Assembly: GCA_918797485.1 (NCBI GenBank)
Contig: CAKKNE010000003.1
Location: 3,720,001 to 3,784,000, forward strand
Length of the DNA: 64,000 nt
DNA from: Pelagomonas calceolata
Taxonomy: Eukaryota > Sar > Pelagophyceae > Pelagomonadales > Pelagomonadaceae
Reading direction: 5' to 3'
Below the pieces are notes generated by a model. It saw only the letters and a program-made list of their open reading frames with translations. It made no database searches and was not told where the DNA came from. A program made the position numbers and the translations under genes. Positions 1 through 64,000 of this stretch are shown here, in pieces (positions within the stretch are counted from its first letter, which is position 1; every line of letters starts with the position of its first letter).

Positions 1-741
1 TCCTTCTCCGAGGACACGTCGCGCCACGGGGATCGTATTGCGGATCAGCGCCTTGGCCTCTTCGAAGTGCTTCAGAATAAGAAGGTTTGCGTGGTTGTTG
101 GCTGCTATGAGAGTCTCTTCATCTCTCTCGCCTTTGAGCCTCAAATATCCAGAGTATACGTCCCGCTCCAATTGTAGGGCCTCTTCAAGCCGTCCGAGCA
201 CTTGATACGAGTTCGCAAGATTGCTCTGCACCATGAGCATTTGGTCTTCTGGCGCGCCAAGGCGCCGCATCATAGCCAACTGGGCCTCTTTCACTGACAA
301 TGCGTCCTCGTTGTTGCCTGCAGAGGATAAGCCGTTCCCAAGCTGCGTCATCGCCATTTTCCGAGTTTCATCCGCTTCGGGCCGTCCTACGTAGGTCTTC
401 CAGCACGCCCATCCGAGCGCGCACCGCGCGACGCCGTGGTACCGTTGCTCGCACAGACCGCATATATACCACCGCAAAAATCGTGGCCCGCTTCTGCGCT
501 CGACCGCGACCTGCGCCTGCCGCGCCAAGCACGACACGTGCGCAAAACCGTTTTCGCCTCGGCACGAGCATCCGCGCACGAGGCCCTCGTCCTCATCGCC
601 CTCGCCGTAACAGATGTAGCACGTCTGGCCCGCCGTGTCCTCCGCGCACGCCGCGACCGCGGTCCGAACAGCATCAGCATAGTGCTGGTCGGCTTGGTCC
701 GCCGCCAGTAAGGAAGGCACTGCAGCGACGAGCTCGGCCAT
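1..741 (-). CDS. RING-CH (RINGv) / TPR protein, C-terminus beyond window
   Basis: The frame is open from an ATG at 741 (MAELVAAVP) to the left edge, 247 codons, so the end is missing. A RINGv-type C4HC3 zinc domain lies at about residues 37-105, with CYIC, GCSCRG, AHVSC and CGLC ligand groups. A conserved segment containing CALGWACWKTY follows, then TPR-like helices (GNGLSSAGNNEDAL, QSNLANSYQVLGR). RINGv domains are usually E3 ubiquitin ligases and TPRs bind partner proteins; the substrate is unknown. The gene lies head-to-tail with a paralogue at 934-1920 and resembles a third at 8311-9474. Domain call is firm; ligase activity is inferred. Confidence 0.8.
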   Translation of the reverse strand, partial: MAELVAAVPSLLAADQADQHYADAVRTAVAACAEDTAGQTCYICYGEGDEDEGLVRGCSCRGENGFAHVSCLARQAQVAVERRSGPRFLRWYICGLCEQRYHGVARCALGWACWKTYVGRPEADETRKMAMTQLGNGLSSAGNNEDALSVKEAQLAMMRRLGAPEDQMLMVQSNLANSYQVLGRLEEALQLERDVYSGYLRLKGERDEETLIAANNHANLLILKHFEEAKALIRNTIPVARRVLGEG

Positions 742-933
742 GGTCTCGCCCACCACTGCTGAATAGATGGTGTTCGATGGGCAGCTGTACGATGGGCGGG
801 CGCGGCCTTGGTCACGGATAGATCACAGAATCAAATCGCAGAGCCATGGCCCAGGGTTCGGGGTTCGAGTCGATCTACGCGCTCCCGCTCCCCCGGGACC
901 CGTCCGCCGGGCGAGGACTGCTCAGGATGGTCT

Positions 934-1920
934 TTACGCGCTCCCCGGCGACGGCGTCTCGCGGGCGGCGAGGGTGGCTCGCGCTTTTCGCAGACGGCGC
1001 TCAATCCCCACTGTGACCGGGTTTGCGCCACCGAACACGCGCCGCGCGGTCCGTTCAATCTCCTCCATCGTCGTCACGGCCTCGCGGAGATCGTCGAGCG
1101 TCGCGCCGTTGTCTTTGTAGAGCGCCTCCGCATAATACCACCTCATCCTGAGTGTGGTCTCGTCATTCTCTCCGAGAACGCGTCGCGCCACCGGCATCGT
1201 CTTGCGCAGCACCGACTTGGCTTCTTCCAAGCGCTTTACCCGAAGAACGGACGCCGCGTAGTTGCTGGCTGATATGAGGGTATGTTCATTTTCCTCGCCG
1301 TGAAGCTTCAAATATCCAGAGTAGACGTCGCGTCGCATCCGCAGGGCCTCTTCATGCCGTTTCAGCGCTTGATACGTGTTCGCAAGATTTCCCTGCACGG
1401 CGAGAATTGCGTGACGAATTGCGTGACGGTCCTCTGGTGCGCCATTGCGTCGCAGCATAGACAACTCGGCCTCGTACACGAGCAACGCGTCCTCGTGGTG
1501 TTCTGCAGCGGATAAACCGTTGGCAAGCAGCGTCATCGCGCTCCCCCGAGCCCAATCATCCTCCGGCCGCCCCAAATACGTCTTCCAGCACGCCCACCCA
1601 AGCGCGCACGCCACGACGCCGTGGTATTTTTGCTCGCACAGGCCGCACGTGTCCCACCGCATCCACCCCCTATGGGCGCGCTCGACCGCGACCTGGGCCT
1701 GCCGCGCCAAGCACGACACGTGCGCAACTCCGGCCGCCCCGCGACAGGCGCACCCGCGCACGAGGCCCTCTTCGTCGTTGCCGTCCATACAAATGAAACA
1801 CGTCTGGCCCGCCGTGTCGGCCGCGCAGGCAGCGACCGCGGTCCGAACAGCACTAGCATAGTGCTGTTCGGCTTGGTCAGCCCTCAGCAGCGGCGGTACT
1901 TCAGCGACGAGCTCGGCCAT
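934..1920 (-). CDS. RING-CH (RINGv) / TPR protein, complete paralogue
   Basis: 328 residues from ATG at 1920 (MAELVAEVPPLLRADQAEQ). The RINGv ligands are CFIC (about 41-44), GCACRG, AHVSCLARQA and CGLCEQKYHG. After CALGWACWKTYLGRPE come at least four TPR-like helical pairs with conserved blocks (LANTYQALKRHEEAL, YSGYLKLHGE, VARRVLGE). No MYND finger is present. Start and early residues match the neighbour at 1-741, and their 5' flanks also share words (ATGTTCGATGG, CAGCTGTACGATGG, GGTTCGAGTCGATCTACGCG), so a whole gene plus promoter was duplicated in tandem. Probable soluble E3 ligase or adaptor. Confidence 0.85.
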   Translation of the reverse strand: MAELVAEVPPLLRADQAEQHYASAVRTAVAACAADTAGQTCFICMDGNDEEGLVRGCACRGAAGVAHVSCLARQAQVAVERAHRGWMRWDTCGLCEQKYHGVVACALGWACWKTYLGRPEDDWARGSAMTLLANGLSAAEHHEDALLVYEAELSMLRRNGAPEDRHAIRHAILAVQGNLANTYQALKRHEEALRMRRDVYSGYLKLHGEENEHTLISASNYAASVLRVKRLEEAKSVLRKTMPVARRVLGENDETTLRMRWYYAEALYKDNGATLDDLREAVTTMEEIERTARRVFGGANPVTVGIERRLRKARATLAARETPSPGSA

Positions 1921-2367
1921 GGTCTCGCCACCACCGCTGCAATCGATGATGTTCGATGGCTTCGATGGACAGCTGTACGATGGCAGGCGCGGCGTGTTCA
2001 GAGATCATCTCCCGGCCAGGACCCGTTCGGGTTCGTCGCCTCCCCCCCTTCGTCGCGGGACGCCCCAATCCGTTGAGCTATCTGCGTCGTCTGCGTTTGC
2101 GTGTCGCGAGTGCGGCGGTTTAGAGCAGGCTTCGTATGAGTTCCGGTGCGCTGCCGGGCCCAGACCTCCTGCGCGTGATTCCTCGCGCGTCTTGAAGGGA
2201 GGCTAGGGGGCTAGGGTAAGAGCTTGGAGGGGGGGTTCGAGTCGATCTACGCGAGCCGCTGACGCCGACGCGGCGACGCCGCGACCTCGAGCTACGTATC
2301 TATACTTTACTAACGTGGGATAGGGTCAGCGCGTGGGGGAGGGCGCCATATAAATAGCGGAAGAGGC
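1921..2367. other. Intergenic: RINGv gene 5' flank and eEF3 3' flank
   Basis: No convincing ORF. The part nearest 1920 resembles the flank of the first RINGv paralogue. A TATA-like CATATAAATAG sits near 2348, next to the eEF3 stop; its role is unclear because both neighbouring genes are on the minus strand. Confidence 0.5.
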
Positions 2368-5300
2368 CTACTTCCAGAGCTCGTGCTCCTCGGCGAACGC
2401 TTCTTCATCTTCGTCGAGCTCGGCGCCGGACTTGATCTTCGCCTTGATCTCCTTCGTCATCTTCTTGATCTCCTTTTTGGTCAGAGTTTTCTTGGCCTTG
2501 ATCTCCGTGACGTTGCCGTAGGCGTCGGTGACTTCCGTGATGGCCTGCTGGTCGTCGCACTTCGTGGCCAAGGCGTTCTTCATCCACTCGGGGTCGCCTC
2601 TACAATTGGGTCTGCTGATTTCATCCTCGTCCTTCTCGACGACCCACGTCTCGGGACACAAAGCGGTCGTGAAGTCGTTGTTGTGGCTGATGATCACCAC
2701 TCCACCTTCGAACTCTCTGATGGCATCAGCTAACGCTCCTAGAGACTCTCTGTCTAAATAGTTCGTGGGCTCGTCCAGGATGACTAAATGCGGCTGCATC
2801 CACATGGCCGCGCCGAGCACGACCTTGACCTTCTGGCCGCCGCTCAACGCCGAGATGCGGTGGTGCGTCGCGAACTCCGCGTCGAGGCCCACGTTCTTGA
2901 GGTGCGACTCGACGTTCGACGACGTGAGCGGCCGGAACATGCCCGAGGCCGCTTGCGCTACTTTCACGTCGACCTTCTTGCAGGCCTTGTCCCAGCCCCA
3001 CTTGACGAGCTTCTTGTAGCCGTAGAAGTGCTTGCAATCATCCGAATCGTGGGGCGCCTTGAACTGGACCTCGTAGTCGTTTTCTTTGGTCGACTTGTTC
3101 GTCTTGCGCTCGCCGGTCAGCCGCTTGATGACCCTTTTGGTTTTCGTGGTCTTCGCCGTATCAGGATCGGTGTAGACGAAGTCGATGACCGTCTTCTGGA
3201 GCTCGAGCTCGGCGTCGGAGATCTTCATCGTGTCCTTGGCGATGGCCTCGCGGTCCTCGCCGCCGGCGTAGCGCCACCGGATGTACTCGTTCGGCGTCTT
3301 GTCCATGTGCCTATATGTATGTATGTTATGTGTATGTATGTATAAGGATAGGGGGGTAAATGTGTATATGTATTTCACGACAGACCTCCGTCAACCTCCA
3401 CGCCGTCGAGCAGGCGCAATGAGGAGATCAAATCGCGTCGTAGCGTCATGAATGTGGTGTGGGTGCTCGGTCGCGAAAAAGACGGGACTCGGGAAACGCG
3501 CTGCTCGATGTGGTGGAACGCGTGCTGCGCGATGTAGCCGATGCGCGCGTTCGGGTGCTGCCAGACGGTCCCCGTCGTCGGCTGGACCTCGCCCGTGAGG
3601 CACTTGATGAGCGTCGACTTGCCCGCGCCGTTCGGGCCGATGCACGCGACACGAGAGGACAGCGACACCTGGACCGTCGCCTTCTCGATGGTGACCTTGT
3701 CGTTGCGCGGGTACTTGAAGGAGACGTCGACGACCTTGATGAGGGCCTTGCCCTTCGACTTCACGCCTGTGCCGGGAATGTCACGAAACTGCCAGAAAAC
3801 TCCCCCAGCGGCCGCGTCGACGGCGTCGACGCGACAGACGACGTGTCGACGCGATTCCAGCAAGTTCAAGTTCATTTTTCACGCTGACTCACCTTCGATC
3901 GGCCCCGGCTTCGGGAAGTGGAACTTGAGTTTGTTCGACTTGAGCTCGAAGTAGGCGCGCGCCTCGGGCCGGACCTTCACGAAGGCCGCGAGGTTGCCCT
4001 TGAAGCAGGACAGCTTGAGGTCGGCAATTTCGAGGATGTGGTTGCAGACGTCATTTAACAAGCCCGAGTCGTGCGAGACCATGATGCACGTGACGTTCGT
4101 CAGCGACTTGATGTAGTCCTTGACCCACTTGACGTTCATCACATCCAAGTGGTTCGTCGGCTCGTCCATGAGCAAAATGTCCGCGTTCTGGAGCATCGCG
4201 CGCGACAGGGCCAATTTCATGCGCCAGCCGCCCGAGAGAGTGGTGACGGGGTCGGTCATCATCTTCTTGGAGAAGCCGACCTTCTCCATCATCTTGGCGA
4301 CCTCGTCCTTCGTGGAGCCGCAGGCCTGGATGCGCCTGCGTGCGTCGAGGGTCGCGAGATGCTCTACACTTCATGACGATGGCGTGGGGAGCTCGACGAC
4401 GCGCCGCGACGCCATCGACGCGCCCCGGCGACTCAGACACGGGAAACGCACGGGTCGTTGAAGATGTAGTCGATGCACGCGTAATGACTCAACTCGCCGA
4501 GGATGTCGGCCTCCACAAACACCGTCTTGACCTCGTCCGCGGGCGGGAAGCCCTCGAGCTGCCCGTTGCTGATGGACCGCATGAGCGTCGTCTTGCCGCA
4601 GTCGTTGCCTCCCAACAAGCCGTACTTGTGGCCTCTCTTCAATTTCATCTGCGTGTTGTGGAGCAGGATCTTCGTACCGTAGGCGAGCGTGAACGTGCAG
4701 TCGCAGAGCTGCTCGGCGTCGTCGTCTTCTTCCTCCTCCTCCTCGACGACGGAGAGGGAGCGGGCCGCCTCCAAAGCGGCACCGCCGGCCGATTCATCAC
4801 CAGCGAACGCGCAGGCCTTGGCCCAGTCCTTGCTCATGAACGAGCGCCGCGCGGCGAGCGCGCTGCAGACGCCGATAGCATACGCGACCGCGGCCGCGTC
4901 CTTCCCCTTGAGCTTCTCCGTCAGCGTCTTCTCGACCGCGTCCTGGACCTCCGTCGAAGACGCCATCTCGCTGATCTTCTTCTCGAGGCGCTGCATGAGC
5001 TGCACGCTCTTCTCGCAGACCTCGCGGGCCTCGGGGTCGCTCATCTCGTCCGCCAGCTTCACGAGGCCCGGGAGCAGCTTCGGCAGGAAGGGCGCCGCGT
5101 CGCGGGCGTCGTCGACGAGCTTGCTCATGTTGCAGATGATGAGCGCGGCCTGGCGCTTCAGGGCCGTGGCCTTGGGGCCCCGTTCGCCCAACGCGCGCGA
5201 CAGCAGCGGCACGACCACCGCGAGGGTGGGCGAGTCGACGCTCTGGACGAACGTCGTCGCGGCCAACGCGTGGACCGTCGCCTCGACCTCCTTGGGGTTC

Positions 5301-6058
5301 GAGGCGCTCGACACGAGCTTGGGGATGACCGGCTCGACGTCGCGGTTGCCCGAGAGGCCGAAGGCCGCGGTCACCGCAGCTTTCGCGGCGGCCTTCACCT
5401 CCTTCTTCGTGTCCCAGAGCGAGGGGGTCAGTTCCGGGACTAGGGTCGGGAGGCACGCCGCAGTTTGTTTAGGAGCCGTCGAGCAGAGCTGGGCGACTCG
5501 CTCGAGCGCCGCGACGCGGCAGGGCCACTGCTTTTCCACGCCCATCGCGCCGTAGAGGGCCTTCATCTCGAGGGGCGCCGCCTCGGGCTGGAGCGTCGGG
5601 ACGACCTTCGCCCAGGCAGCTTTCGCGGCGGCCTTGATGGGGCCCTTCTTCGAGCCGAGGCCGTCCAAGACCTTGCCGTAGTAGGTCATGGACCAGGGGG
5701 CCGTCGCGTCGGACGCGACGAGGCTTAGGAGCCAGCAGCCGTCGGCGTCGGACGTGCCGAAGGCCTTCTCGAGCGCCTTCGCGGTCGATGCGGCGTCTTT
5801 GCCTGCGTGCATGAAGGTGTTTGTGGCGCGGGTGGTCGGCGCGGCGCGGCCGCGCGGCGGCGGGGTCGGTGGCGCGGCGCCTTCGATACGCGCGGCGCGC
5901 GGCGCGGCGGCGTCGCGGCGCTTCCCGTAGGCGCGGCGCGGCGTCGGTGGAGTGAAGAAGACTAGTAATGGATGCGTTCTCGCCGGACGCCGGGTCGCAC
6001 ATCCCGCGGCGGCATTCACAATCACTTCCGGGGGGCCGGCGGGCTTCTTGTCGGCCAT
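2368..6058 (-). CDS. eEF3: Translation elongation factor 3 (eEF3-type ABC ATPase)
   Basis: Four exons: 6058-4452, 4335-3893, 3766-3502 and 3310-2368, together 1085 codons plus stop with frame kept. In order: N-terminal HEAT repeats (LVPELTPSLWDTKKEVKAAA), a helical linker, ABC1 (Walker A-like GGNDCGKTT, signature LSGGWRMKLALSRAM, Walker B ILLMDEPTNHLD) and ABC2 (GPNGAGKST, LSGGQKVKVVLGAAM, VILDEPTNYLD) interrupted by the eEF3-specific insertion. The protein acts on ribosomes in the cytosol, helping E-site tRNA release. The joins restore family text such as PIEGVKSKGKAL and EQHMDKTPNEY. Residues about 20-70 are Ala/Pro/Arg-rich and unlike the family; a CACGCAG acceptor precedes GKDAAST, so a further in-frame intron is possible. 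eEF3-like genes occur outside fungi in several algae and oomycetes. Confidence 0.95.
3311..3501 (-). mobile_element. Introner-like intron 3 of eEF3
   Basis: 191 bp. Frame continuity (GAGCA then GCACATGGAC) forces a GC donor at 3501-3500 and an AG acceptor at 3312-3311. The body holds the introner core seen elsewhere (GTCAACCTCCACGCCGTCGA on the plus strand near 3390). The 3' part is a TATG/TGTA-type microsatellite (about 3313-3365). Confidence 0.7.
3767..3892 (-). mobile_element. Introner-like intron 2 of eEF3
   Basis: 126 bp with a canonical GTGAGT donor and CACAG acceptor. It contains a GCGTCGACGCCGTCGACGCG core. The start GTGAGTCAGCGTGA resembles the start of the 52-bp intron at 15332-15383 (GTCAGTGACTCAGCGTGA). 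Confidence 0.8.
4336..4451 (-). mobile_element. Introner-like intron 1 of eEF3
   Basis: 116 bp, donor GTGCGT and acceptor CGCAG, restoring NDPRIQACG. It carries an inverted pair GCGTCGATGGCGTCGCGG / CCACGCCATCG. Its start (GCGTTTCCCGTGTC) resembles that of the intron at 3311-3501 (GCGTTTCCCGAGTC), suggesting a shared subfamily. Confidence 0.75.
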
Positions 6059-6732
6059 GCTTGCTGTCGGTTTATTTCTTCGCTGTTAGCCTGCGCGCGC
6101 GCGCGAATCTATGCCGGCTGCGGTAGCTTCTCTCCAGCGAATTCGCCGTCCTCGGCGAGGCGGCCGCAGCGGGCATCCGTGGTCGTTCTTTATGCAGTTT
6201 CCTGCGCGCACGCCGTTTTTTGCAGTTCAAGACGCGGCGGCTCACTCGTAAAACACGCACTCTTTTGCATGCACTGGCCGAGGGCGGCGCGAGCACAAAA
6301 GATAGATGCGGCGCCCGTCGTCAAACGCAAGCTAGTGGGTCGGGCCGCCCACGCAACGGTCATTGGGGGGCTGCGACGCGTCGAACGAGCCCCCGTTCGA
6401 CGCCTGGCGAAAAAATTGCCTTGCGGGCAGTGAACGAATCAGGTTGGGACCCTGGACCAGACCGCGACCCGACCACGCAAAAACGCCCTAGTTGCGACGA
6501 CGGCGGCCGGGGCGGGCCCGCGCCGACGTTTCTTGCGGGGCGCGCGACGTTTGAGTGCACGCGCGGGCCGCGGAACGGCGGCGCCGTCGCGGGATTGTCA
6601 TCGAGGGATCGTCCTAGCAAAGCACCACCCCGTCGCTAGCGAGCGATCGCACAGGTCGCGACGGGCACGCGCGATACCGAGGTTTATTAGAAAGACAGCT
6701 TACTCGGGGACGCGCGAAACGGAGCGAGCACA
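6059..6732. other. Intergenic region upstream of eEF3
   Basis: 674 bp without a supported gene; ORFs are short, Arg-rich and overlap on both strands. A short (GC)n run lies near 6093-6106. It should contain the eEF3 promoter on the left. No copy of the recurrent GCTAG motif was seen. Confidence 0.5.
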
Positions 6733-7068
6733 CTAGAGCCCGCGCAGCCCCCCGCGCGCCTCGCGCTGGCGCACCCGCAGCGCCCGCACGGCCTCGCGCA
6801 GCGGCCCGCACCGCTCCTCCTCGGGCGCGTCCTCGTCGGCCAGGACGAGCGTCTCGCCGGCGAGCCTTCGCATCAGCGCGCGCCGGAAGGCCTCGACGTC
6901 CTCGGTCGCTGCCCGGGACTCCGGCGCTGCATGGAGTCGCGTCGTCTGCCGCGCGTCATGCCGCGCAACTGGCCTCGTCTGCCGCGCAGGTGGCCTCATC
7001 TGGGGGCAGAAGGCTCTGGCATAAATCACGGTGCACGCCACTGCAAGCCAGCTTCGTAATTGAGCCAT
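6733..7068 (-). CDS. Small plastid-type or secreted protein, unknown
   Basis: 111 residues from ATG at 7068. Residues 1-20 form a hydrophobic signal (SWLAVACTVIYARAFCPQ) in which RAF resembles the Ala-Phe cleavage motif of stramenopile plastid presequences; residues 21-50 are Arg/Ala/Thr-rich, as in transit peptides. The mature part is a charged helix (EDVEAFRRALMRRLAGE ... REAVRALRVRQREARGG). No family recognised. A degenerate GCTAG-type motif lies about 100 bp upstream (7171-7192). Plastid targeting is inferred. Confidence 0.55.
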   Translation of the reverse strand: MAQLRSWLAVACTVIYARAFCPQMRPPARQTRPVARHDARQTTRLHAAPESRAATEDVEAFRRALMRRLAGETLVLADEDAPEEERCGPLREAVRALRVRQREARGGLRGL

Positions 7069-7170
7069 GGCGGTCCCGTGACGCTTATTCTCAGTTGGCG
7101 TCGCCCAAAACGAGCTATGGGCAGCCTCGCGGCAGAAATTCCGCCGATTATGGTCAAAATCTTCGGAAGG

Positions 7171-7192
7171 TCTAGTGAGCTCTCCCGCTAGC
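7171..7192 (-). promoter_or_regulatory. Degenerate copy of the GCTAG...CTAGC promoter motif
   Basis: Plus-strand text TCTAGTGAGC then TCTCCCGCTAGC keeps the CTAGTG and CGCTAGC ends of the recurrent motif but not the TCTTACAG core. It lies about 100 bp upstream of the ATG at 7068. Weak copy. Confidence 0.35.
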
Positions 7193-7350
7193 CTAGCAGA
7201 CCCCTGCCGAGGCGGCTCTTTGATCGGCTCCGCTTAGAAGGAGGTATGCTGTCCTGAAAGACGCGGCCCGCGCCCGCCGCCGATGGATCGGCGACGCGCG
7301 GCGTCTCCCCCACACTAGTCCGGGCGAAGATCGTCACAACAAGATGCTTA

Positions 7351-8043
7351 TCACCCCACAGGGATGGGAAGCGTCCGCGAATAGCGCCGCGACGTGCGCC
7401 GCCTCGCCGCCAGTGTTGCCTGCCGGTCGCGCTCCGCGGAAAAGAACGCGTCGTCGCCGCCCGCCGCGAAGGCCACGGCTATTCGCAGCCAGGCCGCCCA
7501 CTTCACCAACTCCTCGTAGGACGCTGTTACGACCAATTTCTCTTCACCGCGTTCGACCGTCAACACCTCGTCCACAGCTATAGAACAGCCGTCAATCGCG
7601 AAGCGACCTTTCTCGGCACCATCCTCCTTCTCAAAGTACACCAGTTCACCACAGGACAGCTCGAAGAACCGGGTTTTCCAGCCTCCTAGTGATTTGTGCC
7701 CGTCTTTGCTCGAACTTTCGCGGGGCTTCTTGCGCAGCCACCCTCGACAACAAGGCGCCCGCCGAAAGGTCAGCGTGTACGGCAACCCCGACGTCTTCGC
7801 CTTCAGCACCCGCGAGAACATGGCTTCGTAACTCTCGAGGAGCACGTCCTCTCCGTCGATCGCACTGAGGACGTCGCCTTTCTGCACCTTGGCATGGATC
7901 GGCGCTCTCCTGACCATAGCCCACTCCCGGACGCATTCGACGTCGATGCCGAGCTCGGTCCCCGGTCTGAAGCCGACGTCGACATTCACCTGTGCCTGTG
8001 GTAGTAGTGCTTTGATCTCGGTGGCGACGGCGTGGGCGGCCAT
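7351..8043 (-). CDS. PDZ-like plus PH domain protein
   Basis: 230 residues from ATG at 8043. Residues about 20-95 resemble a PDZ fold (VQKGDVLSAIDGEDV, then LPYTLTFRRAP). Residues about 100-195 are a PH domain: GWLRKKP, then WKTRFFELSCGELVYFEKE and a final helix with the diagnostic Trp (ELVKWAAWLRIAVAF). PH domains bind phosphoinositides or proteins, so a membrane-associated scaffold is likely. The C-terminus is Arg-rich. PH call is strong, PDZ moderate. Confidence 0.75.
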   Translation of the reverse strand: MAAHAVATEIKALLPQAQVNVDVGFRPGTELGIDVECVREWAMVRRAPIHAKVQKGDVLSAIDGEDVLLESYEAMFSRVLKAKTSGLPYTLTFRRAPCCRGWLRKKPRESSSKDGHKSLGGWKTRFFELSCGELVYFEKEDGAEKGRFAIDGCSIAVDEVLTVERGEEKLVVTASYEELVKWAAWLRIAVAFAAGGDDAFFSAERDRQATLAARRRTSRRYSRTLPIPVG

Positions 8044-8310
8044 GGCTGCCCTCGGGCGTCGGTGGGGTCGCGGCGGCAGCGTGCTGCGTTGCAGCGCTTG
8101 CGAGGCCGTCCAGCCTCGTCCACTCTTTGCGGAACTTTTGCGGCAGGCGCCTGGCCGGCCGCGGCGGACGCGTCGCGGCGGCGGCGCGAGCGGTCGTGGA
8201 GTCTTCCCAGGTCTCCCGAGGCGCTCCTTGAGTTTTTACGCGCCCCGGGCTTCGCGGAGCGTCGACGCGCGTGGCAATTTCCCAGCAGCACGAGTAGCAG
8301 ATGGATATTC

Positions 8311-9474
8311 TTACGCACCCCTCGGCGTCATCGCGTCGACCCCGTCGCAGAGGGCGCTCACGTCGTCGCCTTCGCGGGCGGCGAGCGCGGCTCGCGCATT
8401 TCGCAGGCTGCCCTCAAAACCCACCGCGAGCGGATGCGCGCCGCCAAGCACGCGCCGGGTGATGAGTGCCACATTCTCGAGCGTCATCACGGCCTCGCGT
8501 AAATCGTCGAGGGTGGCACCGGGGTCCAGGTAGAGCGTAGAGGCGTGAATCGACCGCATCGAGAGCGTAAGATCATGACTCTCACCAAGAACACGCCGCG
8601 CCACGGGAATCGCAGGGCGCAGCAGCGACTTGGCCTCTTTGAACCGCTTTAGAGTGGCAAGGAGAATCGCATAGTTGAGGGCAGCTCGGAGGGTTGATTG
8701 ATGTTCCTCGCCATTGAGCCTCAAACGTCCGGAGTATACATCTCGAAGCATATTTGAGGCCTGTTCGTTTCGTCCAAGCCTCACATGCGAGTTCGCAAGA
8801 TTGCTCTGCGCGACGAGAATATTATTTTCTGACGCGCCAAGGCGCCGCATCGTAGACAAGTCGGCCTCTTTCACGGCCAAGGCGTCCTCGTGATGTTTTG
8901 CCGCGGATAAACCATTCCCAAGCAAGCCCATTGCTAAGCGCCGAGCCGCGTCCGTCTCCGGCCGACCCACATACGTCTTCCAGCAAGCCCACCCAAGCGC
9001 GCACCGCACGACGCCATGATGCTCCTGTTCGCACAGGCCGCACGTGTACCACCGCTCGAACTTATCATCATCCAAATTCCTCTCCTCGGCATCCGCGACC
9101 AAAATCTTCGCCTGCTCCGCCAGGCACGACACGTGCGCGAAGCCCGCCGTCCCGCGGCACGCGCACCCGCGCACGAGGCCCTCCTTCGTTTTCCAATGCA
9201 AAGCCTGCGTGCAGATGTAGCACGTCTGGCCCTTCGTGTCCTCCGCGCACTTCTTGACCGCGACCGCGACGGCCTCCGCGTACTTCTCATTTGCGTTGTA
9301 TTGCTCGGCGCCGCCTGCTTTTTTTATTTTCTTACAGAGCTGGTCGTGCCCGCCTTCTTTCCAGTGCTGCACCTGGCATTCGGGCCCACAGTAGCGTGTG
9401 CTGCAGCGGCCGCATTTCTTGCCCAAGGATAGCCCAAGCTCGGTGGCGCAGACGGCGCACTGCGTGAGGATCAT
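8311..9474 (-). CDS. MYND finger / RING-CH / TPR protein
   Basis: 387 residues from the first in-frame ATG at 9474 (MILTQCAVCATELG). A longer reading would need a GTG start at 9549, which I reject. A MYND zinc finger comes first (residues about 6-43: CAVC, CGRC, YCGPEC, HWKEGGH, C). A RINGv domain follows (about 75-150: CYIC, GCACRG, AHVSC, CGLC), then CALGWACWKTYVGRPE and TPR-like repeats (QSNLANSHVRLGRNEQ, YSGRLRLNGEE, ARRVLGE). It is the paralogue of 1-741 and 934-1920 with the extra MYND. Likely ubiquitin-ligase scaffold; target unknown. Confidence 0.85.
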   Translation of the reverse strand: MILTQCAVCATELGLSLGKKCGRCSTRYCGPECQVQHWKEGGHDQLCKKIKKAGGAEQYNANEKYAEAVAVAVKKCAEDTKGQTCYICTQALHWKTKEGLVRGCACRGTAGFAHVSCLAEQAKILVADAEERNLDDDKFERWYTCGLCEQEHHGVVRCALGWACWKTYVGRPETDAARRLAMGLLGNGLSAAKHHEDALAVKEADLSTMRRLGASENNILVAQSNLANSHVRLGRNEQASNMLRDVYSGRLRLNGEEHQSTLRAALNYAILLATLKRFKEAKSLLRPAIPVARRVLGESHDLTLSMRSIHASTLYLDPGATLDDLREAVMTLENVALITRRVLGGAHPLAVGFEGSLRNARAALAAREGDDVSALCDGVDAMTPRGA

Positions 9475-9785
9475 CTTGTCGCTCGGGGGCAGCCCTGCGA
9501 TGCAAAAGCCCTCCGGAGCCGCCTGTCGATCGAGAGCTTGCGCCCGCACTGAACCGCGCGCGCGAGGAAATCAGCATGGGCCTTGGCTCCGCGAGGTCTA
9601 GTAGTACCCATTACGGGGCCTGGTAGTCAGGCGCCGGCCTGCAGACCCACCCCGCGGCGCGCGGGCGGCCGGGAACGGGCAAAATGACGCCATCGCCGCG
9701 CCCCCCACGCAACGACTATGTGGACGCCATTGTTAGGGCGCGGGCAATTTGAGGAAGGAGGGGAGGTGTGTCTAAGGGGAGGAGG
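9475..9785. other. Intergenic: MYND/RINGv promoter and bZIP 3' flank
   Basis: 311 bp; no supported ORF or recurrent motif was found. Confidence 0.5.
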
Positions 9786-11105
9786 TCAGCTGGTGGAAGG
9801 CGGCACGGCCCCCGCGATCAGCATGAGGCCGTCGACGACGGACTGGAGCTCGGCCGGCGACGTGTTCGTGTCGGCGCAGAGGTCCTCGACGCGCGGCGGC
9901 GACCGCGGCGGCTGCCTCGCGGATCTGATCGCCTCGGACACCGCCGACCTAACAGTAGCGGCCGCCCCGGGCGGCGCCTGCGTCGGCTGCCCCACGGTGA
10001 GCGAGCCGAGCCAGGCCGACGCGTCGTCGTACTCGTAGGCCGGCCGCAAGGACAGTACCGTTTCTCTAGGATCAGAGGGCCCGGGCGGCGGCGGCACTGT
10101 TGTGGCGGTAGCCAGGGAGTCGTGGCTCTCGCCGCGCGCCAGCGGCCGCGACGGCGACGACGGCTGCCGCGTGAAAGGTGAGGTTGGCGGCGACCGGACG
10201 CCTCGCCGGGGCCGGTCGTCCTCCACCACAGGAGCGGCTCTATTGGAGGCGAAGGCGCCGCCTCGCGCGGCGTCGACGGACACGACGCGCCCGTCGCGAC
10301 ACACCAGCTCCAGCCGACACACGTCGAGGTCGGGGTGCTCGTCGTCGGACTGCGTCGAGCCGTCCCGCGAGGAGTTCGAGTTCACGTTCGTGTCGGAGTT
10401 CGACGGCGACGCGCCGCGCTCCGTCGACGAGCCGCTTCTCGACGCGTCGGCCATCTCCGTGTCCTCGTCGTACTTCTTGGCCGGCGGCGGCGCGCGGGGC
10501 ACTTGCGTGTCCACCCTTTCTTTCGAATCGTCGTCGGAGCCGTCGTGGCTGCCGCCGCTCGACCCGTTGTTGCTGCTCGACTCGCCGCGCCGGTCCGAGT
10601 TCGAACCACCAGAATCACCTGAGCTATTGGAGACCGCGTGTCTGACGTCGGACCACTCCTGGGGCGGCCAGTTCGCGTCCCTTCGCGGTGAACTAGATGA
10701 GGACGGCGGACTCGCGTCGCGCTTCTGCTCACAGCCCGCGGCTTGCGCGAGCCACTGCGCCTGTCTCGGTCTATCAGGACCGTCCGCTAGCAATGAGCGT
10801 AAGTCCACGTCTTCGGCAGACGTGATGCCCAGCAAATCCTTGGCCGCTTGCGACGCGAAGCGGAGGCGGCAATTTTGGTCGACGGTAACTGTGGGCGGCG
10901 CCCTTGCGAGAATCTCGGAGTAGAGCTGCAATTGGGCGTTCGCCGCCGTCATTTCTTCGACGAACTGCTTCTTGCGGACTCGCGAGGTGCATGCCGAGCG
11001 TCTATTGGCCGCGCGCTTTAATCGTTTTTTCTCCTCGGCGCGGGCGCGCTCCTGGCGCTGCTGCTCGCTGAGCGGCGGCGAGGGCGGGCGGTCGCTGGTC
11101 TTCAT
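9786..11105 (-). CDS. bZIP transcription factor with PAS-like domain
   Basis: 439 residues from ATG at 11105. A basic region at about 25-50 contains the N-x7-R signature (NRRSACTSR) with flanking Lys/Arg. The following leucine zipper is short (about 50-67). A PAS-like segment starts immediately (VTVDQNCRLRFASQAAKDLL, about 72-105), as in the bZIP-PAS class of diatoms and oomycetes. A Ser/Asp-rich linker runs from about 130 to 260, then a second conserved strand (CRLELVCRDGRVVSVD) that may complete a PAS fold split by the insertion. Nuclear DNA binding is expected. No LOV flavin-cysteine motif is visible, so it is not called an aureochrome. Confidence 0.8.
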   Translation of the reverse strand: MKTSDRPPSPPLSEQQRQERARAEEKKRLKRAANRRSACTSRVRKKQFVEEMTAANAQLQLYSEILARAPPTVTVDQNCRLRFASQAAKDLLGITSAEDVDLRSLLADGPDRPRQAQWLAQAAGCEQKRDASPPSSSSSPRRDANWPPQEWSDVRHAVSNSSGDSGGSNSDRRGESSSNNGSSGGSHDGSDDDSKERVDTQVPRAPPPAKKYDEDTEMADASRSGSSTERGASPSNSDTNVNSNSSRDGSTQSDDEHPDLDVCRLELVCRDGRVVSVDAARGGAFASNRAAPVVEDDRPRRGVRSPPTSPFTRQPSSPSRPLARGESHDSLATATTVPPPPGPSDPRETVLSLRPAYEYDDASAWLGSLTVGQPTQAPPGAAATVRSAVSEAIRSARQPPRSPPRVEDLCADTNTSPAELQSVVDGLMLIAGAVPPSTS

Positions 11106-12169
11106 CGTGGCTGGTTGCTATTGCAGCCGTCGGGCGCGGAACTCGTAGTTTTGAGTTTTGCACGTCGGTCGCGGCTTCCGCGTGGGTACGATGGCTTCTA
11201 TGCGACGCAGCTCACAGGTTGCCGCGCCAGGCGTCGCGCGTCGTCCCTGAGTAGCTTACACGCAGAGCGTTTTGGCCGTCACGCGCCGCACGACAGCGAC
11301 AGCCGGAGGCGTGATTTTTAAGAGCTCACCGCTTCGCGTGAGCGCCGTTTGACAGCGCGATTTCGCGGCAGCAGGCGCTCACGATACCAGTAGCCCTGCG
11401 AATGCGGCGATATCCACCGATAACCGCGTACCACACTCACAGTGGCCTGCCAGCGGGCCGTCCAGGCCTTCTGCTTCCATGCTTGTCATTCTCTAGCCCG
11501 CGGAGCCACCCCTCTAGGCCTCCCTTCACCCCTCTAGCACTCGTTCAAGTTAACAGCGAGCAATCGGGAGCGGAACAAACGTGAGGAAGAGGGTATTCGG
11601 AGAAGGCTGGGAGGGGGGGGGAGCTGCTGGGTTGAAGCACGAACACGCGACATGCAGCCGTTTGAGACTGCTCGGTTCGCTACTGGTCCAAAGAGACCAA
11701 TGGGACACGTACTGGGGGCCGAAAAAAATAATTTTTTTAATTCGCGATATTGACGACGCCACCAGGGCGGCCGCGTCGATGGAATCCTGTCCATCCGCGG
11801 CCCGGAGGTTTCCCGGGGTCGCCTACGGGTCGGTATTAGACATGCGCAACCGCCTACGCCGCCACTTCCAGTCTAAGATACATCTCCCAAGGTCCTTGGC
11901 GCTCCACGGCACTGGACCATGGTTTCCCAAAGATTTCGATCCAGAGCTCTCCGGGGGGCCCCAAGAACCGGCGCATGCGGTGCAGGTGACTACCCGACCC
12001 CAGGCCTATCCCAGAGGGCGTCTGCGAGCCGATCTGCCCCCGAAAAAAGTGAGCAATTTGGGCCCGATGGCGCCCCGTCCCCGTAAAAAACGTCAATTTC
12101 TCTAGGCCCCCAGGAACCACAATAGCGGTCTCTTCGGACCCCATACTACCCCACCGATAGTCAATTACA

Positions 12170-13235
12170 AATATATGACATCTACACCACGAGAAGGGTA
12201 CTTTTGGCCGCCCACGCTCGGGACGTGAACATCTTTATCTGGACCTCGCGTAAGTCGGTCGGTCATGAAACAAACGATCGCGTTATGGTCCATGGTGATG
12301 GTACACGGGCTGATGGTCGCAGGTCTAGGTCTTGAGCCCAAATTAGCAAGATAGTGCGGTCTCGGGCTCGGAGATCCGCGCCGAGCATCTTGGGGTCTCG
12401 GAGCAATGTAGTAGCAGTTTAGCCCGGTTGGCTGGCCCGTCTCACAACTAAAACGCCCGAAACGCAAATTTATTTTATAACTCATCGGTCTGGGGCCTTT
12501 CCGGGGCTCCGTCTACACACCGTCGCCCGCGGAGAACGGGCAAGTCTGTCGATTGTGAATAGAACAACGGCGTTATGGTCCATCTGGATGGTGGCGTCGC
12601 TGATACTCGCAGGTTTAGTTTATTTTGTCGTTTGTGTATAAACGCGCGGTACCAAAGTTGCCGAATCCCGCGGCTCATACGGATCACCTCAAATAGCTCA
12701 GTGGGCGCTGATGCGGGCTAGATGGACTCTACCACTAACAAACGGAGGGAAACGAACATAAACTCGGGAGTTGTCTAGTAGAACTCTTCTCCGGCCCTCC
12801 GAGCGCGGGCCGTCGGCTCCGGTTCCGTCGATTGTGGATGAAAACTGGGCTGGAGTTGATATAATGTCCTATCTGGACGGTAGATGGCGGCATTAATCGC
12901 TGGTCTACTTTGAAAACTCGTAAGACTCATCCGCGAATGTCGCGGGCGGTGCCTTCCGGGAGGCGCGAGGGTATGTTCCCGGGCCTCTATTCTAAAATCT
13001 TTGGTCGCGGCGATCGACTGGGATGTATTCTGAATTTGGGTCATTCTTTTGACGCTATCGGGGCGTATCTTTAGATTTGCTAGTATGTCACACGCTAGCT
13101 TCTTGCTGCTGAATCCTTGGGTGCTATTCGTAAAGAAATGGTCTCAGTGGACGGCTATGGTGATTTCTGAATTTGGGGACTCATATATAATATATATAAG
13201 TGCTCGAGGCAGGATCGCGTCGATGGCGTGAGGGG
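12170..13235. repeat. Decayed ~300-bp tandem array
   Basis: Similar blocks recur at about 300-bp spacing: GCGTTATGGTCCATGGTGATGG near 12280 is echoed as GCGTTATGGTCCATCTGGATGG near 12570, as ATAATGTCCTATCTGGACGG near 12865, and weakly as ATGGTCTCAGTGGACGGCTATGG near 13138. CGATTGTGAATAGAACA / CGATTGTGGATGAAAAC also precede the 2nd and 3rd. Units are heavily diverged and noncoding. Confidence 0.45.
13079..13099 (-). repeat. Divergent GCTAG...CTAGC motif copy
   Basis: GCTAGTATGTCACACGCTAGC on the plus strand is close in reverse to the copy at 32004-32027 (GCTAGCG, ATGTAACATACTAGC). It sits within the gene-poor region rather than next to a recognised start. Confidence 0.4.
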
Positions 13236-13289
13236 TCCTAGGTACTACGTCGTACGTACGAATGTTGAAATCTTACACGGAGCTTCTAG

Positions 13290-13991
13290 CTAGCCGAGGA
13301 GGACGGATCCAAACGCTCCTAGGGGCCCATTGAGGTTGCGGAATGCCTCGGGTTCAACGGCTTCGTAGCGTGACCACGAGCCGTCGTTGGCACGCTCCCA
13401 TGCCACGCCGTCCCTATAGAAGAAGACGATGCGGCCGTTGTGGACGCACTCACAGAAATGACTATAAACAAACGTTTCGTCAAACTCTCCGCGGAAAAAC
13501 GGCCGCCCGAGGTCGGTCCATGTGTCGGACTGCGGGTCATAATTGTAAAAAAATGCGTGGCTTTCGATAAACAACCTCCCGTCAGCAACAAATATCCGCC
13601 AGCCGCCGGACGGTACTTCTGGATGCCGCGCCCCTAATCGCCACGTCCGAGTGGAAATGTCGTAGATCTGCAAAATATTTGTGTGGTTTCCAAACTGATT
13701 GTCTCCTAGAATGAAGCCTCCCACGATGAACAGCTGGTCGCCGATGACGCCCGACGACGCGCACATGCAGCCGTGTGGCATCGGAGGCAATTCCTCCAGG
13801 ACGATGCCGCGCTCCGCAAAGCCCCACTCTCGGCGCAGGCGGAGAAATCGCGGGCCGCTTATAACCGCTCGAAATGCGCGACAAGCGGCGGCCGTGGCGC
13901 CGTGGTCGGCGCGTGGAACGCCGATTAGGACGCGCAGCAGGAGGTCATCTGGTAGGTCCAGGAGAGGAGAGCTAGCTGTAGCATTATCCAT
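13290..13991 (-). CDS. F-box / kelch-repeat protein
   Basis: 233 residues from ATG at 13991. Residues about 10-50 form an F-box (LLDLPDDLLLRVLIGVPRAD, then CRAFRAVISGPRFLRLRREW). Kelch-type blades follow (SSGVIGDQLFIVGG, LQIYDISTRTWRLGARHP, YNYDPQSDTWTDLGRP). Only about two blades are visible, fewer than the five to seven of a full propeller, so this is a short member or lacks its end. Such proteins act as substrate receptors in SCF ubiquitin ligases. A GCTAG motif lies about 100 bp upstream. Confidence 0.8.
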   Translation of the reverse strand: MDNATASSPLLDLPDDLLLRVLIGVPRADHGATAAACRAFRAVISGPRFLRLRREWGFAERGIVLEELPPMPHGCMCASSGVIGDQLFIVGGFILGDNQFGNHTNILQIYDISTRTWRLGARHPEVPSGGWRIFVADGRLFIESHAFFYNYDPQSDTWTDLGRPFFRGEFDETFVYSHFCECVHNGRIVFFYRDGVAWERANDGSWSRYEAVEPEAFRNLNGPLGAFGSVLLG

Positions 13992-14090
13992 AAGGATTGA
14001 TTTTCAATCACGCCAGGTTATGCTTGTCGTCCCGGCGGCGGCGATTTATCGATTACAAGCACCAAGCACCAATCTAGGTAGCCCGCGTGG

Positions 14091-14118
14091 GCTAGCGGAC
14101 TGTAAGACACTAGCAAGC
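14091..14118 (+). promoter_or_regulatory. Recurrent promoter motif copy
   Basis: GCTAGCGGACTGTAAGA followed by CACTAGCAAGC. It lies 100 bp upstream of the F-box/kelch ATG (minus) and just downstream of the NCAPG2 3' end. Confidence 0.65.
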
Positions 14119-14167
14119 TTCAAGCTTTCGATTACACTTGCTGCCATGCTTAGACAGGGATAGGGGA

Positions 14168-17100
14168 TCAGAACGCCTGGGAAAGGATCGGCTCCGCCGC
14201 AACAACGTCGTTGGACCGGTCGCCGAGCGCGCCGCGGCGCACGTCGACGCCGTGCGCCTGCAGCGCCGCGAGCAACGGATCGGCCCGGACGCGGCCCTTG
14301 CCCGGCGTCTGCGGCGTCATACCAGAGGAGCGCTCCCGGACGGCGTCGACGAAGTCCTCCAATCTTTCACCTCGAGCCAACGCGCGGACCGCCCGTTGCG
14401 CGCCGTCGCTGTCATGCTCGAGCCACCTTGATAACGCACAAGCTAGCGGGCCGTCGGCGTCTCCCGATAATTCCCCGCGCAACCGCAACGCGACGGCCAA
14501 CGACGCCACGGCCTCGACGCAAGGTGGTTCTCCGAGCCACGCTTCACACGCCGCAGCCAAGACCCGCGTCGTCGCGGGCGCGCCCGAAGAAGCCACCACT
14601 GATGTAGCGACGGCGCAGCAAGCTCTAAAAGGAGCGTCGCTCGTCCCACCAGCATCCTCATTAATCTCATCGGTCCTCTGTCGAGCTAACTCGGGCGACA
14701 GGATCTCTTCGCCGCTTTCCACGAGCGCCACAGCGGCATCCAAAGCTCTTTTGAGATCTTTGGCCAGGACCTTGTCGGCCTCGGAAGAAGCCTCCCTTGC
14801 AGAAAACTTGAGGACGGCCAGTCGAGCCTCCAACGTTGCCATGAGCGCCGCGTCGCGACATGACGACGCTCTGCAAGCGGCATGTAACGCGTCGACGGCC
14901 TTCGCGTCGCGCATGAGCTGCTTTCTAGCGTCTCGCGCGGTAGGATCGTTCCGCAGGATAATGCGACCGATCGCACAAGCCGCCGCTTCTGAGGAGGAAG
15001 ATGGAGCCTTCTCCTTAACGCGGCCTCGCTTCCTAGTCCCGGGCTTCTCCTTCGCCGTCGTAGTGTTCAAGGCGAACAGCGTCTCCGCGAGCGTGCGCGC
15101 GACGTCGCCGGCCTGCTTCATACCTCTACCGGCTAACCGGCATGCGGCATCGGCCGCCGCCGCGACGGACTCGGCGTCATTCAAGGAAGAGGGAGCCACC
15201 ACCCTCTGAATACCATCTCTCCTTTGAGCCTTCGACCGCGCGGCGCCCGCCTGCGTCGAACGACGCGTCGCGAAACCGTCTCCGTGCACCCACGAGACGC
15301 GTAGACTCTCGTGTGATCGCGACGACGCCATCTTCACAAAGTTGAAGTTGGGAAACGTTCGGAAATCACGCTGAGTCACTGACCTCGGCCTCGTCCTGGC
15401 CCCTTAATCCACCAAGCGCGACCGCCGTCCGCAGACCTCGTAAGTCCTCGCTCTGCAAACCGCTGTCTACTAGTGATTGGACACAAGTCGCAACACCATC
15501 ACCAACATAGGCCGCGAGCTTGCGGGCGCCCTCGGTGTTCGCTGACAACGGACCGCGCGCCAGCGACGCGTAGGCCGTGGCCGCGACGGCCACCAGCGCT
15601 TGTGACGACGGCGCCTCATAATCTTCGCCGGACTTGCGCTTCTTCGTAGGCGTCTTGGACACTTCCGACGCGGCCTTGGACGCCATGACCTGTGTGGAGC
15701 ATCGTTGTCTCGCGTCCTGTCTCTCGTGAGGAGCGATGGCGCACGGCCTGCACGCCGTCGAGCGGACGCGTAGACGGCGTCGCGAGACCCGTAGACCATC
15801 TGACGCCCGCGTCGACGGCGTCGCGGCGACGCGGTCTCGTGAAGACGCCATCGCCGCGACCGCGGTCCGAACGGCCTCGAAAACGATGCATGACGATGGC
15901 GTGAAAGGACGCCGCGAGCGCACGACGAAGCGCGCCACGTCCTCGGCCGGCGCGAGCTCCGCGAGCCTTCCATAAAAAGCTCTCGCAGCTAAAGGTTTCT
16001 TGTTGTAGAGAGCGGCGGCCAAAGCGACCTGTCTCGAACCGTCCTCAAGGGGAAAGTAAGCTTTCACGAGCAACTTGGCGATGGCTTGGGAAGACCCTCT
16101 CCTCGACTCATCATCCTCCGCGATTCTCTGCAAAAGATTCTCGGAACCGACGGCGGCAAACGCAGCATCTATCGAAGTGGATTGCGCATACGCGCCTAGG
16201 AGATGCGCGCAGGCGTTCCTCACGACCGGCGACTTGTCGTGGAGGTGGCGAGACGCGTCGCGCAAGGCCTTTCGTAAAGTCTTTTCGCCAGCACCAGCCG
16301 AGGTAATATGTTTCGACGACGCGCAGGCCGTCAACGCCTTCAGCGCGGCTTCTCGCACGGCCGGCGACGTGGAATCGCGGCAGCAAGTAGCCCCGAGCGT
16401 CCGTAGCATGTGCGTGGCGGGACCCTTGGCCAGCTTCGGCCAGCACGTCGCGAGCGCTCGTCCGGACGCGTGGCAGGCCGCCGCTCGGCAACTCGGGTCG
16501 GGGTCCTCGGTCAGGGCGTTTTTTAATAGAGTGAGCTGGCGCTCGATCGCCGAGGTCGAGACGTCCTTGGACCTGCGCGAAACCGTCGCGTCGATGGCGT
16601 GGAGACGCGTGTTGATGATAGGACGCCGATTCAAACGCGTCGGGGTCGGCGATGGGAAAGCACGTCCCGAGGACCTCGAAAGCTCTTCTTCGACATTCGT
16701 TATTCGGTGCGGTGATATGGCGCCACAACAACGGAGCGTAGACGCGCTCCACACAGGCTCTCTTCACCTTCGTTCCTGTCACGGAGCAGTGTAAAGCGCT
16801 GTCTAGCAGTGATTTGAGTTGCGAGGCTAGTTTCTTGGACTTGGAGAACAGAAAAGCCCTCGCTAAATCCTGGAGGTAGTCCTCTTCAAAACTCTCCGTG
16901 TCACCCTCCTTCGCCAGAGAATCAAAGGCCCGCTTGTAGCAGTCGCCGGCGGCTCTAGCTCGAGCCTGCGTCCAGGACGGCAGCGCCTTCTTCACGGACT
17001 GATGCGCGGCGCTCGAAGCTAAAGTATTGCCTCTTAAAACGCCCGCGACGAAGTCCTTGCCCCGGGCGCTTCGCAGGAACGCCGGACTTGACGCGGTCGA

Positions 17101-17775
17101 CGCGAGTAGACCTCGCAATCCCGCCGCCGACGCGTCGTCGAGGTCGACGGGCGCGAGCATCGATGCCGAAGTGGCACATCTCGCGACGTCTTCACTTGTG
17201 GCGCCGTCGGACAGCGCTCGCACCAGCAAATACGGCAACACCCGAGGCGCGGCGAAGGGCGCCTGTTCCCGCGCCCACCAGGCCTCGCCGCACCGCGCTA
17301 TCGAATCCCGCAGCGCGTCGTCGTGCTCCGCCTGCCAGAGATCTAAAAGCGCGTCGAGTAACGCTTCGGCCGTCGCCGACAGGTCGTCTTCCGCTTTCTT
17401 GCCCATCTTCGGCTTGGTGAAGGCCTCGCGGCAGCACTGGGCGGCTCTTTTGAGCGCCTGCGCCGCCTGGCGGCCGCGCGCGCCGCCCGCGAGCACGGTC
17501 TCTACATGTGTTGAAACGCCATGGCCAAAGGGTGCCTCGTGCGCGTCGAGCAGCCGCTGGAGGTCCGCCGCGGCTTCGGCGTTGGGGCTGTCCGGCTCCT
17601 CTTCGATTGAGGATCCTCCGTCGTCGTCGGACTCGACGTAGCCGTCGGAGTGTTCCTCATTCTCGGCCTCCGCCTCGGCGGGGTCGATCGTAGCCGGTCC
17701 CGGCCGGCGGATGGCGCCGTCGGGCGCCTCGGCGGCGTCGGTCATGGCTGTGGGCTCCTCGGTGGCGCCGTCCAT
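14168..17775 (-). CDS. NCAPG2: Condensin II complex subunit G2 (NCAPG2-like)
   Basis: Four exons: 17775-16625, 16572-15927, 15689-15384 and 15331-14168, giving 1088 codons, near the usual 1,100-1,150 of NCAP-G2. An acidic N-terminus precedes HEAT repeats. Family-typical blocks include YAPLLWRHITAPNNECRRRA, FEVLGTCFPIADPD, and a later segment with LVKAYFPLEDGS and AARAFYGRLAELAP. The protein is a kleisin-associated HEAT subunit of condensin II in nuclear chromosome condensation. Start: the first ATG of the conserved frame (MDGATEEPTAM); the open frame continues upstream but only antisense to the HIT gene. All three introns are introner-like or very short. Confidence 0.85.
15332..15383 (-). other. 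52-bp intron 3 of the NCAPG2 gene
   Basis: Donor GTCAGT, acceptor GTGAAG, phase 0. Its start GTCAGTGACTCAGCGTGA resembles eEF3 intron 2; the rest is pyrimidine-rich (CAACTTCAACTTT). Confidence 0.65.
15690..15926 (-). mobile_element. Introner-like intron 2 of the NCAPG2 gene
   Basis: 237 bp. The acceptor end CTCCACACAG matches the CTGTGTGGAG inverted terminus. The interior repeats the CACGCCATCG / CGATGGCGT core several times. Flanks GTCGTGCG (donor side) and GTCATGGC (exon side) agree at 5 of 8, as expected for a decayed target duplication. Donor GTCGTG is phase 0. Confidence 0.75.
16573..16624 (-). mobile_element. 52-bp introner-like intron 1 of the NCAPG2 gene
   Basis: Donor GTCCTA, acceptor CGCAG. 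The middle is the introner core (CTCCACGCCATCGACGCGAC). Duplicated flanks GTCCTATC / GTCCAAGG agree at 5 of 8. This is the shortest element that still carries the core. Confidence 0.75.
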
Positions 17776-17971
17776 GGCCTCCGCGCGCCGCGAGCGGCTG
17801 GTTCTTGGCTTAACAACTGAAACCGAGTTGAAACCGCCGCGAGGGCTCGCTGCCGTTTTAGGGTTGGTGACGGCTGGTAACGTGTTTGAAGGAGCTGCTG
17901 GAACGTGCCTGTGACCTCTGATACGGCCAGCAGCGTGAGCAACCACTCGCAACGTGAAATGAGTTTTGTTT

Positions 17972-17995
17972 CCTAGTGTCTTACTGCACGCTAGC
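17972..17995 (-). promoter_or_regulatory. Recurrent promoter motif copy
   Basis: CCTAGTGTCTTACTG then CACGCTAGCG, the reverse orientation of the motif. It lies about 200 bp from both the NCAPG2 ATG (17775, minus) and the HIT ATG (18203, plus), near the centre of the divergent promoter. Confidence 0.65.
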
Positions 17996-18202
17996 GCCTC
18001 TTTTTTGCGCCCAATTTTGGCAAAAAAGGAGCTGTCCAACGCAAGCTCTGCGCCTGCGAGGTGTCCAACGCAAGCTCTGTGCCAGCGACAAGCCGGCCGA
18101 GCCTCGTGCATCTCTAGAAAAAAGCTGGAGCTGCGTCTGATCACTGCCTGGCTCCTAGCCACCGCCGCAGCGCTCGAGCCCAACTGCGCCTCCAACAAAG
18201 AG

Positions 18203-18634
18203 ATGAGTCTCTTCACGAAGATTATCCGCAAGGAAATTCCCAGCTGCAAGGTTGGAGCAGGGGAGCTCTGGTACGCGTTCCTGGACATCAATCCGAGACG
18301 AGCGGGCCACACGCTAGTCGTCCCCGTCGAAGAGAAGCAGCGCCTCGCCGAGCTGTCGGCGGAGTCGCGGGCCGCGCTCATGGAGGGCGTCGCGGACGCC
18401 CAGCGGCGATTAGGCAAGGTCTTCGACACGCAGGATTTCACCGTCGTTTTACACGACGGGCCCCTCGCGGGGCAAGAAGTCCCGCACGTGCATATCCACG
18501 TGATGCCGCGCACGAGCGGCGACGGCGGCCGCTGTGCCGGCATGGCAGCCTTCCCCGACGCGCCGCCCATCGGCAGCGTCGAGCCGGACTTCGCGGCGCT
18601 CGGGGCTCTGTCGGAGAAGCTTCAGGCGGCGTGA
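18203..18634 (+). CDS. HIT-family (HINT/PKCI-like) purine nucleotide hydrolase
   Basis: 143 residues from ATG at 18203 (MSLFTKIIRKEIPS). All HIT landmarks are present: FTKIIRKEIP, AFLDINPRRAGHTLVVPVEE, and the histidine triad VPHVHIHVMPR at about residues 94-104. HINT enzymes cleave AMP-lysine or AMP-amine conjugates in cytosol or organelles. The frame is open upstream but contains no earlier ATG. It is divergent from the NCAPG2 gene and converges on the GRIP gene. Confidence 0.9.
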   Translation: MSLFTKIIRKEIPSCKVGAGELWYAFLDINPRRAGHTLVVPVEEKQRLAELSAESRAALMEGVADAQRRLGKVFDTQDFTVVLHDGPLAGQEVPHVHIHVMPRTSGDGGRCAGMAAFPDAPPIGSVEPDFAALGALSEKLQAA

Positions 18635-18677
18635 GGCATTGTGTGTCGCGGCGATGGCCTCGTGGTACGAGTAAGTC

Positions 18678-20539
18678 CTAGGTCCCGGTATTTACTGGCG
18701 ACGCCTTCCTATGGCGTGGTGCGGGCGCAAGCGTCGTCAGCGTCAGCAATGGGTTGGGTGCGTCCGGTTCAGCGCTCCCACCCCAGTACGACTGCGACGC
18801 CTCCCACTTCTGGGCCTGCGCCCGCAATAGGCTCAGGTCGTCGTCCGTGAACGCCAGGACCGTCGCGAGCACCGGCACCAAGGACGCCTGCTCCGACGAG
18901 TTCTGGCGCAGCGAAAAGTACTGGACCAACAAATTCTTGACGTATTCCAGGTTCGTCGCGTCCCTGCCCAAGCCTCGGCGGGCATCTTCGAGCTTCTTCT
19001 GGCAGGCCAACAACTGGGAGGCGAGGTCCGCCACCTCGCTGTCGCGGTCGCGGATGGCCCGCTTCAGGCGCGACGTGGCGAGCTTGGACTGCGCGGCCTC
19101 GCTGGCCAGAGCGCCTTCTCTTCGCGCCTGGCGCTCGGCCTACGTGCGAATCGACGGGTGAGATCGAACGGACGTCGCGTCGATGGCGTGATCGAGCGGC
19201 CGGCCGCGCATGATTGCCGCGCCGGAACACGCGATCTCCACGAACTTCCGATGCTCGTGGCCGCCGCTCGCGAGCTCCGACTCGAGCTCCGCGACCCTTC
19301 GTCTAAGAATCTCGACCTTGCTATCCTTCTCCGCTAAAATAGTGCGCGCCAGGGAAGATCGTTTGGTGTGGTCCGCCTCGGCGCGCGCGAGGGCCTCGGC
19401 CACGGCTCGCTCGCGCGCCGGCGCGGCAGCAGTAATAGCGGCTTTGCTAATAGCATTAGCAGCCTCGAGGTGGGCGACGCGCGCCGACAGCGCCGCCGCG
19501 TGCGCGAGACCCAATGCTCGAGACGCGGCGAGCTCGCGCGCATGAGCAGCCTCGCGCTCGTCGTGCCTTTGCCGCTCGCTCACGATCTGGCCGTTCTGCA
19601 CGTCATTCGTCTCCCGCAGCGCGTCGCGCTCCTTCGTTAAGGCTTCCTTCTCGCGCTCGAGCGTCTGCAACTGCCTTGCCCTTGATGCATGAGCGTTCTT
19701 GTCCTCGACAGACGTGTTCTCGGACCGCCGCAAGCGACTCTCCGCGTCGGCGAGGCGACTGCGCGCGTCCTCGGCGGCCCTTCTCAAAACGACGTGGGCC
19801 TCGCGCAGCTCTGCGTTCTCGCGCTTCGCGGCCTCCAGACCTGTGTGGAAATCAAACGTCGCGCGCCCCGCGCCGGAACAGCATCTGCACGCCATCGACG
19901 CGAGGTTGCAGCCATTCCCGCGTCTGCTCGATGGCGTGCAGGTTCACGAAGGTCCTCGCAATAATTCTCAGGATAAGCTGGTTGATTTCCGCACAGCTCC
20001 AGGCCAGCGAGCGCCTCGGGCGCGCCGTCCGCGTCGCGCCGCGCGTCCCGCAACTTCAGCTCGAGGGACACGATCCTTTCTTCGGCTTTTGACGAGGCGT
20101 TCTGGCGCTTCGCGGCCTCGGAGTCGGCTCTCGCTGTTTCGGAGTCCCTCGCAGCTAAAGCGCGGGCCAGCGCCTCCTTCAGGGCCGAGGACTGGGCATC
20201 TGAACCATCGGAATCGCGCCCGCCGTAGAGCTGCGTCAGGGCGTTCTCATCTAACGAGACGCCATCGAGGACTCCGGGAGTCCCGAGCACGGTATTCGCG
20301 CAAAAACTCTTCAGGACATCTCGGTCCCGCTCCGCGTCCCTCGCTCGCGTAGCGACCTCCCGATGCGCCTTCTCGGCGGCCTTCAGGCGCGCGCCGAGCT
20401 TCATTGTTAGTTGTAACAAATCCTCTCGAGAAATGTCGGCGGCGCTCTGCGCTTGTGGTTTTTCCTCTTCCTTGCGCTCCTGGCCGAGGGTTTTCATCTT
20501 GGAGACGCCCTTGTCCCACTCGGTCTTGAGGCGGTCCAT
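18678..20539 (-). CDS. GRIP-domain golgin (coiled-coil Golgi tether)
   Basis: Three exons: 20539-20005, 19840-19242 and 19139-18678, totalling 531 codons. Start at MDRLKTEWDKGVSKMKTLG. Long coiled coils cover about residues 40-430. The C-terminal region (about 455-505) matches the GRIP domain: NLEYVKNLLVQYFSLR, then LVPVLATVLAFTDDDLSLL. GRIP domains recruit golgins to the trans-Golgi through Arl1 GTPase, so this is a vesicle tether. The middle exon frame (GLEAAKRENAEL) is recovered only by removing the introner at 19841-20004. The donor of the second intron is less certain. Confidence 0.85.
19140..19241 (-). mobile_element. Introner-like intron 2 of the GRIP golgin
   Basis: 102 bp with acceptor ACGTAG and probable donor GTGGAG, phase 0; GCGTGT six bases further is an alternative donor. 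Contains the core CACGCCATCGACGCGACG. Confidence 0.6.
19841..20004 (-). mobile_element. Introner with clear inverted termini (GRIP golgin intron 1)
   Basis: 164 bp. Ends are CTGTGCGGAAATCAACC and TTTGATTTCCACACAG, inverted repeats of each other. Flanks GCCTGGAG / GTCTGGAG form an 8-bp target duplication with one mismatch. Splicing must start at the left duplicate (GC donor) and end at the element's CAG; only this restores A-G-L-E-A. A perfect 14-bp internal inverted repeat (CTGCACGCCATCGA at 19885 and its complement at 19928) forms a hairpin core. Confidence 0.9.
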
Positions 20540-20718
20540 CGCTTCGGCTGCTGGAGATTTGGCAGTGGTTTGGCAGGGTGGTGGGTGTGCAGCTTTGGCG
20601 GCGGCACTCGCCACGACAGCGTGCTGTGCTCGGACGCAGCGATGCGTCGGCCTTCTCACAGGTCCGCGGGCTGTCGTATAGGCTGCGATGCCGAGCCGCG
20701 GGCGCGCCCAGGGTGATT

Positions 20719-20743
20719 GCTAGTGTCTTACTGTGGCGCTAGC
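20719..20743 (-). promoter_or_regulatory. Recurrent promoter motif copy
   Basis: GCTAGTGTCTTACTG then TGGCGCTAGC. It is 180 bp from the GRIP ATG (minus) and 172 bp from the 58-residue ORF ATG (plus), almost exactly central. Confidence 0.65.
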
Positions 20744-20914
20744 CCCGGCGCCGACGTTCATCGTGTTATCTCGCGATTCGTGGTCTCGTGTGCTACCAGA
20801 AGTGCTCAGTCAATCGCTGCCGTGCCGACAGTCCACCGCTGGACGCGCTCCCGCCGTAAAAACCTGCGGACAAAAGCAGAGCTCACTGCCACGCGCCGCC
20901 GACGCGCGACACGG

Positions 20915-21091
20915 ATGTCCGACGCACAGCCGACGCCCAGCAGCGTGCGCGTCGAGATAGCCGTGGACGGCACTAGCAGCTTCGAGACGAGCGGGACCCT
21001 GCAAGAGACCGCGGCAGCCACGAACGCGCACCTCACGGAGATCGTCGAAAAAGACAAGACCGAGCGCGCCGCCAAGAAGGCCAAAGCCTAA
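20915..21091 (+). CDS. 58-residue ORF upstream of and in frame with the next gene
   Basis: ATG at 20915 (MSDAQPTPSSVRVEIAVDG), stop TAA at 21089-21091. Charged Lys/Ala-rich C-terminus (EKDKTERAAKKAKA). No family recognised. The next ATG follows after only three bases in the same frame, so the two ORFs could be a dicistronic transcript, a uORF plus main ORF, or one gene reached by stop read-through. It has its own promoter motif upstream. Confidence 0.45.
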   Translation: MSDAQPTPSSVRVEIAVDGTSSFETSGTLQETAAATNAHLTEIVEKDKTERAAKKAKA

Positions 21092-21094
21092 GAA

Positions 21095-22075
21095 ATGGGC
21101 GCGAAGTACGAGCGGAGGCGCCGCCGCCGCCGCATTATAGTCGTCGCATTGGTAGCCGCCGTAGTATCACTCATCGCGTACGCCACGGCGCCCACATCTC
21201 CAAAGGAGCCCGACCGCTACCCCTGCGACGCGTTATTTGCGGAACACGACGCGAAAGCTCCCGATCAATCAGCAAATGATCCCTTGGACGCGCTGCTGGA
21301 CACGAACCTCCTGTTGAGTTGTTTTGGTGTTATAAAACACTGGCGCACGGCGACGCTGCCGCTCATGCGTTTATCAATACAGCACGAGGGCGGCGAGGAC
21401 GTGCAAGATGTGGACGGTGCGCAGCCGCTGAAATATGCTCTGAGGGCGGCCGACGCGGCCATTCGCGAGATGCCGCCTCAGGGACTAGTGGTCGTCACGT
21501 CGGCGTCGCAGGCGTGGCCGCTCATCGCGGCGCTGCGGGCGCGCGACGACATCGACGTCGCCTCGTCACGGAGGAACGTCGACGCCGCGCTCGTCGTGAG
21601 ACGAAGGAATTCGAGTCCCCCATCTCTAGAACGGCTGGACCTGAGGACTCTGACGAAGCTCGAGTGGCCGCCGTCCGCGGAGGTGCTCGAGACGCTGGAG
21701 TTACCGCAGGAAGCGTTCCCACAACCGATGGAGCCGTCTGACTTACTCAGGTGGCTCTCGCCGACACTGCATGAACCGTTCTCGCCCGAAAAAGCACGAG
21801 CAGCAAGGGACGCCGCCCACTGGCGCGCGTCGTGCTATTCATCCCTAAAGAGCGACGGCGCGCTCGCCGCGAAGCCGTGTTTCCAGGCGCACGAGAGACA
21901 CCAGCGCTTGTGGCACACGCCGTCCTCCTACGACTCCGTGCCGCTCGGGCTGGTCGCGGCGGCCCACGGCGACGTGAGCGCTGCCGTTAGTGCTTTGACA
22001 GCTGCCTACAAGACGGACCCCGCGGCGACGCAGAAATTATTGGAGAGGGCCGCGGCGGCGATCGCGCCCACGTAA
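21095..22075 (+). CDS. Type II single-span membrane protein, unknown
   Basis: 326 residues. An Arg-rich cytosolic tip (MGAKYERRRRRRRI) precedes one membrane helix (IIVVALVAAVVSLIAYA, about 14-31), then a lumenal domain with few cysteines. The layout is typical of Golgi/ER residents, but no glycosyltransferase DxD or other catalytic motif could be assigned. Its stop lies 3 bp from the end of the convergent gene at 22079, which encodes a protein of the same topology. Confidence 0.6.
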   Translation: MGAKYERRRRRRRIIVVALVAAVVSLIAYATAPTSPKEPDRYPCDALFAEHDAKAPDQSANDPLDALLDTNLLLSCFGVIKHWRTATLPLMRLSIQHEGGEDVQDVDGAQPLKYALRAADAAIREMPPQGLVVVTSASQAWPLIAALRARDDIDVASSRRNVDAALVVRRRNSSPPSLERLDLRTLTKLEWPPSAEVLETLELPQEAFPQPMEPSDLLRWLSPTLHEPFSPEKARAARDAAHWRASCYSSLKSDGALAAKPCFQAHERHQRLWHTPSSYDSVPLGLVAAAHGDVSAAVSALTAAYKTDPAATQKLLERAAAAIAPT

Positions 22076-22078
22076 GTG

Positions 22079-22678
22079 CTATGAAATTAGTACGTAGGCG
22101 ACGAGGTCTGCCGCGTCCCCCCTGAGCACCTTCATTGCCGAAGACCCATGCACCGCGATCGTCCCCGCGATCGCTCCGCCGGAGACGTCCTCGCACTGGG
22201 CCCAGCGCGCGTAGGCGACTTCGCCGCAGTTCGACCCGTCGGGCCAGAGGCACCGCCGCACCGGGCCGCCGGTCTTCGGGCACGCGGCCGGGTCGAACAA
22301 CGCGACGTCCCATGCCTCCGGTAACTCCGACAACGCGTCCAGGGCCGCCGTCGCCGGCGGTTCCCCGCTCAGCAGGACCGCCCGCTCGTGGGACGCCGCG
22401 CGCGCGAAGAGCGCCGCGCGCGTGCTGTCGCAGTCGACGTACTCCGCGGCGGTCCGTGGTCGGCTGCCGGCGCACGCCAGCAGCACCACGTCGCTGTGCG
22501 TCTCCGCCACGAACGCCGCCGTCCGTCGATTATGAGCATTTACAAACATCGCGACGACCAGCAAAAAGATGCACAAACCAGCGGCAGCTATTCCAGTGCG
22601 CTCGAAGCGTCTCCGCCGTTCCTCGGCCGGCGCCTCGACGTCGCCGCGCCGCGGTCTTGCGAAGGCTCCATAGGCCAT
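22079..22678 (-). CDS. Small type II membrane protein, unknown
   Basis: 199 residues from ATG at 22678. Arg/Glu-rich N-terminus, one membrane helix (GIAAAGLCIFLLVVAMFV, about 29-46), then a lumenal segment with about six cysteines (CAGSRPRT, DPAACPKTGG, RRCLWPDGSNCGE, QCEDVSGG) that could be disulphide-bonded. No family recognised. Convergent with the preceding type II protein. Confidence 0.6.
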   Translation of the reverse strand: MAYGAFARPRRGDVEAPAEERRRRFERTGIAAAGLCIFLLVVAMFVNAHNRRTAAFVAETHSDVVLLACAGSRPRTAAEYVDCDSTRAALFARAASHERAVLLSGEPPATAALDALSELPEAWDVALFDPAACPKTGGPVRRCLWPDGSNCGEVAYARWAQCEDVSGGAIAGTIAVHGSSAMKVLRGDAADLVAYVLIS

Positions 22679-22919
22679 GGTCGTGGGGGCTGCCTCTCCG
22701 GGCTGCCTCTGCGTAGCGTCTTCGGGGGCGTTCGGGGCAGCTCGTACGCCGTCGACTCGGCTCGTGCCCTGCGACGACCGGAGATATGCACGCTTGCGCT
22801 GTGATCGGCAGGAGATGAAAACACAGCTTCGGCCACTAGAGTCGAGCCGGCGCGCCGCGCCCCGCCCGCCGCCGACTACCTACACACGAACGATAATTAC
22901 ATACCTTCGAGAGAAGCGA

Positions 22920-23836
22920 CTACTTGGACTCCTCGCCGCCGCCGTCCTTGGACTCCTCCGGGTCCTCCTCGTCGTCGCGCGGCGCCTTGTCGTCGTCGTC
23001 AGAGACGTCGGGCGCGCGGAGCCAGAGGTGCATGAGCACGGAGAGGCCCTTGAGGCATACCGCGATCGAGAGGCAGATGAAACCGGGCCCGTTCCGCATA
23101 TGTATCCCTTCGGTCGTCGACCGCGTGCAGTGCTGGCGGAAGGACAGGAGCGGCCCGATGGCCGTCCCGAAGGAGATGCAGCCCACGGCGATGCCGAGAA
23201 ACTTCCAGAAGCGGGCGTCGCTCTCCACCTGTGTGGAAATCAACCAGGGCGTGGAGGTCGACGCGACGATTCAGCACAAACGCGCCGTAAAATTTTGATT
23301 TCCACACAGCTCTCAACCGTCGCCCGCTTCAGCGAGAAGCGTATCGTGCCGAGCGTCGTGAATGCCGACACGATGACGGTCGTCGCCATGCCCCGCACGC
23401 GCCGCTTGCACCGCTTGCATCGGTCGACGTCGCGGCTGCGCCTCTCGAGAGTGTCGTCGTCGGGCGTCAGCGTAAAGTCGTCACAATGAATGTTGGACCA
23501 CTTTCGCTTCTCCTTGACGGTGCCGCCGTGGTAGGCGACCACCGCCGACAGACCCATGTATGCATGGCCGCCCGCATACTCCATCTTCCCGCGGATGCGC
23601 CCGACGGCCCAGGCCGTGTCCTTAATGACGCTATCGACGCTCGACAGCGCGCACGCCGCCGTGATATTCAGAGCGAGCGCGACGACGCCGAGAGCCGCGA
23701 AGCCGCGCGCGACGCGGCCGCGGGTGGTCGCGCCCGGGTCGACGCCGATGCGACCAAAGGCGCGACAGGCGCCGTTCGTCTCGCAGGCGTACGAGAGCCG
23801 CGGGCATCGCCGCGGGTCCGGCGGGCACAGCGGCAT
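22920..23836 (-). CDS. Multi-span membrane protein with Cys-rich loops
   Basis: Two exons, 23836-23318 and 23228-22920, joined in phase 0 at RATVESDARFW to give 275 residues. Start at MPLCPPDPRR, the first ATG close to the conserved part. Hydrophobic helices: about 46-65 (GFAALGVVALALNITAACAL), a second near AYMGLSAVVAYHGG, about 152-166 (MATTVIVSAFTTLG), about 184-202 (FLGIAVGCISFGTAIGPLL) and about 226-246 (GFICLSIAVCLKGLSVLM). The C-tail is Asp/Glu-rich. Claudin-like topology is possible but not established. Confidence 0.65.
23229..23317 (-). mobile_element. Introner with intact termini
   Basis: 89 bp. Ends CTGTGTGGAAATCAAAATTTT and CTGGTTGATTTCCACACAG are inverted copies. Target duplicates GTTGAGAG / GTGGAGAG agree at 7 of 8. 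The left duplicate supplies the GT donor (GTTGAG), the element end supplies CAG. Removal restores ATVESDARFW. Confidence 0.9.
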
Positions 23837-24152
23837 GTCTGGCCTTTTTGCTTTGTTTACACTTGATTCTCGATGTGCGAGACGCCTTGGGCTAAAGCGG
23901 ACACGCACGCCTGACTCCTAGATCGGTTGGCGGCGAGCGGCGTAGCTTCTAGGAGCTTACTGCCAAAAATGAATTGGCCCTGAACCTGTTTGTTTCAGGC
24001 GCGGCCCGCGCGGTATCTGAGCGGGCGGCGCGAAGGGCTCGTAGGACGCCTCGTCTACATCTTTTCAGCCCGCCCGGTCGCGTAGGATCGACGGTCCTGT
24101 CCAGGGAGCAAGCTGAGTGACTTGGGCCGCGCGCCGCGCATCCGCGCGTAGG
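23837..24152. other. Divergent intergenic region
   Basis: 316 bp between the membrane-protein and ankyrin-protein starts. A clear GCTAG motif was not found, unlike several other divergent promoters. A possible shared word AGGATGGTCCTCTCCAG / AGGATCGACGGTCCTGTCCAG appears near 24085 and 24150. Confidence 0.4.
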
Positions 24153-25154
24153 ATGGTCCTCTCCAGAGAGCTCATGCGTGCCGCAAGAGGCGGGGACAAG
24201 GCTGTCGTCGCGGCCTGGCTCGAATCCGGCGGGGGCAATGACGTCGAAGAGGTCGACGGGAAGGAACGCACCTTGCTACTAGGTGCCGCGTGGGGGAGAG
24301 GTCCCAGTGTTGGATCATTCGACGAAAGGAACGTGGCGCTGGCCCGATATTTGCTCGATCACGGTGCGGACGTGAACCGCTCCAGCCGCAGTGGGTACAC
24401 GTCGCTGCATTGGGCTGCATTTTGTCGTTCGGAATCCTCGCCCCCGATGGTCGCTCTATTGCTTAAAGCGGGCGCGAACGTTCTCGCGACGAATGATAAG
24501 CGCAATAATCCGCTCACGATAGTGCTGAGACAACTGGGAAAAGCCGGACCGTCACGTCCTCGCATGGAGATCGCACTCTTACTGCTACGAGCTCTGCCGT
24601 CGCTGGATCATGCACACAGTGCCCCCATTGTCGATGACACAATTCTTACCTCTTCCGCAGAACAGGTTCTGGATTGGGCGGTAAACCGACTCGACGGGCC
24701 CCTGCCCCCCGACAACTGCTTCGAGGCGCTGAGGGCCGTGGTCGTCGGGGTCCGCGCCGCCGGCGGCTGGCGGGCATACGACCGGGAACCTCGCGCGGAG
24801 GTCCTTCGACTCCGGAGCCTCGCGCTTCGGCGGCGCGCCGTCCTCCCGTCCGCGCTGCCCCAGCGCTTCGCCTACGGCGATCGCGTCGTTACGCGCCCCA
24901 AAACCGCAAAGGCGTGCCTGGGTACCGTCATCGCGGCGAACTCGCTACAAATCGTCGTCAAGCTCGACGACGCCAAAGGATTCGAGGCCTATCCTCCCGA
25001 GGGCGGAGAAGACCTGCTACTTAGAGCCTCGTACATCCGGACCCTCGGCTTCCTCGTCCGGTGTCCGCCGGAGATCGCCTGGCAAATCCTCGGCTACTGG
25101 CGCTGCCAGTACCCGGTCGCGACGGACATGATTGACCAGCTCGGCTACCGCTAG
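24153..25154 (+). CDS. Ankyrin-repeat protein with C-terminal cap domain
   Basis: 333 residues from ATG at 24153 (MVLSRELMRAARGGDKA). Ankyrin units cover about residues 5-135 (LLGAAWGRGP, ARYLLDHGADVNRSSRSGY, TSLHWAAF, LLLKAGANVLATNDKRNN). Beyond them a conserved block LRAVVVGVRAAGGWRAYDR ... VLRLRSLALRRRAVL recurs in the ankyrin/SUMO-like protein at 30629-31855. Residues about 240-300 may be a small beta barrel (YGDRVVTRPKTAKACLGTV). The end, LGFLVRCPPEIAWQILGYWR, resembles an F-box-like helix pair. Protein-interaction role likely; partner unknown. Confidence 0.75.
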   Translation: MVLSRELMRAARGGDKAVVAAWLESGGGNDVEEVDGKERTLLLGAAWGRGPSVGSFDERNVALARYLLDHGADVNRSSRSGYTSLHWAAFCRSESSPPMVALLLKAGANVLATNDKRNNPLTIVLRQLGKAGPSRPRMEIALLLLRALPSLDHAHSAPIVDDTILTSSAEQVLDWAVNRLDGPLPPDNCFEALRAVVVGVRAAGGWRAYDREPRAEVLRLRSLALRRRAVLPSALPQRFAYGDRVVTRPKTAKACLGTVIAANSLQIVVKLDDAKGFEAYPPEGGEDLLLRASYIRTLGFLVRCPPEIAWQILGYWRCQYPVATDMIDQLGYR

Positions 25155-25199
25155 GCGCAGCAAGTCTAAGACAAACCCACTTACTCACACAACACATCA

Positions 25200-28100
25200 T
25201 CACACGAGCCGCGGCAAATTCGGCGCCTTCATCCCGAAGGACACCTCGAGCGGCGCCGCCGCGCCGGGACTCTGAGACCCGGGCGCGACGTAGTCGGCGC
25301 GGGCGGCCCGCGACCGCCCGTGCGGCGAGATCGGGGAGCCGTTCGACTTGCTCTGAGCCTTGCCGAACGCGGCCAGCGCGCGCCGCCCGTAGGTCTGGAG
25401 GAAGCCCCGCGCGACGGCCGCCGCGAGGTCGCGTCGCCCCCGCAGCGCGTCATGTAAACGAGTACGCCGCAAGACAAGTAGCACGGCGCCATCGTTTCCA
25501 GCTCTGGCGTCGTAGGGCCAAACGTTATCAGCCAAGAGACCCGTGTTGCCAAAGCTTGCCGCCGGCCCATCTAACAGAACTCGATTCCCGCCGCCCGAAT
25601 CTAGTACGACAGCACCGTCCGCCAGAATTCTCAGAGAGGCGTCCGTCGCCGCACCGCGCGTCGCGATCTTCCTCTTCGGTTGGAGCACTTCGACCTCGGC
25701 CACGTCCGCGAGCAACGGCAAAAAGCGCGCCGGAACGAATCGGAGCATCTTCGTGTCCCTCAATAGTAATACTTTCTCCAAAGGCGACGGCGCGCCGCGC
25801 GAGTCGAAGACGCTCGACGCGGCGTCCTCGTCGCTGTCGTCGTCGTCCGAGAGGATGGACTGCATGCGCTTGATCGTGCCGCCGCCCGCCTGTCGAGGAG
25901 CCGGCAGCGCGCCGACCAACGCCCTCAAGACAGCAAAGACGAATTTCGGCGACGACGCGTCGATGCGCTGCCGCAACGCGTCGGCGTCGAGCACCAGGAT
26001 TGAGGCGGGACGCATGGCTACCGCTTGGGTCGGCGCGATGGCCGCCCAGCCCGCGACCCCACCGACGGCGTGCCACGGCTGTAACGACCCGCCCCGCTCC
26101 AGCACGGCCGCCGGCACGGCGACCGCACCCTTCGCGACGACCGCGCTTTCCGTCGAGGCCAGCTCGACTTCATCACCAATCGCGTACCTCCGCCACGAAC
26201 ATAGCGACGCGAGCGGCGCGAGGTGCTGCGCTAGTAAAGCGTGCTCCAGCGGCTTGAAGCCCTTCAGCAGCGCCACGCGCGGCAACAACGCGCCCTTGGT
26301 TATGGGCGCGGCGCGGCCACTACATAAAGCATCAACCGCGTTCGCGAGCTCGTTCCCAAGCGCATCGTTCTGCTGCTCCAGCCAGCCGACGGCTTTTCTG
26401 ACAGAAGCCGCTTTACATTTAGTAGACGACAGCGCCCCGAGGACGCAGGGCTTGAGGGCCGGCGGCAAATCGGACTCAACTAACTCTAACACAGCAGAGG
26501 CGCTCTTGGGGTCGTCATCACGCAAAACCTTCCACGCGTCTCTGGGCCGCCAGCCATGCCGCGCCAACAACGCACACCTCGCGAGGAGATGCTGCCTCCT
26601 CCCATACAACTTCTCGGCGGCGTACGCAGCCGCACATGCACCTAGTTCGAGCGCGACGCCGTCGTCGGCCGTGCCTAAATCGTCGACGGCATCTCCCCGC
26701 AAGCGCGACACGGCTAACGCTATATTCCTATCGGAATACCTACCGTGACCCAGCTTCAGGAACCGCGCCCGCGCTTCTGCGGCATTATTCGCCTCGGCCG
26801 CTTCTCGACGTATTGTACTTTCAATAGCGTCCGGCGATGGCGTGGACGCACCGCCATCCAGACAGTCCCTGACAAAGTCGAGGAGCCAGCCTTCATAGAC
26901 GGCGTCGTCGGTAGATGCCGCCAAGGCCCACGCTCTCGCGGACGCGTCGTTTCTCCCTCGGTGCTCCGTCGTGCTTCTAAGAGCATCCAACAAGCAGCCG
27001 GCGTCGCCTCCATCTTCCGTGATCGACGCTGTAAGTAATTCTAAGAGTTTTGGTGTTGCTGCTTTCGCGACAGACGCGTCGGCGCTGAGCAGTCGAGCCG
27101 CCCGTCGAGCCGTGGGCCGAGCACCCGCTAGCTTCGCCAACGCATGGGCGCGTTGCTCCGCACCTAGAGCGACGGGCGGCGCCAGAGCTAATAAAGCTCG
27201 ACTGACGCGCGGGTCTTCCGCAGCAGCCAATCGGAGCCAGGTTGCAGAATCCGGAACCAAAAACGGCGCGTCCCGTAGAGCGTGCAGAGCGGCCGCCGCG
27301 GCGTTCGCATCCAATGAAAACGATTGGGGCTCGACCACTCTAGATTCATCACCGCCTCGCGCGGCAACCCGACACGCCGTCAATCTGATCGCGGCGGCCA
27401 CGGCGGCGCCCTCGTCGCCTTGTTGTACAGCTTCGTCCCAGGCAGCTTGTGCAGATGCAGCAGCAGACGCTAACCGAGAGGAATCCTGGGTGAGTGTAGG
27501 CCGCATCGAGAGCTGTCTCAAACTTCGAGCTTTGGAGGCCTGCAAATGGCCGCCCAGCATCGATTCCAGCACCTTGGCGGCGCCCGACGACACGTGGCCC
27601 ATCCCAATGCCCCAGCCTAACGAAAGTAGAGCCGCGGCCGCCGCCGCGCGCGGCGCGGGGTGTGCTGAACCAAGTAATCTCTCGAGAGCGGGCGTGGCCT
27701 CGTGGATATTCCGACGAGCGGCCGCCAGACACGCCGCCGCGAGGATGTGCGACTCGTCATGGGCGTTTAACAGAGGATCGCCCTTTTCCAGTTCCCTTAA
27801 AACAAGTGCATCGGCCCATTTTATGGAAGGCGCTTCTTCGTCACCCTCTTGGTCGTCGTCGTCGTCCTCGAGTGACGCGACGACGTCCCTCAATGCTGCT
27901 ACACGCACGGAGGGCTCCCACGAGTCGAACCCCAGAAACAACTCCCGCACCTCTCTCGGCCTTAGAGCAGCCCCAGCTCCGATCTCTCTCAGTAAAAATA
28001 ACTTCGCGCCGACGCCGCCCCTCCGGAACCGTTCAAACACTAGTTCCGCCAATTGATCACGACCGTCGTTCGCAGAGGTGGCGTCCCGTACATCAGCTTC

Positions 28101-29594
28101 CACAGACACTAAATGACCCTCTTCGTCGACGTCGCCCCAGGGCTTCTCGTGAGGTAGCGGCGCCTTGCCGCCTATGAATGTGGTTGACGATCTAGCGACG
28201 GACCGCCGCGCGACGCGTCGTCGCATCGCCGCCAGATATCTAGAGCGTAATTGCATACCAACAAGCGCTAACACGGCACAAGATACCAACGCTAACGACG
28301 CCAATTGGGGGATCCTATACCCTTGGTGGGTCAGAAACCCAAGTATCAAAGCGACCACGGCTGCGGTGGCCTTTTTTGCTAGACTTTCCACGTACGGTCT
28401 GGCTGCTCTAGCAACAGGTACGTCCACGGCGATCCAAACCACCGACTTAAAAGTGTTCGACACGGACCACCGCGCCGCCAAATCAAAGGCGCGCGCCGCC
28501 GCCAGCGTCTCGACGGAGGCCCGCTTGAAGCAGATGATTCCCAACAACAAAGCGACGCCGAGGGGATACCCCGCCGACACGGCCAGGCCGAACCGCCTCA
28601 AGAGTCGCCGTGTCCCGCCCGCATTCAAAACAGATGCGGCCACGCCGGCCGCGGCATACAAGTAACCCGTGACGGTCACCATGGCTTCTGGACTTCGCGT
28701 GTCCGCCGCCACGACACAGGTATAGCAGTATTCCAGCGTCGTCTTGACGGCTATCACCAAAATCGTGTACAGGCCGAGCCCGAGCACCAGGTCGTCGGTC
28801 CACCACTTTTGCGAGGAGCGGTCTTCTACCACCGCCTTTTTTTCGCTGCGGGACACGTGCGCCACGTATCGTGTTGAGGGCAGTCCTAGTAGTAGAGCGA
28901 CAACTTGGGCTAAGACTAGTGAGTTTGCGCCTGCGTAGCGAGAGAGGCCGCCACACGTCAGGCCCGCGAGGACCGCGCCCACGCTACTTCCGAGCTGTAC
29001 CAGACCGACAACTCTACGAGCCGCGGTCGCGGTAAATAATTCCTGCGCGACCGCCGCGTTCTGCATCATGACCAGCAGCGTCGTCAGATCTTCACACACG
29101 AAGAACAACGTGTAGAGGACCTGGGTCGTGAGGTCCACGGCGGCGGCGGTGCGCCTCTCGAGATACGACAGCATAACCCACAAGCACGCGAGGAGCACCG
29201 CACCCGATAACTGGACGCAAGCATACACGCGCACGGCCCGCCGCGGCCGCGCGTAGGTCGAGAAGCGCGGCGTGACGGCGAAGACGGACAGGGCCGACAG
29301 GAACATAGCTCTCGCCAGTCGCCGGCTGCCGAGATGATTGACATACAACGCGGGCCCCGCGTTCCTGCCAAACACGAAGGCGATGTTCGCCAGCGCGCCC
29401 ATCAGTATCAATCGGCTGACGAGTCTAGCCTCAGCGGCGTCTTTGAGGCCGAGGGCGTCGGCGAGGCGCGTCGAGACTCGGGTCCGCTGGGACCAGAGGG
29501 CGCCTTCCCGTGGCGACTGCGCCGGGCTTCCTAGGAGCGAGGTGGTCTCGCGCGGCCGCAGCTGGATCGCTGCGGCCGCCAGCGGTGCAGGCAT
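25200..29594 (-). CDS. NTT/MFS-like transporter fused to HEAT repeats and cyclic-nucleotide-binding domains
   Basis: 1464 residues from the first ATG (29594, MPAPLAAAAIQLRPRET); the open frame extends upstream only with a GTG. Residues about 60-460 hold ten to twelve membrane helices in the ATP/ADP-translocase (NTT) / MFS style (LILMGALANIAFVFGRNAG, YTLFFVCEDLTTLLVMMQN). Residues about 500-1100 are HEAT-type helices (LFLREIGAGAALRPREVREL). Two cyclic-nucleotide-binding-like beta rolls follow (about 1140-1250 and 1290-1400, with RILADGAVVLDSGGGN and GPAASFGNTGLLADN). NTT-HEAT-CNB fusions are known in some bacteria and algae. It probably moves nucleotides or another metabolite under cyclic-nucleotide control; the substrate is not readable from sequence. 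Confidence 0.75.
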   Translation of the reverse strand: MPAPLAAAAIQLRPRETTSLLGSPAQSPREGALWSQRTRVSTRLADALGLKDAAEARLVSRLILMGALANIAFVFGRNAGPALYVNHLGSRRLARAMFLSALSVFAVTPRFSTYARPRRAVRVYACVQLSGAVLLACLWVMLSYLERRTAAAVDLTTQVLYTLFFVCEDLTTLLVMMQNAAVAQELFTATAARRVVGLVQLGSSVGAVLAGLTCGGLSRYAGANSLVLAQVVALLLGLPSTRYVAHVSRSEKKAVVEDRSSQKWWTDDLVLGLGLYTILVIAVKTTLEYCYTCVVAADTRSPEAMVTVTGYLYAAAGVAASVLNAGGTRRLLRRFGLAVSAGYPLGVALLLGIICFKRASVETLAAARAFDLAARWSVSNTFKSVVWIAVDVPVARAARPYVESLAKKATAAVVALILGFLTHQGYRIPQLASLALVSCAVLALVGMQLRSRYLAAMRRRVARRSVARSSTTFIGGKAPLPHEKPWGDVDEEGHLVSVEADVRDATSANDGRDQLAELVFERFRRGGVGAKLFLLREIGAGAALRPREVRELFLGFDSWEPSVRVAALRDVVASLEDDDDDQEGDEEAPSIKWADALVLRELEKGDPLLNAHDESHILAAACLAAARRNIHEATPALERLLGSAHPAPRAAAAAALLSLGWGIGMGHVSSGAAKVLESMLGGHLQASKARSLRQLSMRPTLTQDSSRLASAAASAQAAWDEAVQQGDEGAAVAAAIRLTACRVAARGGDESRVVEPQSFSLDANAAAAALHALRDAPFLVPDSATWLRLAAAEDPRVSRALLALAPPVALGAEQRAHALAKLAGARPTARRAARLLSADASVAKAATPKLLELLTASITEDGGDAGCLLDALRSTTEHRGRNDASARAWALAASTDDAVYEGWLLDFVRDCLDGGASTPSPDAIESTIRREAAEANNAAEARARFLKLGHGRYSDRNIALAVSRLRGDAVDDLGTADDGVALELGACAAAYAAEKLYGRRQHLLARCALLARHGWRPRDAWKVLRDDDPKSASAVLELVESDLPPALKPCVLGALSSTKCKAASVRKAVGWLEQQNDALGNELANAVDALCSGRAAPITKGALLPRVALLKGFKPLEHALLAQHLAPLASLCSWRRYAIGDEVELASTESAVVAKGAVAVPAAVLERGGSLQPWHAVGGVAGWAAIAPTQAVAMRPASILVLDADALRQRIDASSPKFVFAVLRALVGALPAPRQAGGGTIKRMQSILSDDDDSDEDAASSVFDSRGAPSPLEKVLLLRDTKMLRFVPARFLPLLADVAEVEVLQPKRKIATRGAATDASLRILADGAVVLDSGGGNRVLLDGPAASFGNTGLLADNVWPYDARAGNDGAVLLVLRRTRLHDALRGRRDLAAAVARGFLQTYGRRALAAFGKAQSKSNGSPISPHGRSRAARADYVAPGSQSPGAAAPLEVSFGMKAPNLPRLV

Positions 29595-29743
29595 GGCTCT
29601 CAATGGAGATTGCGATTTTCCCGGTTCGCTTGCTGGCGATTCGTTGTGTGTCGGTTCTGTGGCTGTGTCAATCACTTCGCGCGTGCAGCCACCGCACGAA
29701 TGCGCTCTTGCGCGTCAATTGACTCGCGGAGCATGCTCTTTAC

Positions 29744-29765
29744 CTAGCGGCCTGTAAGACACTAG
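29744..29765 (+). promoter_or_regulatory. Recurrent promoter motif copy
   Basis: CCTAGCGGCCTGTAAGA then CACTAG. It lies 150 bp from the transporter ATG (minus) and about 220 bp from the p24 ATG (plus). Confidence 0.65.
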
Positions 29766-29984
29766 TTTTGCACTTGTTTTTGTCTGTCCCGCTGTCTTGC
29801 AGGCGCGCCTCTGTGCTCTGCCGTAGAATTAGTCACTAGCATCCTTTGTACAGCGCACGCTGCTGCGTACACAGCCGCCGCGCGCTCCTGTGCACCGAAA
29901 CCGACACGCGCCAGCCGCCGCGCGCGCGCCAGCCGCTGCGCCGTACGCCAGCCGCCGCGCTGCGCTCACGCCAGCCGCCGCGCC

Positions 29985-30596
29985 ATGCCGCGCCCACGGA
30001 GGAGAGCGCTCGTCCTACTACTAGCAACAACAAACGCCCTCGTGATCCGACTAGAAGCCGGCGCCCGGGAGTGCTTCCTCCTCGACGTCTCCAAGGAGGC
30101 CGCTGTTTCTGGCAACTTCGAACTGATTAGTGAAGGCGTCACCCCAGAACCGCTCGGCGTCGTCGTGAGCGGCGCGGCCGGTGCTGATCCTCTGTACGAA
30201 ACGCACGGCCAGCCCGACGGGACCTTCGCCTTCGATGTGGCCGACGACGGCGTGGTCGATCTCTGTTTATCGAACGGCGACGCGTCGAATAATGATGGGA
30301 GGGCGCGAACCGTCGGCTTCGCGATCCGCGCGAGCGTACATCACCCGTCCACAGATGGAGAGGGCTCCATGGACGCGTTACTGGATGTCAGCGAAGAATT
30401 GAACGAAGGGTTATTGACGCTGACGGACCACCAGGCCTACATGCGGCGGCGCGAGGAGCATCATGCTGCCGTGCTGGAGTCTACTCGAGCTCGCGTATTG
30501 TGGTGGACCGTCGCGGAGACCGCCGTACTGATCGCTTTGTCGCTGTGGCAGATCCTGACGGTGCGCGCGTTCTTCGAGACGAAGCGGCGGCTCTAG
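29985..30596 (+). CDS. p24 / emp24-GP25L (TMED) cargo receptor
   Basis: 203 residues. A signal peptide (RRRALVLLLATTNALVIRLE) leads into a GOLD domain (about 20-115: ECFLLDVSKEAAVSGNFELI, GTFAFDVADDGVVDLCLSN). A short coiled coil (about 130-165) and one membrane helix (WWTVAETAVLIALSLWQIL, about 172-192) follow. The cytosolic tail FFETKRRL has the FF and basic signals used for COPII and COPI binding. p24 proteins cycle between ER and Golgi and sort cargo. The gene fits the family in length and order. Confidence 0.9.
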   Translation: MPRPRRRALVLLLATTNALVIRLEAGARECFLLDVSKEAAVSGNFELISEGVTPEPLGVVVSGAAGADPLYETHGQPDGTFAFDVADDGVVDLCLSNGDASNNDGRARTVGFAIRASVHHPSTDGEGSMDALLDVSEELNEGLLTLTDHQAYMRRREEHHAAVLESTRARVLWWTVAETAVLIALSLWQILTVRAFFETKRRL

Positions 30597-30628
30597 TCAT
30601 AAGTTCCTCTGTACAACATACTTACATA

Positions 30629-31855
30629 CTAGCTCATCCACCTACGCGCCAGCCACAGGCAGGGCCTCTTTCTAAGGGCTTCGAGGGCCTCAAGGTACTG
30701 CCTCGCCGCAGCGGCTGCGACGGCGGCCGCGGCTGCGGCTTGCTTCCGGAGGACCGCGGGGTGCTCGGCGTAGGGCATAGCATCGATACGCGAACCATTT
30801 GCGAGACCAATGTCCGCGGGCTTCTGGAAGCCCTCAATCAGTAACTCAGAGCCGGGCAGGCTAAAAGCCAATCGGCCGACAGGGAGGCCTACTCGTCTCG
30901 CGAAGGCCCTAAACAGCTTCATGAGTGTTGTTCTGGACTTAATCTGAAAGAAAGTTTCTTCGCCAGTTTCCGCCCATGGAATGCTTATATTGAGAGTTGT
31001 TGTTGTGGGCGGTGGCAGCGGCGGCGATAGGTACGAGAGAACTCGTCGGAACAAGCCCCGTTCGCCCGTGCGGGCGAGGAATTTTAAGACGCAGTCGTGC
31101 GTCGTCGCACGATCACGCAGCGCCAGATGCCGCACCAACGCGCACGTTCGTCGTTGCTCGATCACAAAGCTACGATAATCGCCGGCCGCGCGCACGGAAA
31201 GCAGAAACGCCTTGAGCGCGAGGTAGTGCGCCTTATCGGCCAGCGAGGGCTCCCGCCGTTCTTTCTCACCCAGGACCCATTCGATCGACTCAGATCGGCT
31301 CCCGAGTTTGGTTCCTTGCGCGTCTTTGACCGTAATCTTTGCGACGAAGTCCAGACTCGCCCCGCAGCGCAACAGCGCGTGGGCGACCGCTATGTGTCGT
31401 GTCCCGTAACTGGAGGAGTAGAGAATTGCACAAGCGAGAGGAGAGTATTTGTGAATAGCCGTTCGGTCATCCTCTATCGGAAATGTGACCCTAGCTTGCA
31501 ACCAATCGACGCCCGCGCCCCATCTAATCAGCAGATCGATCAGTCGCGGGGACAAGTCCGTAGCTTGCGTTGAGACCATGCACAGCGTGGTGAATAACTG
31601 AAGGTCTGAAAGTTGTGTAAACGGGTCAGTTTTGACATTACACATTCGATTCGGGTCCGCGCCGCGAGCGAGAGCCAGCTGGACGAAGCGGAGTTTTGCC
31701 TCGGTGGTGTATTCGTGGCTGATCGCAGCCTCCGCCATCGCTGATGTCAATACCTCCTCACCATCCTCGGACGCGAGCCATTGGGAGACAGCCTCGGCGT
31801 CGCCCCCGACCCGTAGGGCATACAGTATATGTGCGGGGATACTGGGCTGCGACAT
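30629..31855 (-). CDS. Ankyrin-type protein with C-terminal SUMO/ubiquitin-like domain
   Basis: 408 residues from ATG at 31855. Ankyrin-like helices span about residues 5-180 (QLALARGADPNRMCN, LIDLLIRWGAGVDWL, AHALLRCGASLDFVAK). The cap block LKAFLLSVRAAGDYRSF ... LVRHLALRDRATT matches that of 24153-25154. Residues about 295-365 resemble a SUMO/Rad60-type beta grasp: TFFQIKSRTTLMKLFRAFAR, VGRLAFSLPGSELL, and IGLANGSRIDAM. No terminal di-Gly is present, so it would be an internal adaptor domain, not a conjugated modifier. An Ala-rich helix ends the protein. Confidence 0.7.
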   Translation of the reverse strand: MSQPSIPAHILYALRVGGDAEAVSQWLASEDGEEVLTSAMAEAAISHEYTTEAKLRFVQLALARGADPNRMCNVKTDPFTQLSDLQLFTTLCMVSTQATDLSPRLIDLLIRWGAGVDWLQARVTFPIEDDRTAIHKYSPLACAILYSSSYGTRHIAVAHALLRCGASLDFVAKITVKDAQGTKLGSRSESIEWVLGEKERREPSLADKAHYLALKAFLLSVRAAGDYRSFVIEQRRTCALVRHLALRDRATTHDCVLKFLARTGERGLFRRVLSYLSPPLPPPTTTTLNISIPWAETGEETFFQIKSRTTLMKLFRAFARRVGLPVGRLAFSLPGSELLIEGFQKPADIGLANGSRIDAMPYAEHPAVLRKQAAAAAAVAAAAARQYLEALEALRKRPCLWLARRWMS

Positions 31856-32003
31856 GACCCAAGCACAAAGCTAGCAGCAGTGCTAGAAAGCTGCGTGCAA
31901 AGCGGCCGACAGTAGACCCCGGGGCGCGGCTTCAAAAGCCTCCTGCGCGTGTAGAGATCCCGCGTGCGTAGCGTCTTAAGACGCAGCAGCAAGACGACTC
32001 CGC

Positions 32004-32027
32004 GCTAGCGGCATGTAACATACTAGC
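32004..32027 (+). promoter_or_regulatory. Recurrent promoter motif copy
   Basis: GCTAGCGGCATGTAACA then TACTAGC. It lies about 150 bp from the ankyrin/SUMO-like ATG (minus) and 208 bp from the coiled-coil ATG (plus). Confidence 0.6.
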
Positions 32028-32234
32028 GTCGAATAAAGCTCCTCTCGAAAGTGCTTGTTTAAGCATCGGCTAAGCTGTTCAGCGGTCTATCAACGTGTTG
32101 GAGCATAGCTGCGCCACCGGTGCACCACGCCTGGCCAACCACTACGACGCCGACGCGCCGCCGCGCGCCGCAACCCAGCACACACCACAAAGGCCTCCGG
32201 AGCCGCTCCCGCGGATCCGCGAACAGGAGCGGTG

Positions 32235-33521
32235 ATGCGGCGCGCCTCGGCGCCCGCGACGCTCTCCACAAGAACAAAACCGCCCCCGCCGCCGCCGCCG
32301 GCGACCTGGGCCCTGCGCCGCGCGTCGAAAGCCGCCGCGCAACAAACACAAGACGTAGCACAAGCGTTAGTCGTCCGAGAGGTCCTCGCGGAGTGCGTGG
32401 ACGACGTGGCCCAGGCCCACCACGAGAACGAGGTCAACGAGCTCCGAGATCTGGTCGACGACCAGTCGTTACGGCTCGAAGTCATTGCGGGAGAACGCGA
32501 CGCGGCCCTCCGCAAAATAAAACAGCTCGAGGACGACCGCGCGAGCATCCAGCAGGAATGCATCGAAGCCAGGGACGCCTTCTGCGAGGACATTGTGGCC
32601 TGGAAGCGGCAACAAATGCAGGCTGAAGAAGAGCGAGCGCGGCACGATCGAAACGCCGAGGACGCGCGGCGCGTCCCCTCCCTCGAGCGACGTATAGGCG
32701 AGCTGGAGCGGGAGTTACAAAGAGCGTCGCGGCGATTGGAGCTGTTTTCGAACGCCGGGAAACAAAACGGCCACGCTTCGTCGGAGAAGCGGCCACCTTT
32801 GACGATCCTCGAAGATCGCGTCGTGCTGCGGGTTTTTAGCTTCCTGGTCGCGCCGGAAGTGCTCGCGACGGCGCAGAGCGAAAGGCGTTTTTTTGGGCGC
32901 GTAGATCGCCTGTTTTCCCTCAACTCGCAAATTGGTCGAAAACTACGAACGACGGTCTCGCCCCAGAAGAGCGTCGGTCTCAGTTCCCAGATCGCGGCGG
33001 CCATCGCGTCGAAACTGTCTCCCTCCGAAATTAAGGGCATCATCGCGTTGGATAGAAGGTGCAAGGCTCTCGACGTCGAGGTGCGCGGGTTGCAAGCGGA
33101 AGCCGAGGACTCGCGAGCTGCCCTCGAGGGCGCCGAGCGCGTCAAGGAGTTCCTGGCGTCCAAGGTGAGGGATGCGGAAGAATCTTTGGCGGAGGCCTTA
33201 CGGTCGACAGAATCGACGCGCCAGCAGGCCGGCGCCGACGCGGAGGTCATCGCGTTCTTGGATGAACGCGTTCGTTGTCTCGAAAATGAGGTCGCGGAGG
33301 CAACTCGATTGCGGCTCGAATTGGAGAACTCGCTCGGGCGCGACCGGGACGCGGCCGTGGACCAGCTCGCGGCGGCCCAGGACGCCATGCGCGTCGACGC
33401 CGAGCGGCGGGACCGGCAGCAGGCGTCCCAACAAAAGGCGCGGAAGCTCCTCGTGAAGGAAGTCAAGACGCTAAGGAGTCAGTTGGACATGGTGCGGCGG
33501 GCGGCGGCGGCGCGCGTGTAA
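32235..33521 (+). CDS. Coiled-coil protein with embedded F-box-like segment
   Basis: 428 residues from ATG at 32235. A poly-Pro N-terminus precedes two long coiled coils (about 35-175 and 265-425). Between them lies an F-box-like stretch (about 185-225: ILEDRVVLRVFSFLVAPEVL, then ERRFFGRVDRLF). The region resembles F-box proteins that carry coiled coils instead of LRRs or kelch repeats, so an SCF adaptor or cytoskeletal role is possible. No signal or membrane segment. Confidence 0.6.
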   Translation: MRRASAPATLSTRTKPPPPPPPATWALRRASKAAAQQTQDVAQALVVREVLAECVDDVAQAHHENEVNELRDLVDDQSLRLEVIAGERDAALRKIKQLEDDRASIQQECIEARDAFCEDIVAWKRQQMQAEEERARHDRNAEDARRVPSLERRIGELERELQRASRRLELFSNAGKQNGHASSEKRPPLTILEDRVVLRVFSFLVAPEVLATAQSERRFFGRVDRLFSLNSQIGRKLRTTVSPQKSVGLSSQIAAAIASKLSPSEIKGIIALDRRCKALDVEVRGLQAEAEDSRAALEGAERVKEFLASKVRDAEESLAEALRSTESTRQQAGADAEVIAFLDERVRCLENEVAEATRLRLELENSLGRDRDAAVDQLAAAQDAMRVDAERRDRQQASQQKARKLLVKEVKTLRSQLDMVRRAAAARV

Positions 33522-33843
33522 CCGCCGCGCGGCCGCGGCGCGTGTAATTGGAATTGTGTTTTTATTGTTGCGTGCGCGAGCGATGGCATGGCCTCGTGCT
33601 CGGCGCCGGATGCGTGCCGGGCGGTCGTCGGCTCACAAAAAAAAAAGAGCACAGCCGCTCTCCCTTTTTTCCACACGCTGTGCGCGCCGACGAGACGCTT
33701 CTAGAGCACGAGGCTTGATCTGTAGTTCCCGACCATCGTCCCTGGCTGGCGCGACGAGAGAGCTCCCGCAAAGGAGCGTGCAATAAAGCTCTCTGAAGAG
33801 CTAAAGATCTGCTCTGCCGATTTATCAGGCGCCGCGAGGCGAG
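33522..33843. other. Intergenic, tandem plus-strand genes
   Basis: 322 bp. Holds an A-run (about 33637-33646) and an ATAAAGC string near 33783. No ORF or recurrent motif seen. Confidence 0.4.
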
Positions 33844-34620
33844 ATGATGCGCTCGCTACTCCTCGCCCTCGCCCTCGCGCGCGCCGTTGCGCTCCTCGAC
33901 TCCCCGGGGCTACGCGGCACCACGATCTCGGAGGCCGCCGAGCCCGCCGGCCAGTACTCGGTCCGCAAAAAGGGCCGCGCCTTGGACTTCGGCTACCAGG
34001 ACTTCTTCGTGGGCCCGCTAGATGATCCGTTTAACGACGCCATGAAGGCCAAAGGCTACGTCTGCGACAACACGAAGGACAAGGTCGAGCAGGAGATCGC
34101 GGCCGACGCACGCGCGCCCGTGTAGAAATCGAAATTTCACGGCGCCTTCACGCCATCGACGTGTACCTGACGCATTGGTTTATTTCCACTCAGGTACGCG
34201 CCGGAGCCGGCGGGCGGCCCCGGCACGTTGCAGCCGTTCTGCCCAGATGAGAACTCGACCCGGCCCACCGAGGCCTGCACGGACCCGAGCCTCGCGGTCA
34301 ACGAGACGATGATCCGGACCAAGGGCTGGTGCCCGACGCCGGAGGAGCTCAAGGACATGATGCTCACGGACTGCCCGCCGCTGCCCGGGTGCGAGGGCTA
34401 CCCGGACGATTACTATACGAGCTGCTACGACAAGTGCCTCGCGGTGGGCTACGACGACGCCTACTGCATGGACGCAAACGTCGCTTGCGAGGACACGAAG
34501 AAAAACTGCTTCTCTGCTACGACGAGTGGTGGAAACGCGTGCTCGACGACGGCGACCGCGCAGCAGTGCCTCGACGCCGCCGGGGGTCACGACGCCCAAA
34601 AGGGGCCGTGCAACTACTAA
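33844..34620 (+). CDS. Secreted cysteine-rich protein, unknown
   Basis: Two exons, 33844-34121 and 34194-34620, 234 residues. Signal peptide MMRSLLLALALARAVALLDS. The mature protein has about 14 cysteines, mostly in the last 100 residues (GWCPTPEELKDMMLTDCPP, SCYDKCLAVGYDDAYCMD, CEDTKKNCF), suggesting disulphides. The intron is introner-like. The second ATG at 33847 would give nearly the same product. Extracellular or vacuolar; function unknown. Confidence 0.7.
34122..34193 (+). mobile_element. Short introner-like intron
   Basis: 72 bp, donor GTAGAA and acceptor CTCAG. Termini CCGTGTAGAAATCGAAATTT and TGGTTTATTTCCACTCAG are degenerate forms of the usual inverted ends; core CACGCCATCGACG lies inside. 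Flanks GCACGCGC / GTACGCGC agree at 7 of 8, but here frame favours a donor inside the element rather than in the duplicate. Confidence 0.7.
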
Positions 34621-34720
34621 CCGCGCTGGCGCGCGCGCCCGCAACAAGCTCGCGGGGCGCCTCCTTTCCCCTTCCCCCAATTGTCCATTCGACTAACGTG
34701 TATATGGACCGCCGCCGAGA

Positions 34721-36439
34721 TTACTCGAGCGTCGCGAAGACGTCGAACGCGCCCGCCCTTTCCCGCCGCGCGTGCGCCTCGAGGTCGTCGAAGAAGTCCC
34801 TCAATTCCCCGCACGCCAGGAGCATCTGCTCGAGGTCGTTGTCGTCCGCGACCTTGACTCTCACCAGAGATCTCGCTGCTAAAGCTTTGTCGACGAGTTC
34901 CCTGGCGCGTTGTTCGGGAAGCCCGAGCTCCTCGAGCCGCTCGTATTCCGCCCGATTGGACGTATGCGCTTGTTCTAGCGTAGACGTCTCCTCGCCGTAG
35001 GGCAGCAACATCTTCGACAGGGCGCCGCCCCTAATTTTCAACCGCTGGGCCACCGTTTTTACCTCCTCAACATAAGCGACGCCATCCTCCGCCGCTTGTC
35101 TCGTTTTTTCCAGCGCTTGGGCATCGCGCACGTCCGGGCTTCGCAGCAAGTACACGCAGGTGCCCCAGCGGTCCCGCAGGTCCTCCAACGTGCACGGCGG
35201 TCGCTCCGGTCTCGTCGGCGAGGGCGGCGCCGGCGACGGGCGTGGCGAGGGCGGCGCCGGGCTCGGCTGCAGTGGCGTCGCATCATACGTAAGTGGTGAG
35301 GCGGCGCGGCGGTCGCTCTCCTCTCGGCGCGCCGAGCGCGGAGCGTCGTCCTCCTCGGGGTACTCGGCCCAGTCCCGCGCGCCGCCGCCGCCGCCGACGG
35401 GCTGGTCGTCCCAGTCCTTGGCATCCGCGGGCTCGTCGTCAGTCGCGAACGGACGCTCGTCGTCGCTGGCGACCGGTGTCGCTTCGTCCGAGTCCCGCGC
35501 GGACGAGCTCTCGACGGGCCGCACCGGCGCGCGCCCGGCGCCGCCAGCGGGCCGCTCGTCGTCGTCGCTGCCGGTCGCCTCGTCCCAGTCCTGCTTGGCG
35601 CCTTCACTAACAGGCTCGTCGTCCCAGTCGCGCCGCGCCGGCGCGGGCCGCATCTCGAGGCTGCCCGTCGAGTCCGAGTCCGAGTCCGGCGTCGCCGCGC
35701 GCGGCGGCGGCCCGGTCTCGCCCTCGGGGTATTCCGTCCAGACCTGGCCGCCTCCACTATGGCCGACGGGCATCTCGTCCCACTCGCGCTGGCTGACGAC
35801 GGGCCGCCGCGCCGCGGGCGCCCGCTTGCGCTCGGCTTGTTGCGGCGGCGGCCTTTGAGCGCCGCCGACGGGCGTGTCGTCCCACTCGCGCGCCGTCGGC
35901 ACCTTCGTCGGGCTGGCGCGCGGCCGCGGCGCCCGGGCCGGCTTCGAAGCGGACCGCCAGCTTCCTCCGTCATAAGCCGCCGGCTCGGCGTCGTCGTCGT
36001 CGATGCGCTGGGGCGTGCGACCCTTGCCGCCGACGGGCACGTCGTCCCAGTTTTCCGGCGGCGCTTCATTTGGAGGCGGCGGGCTGAACGCTTCGTCCGG
36101 TGGTGGTGGAGACGTCATGGCATGGGGCTGGGGCTGCCGGCGGCGGCGGCCCGTGCCGCGGAGCCGCGCGAGCTTCGCGAGGCGGCGCTCCTCGTTGTAC
36201 GACGCAGCCTCGCGTCCCGAGGCCGTGGCAGACATCTCAAATTCCGGGAGAAGGCGTTCGTGGCGCTCGCGTGGCTGCCCAAGGCGACCGTGCAGGCGGC
36301 GCTCGCGTCGGGCTTTCACGAGCTCCGACCGGTGCTGTGCCACTCCAAATCGAGTTAAATCGAAGCCCGCGCGTCCCATCGTCCAGCCAGGAGCTGCCGG
36401 ACGCCCTCCCTTCCGTGGTAACGGTGCCGTACGTTTCAT
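34721..36439 (-). CDS. Disordered protein with repeated WDDxPVG motifs
   Basis: 572 residues from ATG at 36439; later Met codons (MGRAG, MSATAS) are alternative starts. The central 300 residues are acidic, Pro/Arg-rich and carry about eight copies of a short motif: ENWDDVPVGG, REWDDTPVGG, REWDEMPVGH, RDWDDEPVSE, KDWDDQPVGG, plus looser QDWDEATG, VWTEYPEGE and DWAEYPEED. The C-terminal 170 residues are helical (LEDLRDRWGTCVYLL, KIRGGALSKMLLPYGEE). The repeats look like a multivalent linear binding motif. No known family. Confidence 0.65.
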   Translation of the reverse strand: MKRTAPLPRKGGRPAAPGWTMGRAGFDLTRFGVAQHRSELVKARRERRLHGRLGQPRERHERLLPEFEMSATASGREAASYNEERRLAKLARLRGTGRRRRQPQPHAMTSPPPPDEAFSPPPPNEAPPENWDDVPVGGKGRTPQRIDDDDAEPAAYDGGSWRSASKPARAPRPRASPTKVPTAREWDDTPVGGAQRPPPQQAERKRAPAARRPVVSQREWDEMPVGHSGGGQVWTEYPEGETGPPPRAATPDSDSDSTGSLEMRPAPARRDWDDEPVSEGAKQDWDEATGSDDDERPAGGAGRAPVRPVESSSARDSDEATPVASDDERPFATDDEPADAKDWDDQPVGGGGGARDWAEYPEEDDAPRSARREESDRRAASPLTYDATPLQPSPAPPSPRPSPAPPSPTRPERPPCTLEDLRDRWGTCVYLLRSPDVRDAQALEKTRQAAEDGVAYVEEVKTVAQRLKIRGGALSKMLLPYGEETSTLEQAHTSNRAEYERLEELGLPEQRARELVDKALAARSLVRVKVADDNDLEQMLLACGELRDFFDDLEAHARRERAGAFDVFATLE

Positions 36440-36449
36440 CGAGGGCTGT

Positions 36450-36473
36450 GCTAGCGCATGTAGGGACACTAGC
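36450..36473 (+). promoter_or_regulatory. Recurrent promoter motif copy
   Basis: GCTAGCGCATGTAGGGA then CACTAGC. It lies 11 bp from the minus ATG at 36439 and 57 bp from the plus ATG at 36530, the tightest divergent spacing here. Confidence 0.55.
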
Positions 36474-36529
36474 ACACTCCCCCATGCCAACTCACCTCAA
36501 AAGAAAGCTCTATAGCACTGCCAAAAACG

Positions 36530-37266
36530 ATGGTCCGCATCGCTGCCACACTCATGCTCGCCGCTTCGACCAAAGCGCTCACGCGCGGCGCGTTTAACCG
36601 CCTGACGCCCACCGCTCTCCTGGGTAGCTTGCTAGGTGCCAATGGAGATAAATATGCGGGCGCCGTCATGGGCACCGAGGACATCATGAAGCCGAAAGCG
36701 CACGGCACGAGTCCGGCGCTCGAAGAAAAGGCGCCTTCCTCCGGCGGGCGCGGCGATGGCGTCCATCCAGAGGCGCGCCACTCGACGCCGTCACGCGACG
36801 CCGTCGCCGCGACTCCGTCGCCACATAACCCGCGCACCACGCAGGCACGTCCGCGACGCCCGTCCAGAAGGACCTAAGGTGGAACTGCGACGTGCAAACG
36901 GCTGATCGTATTTGCAATTTCAACCGGCACTACGCGGAGTTCGCGGGCTACTGGGAGCAGACGTCCTTCCTCAAGGAGGAGTCCGAGGCGTCGGGCGAGA
37001 TTTCGTTTTACGACTCGAACACGGGCAACGAGCTCTTCACCGCTCCGAAAGGTAGAAGCTTCGAGCAGTTCGTCAAGGAGTCGAGGGTGCACGGCTGGCC
37101 GTCGTTCCGGGACGACGAGGTCAACTGGGATTACGTCAGAGTATTACCGGACGGCGAGGCCGTCTCCGTCGACGGGACGCATCTCGGCCACAACCTGCCG
37201 GACAAGAACGGCAACCGGTACTGCATCAACCTGGTGTCGGTCGCGGGCCGGCCGAAGAAGGCGTAA
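36530..37266 (+). CDS. Methionine-R-sulfoxide reductase-like (MsrB fold) protein
   Basis: Two exons, 36530-36704 and 36845-37266, 198 residues. N-terminal signal (MVRIAATLMLAASTKALTRG) suggests plastid or secretory targeting. The C-terminal domain matches MsrB: GEISFYDSNTGNELF, VHGWPSFRDDEVNW, VDGTHLGHNLPD, and NRYCINLVSV with the presumed catalytic Cys. Two cysteines (NCDVQ, RICNF) lie N-terminal; the usual two CxxC zinc pairs are not evident. It would reduce methionine-R-sulfoxide. The intron join uses a GC donor, deduced from frame. Confidence 0.75.
36705..36844 (+). mobile_element. Introner-like intron of MsrB gene
   Basis: 140 bp, GC donor (GCACGAGT) and ACGCAG acceptor. The exon-side copy GCACGTCC matches 5 of 8. 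Interior carries GGCGATGGCGTCC and repeated GACGCCGTC core words. Confidence 0.65.
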
Positions 37267-37405
37267 GTAGTAGCCTTAGTCTACTTGTGCTGGGACGCGT
37301 CGGGCGCCTCGCACGCGGCGAGCGTCGCGATGGCGTGCGCCGCGGCCGCGAACTTCCAGCTGCCGAGGTCGCCGATCGACTTCACGCTGAGGGCCGCCCA
37401 GAGGC

Positions 37406-37789
37406 TCAGATGCCGATGAACGACGACCACGCGCGCTTCATGGACTTGGGGTTCGAGCCACGCCGCTCGCCGCCCGCCCCGAAGCGCACCTTTGAATCCC
37501 GGCGCCGGCCCGGCCGGTCCGCGAGGTCGCCCTCGGACGTGGAGACGGACGAGACGCCCCCCACCAAACGGGAGCCGGGGGGCGGCGGGGCCGGCGCTTT
37601 GGTCACGGTAGTGGTCTCCCCCGTTATCGCGTTGTAATACCTCTCCGTCCGCGGGCTCCTCCGCTCCTTCCGTGCGGCGTCGCCGGGGATCTCGCTCACG
37701 AGCGGTCCATGCGGACCATGCCCCTCCCTCTCGCCGGCCTCCGCGTCCGGCCCCTGGTTGGACGACGCGGCCGACGAAGCACAGCCCAT
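37406..37789 (-). CDS. Small protein with N-myristoylation/palmitoylation-type start
   Basis: 127 residues from ATG at 37789. It begins MGCASSAASS, matching the Gly-2 N-myristoylation consensus with an adjacent Cys for palmitoylation, so membrane anchoring is likely. The segment RTERYYNAITGETTTVTK resembles the second half of a WW domain but lacks the first Trp. The rest is disordered and basic. Convergent with the MsrB gene. Confidence 0.55.
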   Translation of the reverse strand: MGCASSAASSNQGPDAEAGEREGHGPHGPLVSEIPGDAARKERRSPRTERYYNAITGETTTVTKAPAPPPPGSRLVGGVSSVSTSEGDLADRPGRRRDSKVRFGAGGERRGSNPKSMKRAWSSFIGI

Positions 37790-38139
37790 CTGTTGATTCT
37801 ATACCTCGTGTATCGAAATCAGGCGGCGCCGCAGAGAGAGTATTTAAGCGGTCACGAACGCTAGACTAACTCGTGCGCCGGCGAAGCTGCGTACACGGAG
37901 AAACGCTCAAAAGCGCCGCATCGTCGTCCAACTCGGCTGGCCCCAAATTTGGAGGACAAACCTGTTTTGTTTTGCGGTGCGCGCGAGCGCGCGAGCCTCA
38001 TTCTTACGCTTCGCGCGCAGGGTCTGGTCTCCTTTCAACTCCTTATATCCATTCTGGCTTTGCGCCGGCCGAACGCCGCCTAGTCTAGCTCAAAACTCGA
38101 CTTGCCACCAACAACAGTTTTACCCTCACGCGGCCCGTG
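37790..38139. other. Divergent intergenic region
   Basis: 350 bp with no supported ORF. Only half-motifs (CGCTAGACTAAC near 37860, GCCTAGTCTAGC near 38078) resemble the recurrent promoter element. Confidence 0.4.
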
Positions 38140-39138
38140 ATGTACGCGTTCGACCGCCCGGGCGTCGCGCCGCGCAAAGCAAAACTCCAGCACGCCGCGA
38201 TCATCTCGAAAGGCCCGGCTACCGTAAGAGAAGGCCCGCGCTTCGAGTCGCGCCGCGTCGGCGCCCTGCTGCGCGGCGTCCGCGTGGTCCTCGCGCCGGA
38301 GCGCCGCGTGGCGATCAAGCACGACACGGGCGAGCGCGTGACGCGCCGGCGCGTCCTCAAGCCCGTCGCCGGCTGGATTTCTCAGAAGTGCGTCGGCTCG
38401 TTGCGGTATGCCGCGCCCGTCGCGACGAGGGCCCAGCTGAGGGCCGCCGAGGCGCGCGGCCGCGACCGGGCCCGCAGCGACGACTACGACCCGCGCGGCC
38501 GGCCGACGGTCTACGGCGGCGCGTCAAATCTCGACCTCGTGCCTGAAGCGGATCTCGACGCGACGGCCGGGCTCCCGCTCGCCGCGCTCGAGGGGGTCCC
38601 CGACGGCGACGCGACGGGCTCGTGCGACTCCTGCCGCAGCCGCGCTTCTTCAGTGGACGCGACGCCGGCGACGCCGGACCGCTACGAATCAGCCACGCCA
38701 GTGACGGACCGCTGTATCATCGGAGACAGCTTCCTCACCGAGGCCCCGGCGACTCCGGAACAGGAGCAGGCCTACGTCGACGAATTTCTCGTGCGCGACC
38801 CGACGACCGCGCTCACGGCCCGGCAGGCCTCCGCGACGAAGCTCGACGCGCTGTGTCGGAAGGCTCGGATCCTCCGCGCGGCGTCGTCGGGCTCCTACGG
38901 CGACGCGCTGGCCGCGCGCCTCGCGGCGGCCGGCGCAAGGGCGGCCCAGGCGCGCCGCCGCGGCCGCCCCGCGGTCACGCCCGAGCGCCTCCGGGAGATG
39001 ATGCGCATCGTGAACGAACAGCGCCGCGCCGCGGCCCTCCAGCGGTCGCCGTCGCCGCGCAAGACGCCCCACAAGTTCCGGGGCAGCACGATCTACCCGC
39101 CCCCACAGGTCCCCGTGCCCACGTCGCCGGGCTTCTAG
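38140..39138 (+). CDS. SH3-like domain protein, mostly disordered
   Basis: 332 residues from ATG at 38140. Residues about 20-85 look like an SH3-type barrel (TVREGPRFESRRVGALLRGV, RVVLAPERRVAIKH, GWISQKCVGSLRY). The rest is Ala/Arg-rich with Ser/Thr-Pro sites (ATPATPDRYESATPV, EAPATPEQEQ), and a helical basic part near 250-300. The C-terminus is Pro-rich (YPPPQVPVPTSPGF). Possible kinase-regulated scaffold; not recognised. Confidence 0.6.
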   Translation: MYAFDRPGVAPRKAKLQHAAIISKGPATVREGPRFESRRVGALLRGVRVVLAPERRVAIKHDTGERVTRRRVLKPVAGWISQKCVGSLRYAAPVATRAQLRAAEARGRDRARSDDYDPRGRPTVYGGASNLDLVPEADLDATAGLPLAALEGVPDGDATGSCDSCRSRASSVDATPATPDRYESATPVTDRCIIGDSFLTEAPATPEQEQAYVDEFLVRDPTTALTARQASATKLDALCRKARILRAASSGSYGDALAARLAAAGARAAQARRRGRPAVTPERLREMMRIVNEQRRAAALQRSPSPRKTPHKFRGSTIYPPPQVPVPTSPGF

Positions 39139-39151
39139 AGGTCCTAACGTC

Positions 39152-40450
39152 TTACTCGTAGACGCCCGCCAGCTCCAGGTCGGCAAGCACCTTTTCGCGC
39201 TGCGCAGCGGTCCGCGTCCACTTCTCGGGGGGCGCCATCTCGGCGTGCGCCCCCGTCTGCTCGAAGGGCGTCATCTCGATCCTATCGGGCGCGGTCCGCG
39301 GTATTGCGGGAGCGGCCGTCCTTAGATAAGACGACTCGTGCAACATCGCAGCCTTGGACGGCCGCCGCGGCTTCTCGCCGTACAGAATCACGTTCGGGAA
39401 CAATGACAAGTGCCTACCCTCTTTTTTGATCCTTGGTAGTTTTTGCGCGTTTCGCGACTCGAGGCGGTTGTACAGGGCCTCGCGGGGCGTCACGACCCGC
39501 ACCTCATCCCCGACGTCGTCGTGAGCGAAGGGCAGCGTATGGTCGGGCTTCGCTGTTAATCTTCCAGTAGCCTTCGAGAGCAACACGGGACACGGCCGCT
39601 GCCACGTCTTATCTAATCCTAGTCGAAGCGCCACCTCGTCGTCGCCCTCTCGTAAAACATCATCATCATACGCGGCGCCCCGCTCCAGCAACGCATGCAG
39701 CTCGTCCATGTCGATGTCGCCGGAGCCATCTTGGTCGACCGCGTTCACGAGCCGGTCCAACCCTTCATCGTCCAAATCAAACTTCGTGATCCGCAATCGA
39801 CCGCGCACAATATCTTTAAATTCCCCGCACTCCAAACTACCATCTCCGTTCCGGTCCAGGTGGTGGTAGATCGCCTCGCGGAGCGTTTCCTCGGGGAAGA
39901 CCGGTATGCTCATCCCGACGTCGTGCATGTGCTCAAAAATATACTCCTGCACCGTCAAATCTTTGAGTCTTTTGACGATTAACTTCAGCGTCTTGAGCGG
40001 GATGCACTCGCTGTCGAAGTTGTCGACAGCGGCCTGCCGGCGCCGCTCCTCTTCGGCTAATTGAGCTAAACGGATCCGCTCCAGCTCCTCCAGCCTTTCC
40101 CGTTCCGCTCTAGCTTCCCTTTCGGCCCTGGTCTCGAAGCCCGCATAGTGTAGCAATTCATCGACACAGGGATTGTGCGATATCCGCTCCCAGACCGCCG
40201 CCGTGCCTTCGTCGTCCATCTGGTCCTGGGCGATGCGTAACTGCAACCGTACGCCTCGCCGCAAATCCTTCCAGGTGATGACCTCGTCCTCGGACGCTAT
40301 CCGCCCAAACAACTCCTCCGGTCGTAGATGCTCGGGTATCGACGCGCGTAGCGCTTTTTTGTTCGCCTTGTGCGGGCTCGGCTTCTGGTCCGTCTCCACC
40401 GTCTCCGTGGCGACGGAGCCGCCGGTGGCGAAGTGGCCCGTGCGGGGCAT
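39152..40450 (-). CDS. EF-hand calcium-binding protein with coiled coil
   Basis: 432 residues from ATG at 40450 (MPRTGHFATGGSVATET). A Glu/Arg coiled coil covers about residues 115-150. Two clear EF-hand loops follow (LDRNGDGSLECGEF near 205 and VDQDGSGDIDMDEL near 245), each with Asp at position 1 and an acidic residue at 12. The C-terminal 140 residues have Arg/Pro-rich short motifs as in ciliary or cytoskeletal proteins (LSLFPNVILYGEKPRRPS). Calcium sensor role likely. Upstream reading would need a non-ATG start. Confidence 0.8.
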   Translation of the reverse strand: MPRTGHFATGGSVATETVETDQKPSPHKANKKALRASIPEHLRPEELFGRIASEDEVITWKDLRRGVRLQLRIAQDQMDDEGTAAVWERISHNPCVDELLHYAGFETRAEREARAERERLEELERIRLAQLAEEERRRQAAVDNFDSECIPLKTLKLIVKRLKDLTVQEYIFEHMHDVGMSIPVFPEETLREAIYHHLDRNGDGSLECGEFKDIVRGRLRITKFDLDDEGLDRLVNAVDQDGSGDIDMDELHALLERGAAYDDDVLREGDDEVALRLGLDKTWQRPCPVLLSKATGRLTAKPDHTLPFAHDDVGDEVRVVTPREALYNRLESRNAQKLPRIKKEGRHLSLFPNVILYGEKPRRPSKAAMLHESSYLRTAAPAIPRTAPDRIEMTPFEQTGAHAEMAPPEKWTRTAAQREKVLADLELAGVYE

Positions 40451-41027
40451 TTTTGTCGCTGCGGCGGCGGCGGCGCGGGGGCAGCCCTTTTTGGCTGTAT
40501 GGGAGCGAGGTGCAGCTCTCGGCGGCCGCGCGCGGAACAGCCTGAGTGGAGGTTGTCCGCCGGTGCGTGTCGCGACTGCTGCGTCGGCGGACGACGCTTC
40601 GCTGCCTTTGTTTGGCTGTAGGGAGAGCAAAATGGCGCTAGCTCGGCGGCCAAGGTCCCGCACTCGCAGGCCGCCGCGGGAGCCCGTGACCGACCGGTGC
40701 GGGGAGCTCCTCCGCCTTGCAACCCGTCGCGGAGACCAGTCCGGAAACGCGAGGCTAGCTCCAAGAGGTACTAGCTCCTAACTCGGCAAAGCCGGGCGCA
40801 AAAGCGACCCCGCATTGCGGTGCGTTACGCGTGCCGCGAGAGCCAGGAGTAGCTGACAACGCGCTCCAGCGGTTGCGCACGCCGAGATCCAGCCGTGCGC
40901 CATTTTGGTACGCTGCTCTCACAAGGTCAAATCAGCTGCCGCAGCCAATCGCTGCCGCGGCGCCGCACGAGTCGCCACACGAGTTGCGCGAACCGACCGC
41001 AACCACCCCGCGACCAAAATAAACAAG
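40451..41027. other. Divergent intergenic region with degenerate motif
   Basis: 577 bp. At about 40754-40775, GGCTAGCTCCAAGAGG then TACTAGC keeps both palindromic ends of the recurrent motif, nearly midway between the two starts. No supported ORF. Confidence 0.4.
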
Positions 41028-43688
41028 ATGGAAGGCTCCTCGTCCATGGACAGCTCGCACCTCACGTCGCCCGCGCCATTAAGACGCCGAGTGCCCTCGA
41101 TAGGAAGCGTCTCTCCACTAAATTGGCTACGAGGCTCGACGCCCCAGCCGGACAATGAACCCTTGTCCGCCCGGTCGCACGACGAGGTGCTGTGCACCAC
41201 ACCAACAGGACCGAAGCTCCGACAACTCCCGACCAATGAAGATCCCGAGGTCCTCTGCTTCGGCGACGAACTGCGGCTGTGGGCCGTCTCCGAGTACGCC
41301 GTCGCGGCGCAGACGCAGCGGCCGCCGCGGCCTCAGAGGAGAAGGTCGACCTCTGATCTCTCGTCGAAGATGACGAGTGCGGACGTCGGCGGGTATGTGG
41401 GCACGTTCTTCAAAGATAGGAAACGACGCGCACGGACGGGCCGGCAGCCGTTGGCTTGTGTCCCGCCCATCGGGGAGGACGCGGGCGGCGGCTTCGTCGA
41501 GAGCGCGTTCCGATGCGTCGATCCTCGCGGTTTAAAAAGAGACGGCCAGCCCGTGCGCATTGGCGACGCTTTGATCTTACAAGATAGAGAAGGCCACGTC
41601 TGGAACTCGACCGTGTCTGGCGTGGTGGGTTACTTGGCGCCTCGGTTACGGGGCGAGCGGGGCGAGACCCGTATCAGGTTCGCTGATGACGTTCAGACGC
41701 CTAGATCGTTTGGAGAGAAGCCCGACGGTGGCCGAGCGGTCAGATATGGCGACGCGCTCCACTTAGTGACGTGTCCCGTGTCTGGGAACGACCCGACGCA
41801 TACGGGGAGAGGTCTGAGGAAACCACATGTGTTGACCTGCTTCAAGAAGGAGACGTCCTCGCTGTTGGGAGGCTATCTCACGATCGACCCGAGAGGCTAC
41901 GCGCTGCAGTTTGTCGTGGAGCGGCCGCCCCCTGAATTAGATGTGGTGATAGTGGGAGGGGAAAAACACCATAGAGTAGCGTGGGGGCAAAGTGTCCCCT
42001 TCTCGACGGCGTCTCATGTGTCTCTCAGATTGTCGGGCGGTGGTTCGGCGTCGTGTTCGTTAGCTGGGTTAAATGCCGGCGATCGCAAGTGGCTCGCCTG
42101 TTCCACGAGAGGTCACGTGCTGCTCGAGGTGCGGTCCAGTCATGCCGAGGAGGACGACGACGAGGAGGAGATTGATGTGGCGGCACCACATAACCCGTAC
42201 GAGCTCGGGCTCGTGTGGTTACTTGCCCAGGCCGTCTCCAGATTATTCTTCGCGCCACAACTAGCGGCTATCATCGCCGCCTCGACGTCTTCAGCGTTGG
42301 CGGCGGCGCGCCACGACGCGTCGCTGGCGCGGCCGGCGGCCTTAGTAGCCTTCGCGTCGGCGTCGCTGGCGGCGCTGTCCGTCCAGCTTTGTGGCGATAT
42401 GATCGCGACGGCGCTCGCCGCCTCGATACTGCTCGGCGCGGCGGCGACGTCGCCGCGGGATGAGCCGGCGCGGCCGCGGTTACTCCGGGCCCTGAGCCGC
42501 GTGCGGACGGCGTCGGGCGAGCTCGCGCTCTTGCAGTGGAGTCCTGAAGATGATGATACCCTCATCGCGGCGCGGTCCGTCGACACGTCGGAGACGCCAG
42601 TGCTGCGCGACGTGCCGTCTCCAGACGAGCTGGCCGCCGCCACCGAGCTGCGCGAGGAGCTGGGCGAGCAGCCGGCGCGCTGGCTTGAGACAGGCGAACT
42701 GCTGCGCTTCGTCAGAGCTCGCAAGACTCTCAAGGAGCGCGCTACGTTGTTCCGCGAGGCCATGGCGTGGCGCCGGGACCACGGCGACTGGATCGTGGAC
42801 GAGGCTTCGTTCGGAGGCGCGGAACAGAGGTGGTGCGATGACCCGTCGCAAGCGCCGGCCTGGCACCGTTGGATGGGCACGGTGTTGCCGTTTGAGTTAT
42901 TTGGGACTTGTCGGTCTGGAGTGCCCATCACGTTCGTCGGACTAGGGAGGATGGACCTGACCGGTATTCAAAGGGAGATCGGCCTCGATCGCCTCGAACA
43001 AAAAATGGTTATGCAAAATGATGCCTTTATTGATCTCGCGCGGCGCGAGGGGCTGCGACGGTCGTCCCCGGAAGAGTGTGTCGTGGCCCACGGGGGCGTT
43101 TTCGTAATTGATTGTGATGGCTTCGGGCGGAGGCACCTCGGCGAGGTGCGCATCTTCAAGCGCTGTGCGGCGGCTCTCAAGGTGCTGCACCCGGAGCGGC
43201 AGCGCAAGACGTTCGTTGCTGTGCATAATCAAAATTTCGCGGCACGATCGTCCTGAATCGTTGCGTCAACCTCCACGCCATCGACGCGACGCCTGCTCGA
43301 TGGCGTGGCGATGCCGGTTCCTCACCGCTCGACGGAGCCAGCGCGGCCACGTCATCGCCGAGAAATGACTTAGTGAAGAATTGTCGGGTGCACCCGACAC
43401 ATTGGTTGATTTCCACACAGGTTCATCGTGAGGGCTCCTCGCGTTTTTGCCGTGTTCTGGAAAATTGTGCGCGTGTTCCTCGACGAGCGCATCATCTCCA
43501 AGATCTCTATATTGGGTGTGAACGATGATCTGACACCGTTGGTGGACGAGGTAGGTGCTGATTATTTACCGTCGCTCTTCGGCGGAGGCTACGACCTCAA
43601 GTGCTCCTCGCTGCTGACGGATCCTAGATTGATTGATGAGGGGGCGTTCCGGCGGTTCGAGGCAGGCGGCGCGGGCGGCGAGACATAG
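41028..43688 (+). CDS. SEC14 (CRAL-TRIO) lipid-binding protein with N-terminal beta-rich region
   Basis: Exons 41028-43210 and 43421-43688, 816 residues. Residues about 75-370 contain repeated beta strands with RIGDALILQD, VRYGDALHLV and GYLTIDPRGYALQF, suggesting a beta-trefoil-like module. Hydrophobic stretches follow (LGLVWLLAQAVSRLFFAP, ALVAFASASLAALSVQL, about 400-480). The CRAL-TRIO domain occupies about 520-790 (RFVRARKTLKERATLFREAM, GVFVIDCDGFG, KTFIVRAPRVFAVFWKIV, ERIISKISILG, LPSLFGGGYD). SEC14 domains transfer or present lipids such as phosphatidylinositol. The intron falls inside the conserved FIVRAP segment and removal restores it exactly. Confidence 0.85.
43211..43420 (+). mobile_element. 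Introner in SEC14 gene
   Basis: 210 bp. Termini CTGTGCATAATCAAAATTT and TTGGTTGATTTCCACACAG; duplicates GTTCGTTG / GTTCATCG agree at 6 of 8. GT donor from the left duplicate, CAG from the element end. The core is a 12-bp inverted repeat CCACGCCATCGA / TCGATGGCGTGG at 43273 and 43297. A second hairpin (GTCGGGTGCACCCGAC) lies at 43383-43398. Confidence 0.9.
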
Positions 43689-44505
43689 GTAAGATATAAG
43701 TATATACCGTGACTCAGAATTTTATCGGTGTGCACTTCGCGCGCCATCTCCGCGTCGAGCTTGATTTACGGGAGAGGGCTCCAGGGAGGTCGTTTCAGAG
43801 AGTGATTACGAGTGCGTGGATGCGCGATTGGACTGCGTTCGGGCAAAACGACCGAGCTAGCGGCCTGTAAGACACTAGCAAGCAAGCGCCGAGTCGTTTG
43901 TTTAGTTTACGCCGCGACAACTCACCCAAGCGGACTATCACGCGTGCGTATATCAAAAGAAGTCACACGACACCCGTCGCCGCGTTACGGGTTGCACCGC
44001 GCGACTTGCGTTACATTATCACAACAAACTGTTCTATGAGTTTGTCGCGCGGCTCGCACGGTTCTATGCGGGCCTTCGTCGCTTCATTCAGCACGCTTCG
44101 AACAATCTCGCACTGAGTACTCGCAAACACGGCAAACGCGCTGGATTCACCGGATCAAATACTTTATAGCCCACAGAGCCATTGATGCACTCACTCGATG
44201 AAGCCATCGCCTAAAACGCGCACCGGACGCGAGCTCGGATACGTAATGATAGTCGTAGCGACGCCTCTCTCGACGTATTCGCCGCGAAAATGGGCGCCCG
44301 ATGTGTGACGCGGGAACGCGGCGGCGGGCGCGGCGTCCACCGCATCTTTAGGCGAGCCCGACCCGGGCGTAGGCCTCGCGGCGCTTAATCTGCCGGTAGG
44401 CTCTCCCGAACTTCGCACGAAAATCGCGGCACGGTTTTAACAGACATTCCCCCCTCGCGGCGTCGGCCCCGGAGACTACTGAGTCTTACTAAAGTAGTTA
44501 CACAA
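43689..44505. other. 817-bp convergent interval
   Basis: Both neighbours end here, yet it contains a perfect copy of the promoter motif (43856-43883). A 75-codon minus ORF (44191-44418, ending PSSRPVRVLGDGFIE) lacks an ATG start and is unsupported. An unannotated transcript is possible. Confidence 0.4.
43856..43883 (+). promoter_or_regulatory. Recurrent promoter motif copy, no recognised gene start
   Basis: GCTAGCGGCCTGTAAGA then CACTAGCAAGC, the most complete consensus copy, in an interval between two convergent genes. Confidence 0.6.
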
Positions 44506-46913
44506 CTACAGGCACGCCTGCTCGAGCTCCTTGGCCTTCGTAGTGGCGCGCGACGCGGACCGCGTCGCGATCTTGAAGCGCGGCGCGCCGTAGTAGCGCT
44601 TGACCTCCTCCTTCATCGTCGTCGAGCCTTCGTACATCCAGCGTAAATGCGCCGTCATGGGGCGCAGGACGAGCGCCTCGAGAGGCAGCTCGATCTTGTT
44701 CCACATCCCGTCGATGGTCCAGAGCCCCCCGAGCGCGGCGAACTGGGCGTCGGTCAGGCCGACCGCCTCGGGAATCCCGTACTCTCGGCAGAGAAGGTCC
44801 CGACCGAGCGCGCCGTCGTCGTTGACCCAGACGCACTCGTTGATGAACTCCAGACGGTCTTCTATCGGCCGGTCGAACGAAGCCAAGTGGATGCGGCGGA
44901 GCCGCGCGTCGGGGTTGCACATGCCGACGCACTGCTCCCGAGAAGCCGGATAAGATAAGACGTAGCTATGGGCGTCGGCGATGCCCTGCCCTAATAAAGT
45001 GATCCGGTGGAGCATCTCCTCGTCCTTCAACGTAGGCGCGAGCGCGACCTGCGGCTTGCGCTTGCTGGCGTCGAGGCCGGCACGATACTTGTCTTGCTGG
45101 GGATCGACGCGCGACAGTCGCGGCGTTAGCGACGCGGCGCCGGCCATGGACGCAGCGCCGCCGTTCGCGCCGGACCGCCCGCGCTTGGCCGACCGCGCGG
45201 GCGGCGGCACCGCCGCCGGAGCGTCGTCGACGGCCCTATCGTCGCTCGGCGCGGCGGCCGTCGCTAGGTCGCGGATCCTCTGGGCGGCCAACTCCCGCGC
45301 CGCGTCGCCGGACACCTTCGCCGCGTCCAGGAACGCTTCGATGTGGCGCGCGTTGTTTCGGAGCTCGGCGACCTGATGCACGGACGTCAGGCCCTGCTCC
45401 GCCAGCCACTCGTTCGCGGCCACGGCGTCCGCCGTACGGAGCTGGTCCAGAACTTCGGCGACGCCCGGCTTAACGCTAAGCGCGACGCCGTCCGCGCCCT
45501 TGCGGCGCTTCGACGACGGCTCCGACGACGGCTCCGGCGCGGCCGCGTCGTCGTCGTCGCCGAAGCCGAAGGCCGAGGGCGCGTCGTCGGCGTCATCGGC
45601 GCGCGCTTCTTCCGCGGGCACGCACGTGTCGCCGGCCGCATGTCGCTTCGACGGCGGCGGCGCGTCGTCGACGTCGTCGCCGCCGTCGGCGGCGCCTTTG
45701 GACGCGCCGCGCCGCTTCAGCCGCGCGGCGCGCAGCGACGCCGCGTCCCCGACCGCCGGCGGCGTCGCCGTGCCCGCGTGGGCCGCCACGAAGTCCTCCT
45801 GCCGGTAGGGCAGCTCGTCGAGCGACTCGGCGAGGGGCAGCACCTCGAGGTTCGCCGCGTTTTGCGCGCGGCGCACCGCGAGGGGCAGGTTCGCGTAGAC
45901 GAACGCGCGCGCCTCGCACAGGCCGTCGGCCGTGTCGGGGAAGTCCTCGTGCGTCAACGCACCCCTCGGCCCGTACCGCACGCGGAGCTTCGTCACGCCG
46001 CGGACCTCCACGCGCTGAATGCCCGCCTCGATGTTCGTCGACGCGCGGCCATTCTTCTGCGCGACGGCGCCGCCCGACGCCTTGCGCGCCGCGATGTCTT
46101 CCCGCACCTTCTTCGGCCTGCGTGGGGAAGAGTCGTCGAGCAGACGTCGTCGGCGAAGCGGAACGCGACGTCTCTCGGAGAAGGCGCGTCGAGCTTCGGT
46201 TTCTGCGCCGATGATCGCAGCTTGCTGACCTGCTTCTTGAACTTCTTGAGCAGGCCCAGCGCCGACTGCGACTCCTCAAAAGCTAACAGCGTCGCGCCCG
46301 CTTCTCCGTACTTCTCGACGGAGAAGCCGATCGAACCGCGCGCCGTTGTGAGGCCCGAGTCCGCCGGGTAGTGCACGTGCTTCTTCTGGCACGACCAGGC
46401 CGTGATCGCTTTGCCCTCGCCGTCCCTTTCCACAACCACGAGCTGGGCCTTCGTCGCCTTCGCGAGGTTCGTGACTCCGTCCCACCACGGCTTTTCCTTC
46501 TTGGAGCGGTCCTTCTCGGCGCACTGGGCTGTGACGTAGTGGCCCAAAGCAGCGCCGACGTTCTTGCCGCGGTGCCACCTCAGAAAGCCGGTCTTATCGA
46601 AGACGTGATTGGCGAGCTCCGTGCTATTCGTGATGCCGGCGTTCTTCCGCCCGTCCTCGATGGCCGCGTCGACCACGGCCTTGCGCGGCGCCATCTTCTT
46701 CTCGTCAACCTTCCCGTGCTTGTTCCTCCACAAGAACGCCTTTCCCTTGAATTCGTCCAGCTTCAGCGGCTCGTCCGACTTGGCGCGGCGCGCGCGCGCG
46801 CTCTTCGCCTTCAGCGGCGCTAGCTGCTCCTCGCTGAAGTGTCTTGAAAGCCCCGGCGCGGCGCCCTTCTTGGCCGTCGTGGCCTTGCGGCCCGTCGGTT
46901 TCGAGCGTCCCAT
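44506..46913 (-). CDS. Large nuclear-type protein, unknown; weak AP2-like segment
   Basis: Two exons, 46913-46165 and 46117-44506, 786 residues, split by a 47-bp intron. Lys/Arg-rich N-terminus (MGRSKPTGRKATTAKKGA). A segment QRVEVRGVTKLRVRYGPRG (about 285-305) weakly recalls AP2/ERF beta strands, but the diagnostic motifs are missing. Basic patches (PSSKRRKGADG, PPSKRHAAGD) suit a nuclear protein. A helical module (VAEVLDQLRTADAVAANEWL) and a conserved-looking C-terminus (DARLRRIHLASFDRPIEDRL, GGLWTIDGMWNKIELPLEAL) remain unassigned. Confidence 0.6.
46118..46164 (-). other. 47-bp intron
   Basis: Donor GTTCCG, acceptor ACGCAG, phase 2, giving DVAPKKVRED. Too short to carry the full introner core; the acceptor end CACGCAG resembles that of eEF3 and MsrB introns. 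The donor is a frame-based choice. Confidence 0.55.
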
Positions 46914-47364
46914 CGCTAATCGCTGGGCGTGGTCCGCTTCTTGCGTGGGAGCAGTGGCTGTACGTGTGAGTCCTCTAACGTGGCCGCGGCGGCGCTAGGA
47001 GGCCAGGAGCTGTGGCGGTTGTTGTGTCGGCGCGCGCGCGAGAGCCGTTTTTTTCGGGTCTCAGTGAGAAAACGCGGCAGCGCTGCGGCAGTGACCAGCG
47101 CAGCGTGTGTATTTCACGCTCTACTTGCGTGAATACGGACGCCAAGTCGATGCAGCAGCAAAACGACTTTTTGCTAGCGACCTGTAAGACACTAGAAAGT
47201 TCACACGAGCCTTCCGGGCCGTCTCCGGCCACGAACGTGACGCGTGTTCGTCGCGGGGACGGCTAAGACCATCGCCGCCCGGAGTGAAATCGATTCAGAT
47301 CGGCACGCGAGACTCGCCGAGAGGCGGTGGGTATACTTCTGGGTCTAACTTACATACAGTGAAG
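46914..47364. other. Intergenic, tandem minus-strand genes
   Basis: 451 bp; contains the promoter motif at 47173-47195. No supported ORF. Confidence 0.5.
47173..47195 (+). promoter_or_regulatory. Recurrent promoter motif copy
   Basis: GCTAGCGACCTGTAAGA then CACTAG, 260 bp upstream of the minus gene starting at 46913. Confidence 0.6.
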
Positions 47365-48830
47365 TTAAACATCTACAAGGGGCACCAAACGCACGTTCTG
47401 GTGGTACACCATAACTGCGTCCACGAATTCCACAGCGGCGCCGACCGACGGCTCCTCGTTCACGACCGCGTGGCCCCAGCCGCCGGGGACGTATAAGATA
47501 TCGCCCGCCCTTTGCTCGCAAACCACGGCATCCCGGGGGTGGCCCAGCCAGTGCCGCGGCGCTTGGACCGAGTACGTCGCCGTCGGCGGCGGCCGCAGGT
47601 ACCACGTCTTTCGACCAAATCCGAGAGCGTTCACGGCCTGCTCGTGGTAGTGCCACGGCCTGCGTGAATCAACCAGTGAGTCGTCGCGAGACGTTCAGGT
47701 CGATGCGATGATTTCCGCGCAGGCTCATGCGCGCCGGCACCCGCGGGCCCGGCGTAGACCTGGGCGTTCCTGCCGTGTTCGCGCTCGTGAAGCCGTCGAG
47801 GGAATCCGTCGAGCAGCTCATCCAATTCAAGTGACGGCCGCACGAGCGCCTCGACACGACGGCGCACGTCTCCCATCGAAAAGAGCGCGTCGGCGGCGGC
47901 GCCCGCGTCGAAGACGTACATGCCGCCGGGATCGCGCGCGAAGTCGCCGAGAGTCGTCGTATTGGGTGGCGCGAGGCCGAAGCTGTCACCGTGTGGTATG
48001 TCCTGCGGTGCCACCGGGACGTCGTCGCGGCGTTCCAGGGCAGACCAGTTCCATCCCGTCCAGTTCCAGCCCGCCGCCGCGCCGCGCAGAAGCACCGGCG
48101 CGCCCACCAAAGCATAGCGCTCCAGCGCGGTCGCCGCATCCGCGTCCGTGCCGGGAAAAACCTCGGAGCAGTTAGGCGCGACCGCGACGTAGTCCCGCGC
48201 TTTGCCGCCAAGTGCGTCGGGTGTACGAGCGGCGCCGCGGACGCCCGCCCGGCGCGCGGCCTTGAGCAACACGGCGTAGGCGTCCGCGTGACCGCGCGCC
48301 GCGGCGACGTGCAAAGGCGACCGTCGCAGGCCGTCGCGCGCCGGCCGGAGCCCTTCTGGCGCCATCGCCGCGAGCACCGCGCAAGCGTTCGGCAGTCCCA
48401 GCCACGCCACATATGGCAACGCCGCCGCCGCGGCCCCGGCATCGTGGAGTCCCCGCGCGTGCGCCACGACGTAGTCGTCGACGGCGCGTCGCGCCTCGCC
48501 GGCGCGCGCGTCGCCACCCAAGGACCTCCGTCGCCGCCGCCAGAGCGCGCGGAACGCCGGAGACCGTCTCTTCGCCGCTCGCACGTCGAGCGCGCCGTTT
48601 AGGGACCGCCGCGCGTCGCCCACCGTCCCGCGCGGGAATTTGTCGACCTGCAGCCGCGTCGTCGCCAGCAAGAGCGGCTGCGGCGTTTCGAGCAGCATCG
48701 CGACGAATGCTGCTGGTGTCGATGCTGGTGCCGTGTTTTGTCGACGGCGTGCGGCCCGGCCTAGGACAATGCCGAGCAGCACTACTGCTGCGTGCACGAG
48801 CAGCTTATTGTTCCGGCATTGCTGCGGCAT
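47365..48830 (-). CDS. Membrane-anchored ankyrin plus JmjC (cupin) oxygenase-like protein
   Basis: Exons 48830-47731 and 47659-47365, 464 residues. N-terminal signal-anchor (LLVHAAVVLLGIVLGRAARR). One or two ankyrin units near 170-205 (RRSPLHVAAARGHADAYAVLL). A JmjC/cupin-8 domain from about 230: YALVGAPVLLRGAA, VYAGPAGAGAPWHYHEQAVN, KTWYLRPP, ILYVPGGWGHAVVN. HYHE and the later GHAVVN supply plausible iron ligands. Such enzymes are Fe(II)/2-oxoglutarate hydroxylases; the anchor suggests ER/Golgi lumen. The intron sits exactly before the metal-ligand motif. Confidence 0.75.
47660..47730 (-). mobile_element. Introner-like intron of JmjC gene
   Basis: 71 bp with termini CTGCGCGGAAATCATCG and CTGGTTGATTCACGCAG. 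GC donor (GCATGA) from frame; duplicates GCATGAGC / GCCGTGGC are weak (4 of 8). The usual core is nearly lost (GCATCGACC remains). Confidence 0.7.
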
Positions 48831-48927
48831 CAGTGGTCATATGCAGCATGCAGCATAATTGTGGCATAAGCGTGAAAAATGCGCCTATACGACGCCTTAT
48901 TTAAGTGTCAAGCCTGCTGCCTGGTTT

Positions 48928-48948
48928 CTAGTGTCTTACAACGCTAGC
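48928..48948 (-). promoter_or_regulatory. Recurrent promoter motif copy
   Basis: CTAGTGTCTTACAACGCTAGC, about 100 bp upstream of the JmjC ATG and on the 5' side of the unknown plus-strand gene. Confidence 0.6.
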
Positions 48949-49129
48949 CGCAGTAAAACATTTGATTCCTCAGAAGCCTCCGCTAGTTTCGTGGCACGTC
49001 GGCAGAGCCTCTGACGCCAAACCCAATCTCGCCATTCAGCTGAAGCGGCAGCATAAGCGTGAGAGTCGACCTGGCATTGTCGCGGCCCAAAACCGCAGTC
49101 GGACTCAGGGTTTGCGGTGAGGGCTGTTG

Positions 49130-50252
49130 AGTAGTCCAGACGTCGGCTCTAGCTTAAATCTAAGGGCTTGCCGAGGACTCGCCCGCCTCGGGCGATTGAA
49201 TCCTGGCCATTTAAAGTTGTCGAAGGCCGACGAAAAGCGGTTGGCGGCGACGACGAAGTGCGCCAAGAACGACGACGCCTATTCCTTATTGCGGAGTGGC
49301 ATCTTGGAGACGGTGTGGGCCTAGCGAGCGCGGGGCTTCTTTTGTGGATCCGGTCCTTTCCCCTCCTCCCCCTGAATCTACATAGCCCCTCCCCGCTTGA
49401 CTAATAGTGTTTCTAGAATCTCTGCGGGCTGAATGAATGAAGGACGGGGTATTGCGCACGGGTTTCCCCTTTTTGCCATGAGATACCGTCCCCGGGCCTC
49501 GGCTTCCAGGGCTCCCGAGTAGGACGCCGCGTTCGTGAGCACGGTCGGGCGAGGTGGCAACATCGACATTCGCGGATTTTTCACGCCTACGGGCATCCAG
49601 AGCGACTCGTGGGTCGAGGTGACGCACTGCCCCGTCGGCGCCGAGAGGGAAAACCTGTGGTTTTATCGCATGCCGGGCAGCGGCCTTAGCATCTTCACCG
49701 GTGTCACTCAGACGTTCGCGCGCCGGGGCCGGGACAACCTGCCGCCGAACCTGGACACCGCGCACTGGCTCAGCGCCCCGGGGCCCGGCCAGGAGCTCGT
49801 GCGGCTCAATACGGGGAAACTCGGCGGCCTCGGCGTTCGCGGAAGGCGAATCAGCGGCCCCCTGTGTGGAAATCAACCAGTGAGTTAGGTTCCGAAAACT
49901 CCACGCCCTCGAGCAGACGCGGCTACTGAGACAACATCGCGTCGACGGCATGGGGCGCCCGAAATTTGATTTCCACACAGGCGGCCGCGACCTCGTGGCC
50001 ATGGGACACATGAAATGCGGCCAACCTCCCGACGTGAGAGACTGCCGGCCCGACGACGTCGCCGCGCGGCTCCACACGGAGTGCGCCGGCTGGAACGAAA
50101 AGGACCCCCTCAAGCGCTTCACCGACGAGAATCGCGTGCCCGTGCTCAACGAGGTTATTGATAGAGGCGTCCACATCTGCACCAAAAAAGGGAGCGACGA
50201 GATCATCCGCGCGGCGGCGCGGCGCCGGCGCCTATTAGGACTAGTACACTAG
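49130..50252 (+). CDS. Unknown multi-exon protein, 5' end not resolved
   Basis: Exons about 49130-49312, 49523-49853 and 49981-50252 join in frame. The first has no ATG and probably follows an unseen first exon or acceptor (TTGAGTAG at 49127-49134). Text reads through both joins without interruption (KNDDAYSLLRSGILETDAAF; GRRISGRDLVAMGHM). The middle exon has VEVTHCPVGAERENLWFYRM and IFTGVTQTFARRG; the last has Cys pairs (HMKCGQPPDVRDCRPDD, HTECAGWNEKD, HICTKKG). No family recognised; a secreted Cys-containing protein is possible. Confidence 0.55.
49313..49522 (+). other. Intron of unknown plus-strand gene
   Basis: 210 bp, donor GTGTGG, acceptor GAGTAG, phase 0. The GTGTGG start resembles the introner terminus but the 3' end does not, and the CACGCCATCGA core is absent. 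Confidence 0.5.
49854..49980 (+). mobile_element. Introner with intact termini and GC donor
   Basis: 127 bp. Ends CTGTGTGGAAATCAACC and ATTTGATTTCCACACAG. Target duplicates GCGGCCCC / GCGGCCGC agree at 7 of 8. Both begin with GC, so the GC donor is original, not decayed. Core CTCCACGCCCTCGAGCAGACG and CGCGTCGACGGCATGG. Confidence 0.85.
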
Positions 50253-51388
50253 GTAACCTTACGGAACACGAAGTACGCCGTCGTGCCCTGCATCACCCTC
50301 ACGCTATCGTCAATATACTCGACGGCCAGGGCGTTCATGACGCGCATGCTCTTCCAGCCCCGTTCTACTCGTTTCCCGTCGACCGTGACCGGACCGTACG
50401 TCACCTTGCGCGGCAGGCAGTCGACGTAGACACGTTGGCACCGCTGCAGCGCGTCGAAGCGCCGGTTCAGGCCCCAATCTGAAGCGACAGTAACATCTAA
50501 TTCGTCGACCCCAATTTGTGGTGCTATTTTTTCCACATAAACAACGGCGTCCACAGAATCGGAAATAGTCTGTGTGAGCGAGACGAAGTCGGCGCCGCCC
50601 GGTAAGGTACCGGCAACTCCCGTAAATCCTTTGTTGAAGGCGAAGGAGGGCGAGGACGTGAACGCGAGCTCCCAGGTCCCCGTGAGCAGATCGACGAGCT
50701 CCAAATCACCACGCTGCGCCTCGTCCCGGATTGCGGCCACATCTTTACATAAAGCCGTGAGTTGGTCATACGTGGGCGCCTCGGGGTCGTCCGGATCCGG
50801 GTAGGCGCAGGTCGCCGGGAGCGCTCTCAGCAACGCGGCGACGGGCGTTTTGGCTTGCTTTTGTGCTGGTTGTGCTGGTGGTGCTGTTCGAGGCGCGGCC
50901 GGCGCGTCGAAGCGCGGGTCCGAGAGCGTCTCGACGCGCGCGGGCGCGGGCGCGGCGGCCGGTGCGGCGGGCGGCGCGGCTTGCGGTGCTGGCGCAGGCG
51001 CCGGGGCTGCGACAGCGGCCGGCGCCGGCGCCGCAGCGGCCGGCGCCGCGACGACCTCCTCGTCCTCGTCTTCAAAAAGATCGCCCACGGCCTCGCAGAG
51101 CGCGACGAAGCCCGCCCGGTCCCGCGCGCCCGGACCCCACATCTGCCGCAGCTCGTCGTCGCCCAGGTCTCCGTCCGCGATGAGCTCGGCCAAGAGCGGC
51201 GCCGCCGCGGCCGCGTCCACCACAACGACCGGCTGGCCCTGCGCCAAGCGGTCGAACTCGGCCTCGAGGACGTCGCGCGGCGCCAGGCGCCGCCTGAGCG
51301 AGCTGCGTCCACCATGGCTCGCGCGTAGCGTGGGCACCAGCGCTGCCGCGAGCGGCAGCAGCGCTGCGAGAATGAATCCCACGCGCAT
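50249..51388 (-). CDS. Plastid lipid-associated protein / fibrillin (PAP) family
   Basis: 379 residues from ATG at 51388 (MRVGFILAALLPLAAALVPT), a signal-like start followed by a basic Ser/Arg-rich stretch as in plastid presequences. A helical region (VLEAEFDRLAQ ... DELRQMW) and an Ala/Pro linker (about 130-195) precede the PAP domain (about 200-379): GDLELVDLLTGTWELAFTSS, KGFTGVAGTLPGG, WKSMRVMNALAVEYIDDSVR, GTTAYFVFRKVT. Fibrillins bind lipids in plastoglobules and thylakoids. Upstream reading uses only a GTG. Confidence 0.8.
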   Translation of the reverse strand: MRVGFILAALLPLAAALVPTLRASHGGRSSLRRRLAPRDVLEAEFDRLAQGQPVVVVDAAAAAPLLAELIADGDLGDDELRQMWGPGARDRAGFVALCEAVGDLFEDEDEEVVAAPAAAAPAPAAVAAPAPAPAPQAAPPAAPAAAPAPARVETLSDPRFDAPAAPRTAPPAQPAQKQAKTPVAALLRALPATCAYPDPDDPEAPTYDQLTALCKDVAAIRDEAQRGDLELVDLLTGTWELAFTSSPSFAFNKGFTGVAGTLPGGADFVSLTQTISDSVDAVVYVEKIAPQIGVDELDVTVASDWGLNRRFDALQRCQRVYVDCLPRKVTYGPVTVDGKRVERGWKSMRVMNALAVEYIDDSVRVMQGTTAYFVFRKVT

Positions 51389-51633
51389 TTTCGGCGCGTT
51401 TGGTGCAGCGCAAGGGTGGATATGGCCACCCAACACGCGAGAGAGGATGCCAGCCTCTCCCAAGCTGGCCACTTGCAGTCGTGTGCACCCGTCGAGACGA
51501 AGTGCGCCGTTTGATCGGCGTGGCAGTCGTGATCAGCGTGATCAGTGCATAACAACCGTCGCGCGTGCAAACGACGTCGCAGCGCTCCGGCACACGCAGC
51601 AAGTGCAGTGTGCCAGAGTCAGCACGCGGTCGC

Positions 51634-53067
51634 ATGAGGCGCCGCGGCGCACTGATGCTGATGATCGCCGCGGCGCGCGCCTGGCGCCCCGCCGTGCGGC
51701 ATGCAAGCCGCCTGCGGCCGCTGAGTGCGAGGCCGTCGGCGGCCGGCGTCGCGCTCGAGCTGCGGTCGCTCAAGGACAACGCTGATGTTGTGAAAGCGCA
51801 CGTTGCAGCGCGGGGCGGCTCCGACGACGCTATTGAATCCGTCGACGCCATCGTCGAGCTCAATACGAAGCGAGCATCATTACAAAAGGACCGCGACGCG
51901 GCACTCGCGACGCGTAAGAAGCTCTCCGGCACCATCGGTAAAGCGATCAAGAACGGCGAGGACGTCGACGCCTTGAAGGCTCAAGTGGCCGAGGCCGGCG
52001 CGACGGCCGACGCCGCGTCCGAGCAGATGGATTCGATCGAGACCGAAGCTTTGACTTTACTGGAAGCATTGCCGAACGTGTTGAGCGATGTGACGCCCGA
52101 CGGCCGCGACGAGAGCGACAACGTCGTGTTAAGGGAGTGGGGCACCGACCAGAGGAAGGTCGGCGACGACTACCAGTGGCACGACGAGCTCGCGGAAGGT
52201 CTTAGTGGGTACGATCCGGAAGCCGCTTCTCGAGTCGCTGGCGCGCGGTTCGCGGTCCTCAAGGGCGGCGTGGCTCGCTTAGAACGGGCCCTGGCGAACT
52301 TCTTCCTCGATGCTCATGCAGCAAATGGCTACGAGGAGGTGTCCTCACCGTTACTCGTCTCTAGATCTGCATTACGAGGCACGGGGCAATTACCAAAATT
52401 TGAAGATGATCTATTCCGGGTGGCGAACCACGGCGTGCGGGGCGAGGACGCGTTTCTCATTCCCACTTCAGAGGTACCCTTAACGAACTTCTGGCGCGGC
52501 GAGACGCTCCAGGAAAAAGATCTGCCAATAAGGATGGTGGCGCACACGCCCTGCTTCCGGGCCGAGGCCGGGTCGTATGGGAGAGATACGCGCGGTTTAA
52601 TAAGACAGCATCAATTTGGCAAGGTCGAGCTCGTGAAGATCGTAGCTCCGGAACACGCGGACGCCGAGGCCGACGCGTTGTTGGGGGATGCGGAGGCGTT
52701 GCTGCAGGCGTTGGAGTTGCCTTACAGAGCCGTGCAGCTGTGCGCCGGGGACGTCGGGTTCAGTGCCCAGAGGTGTGTCGATTTGGAAGTGTGGCTACCT
52801 GGCCAACAAGAGTACCGCGAGGTGTCGTCCTGTAGTCTCATGGGCGACTTCCAAGCGAGGCGGATGAACCTGCGCTACAAGCCGGCACCGTCTCCGGAGG
52901 ACAAAAAACCTAGACCCCGCTTCCCCTGCACGATGAACGGCTCCGGGCTGGCCGTGGGTCGGGCTTTAGTTGCTGTTTTGGAGAACCACCAGAACGCCGA
53001 CGGGAGCGTCAACGTGCCGTCAGTACTGCGGCCGTACCTGCAGGGTCTGGAGGTGCTCGGGAAGTAA
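51634..53067 (+). CDS. Seryl-tRNA synthetase, organellar (bacterial type)
   Basis: 477 residues from ATG at 51634. The first about 40 residues form an organelle presequence (MLMIAAARAWRPAVRHASRL). A tRNA-binding coiled-coil arm covers about 45-150. Class II catalytic motifs are present: motif 1 region (LERALANFFLDAHAANGYEE), motif 2 (CFRAEAGSYGRDTRGLIRQH, with FGKVELV) and motif 3 (MNGSGLAVGRALVAVLE). The TSEVPLTNF serine/ATP site is intact. Charges tRNA-Ser in plastid and/or mitochondrion. Divergent from the fibrillin gene. Confidence 0.92.
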   Translation: MRRRGALMLMIAAARAWRPAVRHASRLRPLSARPSAAGVALELRSLKDNADVVKAHVAARGGSDDAIESVDAIVELNTKRASLQKDRDAALATRKKLSGTIGKAIKNGEDVDALKAQVAEAGATADAASEQMDSIETEALTLLEALPNVLSDVTPDGRDESDNVVLREWGTDQRKVGDDYQWHDELAEGLSGYDPEAASRVAGARFAVLKGGVARLERALANFFLDAHAANGYEEVSSPLLVSRSALRGTGQLPKFEDDLFRVANHGVRGEDAFLIPTSEVPLTNFWRGETLQEKDLPIRMVAHTPCFRAEAGSYGRDTRGLIRQHQFGKVELVKIVAPEHADAEADALLGDAEALLQALELPYRAVQLCAGDVGFSAQRCVDLEVWLPGQQEYREVSSCSLMGDFQARRMNLRYKPAPSPEDKKPRPRFPCTMNGSGLAVGRALVAVLENHQNADGSVNVPSVLRPYLQGLEVLGK

Positions 53068-53166
53068 CAACTAATGTACCGCATGTCTATACACGGGCGG
53101 ATCGCGCGCGCTGAGCAATCCGACTCAGCTGTCTCGTCCGGCTGTAGCCTAATTCATACAAGTCAC

Positions 53167-54333
53167 TTAGACGTTGACCTTGACGGTCTGGTACGAGGCC
53201 CGGTCCTGCAGGAAGTGGGCCACCTCGACGGCGTCGCACGGGGACCCGTGATTGTAGGCGTCGGCGATGAGCTTGACGGTCGCGGGCGAGTCGAGGTCGA
53301 GGAGCCGGTGCGGGCCCTTCGTGTGCGCGTCGGAGAGGAGCTGCGTGGCGATGGGCTCGGGGACGTTCGCGATGGACGTCTTCGGCATGCTGTAGTAGAC
53401 CTCGAAGCAGCCGTCGTCGTCGTCGTCGAAGCCCCAGTAGCACTCGATCGCGGCGTACAGCTTCTTGGAGACGCCGTACTGCGCGCGCTTGATGTCGAGC
53501 TCGCGCCGGTCCGTGGGCAGCGCGAAGCCGAAGTGGAAGGCGAGGCAGGCGAGGAGCGCCTTGTGGAAGTCCGAGTCGAGGAACCGCCGCGGATCGGCGC
53601 GGCAGATCTCCTCCTGCGTCACCAGCGCGATCCACGCGAGGAGGAGGGGCCGCGACGCCTGGACCTGGCCCGTGAGCGCGTCGACCGCCGTCGCCATGCA
53701 GATGACGAGGAGCGGCTTCTTCGGGCCGCCCTTCGGGAACGCCTCCGGCATGATCGCGCGCCGCGAGACGATGATCTCGCGCTTCATGATCACGAGGAGG
53801 CGCTCGACGTCGAGGCGGCTCAGCGGCACCTGCAGCTGCCGCTCGAGGCGGTTGAGGAGGGCGAAGGCGCAGCGCGCCAGCAGCTGGAACGCGCCGAGGA
53901 TGCGCTGGCGCGTCGCCTCGTCGCAGCAGTCCTCGGCGTACAAGTAGACAAGGCACGCCTCGAGCACGCGGCCGCCCGACACGCGTTCGAGCTCCCGTCT
54001 CGCATCGACGACCGCGCGCGACTCGGCGACGTACGGCGCGTCCGTGCGGTACACGCGGTCCATGTGCCCCTGGGCGCCGCAGCTCAGTGCCGCTAAGCTC
54101 CGATTCCCGGCGCCGCCCGCCAGCGCGCCGCGTGCGCGCAACTCGACGAGGTAGGCGTTCGTCGCGATCAACAGGAGGTACTTCGCGGCGGCCTGGCCGA
54201 CGACGGCGGCGGTCAGCTTCGTCCGTTTGAGCACGGCTGCGACGCTCGGGCCCATGCGGTAGCGGGAGTCGCGGCACGGAAGCGACTGCGTCTGCTGATC
54301 CTGGATCAGCTGCCGCGTGCTGCGCGACGCCAT
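53167..54333 (-). CDS. Unknown soluble protein
   Basis: 388 residues from ATG at 54333 (MASRSTRQLIQDQQTQ). Mostly alpha-helical with blocks LTAAVVGQAAAKYLLLIATN, VLEACLVYLYAEDCCDEATR and LLLAWIALVTQEEICRADPR. An acidic patch WGFDDDDDGCFEVYY lies near 310. No signal, membrane helix or catalytic motif recognised. The opposite strand also has a long Arg-rich ORF, but this frame has normal composition. Confidence 0.65.
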   Translation of the reverse strand: MASRSTRQLIQDQQTQSLPCRDSRYRMGPSVAAVLKRTKLTAAVVGQAAAKYLLLIATNAYLVELRARGALAGGAGNRSLAALSCGAQGHMDRVYRTDAPYVAESRAVVDARRELERVSGGRVLEACLVYLYAEDCCDEATRQRILGAFQLLARCAFALLNRLERQLQVPLSRLDVERLLVIMKREIIVSRRAIMPEAFPKGGPKKPLLVICMATAVDALTGQVQASRPLLLAWIALVTQEEICRADPRRFLDSDFHKALLACLAFHFGFALPTDRRELDIKRAQYGVSKKLYAAIECYWGFDDDDDGCFEVYYSMPKTSIANVPEPIATQLLSDAHTKGPHRLLDLDSPATVKLIADAYNHGSPCDAVEVAHFLQDRASYQTVKVNV

Positions 54334-54716
54334 CGTTATAAGCGGTCTAGCTTTTTTGCGTGTGAGTGCTGGCAATACTTCTACACTTCTGTGCGCTGTG
54401 GCTGCAGCTGGTGCAGCGGCGCTGCGGCGCTAATTGCGGCTGGCTTTTGCACTCAAACTTCGGCTTCATTGCCAACGACAAACAAAATGGCCCGCAAGAC
54501 TGCGTTCACCGCTGAAGGGAGGCTTCAGCAGACGTCTGCAGCGGTGGTTCGACGCGTTCGTGGGCGACTTTCAAACGACGAACCAGTTTGTCCTGGTGCA
54601 GTGCGAAGCGTGAGATTGCGGCGCGCACGCGAAGGAACTGAGGCCAAGGGCTGGAGCACAGCGCGTACTCTCACATATCTGCAAGCCACAGCGCGCGCGC
54701 TGTCGAACGCAGCCGT
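54334..54716. other. Divergent intergenic region
   Basis: 383 bp without supported ORF; the GCTAG motif is not seen. Confidence 0.4.
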
Positions 54717-56837
54717 ATGGCCGAGCAAATCGACCTGCGCTGCGACACCACTCATGAGGACGGCGACGCGCCCGCCGAGAAGCGCGCGCGCGCGTTGACG
54801 GCCGCGGGCTACATCTACGACCCCGGCGAGGGCAAACGCATCCCGCTGGACGCCGACGCGGCGGCGACCGTCACCTTCGGCCGCGCGCTCACGTCGGACG
54901 TGCGCATCGGGCTCACGCACTGCTCGCGCCTCCACGCCGAGCTGCGCGTGGACCAGAATGCGCGCGTGTCGCTGGTCAACCACGCCAAGGCCGCGAACGC
55001 GACGCTCCTGAACGCGCAGCCGCTCGCGCCCAAGGCCGCGTGCGACGTGCGCGACGGCGACGTCTTCGAGATCTGCGGTCGGCGGTTTGTATTTGAGGCG
55101 GCGTCGGCCAAGCGCGCGCGCGTCGATGACGGCGGCGACGACGCGCCGCCGCCGCCGGCCGTCGACGCGGCGCCGCCGCCGGCCGTCGACGCGGCGCCGC
55201 CGCCGGCCGTCGACGTGGCGCCGCCCGCCGCGGCGCCGCGCCCGAAGCGCCGCCGGCCGCGCCGCGCGGTCGACCTCGCCGACGCGGCCGCGGCGCTCGA
55301 CACCGACACGATCAAGGGCTGGATGCGCGACCGCTCGGCCATCGTCGACGTCAAGCGGCCGCGCTACGACGCGGTCGCCGCGGCGCCCGCGGACCCGCTC
55401 GCGCTGCGGCTCGCGCCCTCCGTGGCGCCCGAGCTCGCCGCCGTCGCGGCGCGCCTCCACGGCGGCGACGGCGACTCCGCGCGCGCGGCCCTGCCGGTCA
55501 ACCGCCGCGGCGCTGAAGCGGCGCCGGCGCCGGCGCCGGCGCGCTTCTCGGCGCGCTTCGACGATGACGAAGGCGGCACGGACTCCGTCGACCTCGGGCG
55601 CATCGACGAGCTCGCGCACGCGCGCGCGGCACGGCTGCGCGAGTCGCGGCGGCTGCAGAAGGACGGGAAGGGCTCGCCCGCGACGCCCGCCGTCTGCACG
55701 CCATTCGTCCCGCTAGGCACTGGCTACGAGGACTACGTCGTGTGTGCGGATCATCGCTGTGGCAAGGCCTGTACCCTACGCGACGCCTGCCCTTCGGACG
55801 TCCACGTCATTTATAATGGCCGGTACACGCTGTACGACTGCCTCCAGCTCGACGACGAAGGGAACTACGTGGTGGAGGGCGGGAGGTACAAGTGCGAGTG
55901 CGGCGCTGCGTGGACGACGCGCCACCCGATGAAGGGACACTGCACGAAGTGCGGCGGCTACGAGGAGGGGCTGGCATTAGTGTCGCGGTGCGAGTCGGAG
56001 GGCACGACGCCCCCGCGCTGGATGTACACGCGCGACCGCGCCCAGAAGGCCCTCGCCGCCGCGGAGGAGGAGGAGGCCAAGGCGCAGGCCGACTTCGAGA
56101 CGATGCCGCTCGCGAAGCAGTTGCTGCGCGAGATTCGCGGCGGCGACGGCGGCGGGTTAGTGATAGACGAGGGTTCGTGGAACGAGCCGCGCCAGCCCCC
56201 GCTGTCCTGGGCAGCGTCGGACACGTGCGCGACGTCGGCGTTTGGCGTTGACGCCCCGCTCTTCGCGTGGGCCGCGCCGGCGGCGGAGTGCCCAGTGACC
56301 GCGACGAAGCCTCTGTTTGTCGCTCGGTATGAAGGTGCGCAGCGCGCGTCGCGGTCTCGGCCCACGGAGGAGGCCCCGACGGAGACGCGCATCGTCGAGA
56401 ACGAGGGCGCCACCTTCCACACGGATTACGTGGAGACGCCGAAGACTCTGGACGAGGTGCTTCCTGATGCAGATGTCTCTGCTAGGAACCGCGCCGGCCC
56501 TCGTGTTCAAGCGGAAATGAAGGACGCGGAGAAACAGCGGATCGAAAGATCGAAGAAGGCGAAGGCGGGCGAGTTGGACTACGACGTGCGATGTGCGTCG
56601 GAGCTGAACTCGAAGAAGTACAAGTACGGCTGTCCGAAAAAAAATAAACAGGGGAAGGGCCGCTGCCGCTACTGGCACGCGCCGAACCCCCCCAATGGCA
56701 AGCAGCCGATCTTCATGTGGGACGCGGAGCAGGAGGTGCACGTCGACTACGACGAGTCGAAGTGGGACGAGTTCTGTGAGCGGTGCGCGGCGGCGAAGGC
56801 GGCGGGGGCGGAGTGCGTCTGCAAGACGTGTCCGTAA
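54717..56837 (+). CDS. FHA-domain protein with Cys-rich zinc-like modules
   Basis: 706 residues from ATG at 54717. FHA-type beta sandwich at about 40-125 (VTFGRALTSDVRIGLTH, CSRLHAELRVDQ, DGDVFEICGRRFVFE), which binds phosphothreonine. A three-fold 24-bp repeat encodes PPPAVDAA (about 142-166), then a basic patch (PKRRRPRR). Cys/His clusters near 345-425 (CADHRCGKACTLRDAC, CECGAAWTTRHPMKGHCTKC) and at the C-terminus (CRYWHAP, FCERCAAAKAAGAECVCKTC) suggest two zinc modules. Probably nuclear and linked to signalling or DNA damage, but no orthologue is recognised. Confidence 0.7.
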   Translation: MAEQIDLRCDTTHEDGDAPAEKRARALTAAGYIYDPGEGKRIPLDADAAATVTFGRALTSDVRIGLTHCSRLHAELRVDQNARVSLVNHAKAANATLLNAQPLAPKAACDVRDGDVFEICGRRFVFEAASAKRARVDDGGDDAPPPPAVDAAPPPAVDAAPPPAVDVAPPAAAPRPKRRRPRRAVDLADAAAALDTDTIKGWMRDRSAIVDVKRPRYDAVAAAPADPLALRLAPSVAPELAAVAARLHGGDGDSARAALPVNRRGAEAAPAPAPARFSARFDDDEGGTDSVDLGRIDELAHARAARLRESRRLQKDGKGSPATPAVCTPFVPLGTGYEDYVVCADHRCGKACTLRDACPSDVHVIYNGRYTLYDCLQLDDEGNYVVEGGRYKCECGAAWTTRHPMKGHCTKCGGYEEGLALVSRCESEGTTPPRWMYTRDRAQKALAAAEEEEAKAQADFETMPLAKQLLREIRGGDGGGLVIDEGSWNEPRQPPLSWAASDTCATSAFGVDAPLFAWAAPAAECPVTATKPLFVARYEGAQRASRSRPTEEAPTETRIVENEGATFHTDYVETPKTLDEVLPDADVSARNRAGPRVQAEMKDAEKQRIERSKKAKAGELDYDVRCASELNSKKYKYGCPKKNKQGKGRCRYWHAPNPPNGKQPIFMWDAEQEVHVDYDESKWDEFCERCAAAKAAGAECVCKTCP
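55144..55217 (+). repeat. 24-bp tandem repeat inside FHA gene
   Basis: Three near-identical 24-bp units (GCCGCCGCCGGCCGTCGACG plus four bases) encode PPPAVDAA, PPPAVDAA, PPPAVDVA. Likely length-variable. Confidence 0.8.
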
Positions 56838-56997
56838 CCTTAGTTCGCCCCTCTAAGAATACTCTTCGTGTCAGCTAGCTTAATCCATCTCCCGGGCCAT
56901 GTCCTCCGCCGTCGTCACAACTCCCCGCCGTGGAACCATAACTCACGTCCGATGTATGTACGAAGCTCACGGCTGGAGTTAACACAGTATAGTTTAG

Positions 56998-57501
56998 TCA
57001 TGCCTCGAAGGCGACGGCCTTCGCCGGGACGTCGGGCGGAGCCGTCGTCGGGCAGATCGCCGCGGCGCCCGCTTTTGCTACCTCCGCGTCCTCGGTCGGC
57101 AAGACGCCGGAGACGCCGACGGCGCCGACGCAGTAGCCGTCGACGAAGATCGGCTCCCCCCCACCTAGGACCGTGAAGCCCGACGCGATGAGTGCGGGCC
57201 GCTTGTCGTTCGCGGCGCTCTCCAAATCTAGCGTCGGCTTGCGAAATTGCGCCGCCGTCCGCGCCTTCTCCGTGGCGAGCGTGACGGAGGCGGGGAAGGC
57301 GCCGTCCAAGCGTGCTAAACATAAGGGCACGCCGCCGCCGTCGCACACACAGATCGTCACGGGCCAGTCCTCGTCCTTCGCTTTGAGCTCTGCCGCCTCC
57401 AAGACCTTGCCGGCCGCGTAGCGCGTGAGGACTGGCTGGGTTGGGATCACTAGTGCGCTTGCTGTAGCGGCGAGGGCCAGCGCTGCTCTGAGGCGTGCCA
57501 T
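56998..57501 (-). CDS. GlcG/HbpS-like (DUF336) protein, plastid-type leader
   Basis: 167 residues from ATG at 57501. Leader MARLRAALALAATASALVIP. The GlcG/HbpS fold is visible in order: DWPVTICVCDGGGVPLCLAR, LDGAFPASVTLATEKARTA, LGGGEPIFVDGYCVGAVGV, then SGVLPTEDAEVAKAG. Bacterial HbpS binds haem or corrinoids; GlcG's role is unsettled. The eukaryotic copy may derive from bacteria. Targeting is inferred from the leader. Confidence 0.8.
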   Translation of the reverse strand: MARLRAALALAATASALVIPTQPVLTRYAAGKVLEAAELKAKDEDWPVTICVCDGGGVPLCLARLDGAFPASVTLATEKARTAAQFRKPTLDLESAANDKRPALIASGFTVLGGGEPIFVDGYCVGAVGVSGVLPTEDAEVAKAGAAAICPTTAPPDVPAKAVAFEA

Positions 57502-57646
57502 GAGTGCTCTCTCTCGCAGGAGAGGATTTTGGTGTGCGCTGCGTGGCTCAGGCGCAGTTGCTCGCGTCGAAGGCGTCCAGCTGGGGTCTGAGTCGCGGCG
57601 ATGCGTTTGCGCACCGCTGTGCCCCAGAGCAAGGCAGAGCCTGAGA

Positions 57647-57674
57647 GCTTGCTAGTGTCTTACTGACCGCTAGC
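57647..57674 (-). promoter_or_regulatory. Recurrent promoter motif copy
   Basis: GCTTGCTAGTGTCTTACTG then ACCGCTAGC, about 150 bp upstream of the GlcG-like ATG (57501, minus). It includes the GCTTG extension seen in the best copies. Confidence 0.65.
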
Positions 57675-57758
57675 GCTCCGAGATAGCTATGAGCACTTGT
57701 TAGATACGCAGGCCGCCGGCCGGAACTTCCGCGGCTGCGGCGGCGCCCGCGTCGTTCC

Positions 57759-59132
57759 TTACGCCGTAGAGTTGTAGGGCGCCGTCGTCATGGTCGTCGT
57801 CGTCGTCATCTCCATAGGCGTCGGCGGCGGGGCGGGGGGGCCTTCGTTGGCCTCCGGGTCTAGAGGAATGGGCTCGATCGGCTCAATGGGCCCGACGTTC
57901 CCCCCGGCCGAGCCCCAGCAGCAGCCCTGGACGCCCGCCGGGATCGGCCGCTCCGGCACGATTTTGGCTTCCTTCCCTCCCACGAACGGGTCGACCGACG
58001 CCTCCTGCCAGACCGACGGGGCCTTCTTTTTCAGGGCGCACGCCCTGATCGCCGCGGTGGCGTCCGCCTTGGTCTTGCCGGCGAACGGACCGGGCAGCGG
58101 CGGCGGCAAGCCGGGTAAGCCGGGGGGCGAGACGGGCGGCGGGGGCGGCGGCGGGCCGGCGAGCCGCCTCTGGACCGCCAGCGCCTGCGCCTCGCCGCTC
58201 ACGGCGATGAGGAAGCTCGCGATGACCTGGGGCATGGGGGGACTGCCCTGCTCGATTTTCAGCAGCTCGACGCGGTCCGGCGACACGTCGGCGAGGCTCG
58301 CCGCGGCGCACTTGAAGACCTCGTCGGCGTTGTCGCCCACGTCGTCGAGTGAAATGCCGTCCGTCCAGAATTGGCTTCCCTGAGAAGTCCCCCTCACGAA
58401 GAAGCAGCGGTCGTCCACCTCCGTTGTAGGCGTCCCGACCGCCGTCGTTTCGACGTCCGCAAACTCTTCATCAACACCAGCTTTGGTAGCGGCCGTGTTC
58501 ACCGCGGTGCTTACGTCCTCAGGCGAGCTGTCTTCGATCAACGTGCTGGCAGATGCAGCCTCGTACTCGGTCTCTACGGCCACGGTGTACTCGACCTTCA
58601 CCGAGCCGGTCTCGCCGTCGTCGAGGCGACGACGACTGAGGTGACGGCGCCGGGCCTGGGAAATCACCACGGATACTGCAGACTCGTCCACTCCGCACAA
58701 TGATGCAACCGCGGCCACGAACACGTCGACGCTAGCCAGCGCTGTCTCGTACGTGATGCCGTCGAAGGCGAGGTCGCCGGTGACGACGTACGCCGAATTT
58801 ACGACGTGGTTTGCGAAGAGGAGGCGGCGGCGGCGCGGCTCCGCGCAGAGCGACACCGGGAGCTCGTTCGAAGGGAACGGCGGGTCATCGGCGACGGTCC
58901 AGCACCCCTCGTAGTACGGCCCCTCGACGGGTTGGGGGGCGTCTTCGCAGTCGCTGTCGCCCACGCAGGGCACGATCTTCAGGCGGTCCAGGGGCACGGT
59001 GAGATCCAGTTGAGCCACTGTTCCGAAGCTTAAGCCGCAGCTTTGTGATAAGCACGTGCATGGGTCGTGGTCCGGCGGCTCCGCCGCGGCCCGCGCGGCG
59101 AGGAGGAGCAGGGCCAGACAGAGGCGCGGCAT
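57759..59132 (-). CDS. Secreted or cell-surface protein with two similar domains
   Basis: 457 residues from ATG at 59132. Signal peptide (MPRLCLALLLLAARAAAEPP). N-terminal Cys-rich module (DPCTCLSQSCGLSFG ... YYEGCWTV). Two SEA-like alpha/beta segments follow (AYVVTGDLAFDGITYETALA with VVISQARRRHLSRRRL; then EVFKCAAASLADVSPDRVEL), the first ending in a dibasic cleavage-like site. A Pro-rich linker and a Thr-rich tail (MEMTTTTTMTTAPYNS) suggest O-glycosylation. Function unknown. Confidence 0.65.
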   Translation of the reverse strand: MPRLCLALLLLAARAAAEPPDHDPCTCLSQSCGLSFGTVAQLDLTVPLDRLKIVPCVGDSDCEDAPQPVEGPYYEGCWTVADDPPFPSNELPVSLCAEPRRRRLLFANHVVNSAYVVTGDLAFDGITYETALASVDVFVAAVASLCGVDESAVSVVISQARRRHLSRRRLDDGETGSVKVEYTVAVETEYEAASASTLIEDSSPEDVSTAVNTAATKAGVDEEFADVETTAVGTPTTEVDDRCFFVRGTSQGSQFWTDGISLDDVGDNADEVFKCAAASLADVSPDRVELLKIEQGSPPMPQVIASFLIAVSGEAQALAVQRRLAGPPPPPPPVSPPGLPGLPPPLPGPFAGKTKADATAAIRACALKKKAPSVWQEASVDPFVGGKEAKIVPERPIPAGVQGCCWGSAGGNVGPIEPIEPIPLDPEANEGPPAPPPTPMEMTTTTTMTTAPYNSTA

Positions 59133-59546
59133 GGTGACCGTCGGAGGAGTGGAATGACCTGTTAATCTCCTCGGCTGGACCTGCGCGCGGGCGGCCGTCG
59201 CGACGCGTACGAGTGCGACTCGAGGTCGGGCCGCGCTGTCCAGGCTCGAGCCCGCTGGCGGCGTGTCGGCTACAGGTCACGCGCACCGGCGCAACGCGCG
59301 CGCGTCGCGGAGTCGCCGAGCACAGCTGCAACCCCCAAGTTTTTCCAATCTCTGGGAGCGCATCTATCGATCGAACTTTCGCGCACGCGATCTGGAAATA
59401 CGACGAACACTGCTGCGCGCAAGTATGAGCGGTATTTGACGATCAGACAAGGCGGGGCGACCCAAAACCCAGTGGCCTGTGCCGACACAGTCTCAGGGTT
59501 GCTTCGTCTAGGAAGCCGGGAACAGAGTCCATCAAACAAACAACAC
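59133..59546. other. Intergenic, tandem minus-strand genes
   Basis: 414 bp with no supported ORF or recurrent motif. Confidence 0.4.
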
Positions 59547-60863
59547 CTACTCCCCAGACCCAAACGCCGGCCCGACGACCGGCGCCACGCACCGCGCCCA
59601 CATGCCCCCCCACCGCTCCTGAAGACCCGCGCCCGCGCGCAACGTCTGCAAAGCGTCGCCCCGTCCTGAGACCTTGGCGAGCTCGCGCGCCAACGACGCC
59701 GCGTCCTCAAAAAGCACGCCGTTGACGCCATCTTCCACAAGTTCGGAAACGCACGGAAACGCCAATTGTAGCACCGGTAACCCAACTCCGAACATGTCGA
59801 CCACTTTCATCGGCAGGTCCAAGCCTGAAGTCGAGGCATGGAGCGACACGCCGACGTCGGCACAGGCCAACAAACAGCAGTAGTCTTTCGTGGACAGCCA
59901 CGCGGTTGCGACCCTCACATGTCGCAAGTTCAGAGTAGCGTACCGCTCCTCGAAGCGCCTCCGTAACTCGCCCTTGCCCGTCACGATGACGACGAGGCGT
60001 TGTGTGTGCGCCTTGTCGTAGGCGATCAATGCGTCGAGCAAAACGTCGAAGTCTTCGTCCGCGGACCACGACGTCGACGACGCTATTATAGTAGGGCGAT
60101 CCTTCGACGCATCGGCTAATGAACGGCCGCGCCAGAAGGGGTCATTTGAGGAAGAAGGGAAGGCGATTGAACCGATCCTCGCGAGCGCCGCGAGCCTTTC
60201 GCTTTCACTTAGCGACGTGAACATCGAGGGCGGCCGGTCGTGGGCCGCTTCCGCATGAATACCGTAATTTCGGGAGAGCCACGCCTTCAGGGCGTGCGTG
60301 ACGCAGAGGTGCCTATCTAAGAGCCGACCGCTCCGTCGCTCGAGAAAGTCGTAGATCCCCACGGCCACTCTATCAGCAAAAGACAACCTCCCCTTCCTTC
60401 TCAAAGAAGCGTCCGCCAGCACCGTGTGCCCCAGGTTGTGCCAGTCGGCGACCACATGAGCGCCATCTCGTCGCGCGACGAGCCAACATAGAAACAGTGC
60501 TGGTAATGCGGGCGGCGTCTGGCACAGCACCAGGGACGCTCTATGATCTCTTCTAGCTTTGAATAACGCACGGCCTAGAGCGAAACAAAGCGCGAGCAAC
60601 CGATAGACCCTGCCCAGGAAACCCGGGAACCGCCTCAATGGCTCCGCGATGCGCACCTCCCGCACACAAACGTGCCGTACCAACGCGTCAATACAACGCT
60701 CGCCCGCATACCCGACGAGCGTCACGGCCCGCCCTTCCTCCGCCAGTGACAACGCATGATATTGCATTCGTGGACTTCTCCCGACGTCGCCGGCGACGAC
60801 GACGAGGGCGTGGCCGTTTCGTGCGGCGGCTTTTGCGAAGGCGTCTTGTTGCTCGGCGGCCAT
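59547..60863 (-). CDS. ALG1: Chitobiosyldiphosphodolichol beta-mannosyltransferase (ALG1-like)
   Basis: 438 residues from ATG at 60863. A GT-B fold GT33 enzyme: DVGRSPRMQYHALSLAEEG is the ALG1 N-terminal signature, followed by ADWHNLGHTVLA, the hinge region with FPSSSNDPFWRG and IIASSTSWSADEDFDVLLDA, and the C-terminal sugar-nucleotide site (LHASTSGLDLPMKVVDMFG, GLPVLQLAF). It adds the first mannose to dolichol-linked chitobiose on the cytosolic ER face. A membrane-seeking stretch is present near 88-125 (LLALCFALGRALF, PALFLCWLVARR). Confidence 0.93.
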   Translation of the reverse strand: MAAEQQDAFAKAAARNGHALVVVAGDVGRSPRMQYHALSLAEEGRAVTLVGYAGERCIDALVRHVCVREVRIAEPLRRFPGFLGRVYRLLALCFALGRALFKARRDHRASLVLCQTPPALPALFLCWLVARRDGAHVVADWHNLGHTVLADASLRRKGRLSFADRVAVGIYDFLERRSGRLLDRHLCVTHALKAWLSRNYGIHAEAAHDRPPSMFTSLSESERLAALARIGSIAFPSSSNDPFWRGRSLADASKDRPTIIASSTSWSADEDFDVLLDALIAYDKAHTQRLVVIVTGKGELRRRFEERYATLNLRHVRVATAWLSTKDYCCLLACADVGVSLHASTSGLDLPMKVVDMFGVGLPVLQLAFPCVSELVEDGVNGVLFEDAASLARELAKVSGRGDALQTLRAGAGLQERWGGMWARCVAPVVGPAFGSGE

Positions 60864-61060
60864 CGCTGTGATCTATGCGGCACTAGTTTGGACGAAAGTG
60901 GCCGCTGTGCGCAGCGTGCAGTGCTGTCTTTTGCTGCAGCGGCCGTACTCCTAGCTTTTTGCCAACAGCGGCAGCGTGCGTACGGGGTATACTTCCGCGT
61001 ATTATTGGCTCGAATCACGCCCGCGGCGCTCCTTCGCTCGTCGGGCAAAAATAATATTAT

Positions 61061-61087
61061 CTAGCGGCCTGTAACACACTAGCAAGC
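61061..61087 (+). promoter_or_regulatory. Recurrent promoter motif copy
   Basis: CTAGCGGCCTGTAACA then CACTAGCAAGC, 198 bp from the ALG1 ATG (minus) and 132 bp from the plus ATG at 61219. Confidence 0.65.
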
Positions 61088-61218
61088 TATACACAGCGCG
61101 CAACGGCAGGCTGTGCTCGCGCGCCCGGGCGCCCTCAGTCGCGGAGGGCACGCCATCGCACGCCTCTCTCCCGCGAGCAGACCTTGGGAGCTGCCCACAC
61201 AGCGGGGCAGCCGTCACC

Positions 61219-61692
61219 ATGCGCCTCCTCTGGCCCCTGCTCTTGACACCAACAAACGCCATGTCCGGCCGCGAAGCGATTGCGTATTGGACGGCAGTAT
61301 ACAAGGGCGAGCCCGTGCCCGAGCTCCACACGGATTACCCCACGCAAAGACGAATCGAACGTAAACTCCAAGCAGTCGATGCCCATCCCGCGAACAAGCC
61401 GCGGGGCGGCGACGACGACCTCGAGGACGACGACGACGGCTTCACGAAGCGGGACGCGTACCGGGCCATGTGGATCTTCTACTGGATTTGTTTCACGGCG
61501 TGGTGCCTCACCGGCGGTCCCGTTTTATTGATCTCGTTGTTCTGGCTCTGGCGGGGCAACGAGCCCTGGGGTTCGAACAACAAGGTCCAGCCCGAGGCTC
61601 CGGCGGCGCCGGCGGGCGGGCCCGCGTCGCCCGACGCGACGACTCGCCGTAGGAGAGGCGTCGACGTCGGCGTGGAGGAGTCGAAGGAGTAA
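61219..61692 (+). CDS. Small membrane protein, unknown
   Basis: 157 residues from ATG at 61219. Short hydrophobic start (MRLLWPLLLTPTNAMSG), acidic linker (GGDDDLEDDDDGFTKRD), then a hydrophobic hairpin or single long span (WIFYWICFTAWCLTGGPVLL, ISLFWLWRG, about 88-118). Basic tail (TTRRRRGVD). A second Met at residue 15 could be the true start. No family recognised. Confidence 0.55.
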   Translation: MRLLWPLLLTPTNAMSGREAIAYWTAVYKGEPVPELHTDYPTQRRIERKLQAVDAHPANKPRGGDDDLEDDDDGFTKRDAYRAMWIFYWICFTAWCLTGGPVLLISLFWLWRGNEPWGSNNKVQPEAPAAPAGGPASPDATTRRRRGVDVGVEESKE

Positions 61693-61730
61693 GGGGAGTT
61701 GTGTGACGAGACCCAATGTAGTACTCTCCT

Positions 61731-62471
61731 TTACAACTCCCCCCCCATGGCCGGCACCTGGCCCGCGCCCATCATCTTCTGGAGCTCGGCCATCTGGCGC
61801 TTCATGGCCTCCGGATCAGCTAATGCTTCCATGCCGGGTAATTTCGACAACGCCTCGAGCTGCGCCGGATCGGCGGAACCGTCCCACAGACCCTTCGCGG
61901 CCTCCATCAACGCCCGGCCCTGCTCCGGCCCGCCGGCCAACTGACTCATCATGGCCTCCATCTGCGCTTTAAACGCTTCCGGGTTCTGCTGCGCGAGCTT
62001 CATTTGGGCCCCGAGCTGACTGCCGAACTCCGACCCAACCGCCTTCATGGCGTCCACACCTTGTCTCATCGCTTGCTTGAGCTGCGCCGGGTCGTTGAAA
62101 GCATCCGATTGCAACAACGCTTCGACCTGCTCGGACGCGCCGGGAATGGCATTAATCAGCGGGTTGTTCTTGATCGTCGCCTTCAGCAGTTCCGGATTGG
62201 CGAGCATCTCCTCCATCTCGGGCGAGTCCATCAGGGACTCCCACATGTCGCCCATGCCCGCGAACATGTCCTCGCCGCCCGCGCCGCCCGCGGCGCCCGC
62301 TTGTTGGAGATTCTTCACCATGTCGTTGAGCTTGCTAAAGTCCGTGTCGCCGGCGGCGGGGTCCGCCGCGACGGGGGCATCTTTGTCCTTGTTCTTCCGC
62401 CGGTTCACCCAGGGGTTTTGGGCCGCTGAGAGGCTGGTGAGGGCCAGCACCAACAAGCACCGCCGCGCCAT
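61731..62471 (-). CDS. Secreted or ER protein with STI1-like helical repeats
   Basis: 246 residues from ATG at 62471 (MARRCLLVLALTSLSAAQNP, signal peptide). Met/Gln-rich helices with NP motifs: MEEMLANPELLKATIKNNP, QQNPEAFKAQMEAMMSQL and MEALADPEAMKRQMAELQK. These resemble STI1 modules of co-chaperones and ubiquilins that bind hydrophobic segments, but with an N-terminal signal they would act in the ER, plastid or outside. Inference only. Confidence 0.6.
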   Translation of the reverse strand: MARRCLLVLALTSLSAAQNPWVNRRKNKDKDAPVAADPAAGDTDFSKLNDMVKNLQQAGAAGGAGGEDMFAGMGDMWESLMDSPEMEEMLANPELLKATIKNNPLINAIPGASEQVEALLQSDAFNDPAQLKQAMRQGVDAMKAVGSEFGSQLGAQMKLAQQNPEAFKAQMEAMMSQLAGGPEQGRALMEAAKGLWDGSADPAQLEALSKLPGMEALADPEAMKRQMAELQKMMGAGQVPAMGGEL

Positions 62472-62891
62472 GATGGTTGCTGTCGTCCTCTTGGATTTCG
62501 TGCTGCAACGGACTGCTTTGCACTGCTGCGCAACGCTTTTGTCTTGAGAGTACGCTAGACGGCGGCGATCTCGCTCAATTAGCAAGCTCGTCAATCTCAA
62601 TGCAGCCGCCTCCGCGTGGACGCCGGAGCTGGGTCGCGGCGACGGCGACGGAGCCGTCGCAGCACCTCTCGCCGGCGACCGATCGCGGTCCGCAAGGACG
62701 CCTCGCGTTCGGTCGTCAACGCGCCCGCGGCGGCCGCGGACGCCAGGGCTCGAGCACTGGCCCCACGCCCGACGCTGTCGACGCGACGCGCCGACTAGTC
62801 AGCCCAGACCGACCTGCCAGACGCCGTCATCGAGGCGGCCAGCGGCTCGAGCACTACAACGCCCGCCGCCGGTCGTCGCAACATAAGAAAC
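62472..62891. other. Intergenic, tandem minus-strand genes
   Basis: 420 bp with no supported gene or recurrent motif. Confidence 0.4.
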
Positions 62892-63920
62892 CTAGAAGCT
62901 TACGCCCCGCGGGTCGTTGTATCTCTTCACAGACTCCCAGAAGTTGCCGGTAGTCCGCAGCGACTCCATCTGGGACGCGTTCGACCGGCGCGACTGGTTG
63001 AACGCTCTAGAAACAGACGTCCGCTCGAGTTCGTAGGCCCGGTTGTATCTTTTCGGGTTCAATACTGAACTTTGATAAAATTTCCCGAAACAGATCTTTT
63101 CCGAGTTGCGCAATCCAGACTCCCGGAACTTCATGTTCGGGTACATGGCTCGCAGCGCGTTCTCCCGGAGTAAATGCGGATTCAGGCTGTAGTGGCAGAG
63201 CCCGTCCGCGTTCCTACCTTTTTCCGCCTTGGCAGCTTCCCGCCCGCGCACCCTATACTGACCATCATCCCCCAATAAATCATCCACAGACTTCAGCCGC
63301 GTGTCCGTGATACCTCTTTGCCTTTTACGCACGACCTCTTCCTTCGACTCCTTCACGCGCAGTAACCAGAGTTCACACCGCCGCAGCCAGTCCAGCCGCA
63401 TCGTCTTGATCTGGAAGGGCGTGTAGTCCTTCTCGCGGATCGACTGGAGCGTCGCGACCGTCTCAGAATCCTTCTTCCGTAAAGAGCGCTGTGTTACGGC
63501 GTCCCGTTGCCGCTTGACGAAGTTCTCCTTGAAGGTCCCTTTCAACGTCCCGGTCGCGAACTCCTTCGCGAGCTGCTTGTAGATCCTCGTTTTTTGTTTA
63601 TCATTGAGCGCGCAGCCCGGTAAGGAGACATCCCGTCGAGGCACGCACAGCGGCCACGTCTGCTTGTGTTCACCGCTCGTAATCGCCGTCCGCAGAAAAT
63701 TCCCCTCCAGCAGCAAGTCCTCGCCCTTCTTTATTAACTCGAAATCGTCGAGTTTTTCGCACTTCTCCCATGCAATCTTTCTCATCAAGAGGTAGTCCGC
63801 CGTCAGGTCGATGCCGTCGCGCAGAAAACCAGCTAAGTACTCTTCTCGGGTCACGCGGCCGTCTCCATCCGCGTCGTACTCGTCGACCACTTCGAGCGTC
63901 GGGGCGTCGCCCCTGCCCAT
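62892..63920 (-). CDS. EF-hand protein, basic, unknown
   Basis: 342 residues from ATG at 63920. One canonical EF-hand (EYDADGDGRVTREEYLAGFL, about 14-33). The remainder is Lys/Arg-rich helix with conserved-looking blocks (KDYTPFQIKTMRLDWLRRC, YSLNPHLLRENALRAMYPN, SVLNPKRYNRAYELERTSV). Such single-EF, basic proteins are common in flagellar or cytoskeletal complexes of algae, but no orthologue is claimed. The rest of the window (63921-64000) is its 5' flank. Confidence 0.65.
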   Translation of the reverse strand: MGRGDAPTLEVVDEYDADGDGRVTREEYLAGFLRDGIDLTADYLLMRKIAWEKCEKLDDFELIKKGEDLLLEGNFLRTAITSGEHKQTWPLCVPRRDVSLPGCALNDKQKTRIYKQLAKEFATGTLKGTFKENFVKRQRDAVTQRSLRKKDSETVATLQSIREKDYTPFQIKTMRLDWLRRCELWLLRVKESKEEVVRKRQRGITDTRLKSVDDLLGDDGQYRVRGREAAKAEKGRNADGLCHYSLNPHLLRENALRAMYPNMKFRESGLRNSEKICFGKFYQSSVLNPKRYNRAYELERTSVSRAFNQSRRSNASQMESLRTTGNFWESVKRYNDPRGVSF

Positions 63921-64000
63921 GGTTGCTTGGTGCTACTGCTGGGGCAGCCCTTTTTGGTGCGGCTGTCGGCGCGGCTCGTTGCAACGCGGTGCCGTTCTAC

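What the first reader, a model, noticed from the sequence alone, without database searches (positions are those of the whole stretch)
17972..61087. A ~24-bp imperfect palindrome recurs near the centre of divergent promoters
GCTAG(C/T)G, a CTGTAAGA-type core and CACTAGC occur at 14091, 17972, 20719, 29744, 32004, 36450, 43856, 47173, 48928, 57647 and 61061, in both orientations. In six cases two divergent ATGs lie on either side, often at near-equal distance (180/172, 197/208, 150/208 bp). None lies in a coding exon. It may bind a regulator or set bidirectional initiation.
Basis: seen in the sequence. Interest (0 to 1): 0.85.

Follow-up and report, generated by a model that had tools for sequence, protein, structure and literature searches.

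The report
A 27-base promoter motif, thousandfold repeated
The genome of a tiny marine alga (most likely Pelagomonas calceolata) carries several thousand copies of one long, two-part DNA signal that usually lies just upstream of genes, often a single copy near the middle between two genes that point away from each other, so it looks like the docking site of an unknown, widely used promoter protein.

Summary
The motif is A-GCTAGCG-(0-4 nt, usually 2)-CTGTAAGACACTAGCAAGC. A PWM finds 56 sites in 264 kb (window plus 200 kb of C1), against 1 in the reversed control. Genome-wide, CTAGCGN{8,12}CACTAG occurs 3,983 times against 20; I estimate about 5,300 sites. One of 56 sites falls in predicted coding DNA (44 expected); 33 of 55 divergent, 15 of 48 tandem and 2 of 55 convergent gaps are occupied. 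It lies upstream of 81 of 158 predicted genes, median 195 bp from the ATG. Occupied divergent gaps hold one site in 32 of 33, near the middle. Flanks are mostly unrelated and target-site duplications are not evident, so it does not look like a dispersed transposon. One correction: it is not a palindrome; the arms differ (CTAGCG versus CTAGTG) and symmetric versions are rare (33 and 120 places). Orientation shows no bias at tandem promoters (8 and 8). Best reading: the site of an unidentified general promoter factor (Reb1/Abf1/Rap1- or ZNF143-like in role) serving both promoters. Binding, chromatin and transcription are untested. The searches named showed no description in print.

The parts
   Evidence: PWM score 22.1
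14091..14114 (+). motif copy, about 100 bp upstream of the ATG of the F-box/kelch ORF (13290-13991, -), an ORF that my gene finder missed
   Evidence: ORF, Pfam
17972..17995 (-). motif copy between the condensin II-subunit-like gene (14168-17775, -) and the HIT-domain gene (18203-18634, +)
   Evidence: Pfam
20719..20743 (-). motif copy at a divergent pair (18678-20539 - / 20915 +), 180/172 bp
29744..29765 (+). motif copy at a divergent pair (25200-29594 - / EMP24 family gene 29985-30596 +)
32004..32027 (+). motif copy at a divergent pair (30629-31855 - / 32235-33521 +)
36450..36473 (+). motif copy with a divergent core (CATGTAGGGA), PWM score 15.9, at a divergent pair (34721-36235 - / 36554 +)
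43856..43879 (+). best-scoring copy in the sample (47.3); no ORF of 50 or more codons starts next to it; called convergent by the gene model
47173..47195 (+). motif copy 260 bp upstream of the minus-strand ORF that starts at 46913 (the gene model merged minus-strand ORFs here and called the site intronic)
48928..48948 (-). motif copy with spacer 0, upstream of the minus-strand ORF that starts at 48830
57651..57674 (-). motif copy 150 bp upstream of the HbpS-like gene (56998-57501, -)
61061..61083 (+). motif copy at a divergent pair (glycosyltransferase 59547-60863 - / 61219-61692 +)

Best explanation
The element is the binding site of an abundant, sequence-specific general promoter factor in the nuclear genome of a pelagophyte alga, most likely Pelagomonas calceolata. 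SHOWN (on the sample or by genome counts): a directional, bipartite site of about 27 bp (GCTAGCG, spacer of 0-4 nt, CTGTAAGACACTAGCAAGC); thousands of copies; nearly all sampled copies outside predicted coding DNA and typically 80-320 bp upstream of predicted start codons; as a rule one per occupied divergent gap and near its middle; no preferred orientation at tandem promoters. INFERRED: a protein, probably with two DNA-contacting modules joined flexibly (hence the variable spacer and the two CTAG arms), occupies the site, keeps a nucleosome-depleted region open and permits initiation on both sides, so that one site serves two divergent genes or one tandem gene. The factor is not identified.
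For: PWM scan: 56 sites above 15 bits in 264 kb against 1 in the reversed control; above 18 bits 53 against 0. Genome counts 942 against 0 and 3,983 against 20. Sites by class: 34 divergent, 16 tandem, 2 convergent, 3 intron-called, 1 coding; 43.7 expected in coding, p about 3e-35. Gaps occupied: divergent 33 of 55, tandem 15 of 48, convergent 2 of 55 (divergent against convergent Fisher p 6e-11). In a second, motif-chosen set of 25 loci, 0 of 25 sites are coding (10 divergent, 11 tandem, 3 intron-called, 1 edge). Position: upstream of 81 of 158 genes, peaking at -200 to -160, median 195 bp. Central in divergent gaps: mean offset 0.21 against 0.46 simulated, 0 of 20,000 simulations as central. 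One site per divergent gap: 22 gaps with none, 32 with one, 1 with two, where about 7 with two or more are expected at random (p 1e-4). Orientation in tandem promoters 8 and 8. Genes next to window sites have mixed Pfam hits: condensin II subunit, HIT, EMP24, F-box/kelch, glycosyltransferase, HbpS-like.
Against: No binding, TSS or chromatin data. Gene models come from my own HMM, without transcripts; it missed or merged some ORFs in the window. Length-corrected preference for divergent over tandem gaps is modest (34/16/2 against 24/22/6 expected, p 0.016). 22 of 55 divergent gaps have no site. The AT-rich, CpG-poor zone around the sites is not special to them: divergent gaps without a site are nearly as AT-rich (0.38-0.41 around the middle, against 0.40-0.45 with a site). 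The strongest copy (43856) has no recognisable gene start beside it. The site carries about 36 bits where about 13 would locate it, more than one ordinary factor should need. No relative's genome was available to show conservation.
Confidence: 0.67

Rival explanations
1. Insulator or roadblock: the bound factor separates two neighbouring transcription units (blocks read-through or antisense initiation) rather than activating them.
For: Usually one central site per occupied divergent gap, with no orientation bias at tandem promoters. Yeast Reb1 acts this way in some contexts (passages of PMC7618759).
Against: Sites are also found at tandem promoters (15 of 48 gaps) and are nearly absent from convergent gaps (2 of 55), where a read-through block would be useful; convergent gaps are short, however (5,470 bp in 55 gaps).
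Confidence: 0.13
2. A very short mobile element, or a relic of introner or MITE ends, preferring promoter insertion.
For: Excess information content (about 36 against 13 bits); inverted-looking CTAG arms; a weak excess of flank repeats in a loose test (mean 1.86 against 1.52, sd 0.17); introners are reported in pelagophytes (passages of PMC9481584, and PMC9860276); two pairs of sites share flank similarity of 51 and 75 bp.
Against: Flanks otherwise unrelated: 26 mostly short matches among 148 flanks. At fixed boundaries only 1 of 42 length/offset combinations exceeded 2.5 sd, with 2 cases among 66 sites. The core and spacer vary, and scores grade down to weak sites in the same promoter positions.
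Confidence: 0.06
3. Site of a specific regulon (for example nutrient or cell-cycle control) rather than a general promoter element.
For: About half of the upstream regions in the sample lack it (77 of 158).
Against: Present upstream of 81 of 158 genes and, in the window, beside functionally unrelated genes.
Confidence: 0.08
4. A SNAPc-type proximal sequence element or other small-RNA promoter.
For: Long site; the genome has many Myb-domain matches (123 at E 0.01 or better), the DNA-binding type of SNAPc (recalled).
Against: No position scores above 0 in the 400 bp upstream of U1-like (2 loci), U2 (1), U6 (1) and a sub-threshold U2-like hit (best scores -1.9 to -10.6).
Confidence: 0.02
5. Replication-origin or other chromosome-architecture mark that happens to use promoter gaps.
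For: Promoter gaps are usual places for origins in small genomes (recalled); density about 1 per 6-8 kb by the strict pattern.
Against: Dense for one origin per site (recalled comparison); position is tied to start codons.
Confidence: 0.04

Closest known systems
Yeast general regulatory factors (Reb1, Abf1, Rap1) and their promoter sites
   Same: Many promoters; located between divergent transcription units; described as organising nucleosome-depleted regions and insulating or permitting divergent transcription (passages of PMC7618759).
   Different: Yeast sites are short (recalled); here about 27 bp in two parts with a variable spacer. No ortholog or binding shown here.
ZNF143 site of human promoters
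   Same: A long motif (a 29-base ZNF143 motif is mentioned in a legend of PMC11118474) found in bidirectionally transcribed regions; the factor stimulates initiation.
   Different: Sequence differs (recalled). A whole-genome look for C2H2 fingers (PF00096) gave no match at E 1e-4, a low-power test.
Introner elements of pelagophytes
   Same: Reported in the same lineage (passages).
   Different: Introners are introns (length peak about 210 bp in P. calceolata), some families with TSD/TIR; this element is about 27 bp, lies mostly upstream of genes and has mostly unrelated flanks.

Membership tests
General regulatory factor promoter site (Reb1/Abf1/Rap1-like role) | abundant and largely confined to promoters | tested here: met
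   placement tested on the 264-kb sample and 25 further loci, with predicted genes
General regulatory factor promoter site (Reb1/Abf1/Rap1-like role) | works in either orientation | tested here: inconclusive
   placement is orientation-free at tandem promoters (8 and 8); function not tested
General regulatory factor promoter site (Reb1/Abf1/Rap1-like role) | sits in a nucleosome-depleted region | tested here: inconclusive
   AT-rich, CpG-poor zone, but nearly the same in divergent gaps without a site; no chromatin data
General regulatory factor promoter site (Reb1/Abf1/Rap1-like role) | bound by a known factor | not testable with these tools
   needs pulldown or DAP-seq
ZNF143-type site | multi-finger C2H2 protein encoded | tested here: inconclusive
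   no PF00096 match at E 1e-4; 23-position model, six-frame search, so low power
DNA transposon / MITE / introner | shared sequence beyond the core and target-site duplications | tested here: not met
   a loose test was slightly high
SNAPc PSE | upstream of snRNA genes | tested here: not met
   0 of 5 fetched snRNA-like loci (U1-like x2, both under Rfam's cut-off; U2; U6; one sub-threshold U2-like hit)
Palindromic (symmetric dimer) site | equivalent arms | tested here: not met
   mixed arms 3,983 hits (control 20); CTAGCG both arms 33 places (control 30); CTAGTG both arms 120 places (control 6, so enriched but rare)
Structured RNA | match to a known RNA family | tested here: not met
   0 Rfam hits at gathering score and 0 tRNAs in the window

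The most novel reading that the evidence does not exclude
One lineage-specific, two-module DNA-binding factor (or a cooperating pair) defines promoters for close to half of the genes of a pelagophyte through a single, very long, strictly asymmetric but orientation-indifferent site, so that most divergent gene pairs share one master element; its excess information (about 36 bits where 13 would do) records two proteins reading the same site.
Probability: 0.35. Interest if true: 0.8.

Novelty: new variant of a known kind. Interest (0 to 1): 0.7.

Why it matters
Promoter signals of pelagophytes, which include cosmopolitan oceanic picoalgae and coastal bloom formers, appeared in none of the search listings seen here. 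A single motif that marks about half of the sampled promoters gives a direct handle on promoter prediction, on identifying a master promoter protein by pulldown, and on how two genes can share one promoter signal. The long asymmetric site with a variable spacer and far more information than needed is itself a puzzle for binding-site theory.

Tried and rejected
Viral contigs: the exact 15-mer CTGTAAGACACTAGC gave 9 IMG/VR stretches, all with GC 35-43% and without the left arm, so taken as chance; the fuller pattern gave 0. SNAPc/PSE reading: no motif upstream of five snRNA-like loci. C2H2 arrays as the binder: no match (low power). Myb-domain matches are plentiful (123); two multi-repeat ORFs were fetched (L065, L066) but nothing links them to the motif. 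Phased CpG or AT pattern around the motif: only a central AT-rich, CpG-poor zone, no periodicity that I could see by eye, and the zone is shared by divergent gaps without a site. Fixed-distance partner motifs: GCAAAA about 20-24 bp before the core start (8 of 74 sites, 0.23 expected) stood out, not pursued. Lower-scoring sites in the 22 unoccupied divergent gaps: 4 of 22 exceed the best reversed-control score of 0.7 (10.2, 4.4, 2.7, 2.6), so a few may hold degenerate copies. Print: listings for Aureococcus + promoter motif, bidirectional promoter + motif + stramenopile (29), Pelagomonas calceolata + promoter (31), Aureococcus anophagefferens + nucleosome (32, 12 of 20 listed), bidirectional promoter + microalga and others (46), letters of the core (58: one paper on diphthamide, not opened) and Pelagomonas + cis-regulatory + motif (59: none) showed no description; apart from the four papers cited by passages I saw listings only. 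Subscription papers are mostly not held.

Rows dropped: L012 (37 bp from L011's site) from the locus test; L012 and L025 from the profile, flank and TSD scripts; L027-L030 because they overlap the C1 stretch; sites scoring under 24 (50 of 56 pass) and under 25 from the loose TSD test.

Full report
What the window is. The window lies at C3:3720001-3784000 of a genome with 8 contigs and 32,445,274 bases. Size and contig number fit Pelagomonas calceolata RCC100 (six nuclear contigs totalling 32.4 Mb, plus plastid and mitochondrion, average GC 63%, 16,667 genes; passages of PMC9481584); the window has 64% GC and the C1 stretch 63%. The species name is an inference; the genome carries no name here. 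The main text of that paper contains neither 'motif' nor 'promoter'.

The motif. All 11 listed copies exist. Sites carrying the exact core CTGTAAGACACTAG (38 distinct in the sequence used) align into one block with sharp edges: A-GCTAGCG, a short spacer, CTGTAAGACACTAGCAAGC; outside it, information drops to near zero. An iterated PWM with a spacer of 0-5 nt finds 56 sites scoring above 15 in the window plus C1:1000001-1200000; the same sequence reversed gives 1 above 15 and none above 18. Of 48 sites with a recognised left arm the spacer is 2 in 35, 1 in 6, 0 in 4, 3 in 2 and 4 in 1. Information content over 47 sites is about 36 bits after subtracting spacer entropy, against about 13 bits needed to find sites at this density; choosing high-scoring sites inflates the first figure somewhat.

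Genome-wide. The exact core occurs 942 times (460 and 482 by strand) with 0 controls. CTAGCGN{8,12}CACTAG occurs 3,983 times against 20 controls. By the ratio of PWM sites to this pattern in the sample (56 to 42, the 42 counted by hand) I estimate about 5,300 sites; the sample is somewhat denser (159 per Mb) than the genome (123 per Mb).

Not a palindrome. The left arm is CTAGCG and the right arm, read on the other strand, is CTAGTG, and the core between them is asymmetric. Versions with two CTAGCG arms occur at 33 places (control 30), and with two CTAGTG arms at 120 places (control 6), against 3,983 mixed. The two-CTAGTG form is thus enriched but rare, and some of its listed places carry the same GTAAGACACTAG core while others belong to another repeated 22-mer. 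The usual site therefore has a direction. Relative to genes the direction is random: 8 and 8 in tandem promoters.

Where it sits. I built a small HMM gene finder trained on the sample itself (160 predicted genes, 78% coding). Of 56 sites, 34 lie in divergent gaps, 16 in tandem gaps, 2 in convergent gaps, 3 in predicted introns and 1 (weak, 17.3) in coding; 43.7 were expected in coding. Gaps occupied: 33 of 55 divergent, 15 of 48 tandem, 2 of 55 convergent, 3 of 53 introns. At least one intron call is a gene-merging error: the window's 47173 site lies between separate minus-strand ORFs. Corrected for length, the preference among intergenic classes is modest (34/16/2 against 24.1/21.9/6.0, p 0.016), so 'promoter' is better supported than 'divergent promoter' as such. 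In a second set of 25 loci chosen by the exact core, 0 of 25 sites are coding, with 10 divergent, 11 tandem, 3 intron-called and 1 edge.

Position. Sites lie upstream of 81 of 158 usable genes, mostly -80 to -320 with a peak at -200 to -160, median 195 bp. In divergent gaps they are more central than random placement (0.21 against 0.46, none of 20,000 simulations), and occupied gaps nearly always hold just one: 22 gaps with none, 32 with one, 1 with two, whereas random allocation gives about 7 gaps with two or more (p 1e-4). Around 74 aligned sites the sequence is AT-richer (0.39-0.44 within 100 bp, against 0.32-0.37 at 200-500 bp) and CpG-poorer. This is not specific: in the 22 divergent gaps without a site the middle is also AT-rich (0.38-0.41, against 0.40-0.45 in the 33 with a site), so composition says little about the motif itself.

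Is it a repeat? Flanks of 200 bp from 74 sites gave 26 match rows among 148 flanks. Two rows are trivial (one pair of neighbouring sites), and only two others reach 50 bp (75 bp at 83%, 51 bp at 88%). A loose test for flank duplications was slightly high (1.86 against 1.52, sd 0.17), but at fixed boundaries only 1 of 42 combinations exceeded 2.5 sd, with 2 cases among 66 sites. I take this as no transposon signature.

Genes served. Pfam hits next to the window's sites include condensin II subunit, HIT, EMP24/GP25L, F-box/kelch, group 1 glycosyltransferase and HbpS-like; eight other proteins scanned beside sites have no hit and two have only hits under Pfam's cut-off. There is no visible theme, which favours a general element over a regulon; only window genes were looked at.

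Mechanism. The pattern (many unrelated promoters, one site per shared gap, no orientation bias, long and bipartite) is what a general promoter factor would leave. In yeast, Reb1, Abf1 and Rap1 are described as organising nucleosome-depleted regions and divergent promoters (passages of PMC7618759), and ZNF143 stimulates initiation at promoters and bidirectional regions, with a 29-base motif named in a legend (passages of PMC11118474). Works like these: likely. Member of either family: not shown. The factor is unknown: PF00096 gave no match, Myb-type domains gave 123 matches, and neither is linked to the motif. An snRNA-promoter (SNAPc) role is disfavoured because none of five fetched snRNA-like loci carries the site in the 400 bp upstream.

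Limits. Gene context was examined on parts of C1 and C3 only; gene starts are predictions; there are no transcripts, no chromatin data and no second species. The second locus set was chosen by the motif core, but the promoter association was not used in finding sites.

Noticed in passing
upstream regions in window and C1 stretch; L060, L062, L063: A second promoter word: GGGCAGCC in 23 and GGCTGCCC in 23 of 158 upstream regions (divergent gaps counted from both sides), against 0 and 1 in the reversed control; 6,005 genome-wide against 3,148 controls; also seen upstream of the U2, the U6 and one U1-like locus.
   Followed up: partly
G000:C1 and C2, for example C1:2905263-2905284: The 22-mer CTAGTGGCGCAAAACTCACTAG recurs exactly at 9 of the 50 places listed for CTAGTGN{8,12}CACTAG (120 in all); it may belong to a separate repeat with similar arms.
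   Followed up: no
left flank of the motif, about 20-24 bp before the core start: GCAAAA is enriched at this fixed place (8 of 74 sites, 0.23 expected), a possible accessory element.
   Followed up: no
window 43856-43879: The best-scoring copy in the sample has no ORF of 50 or more codons starting beside it, and the window has no Rfam hit; it may mark an unannotated transcript.
   Followed up: partly
near C1:1165747 and 1165778 (in the 200-kb stretch), and L011: Two places with paired sites: one inverted pair about 30 bp apart, and one direct pair 37 bp apart with similar right flanks.
   Followed up: no
G000:C5:1123863-1124825 (L065) and C1:3236478-3237263 (L066): Multi-Myb-repeat stretches with four domain matches each; possible long-site DNA binders, no link to the motif.
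   Followed up: partly
window 934-1920, 8311-9474; L061: Look by eye like members of one gene family (cysteine-rich N-terminal part, then repeats); a sub-threshold U2-like hit on C3 lies beside a similar sequence.
   Followed up: no
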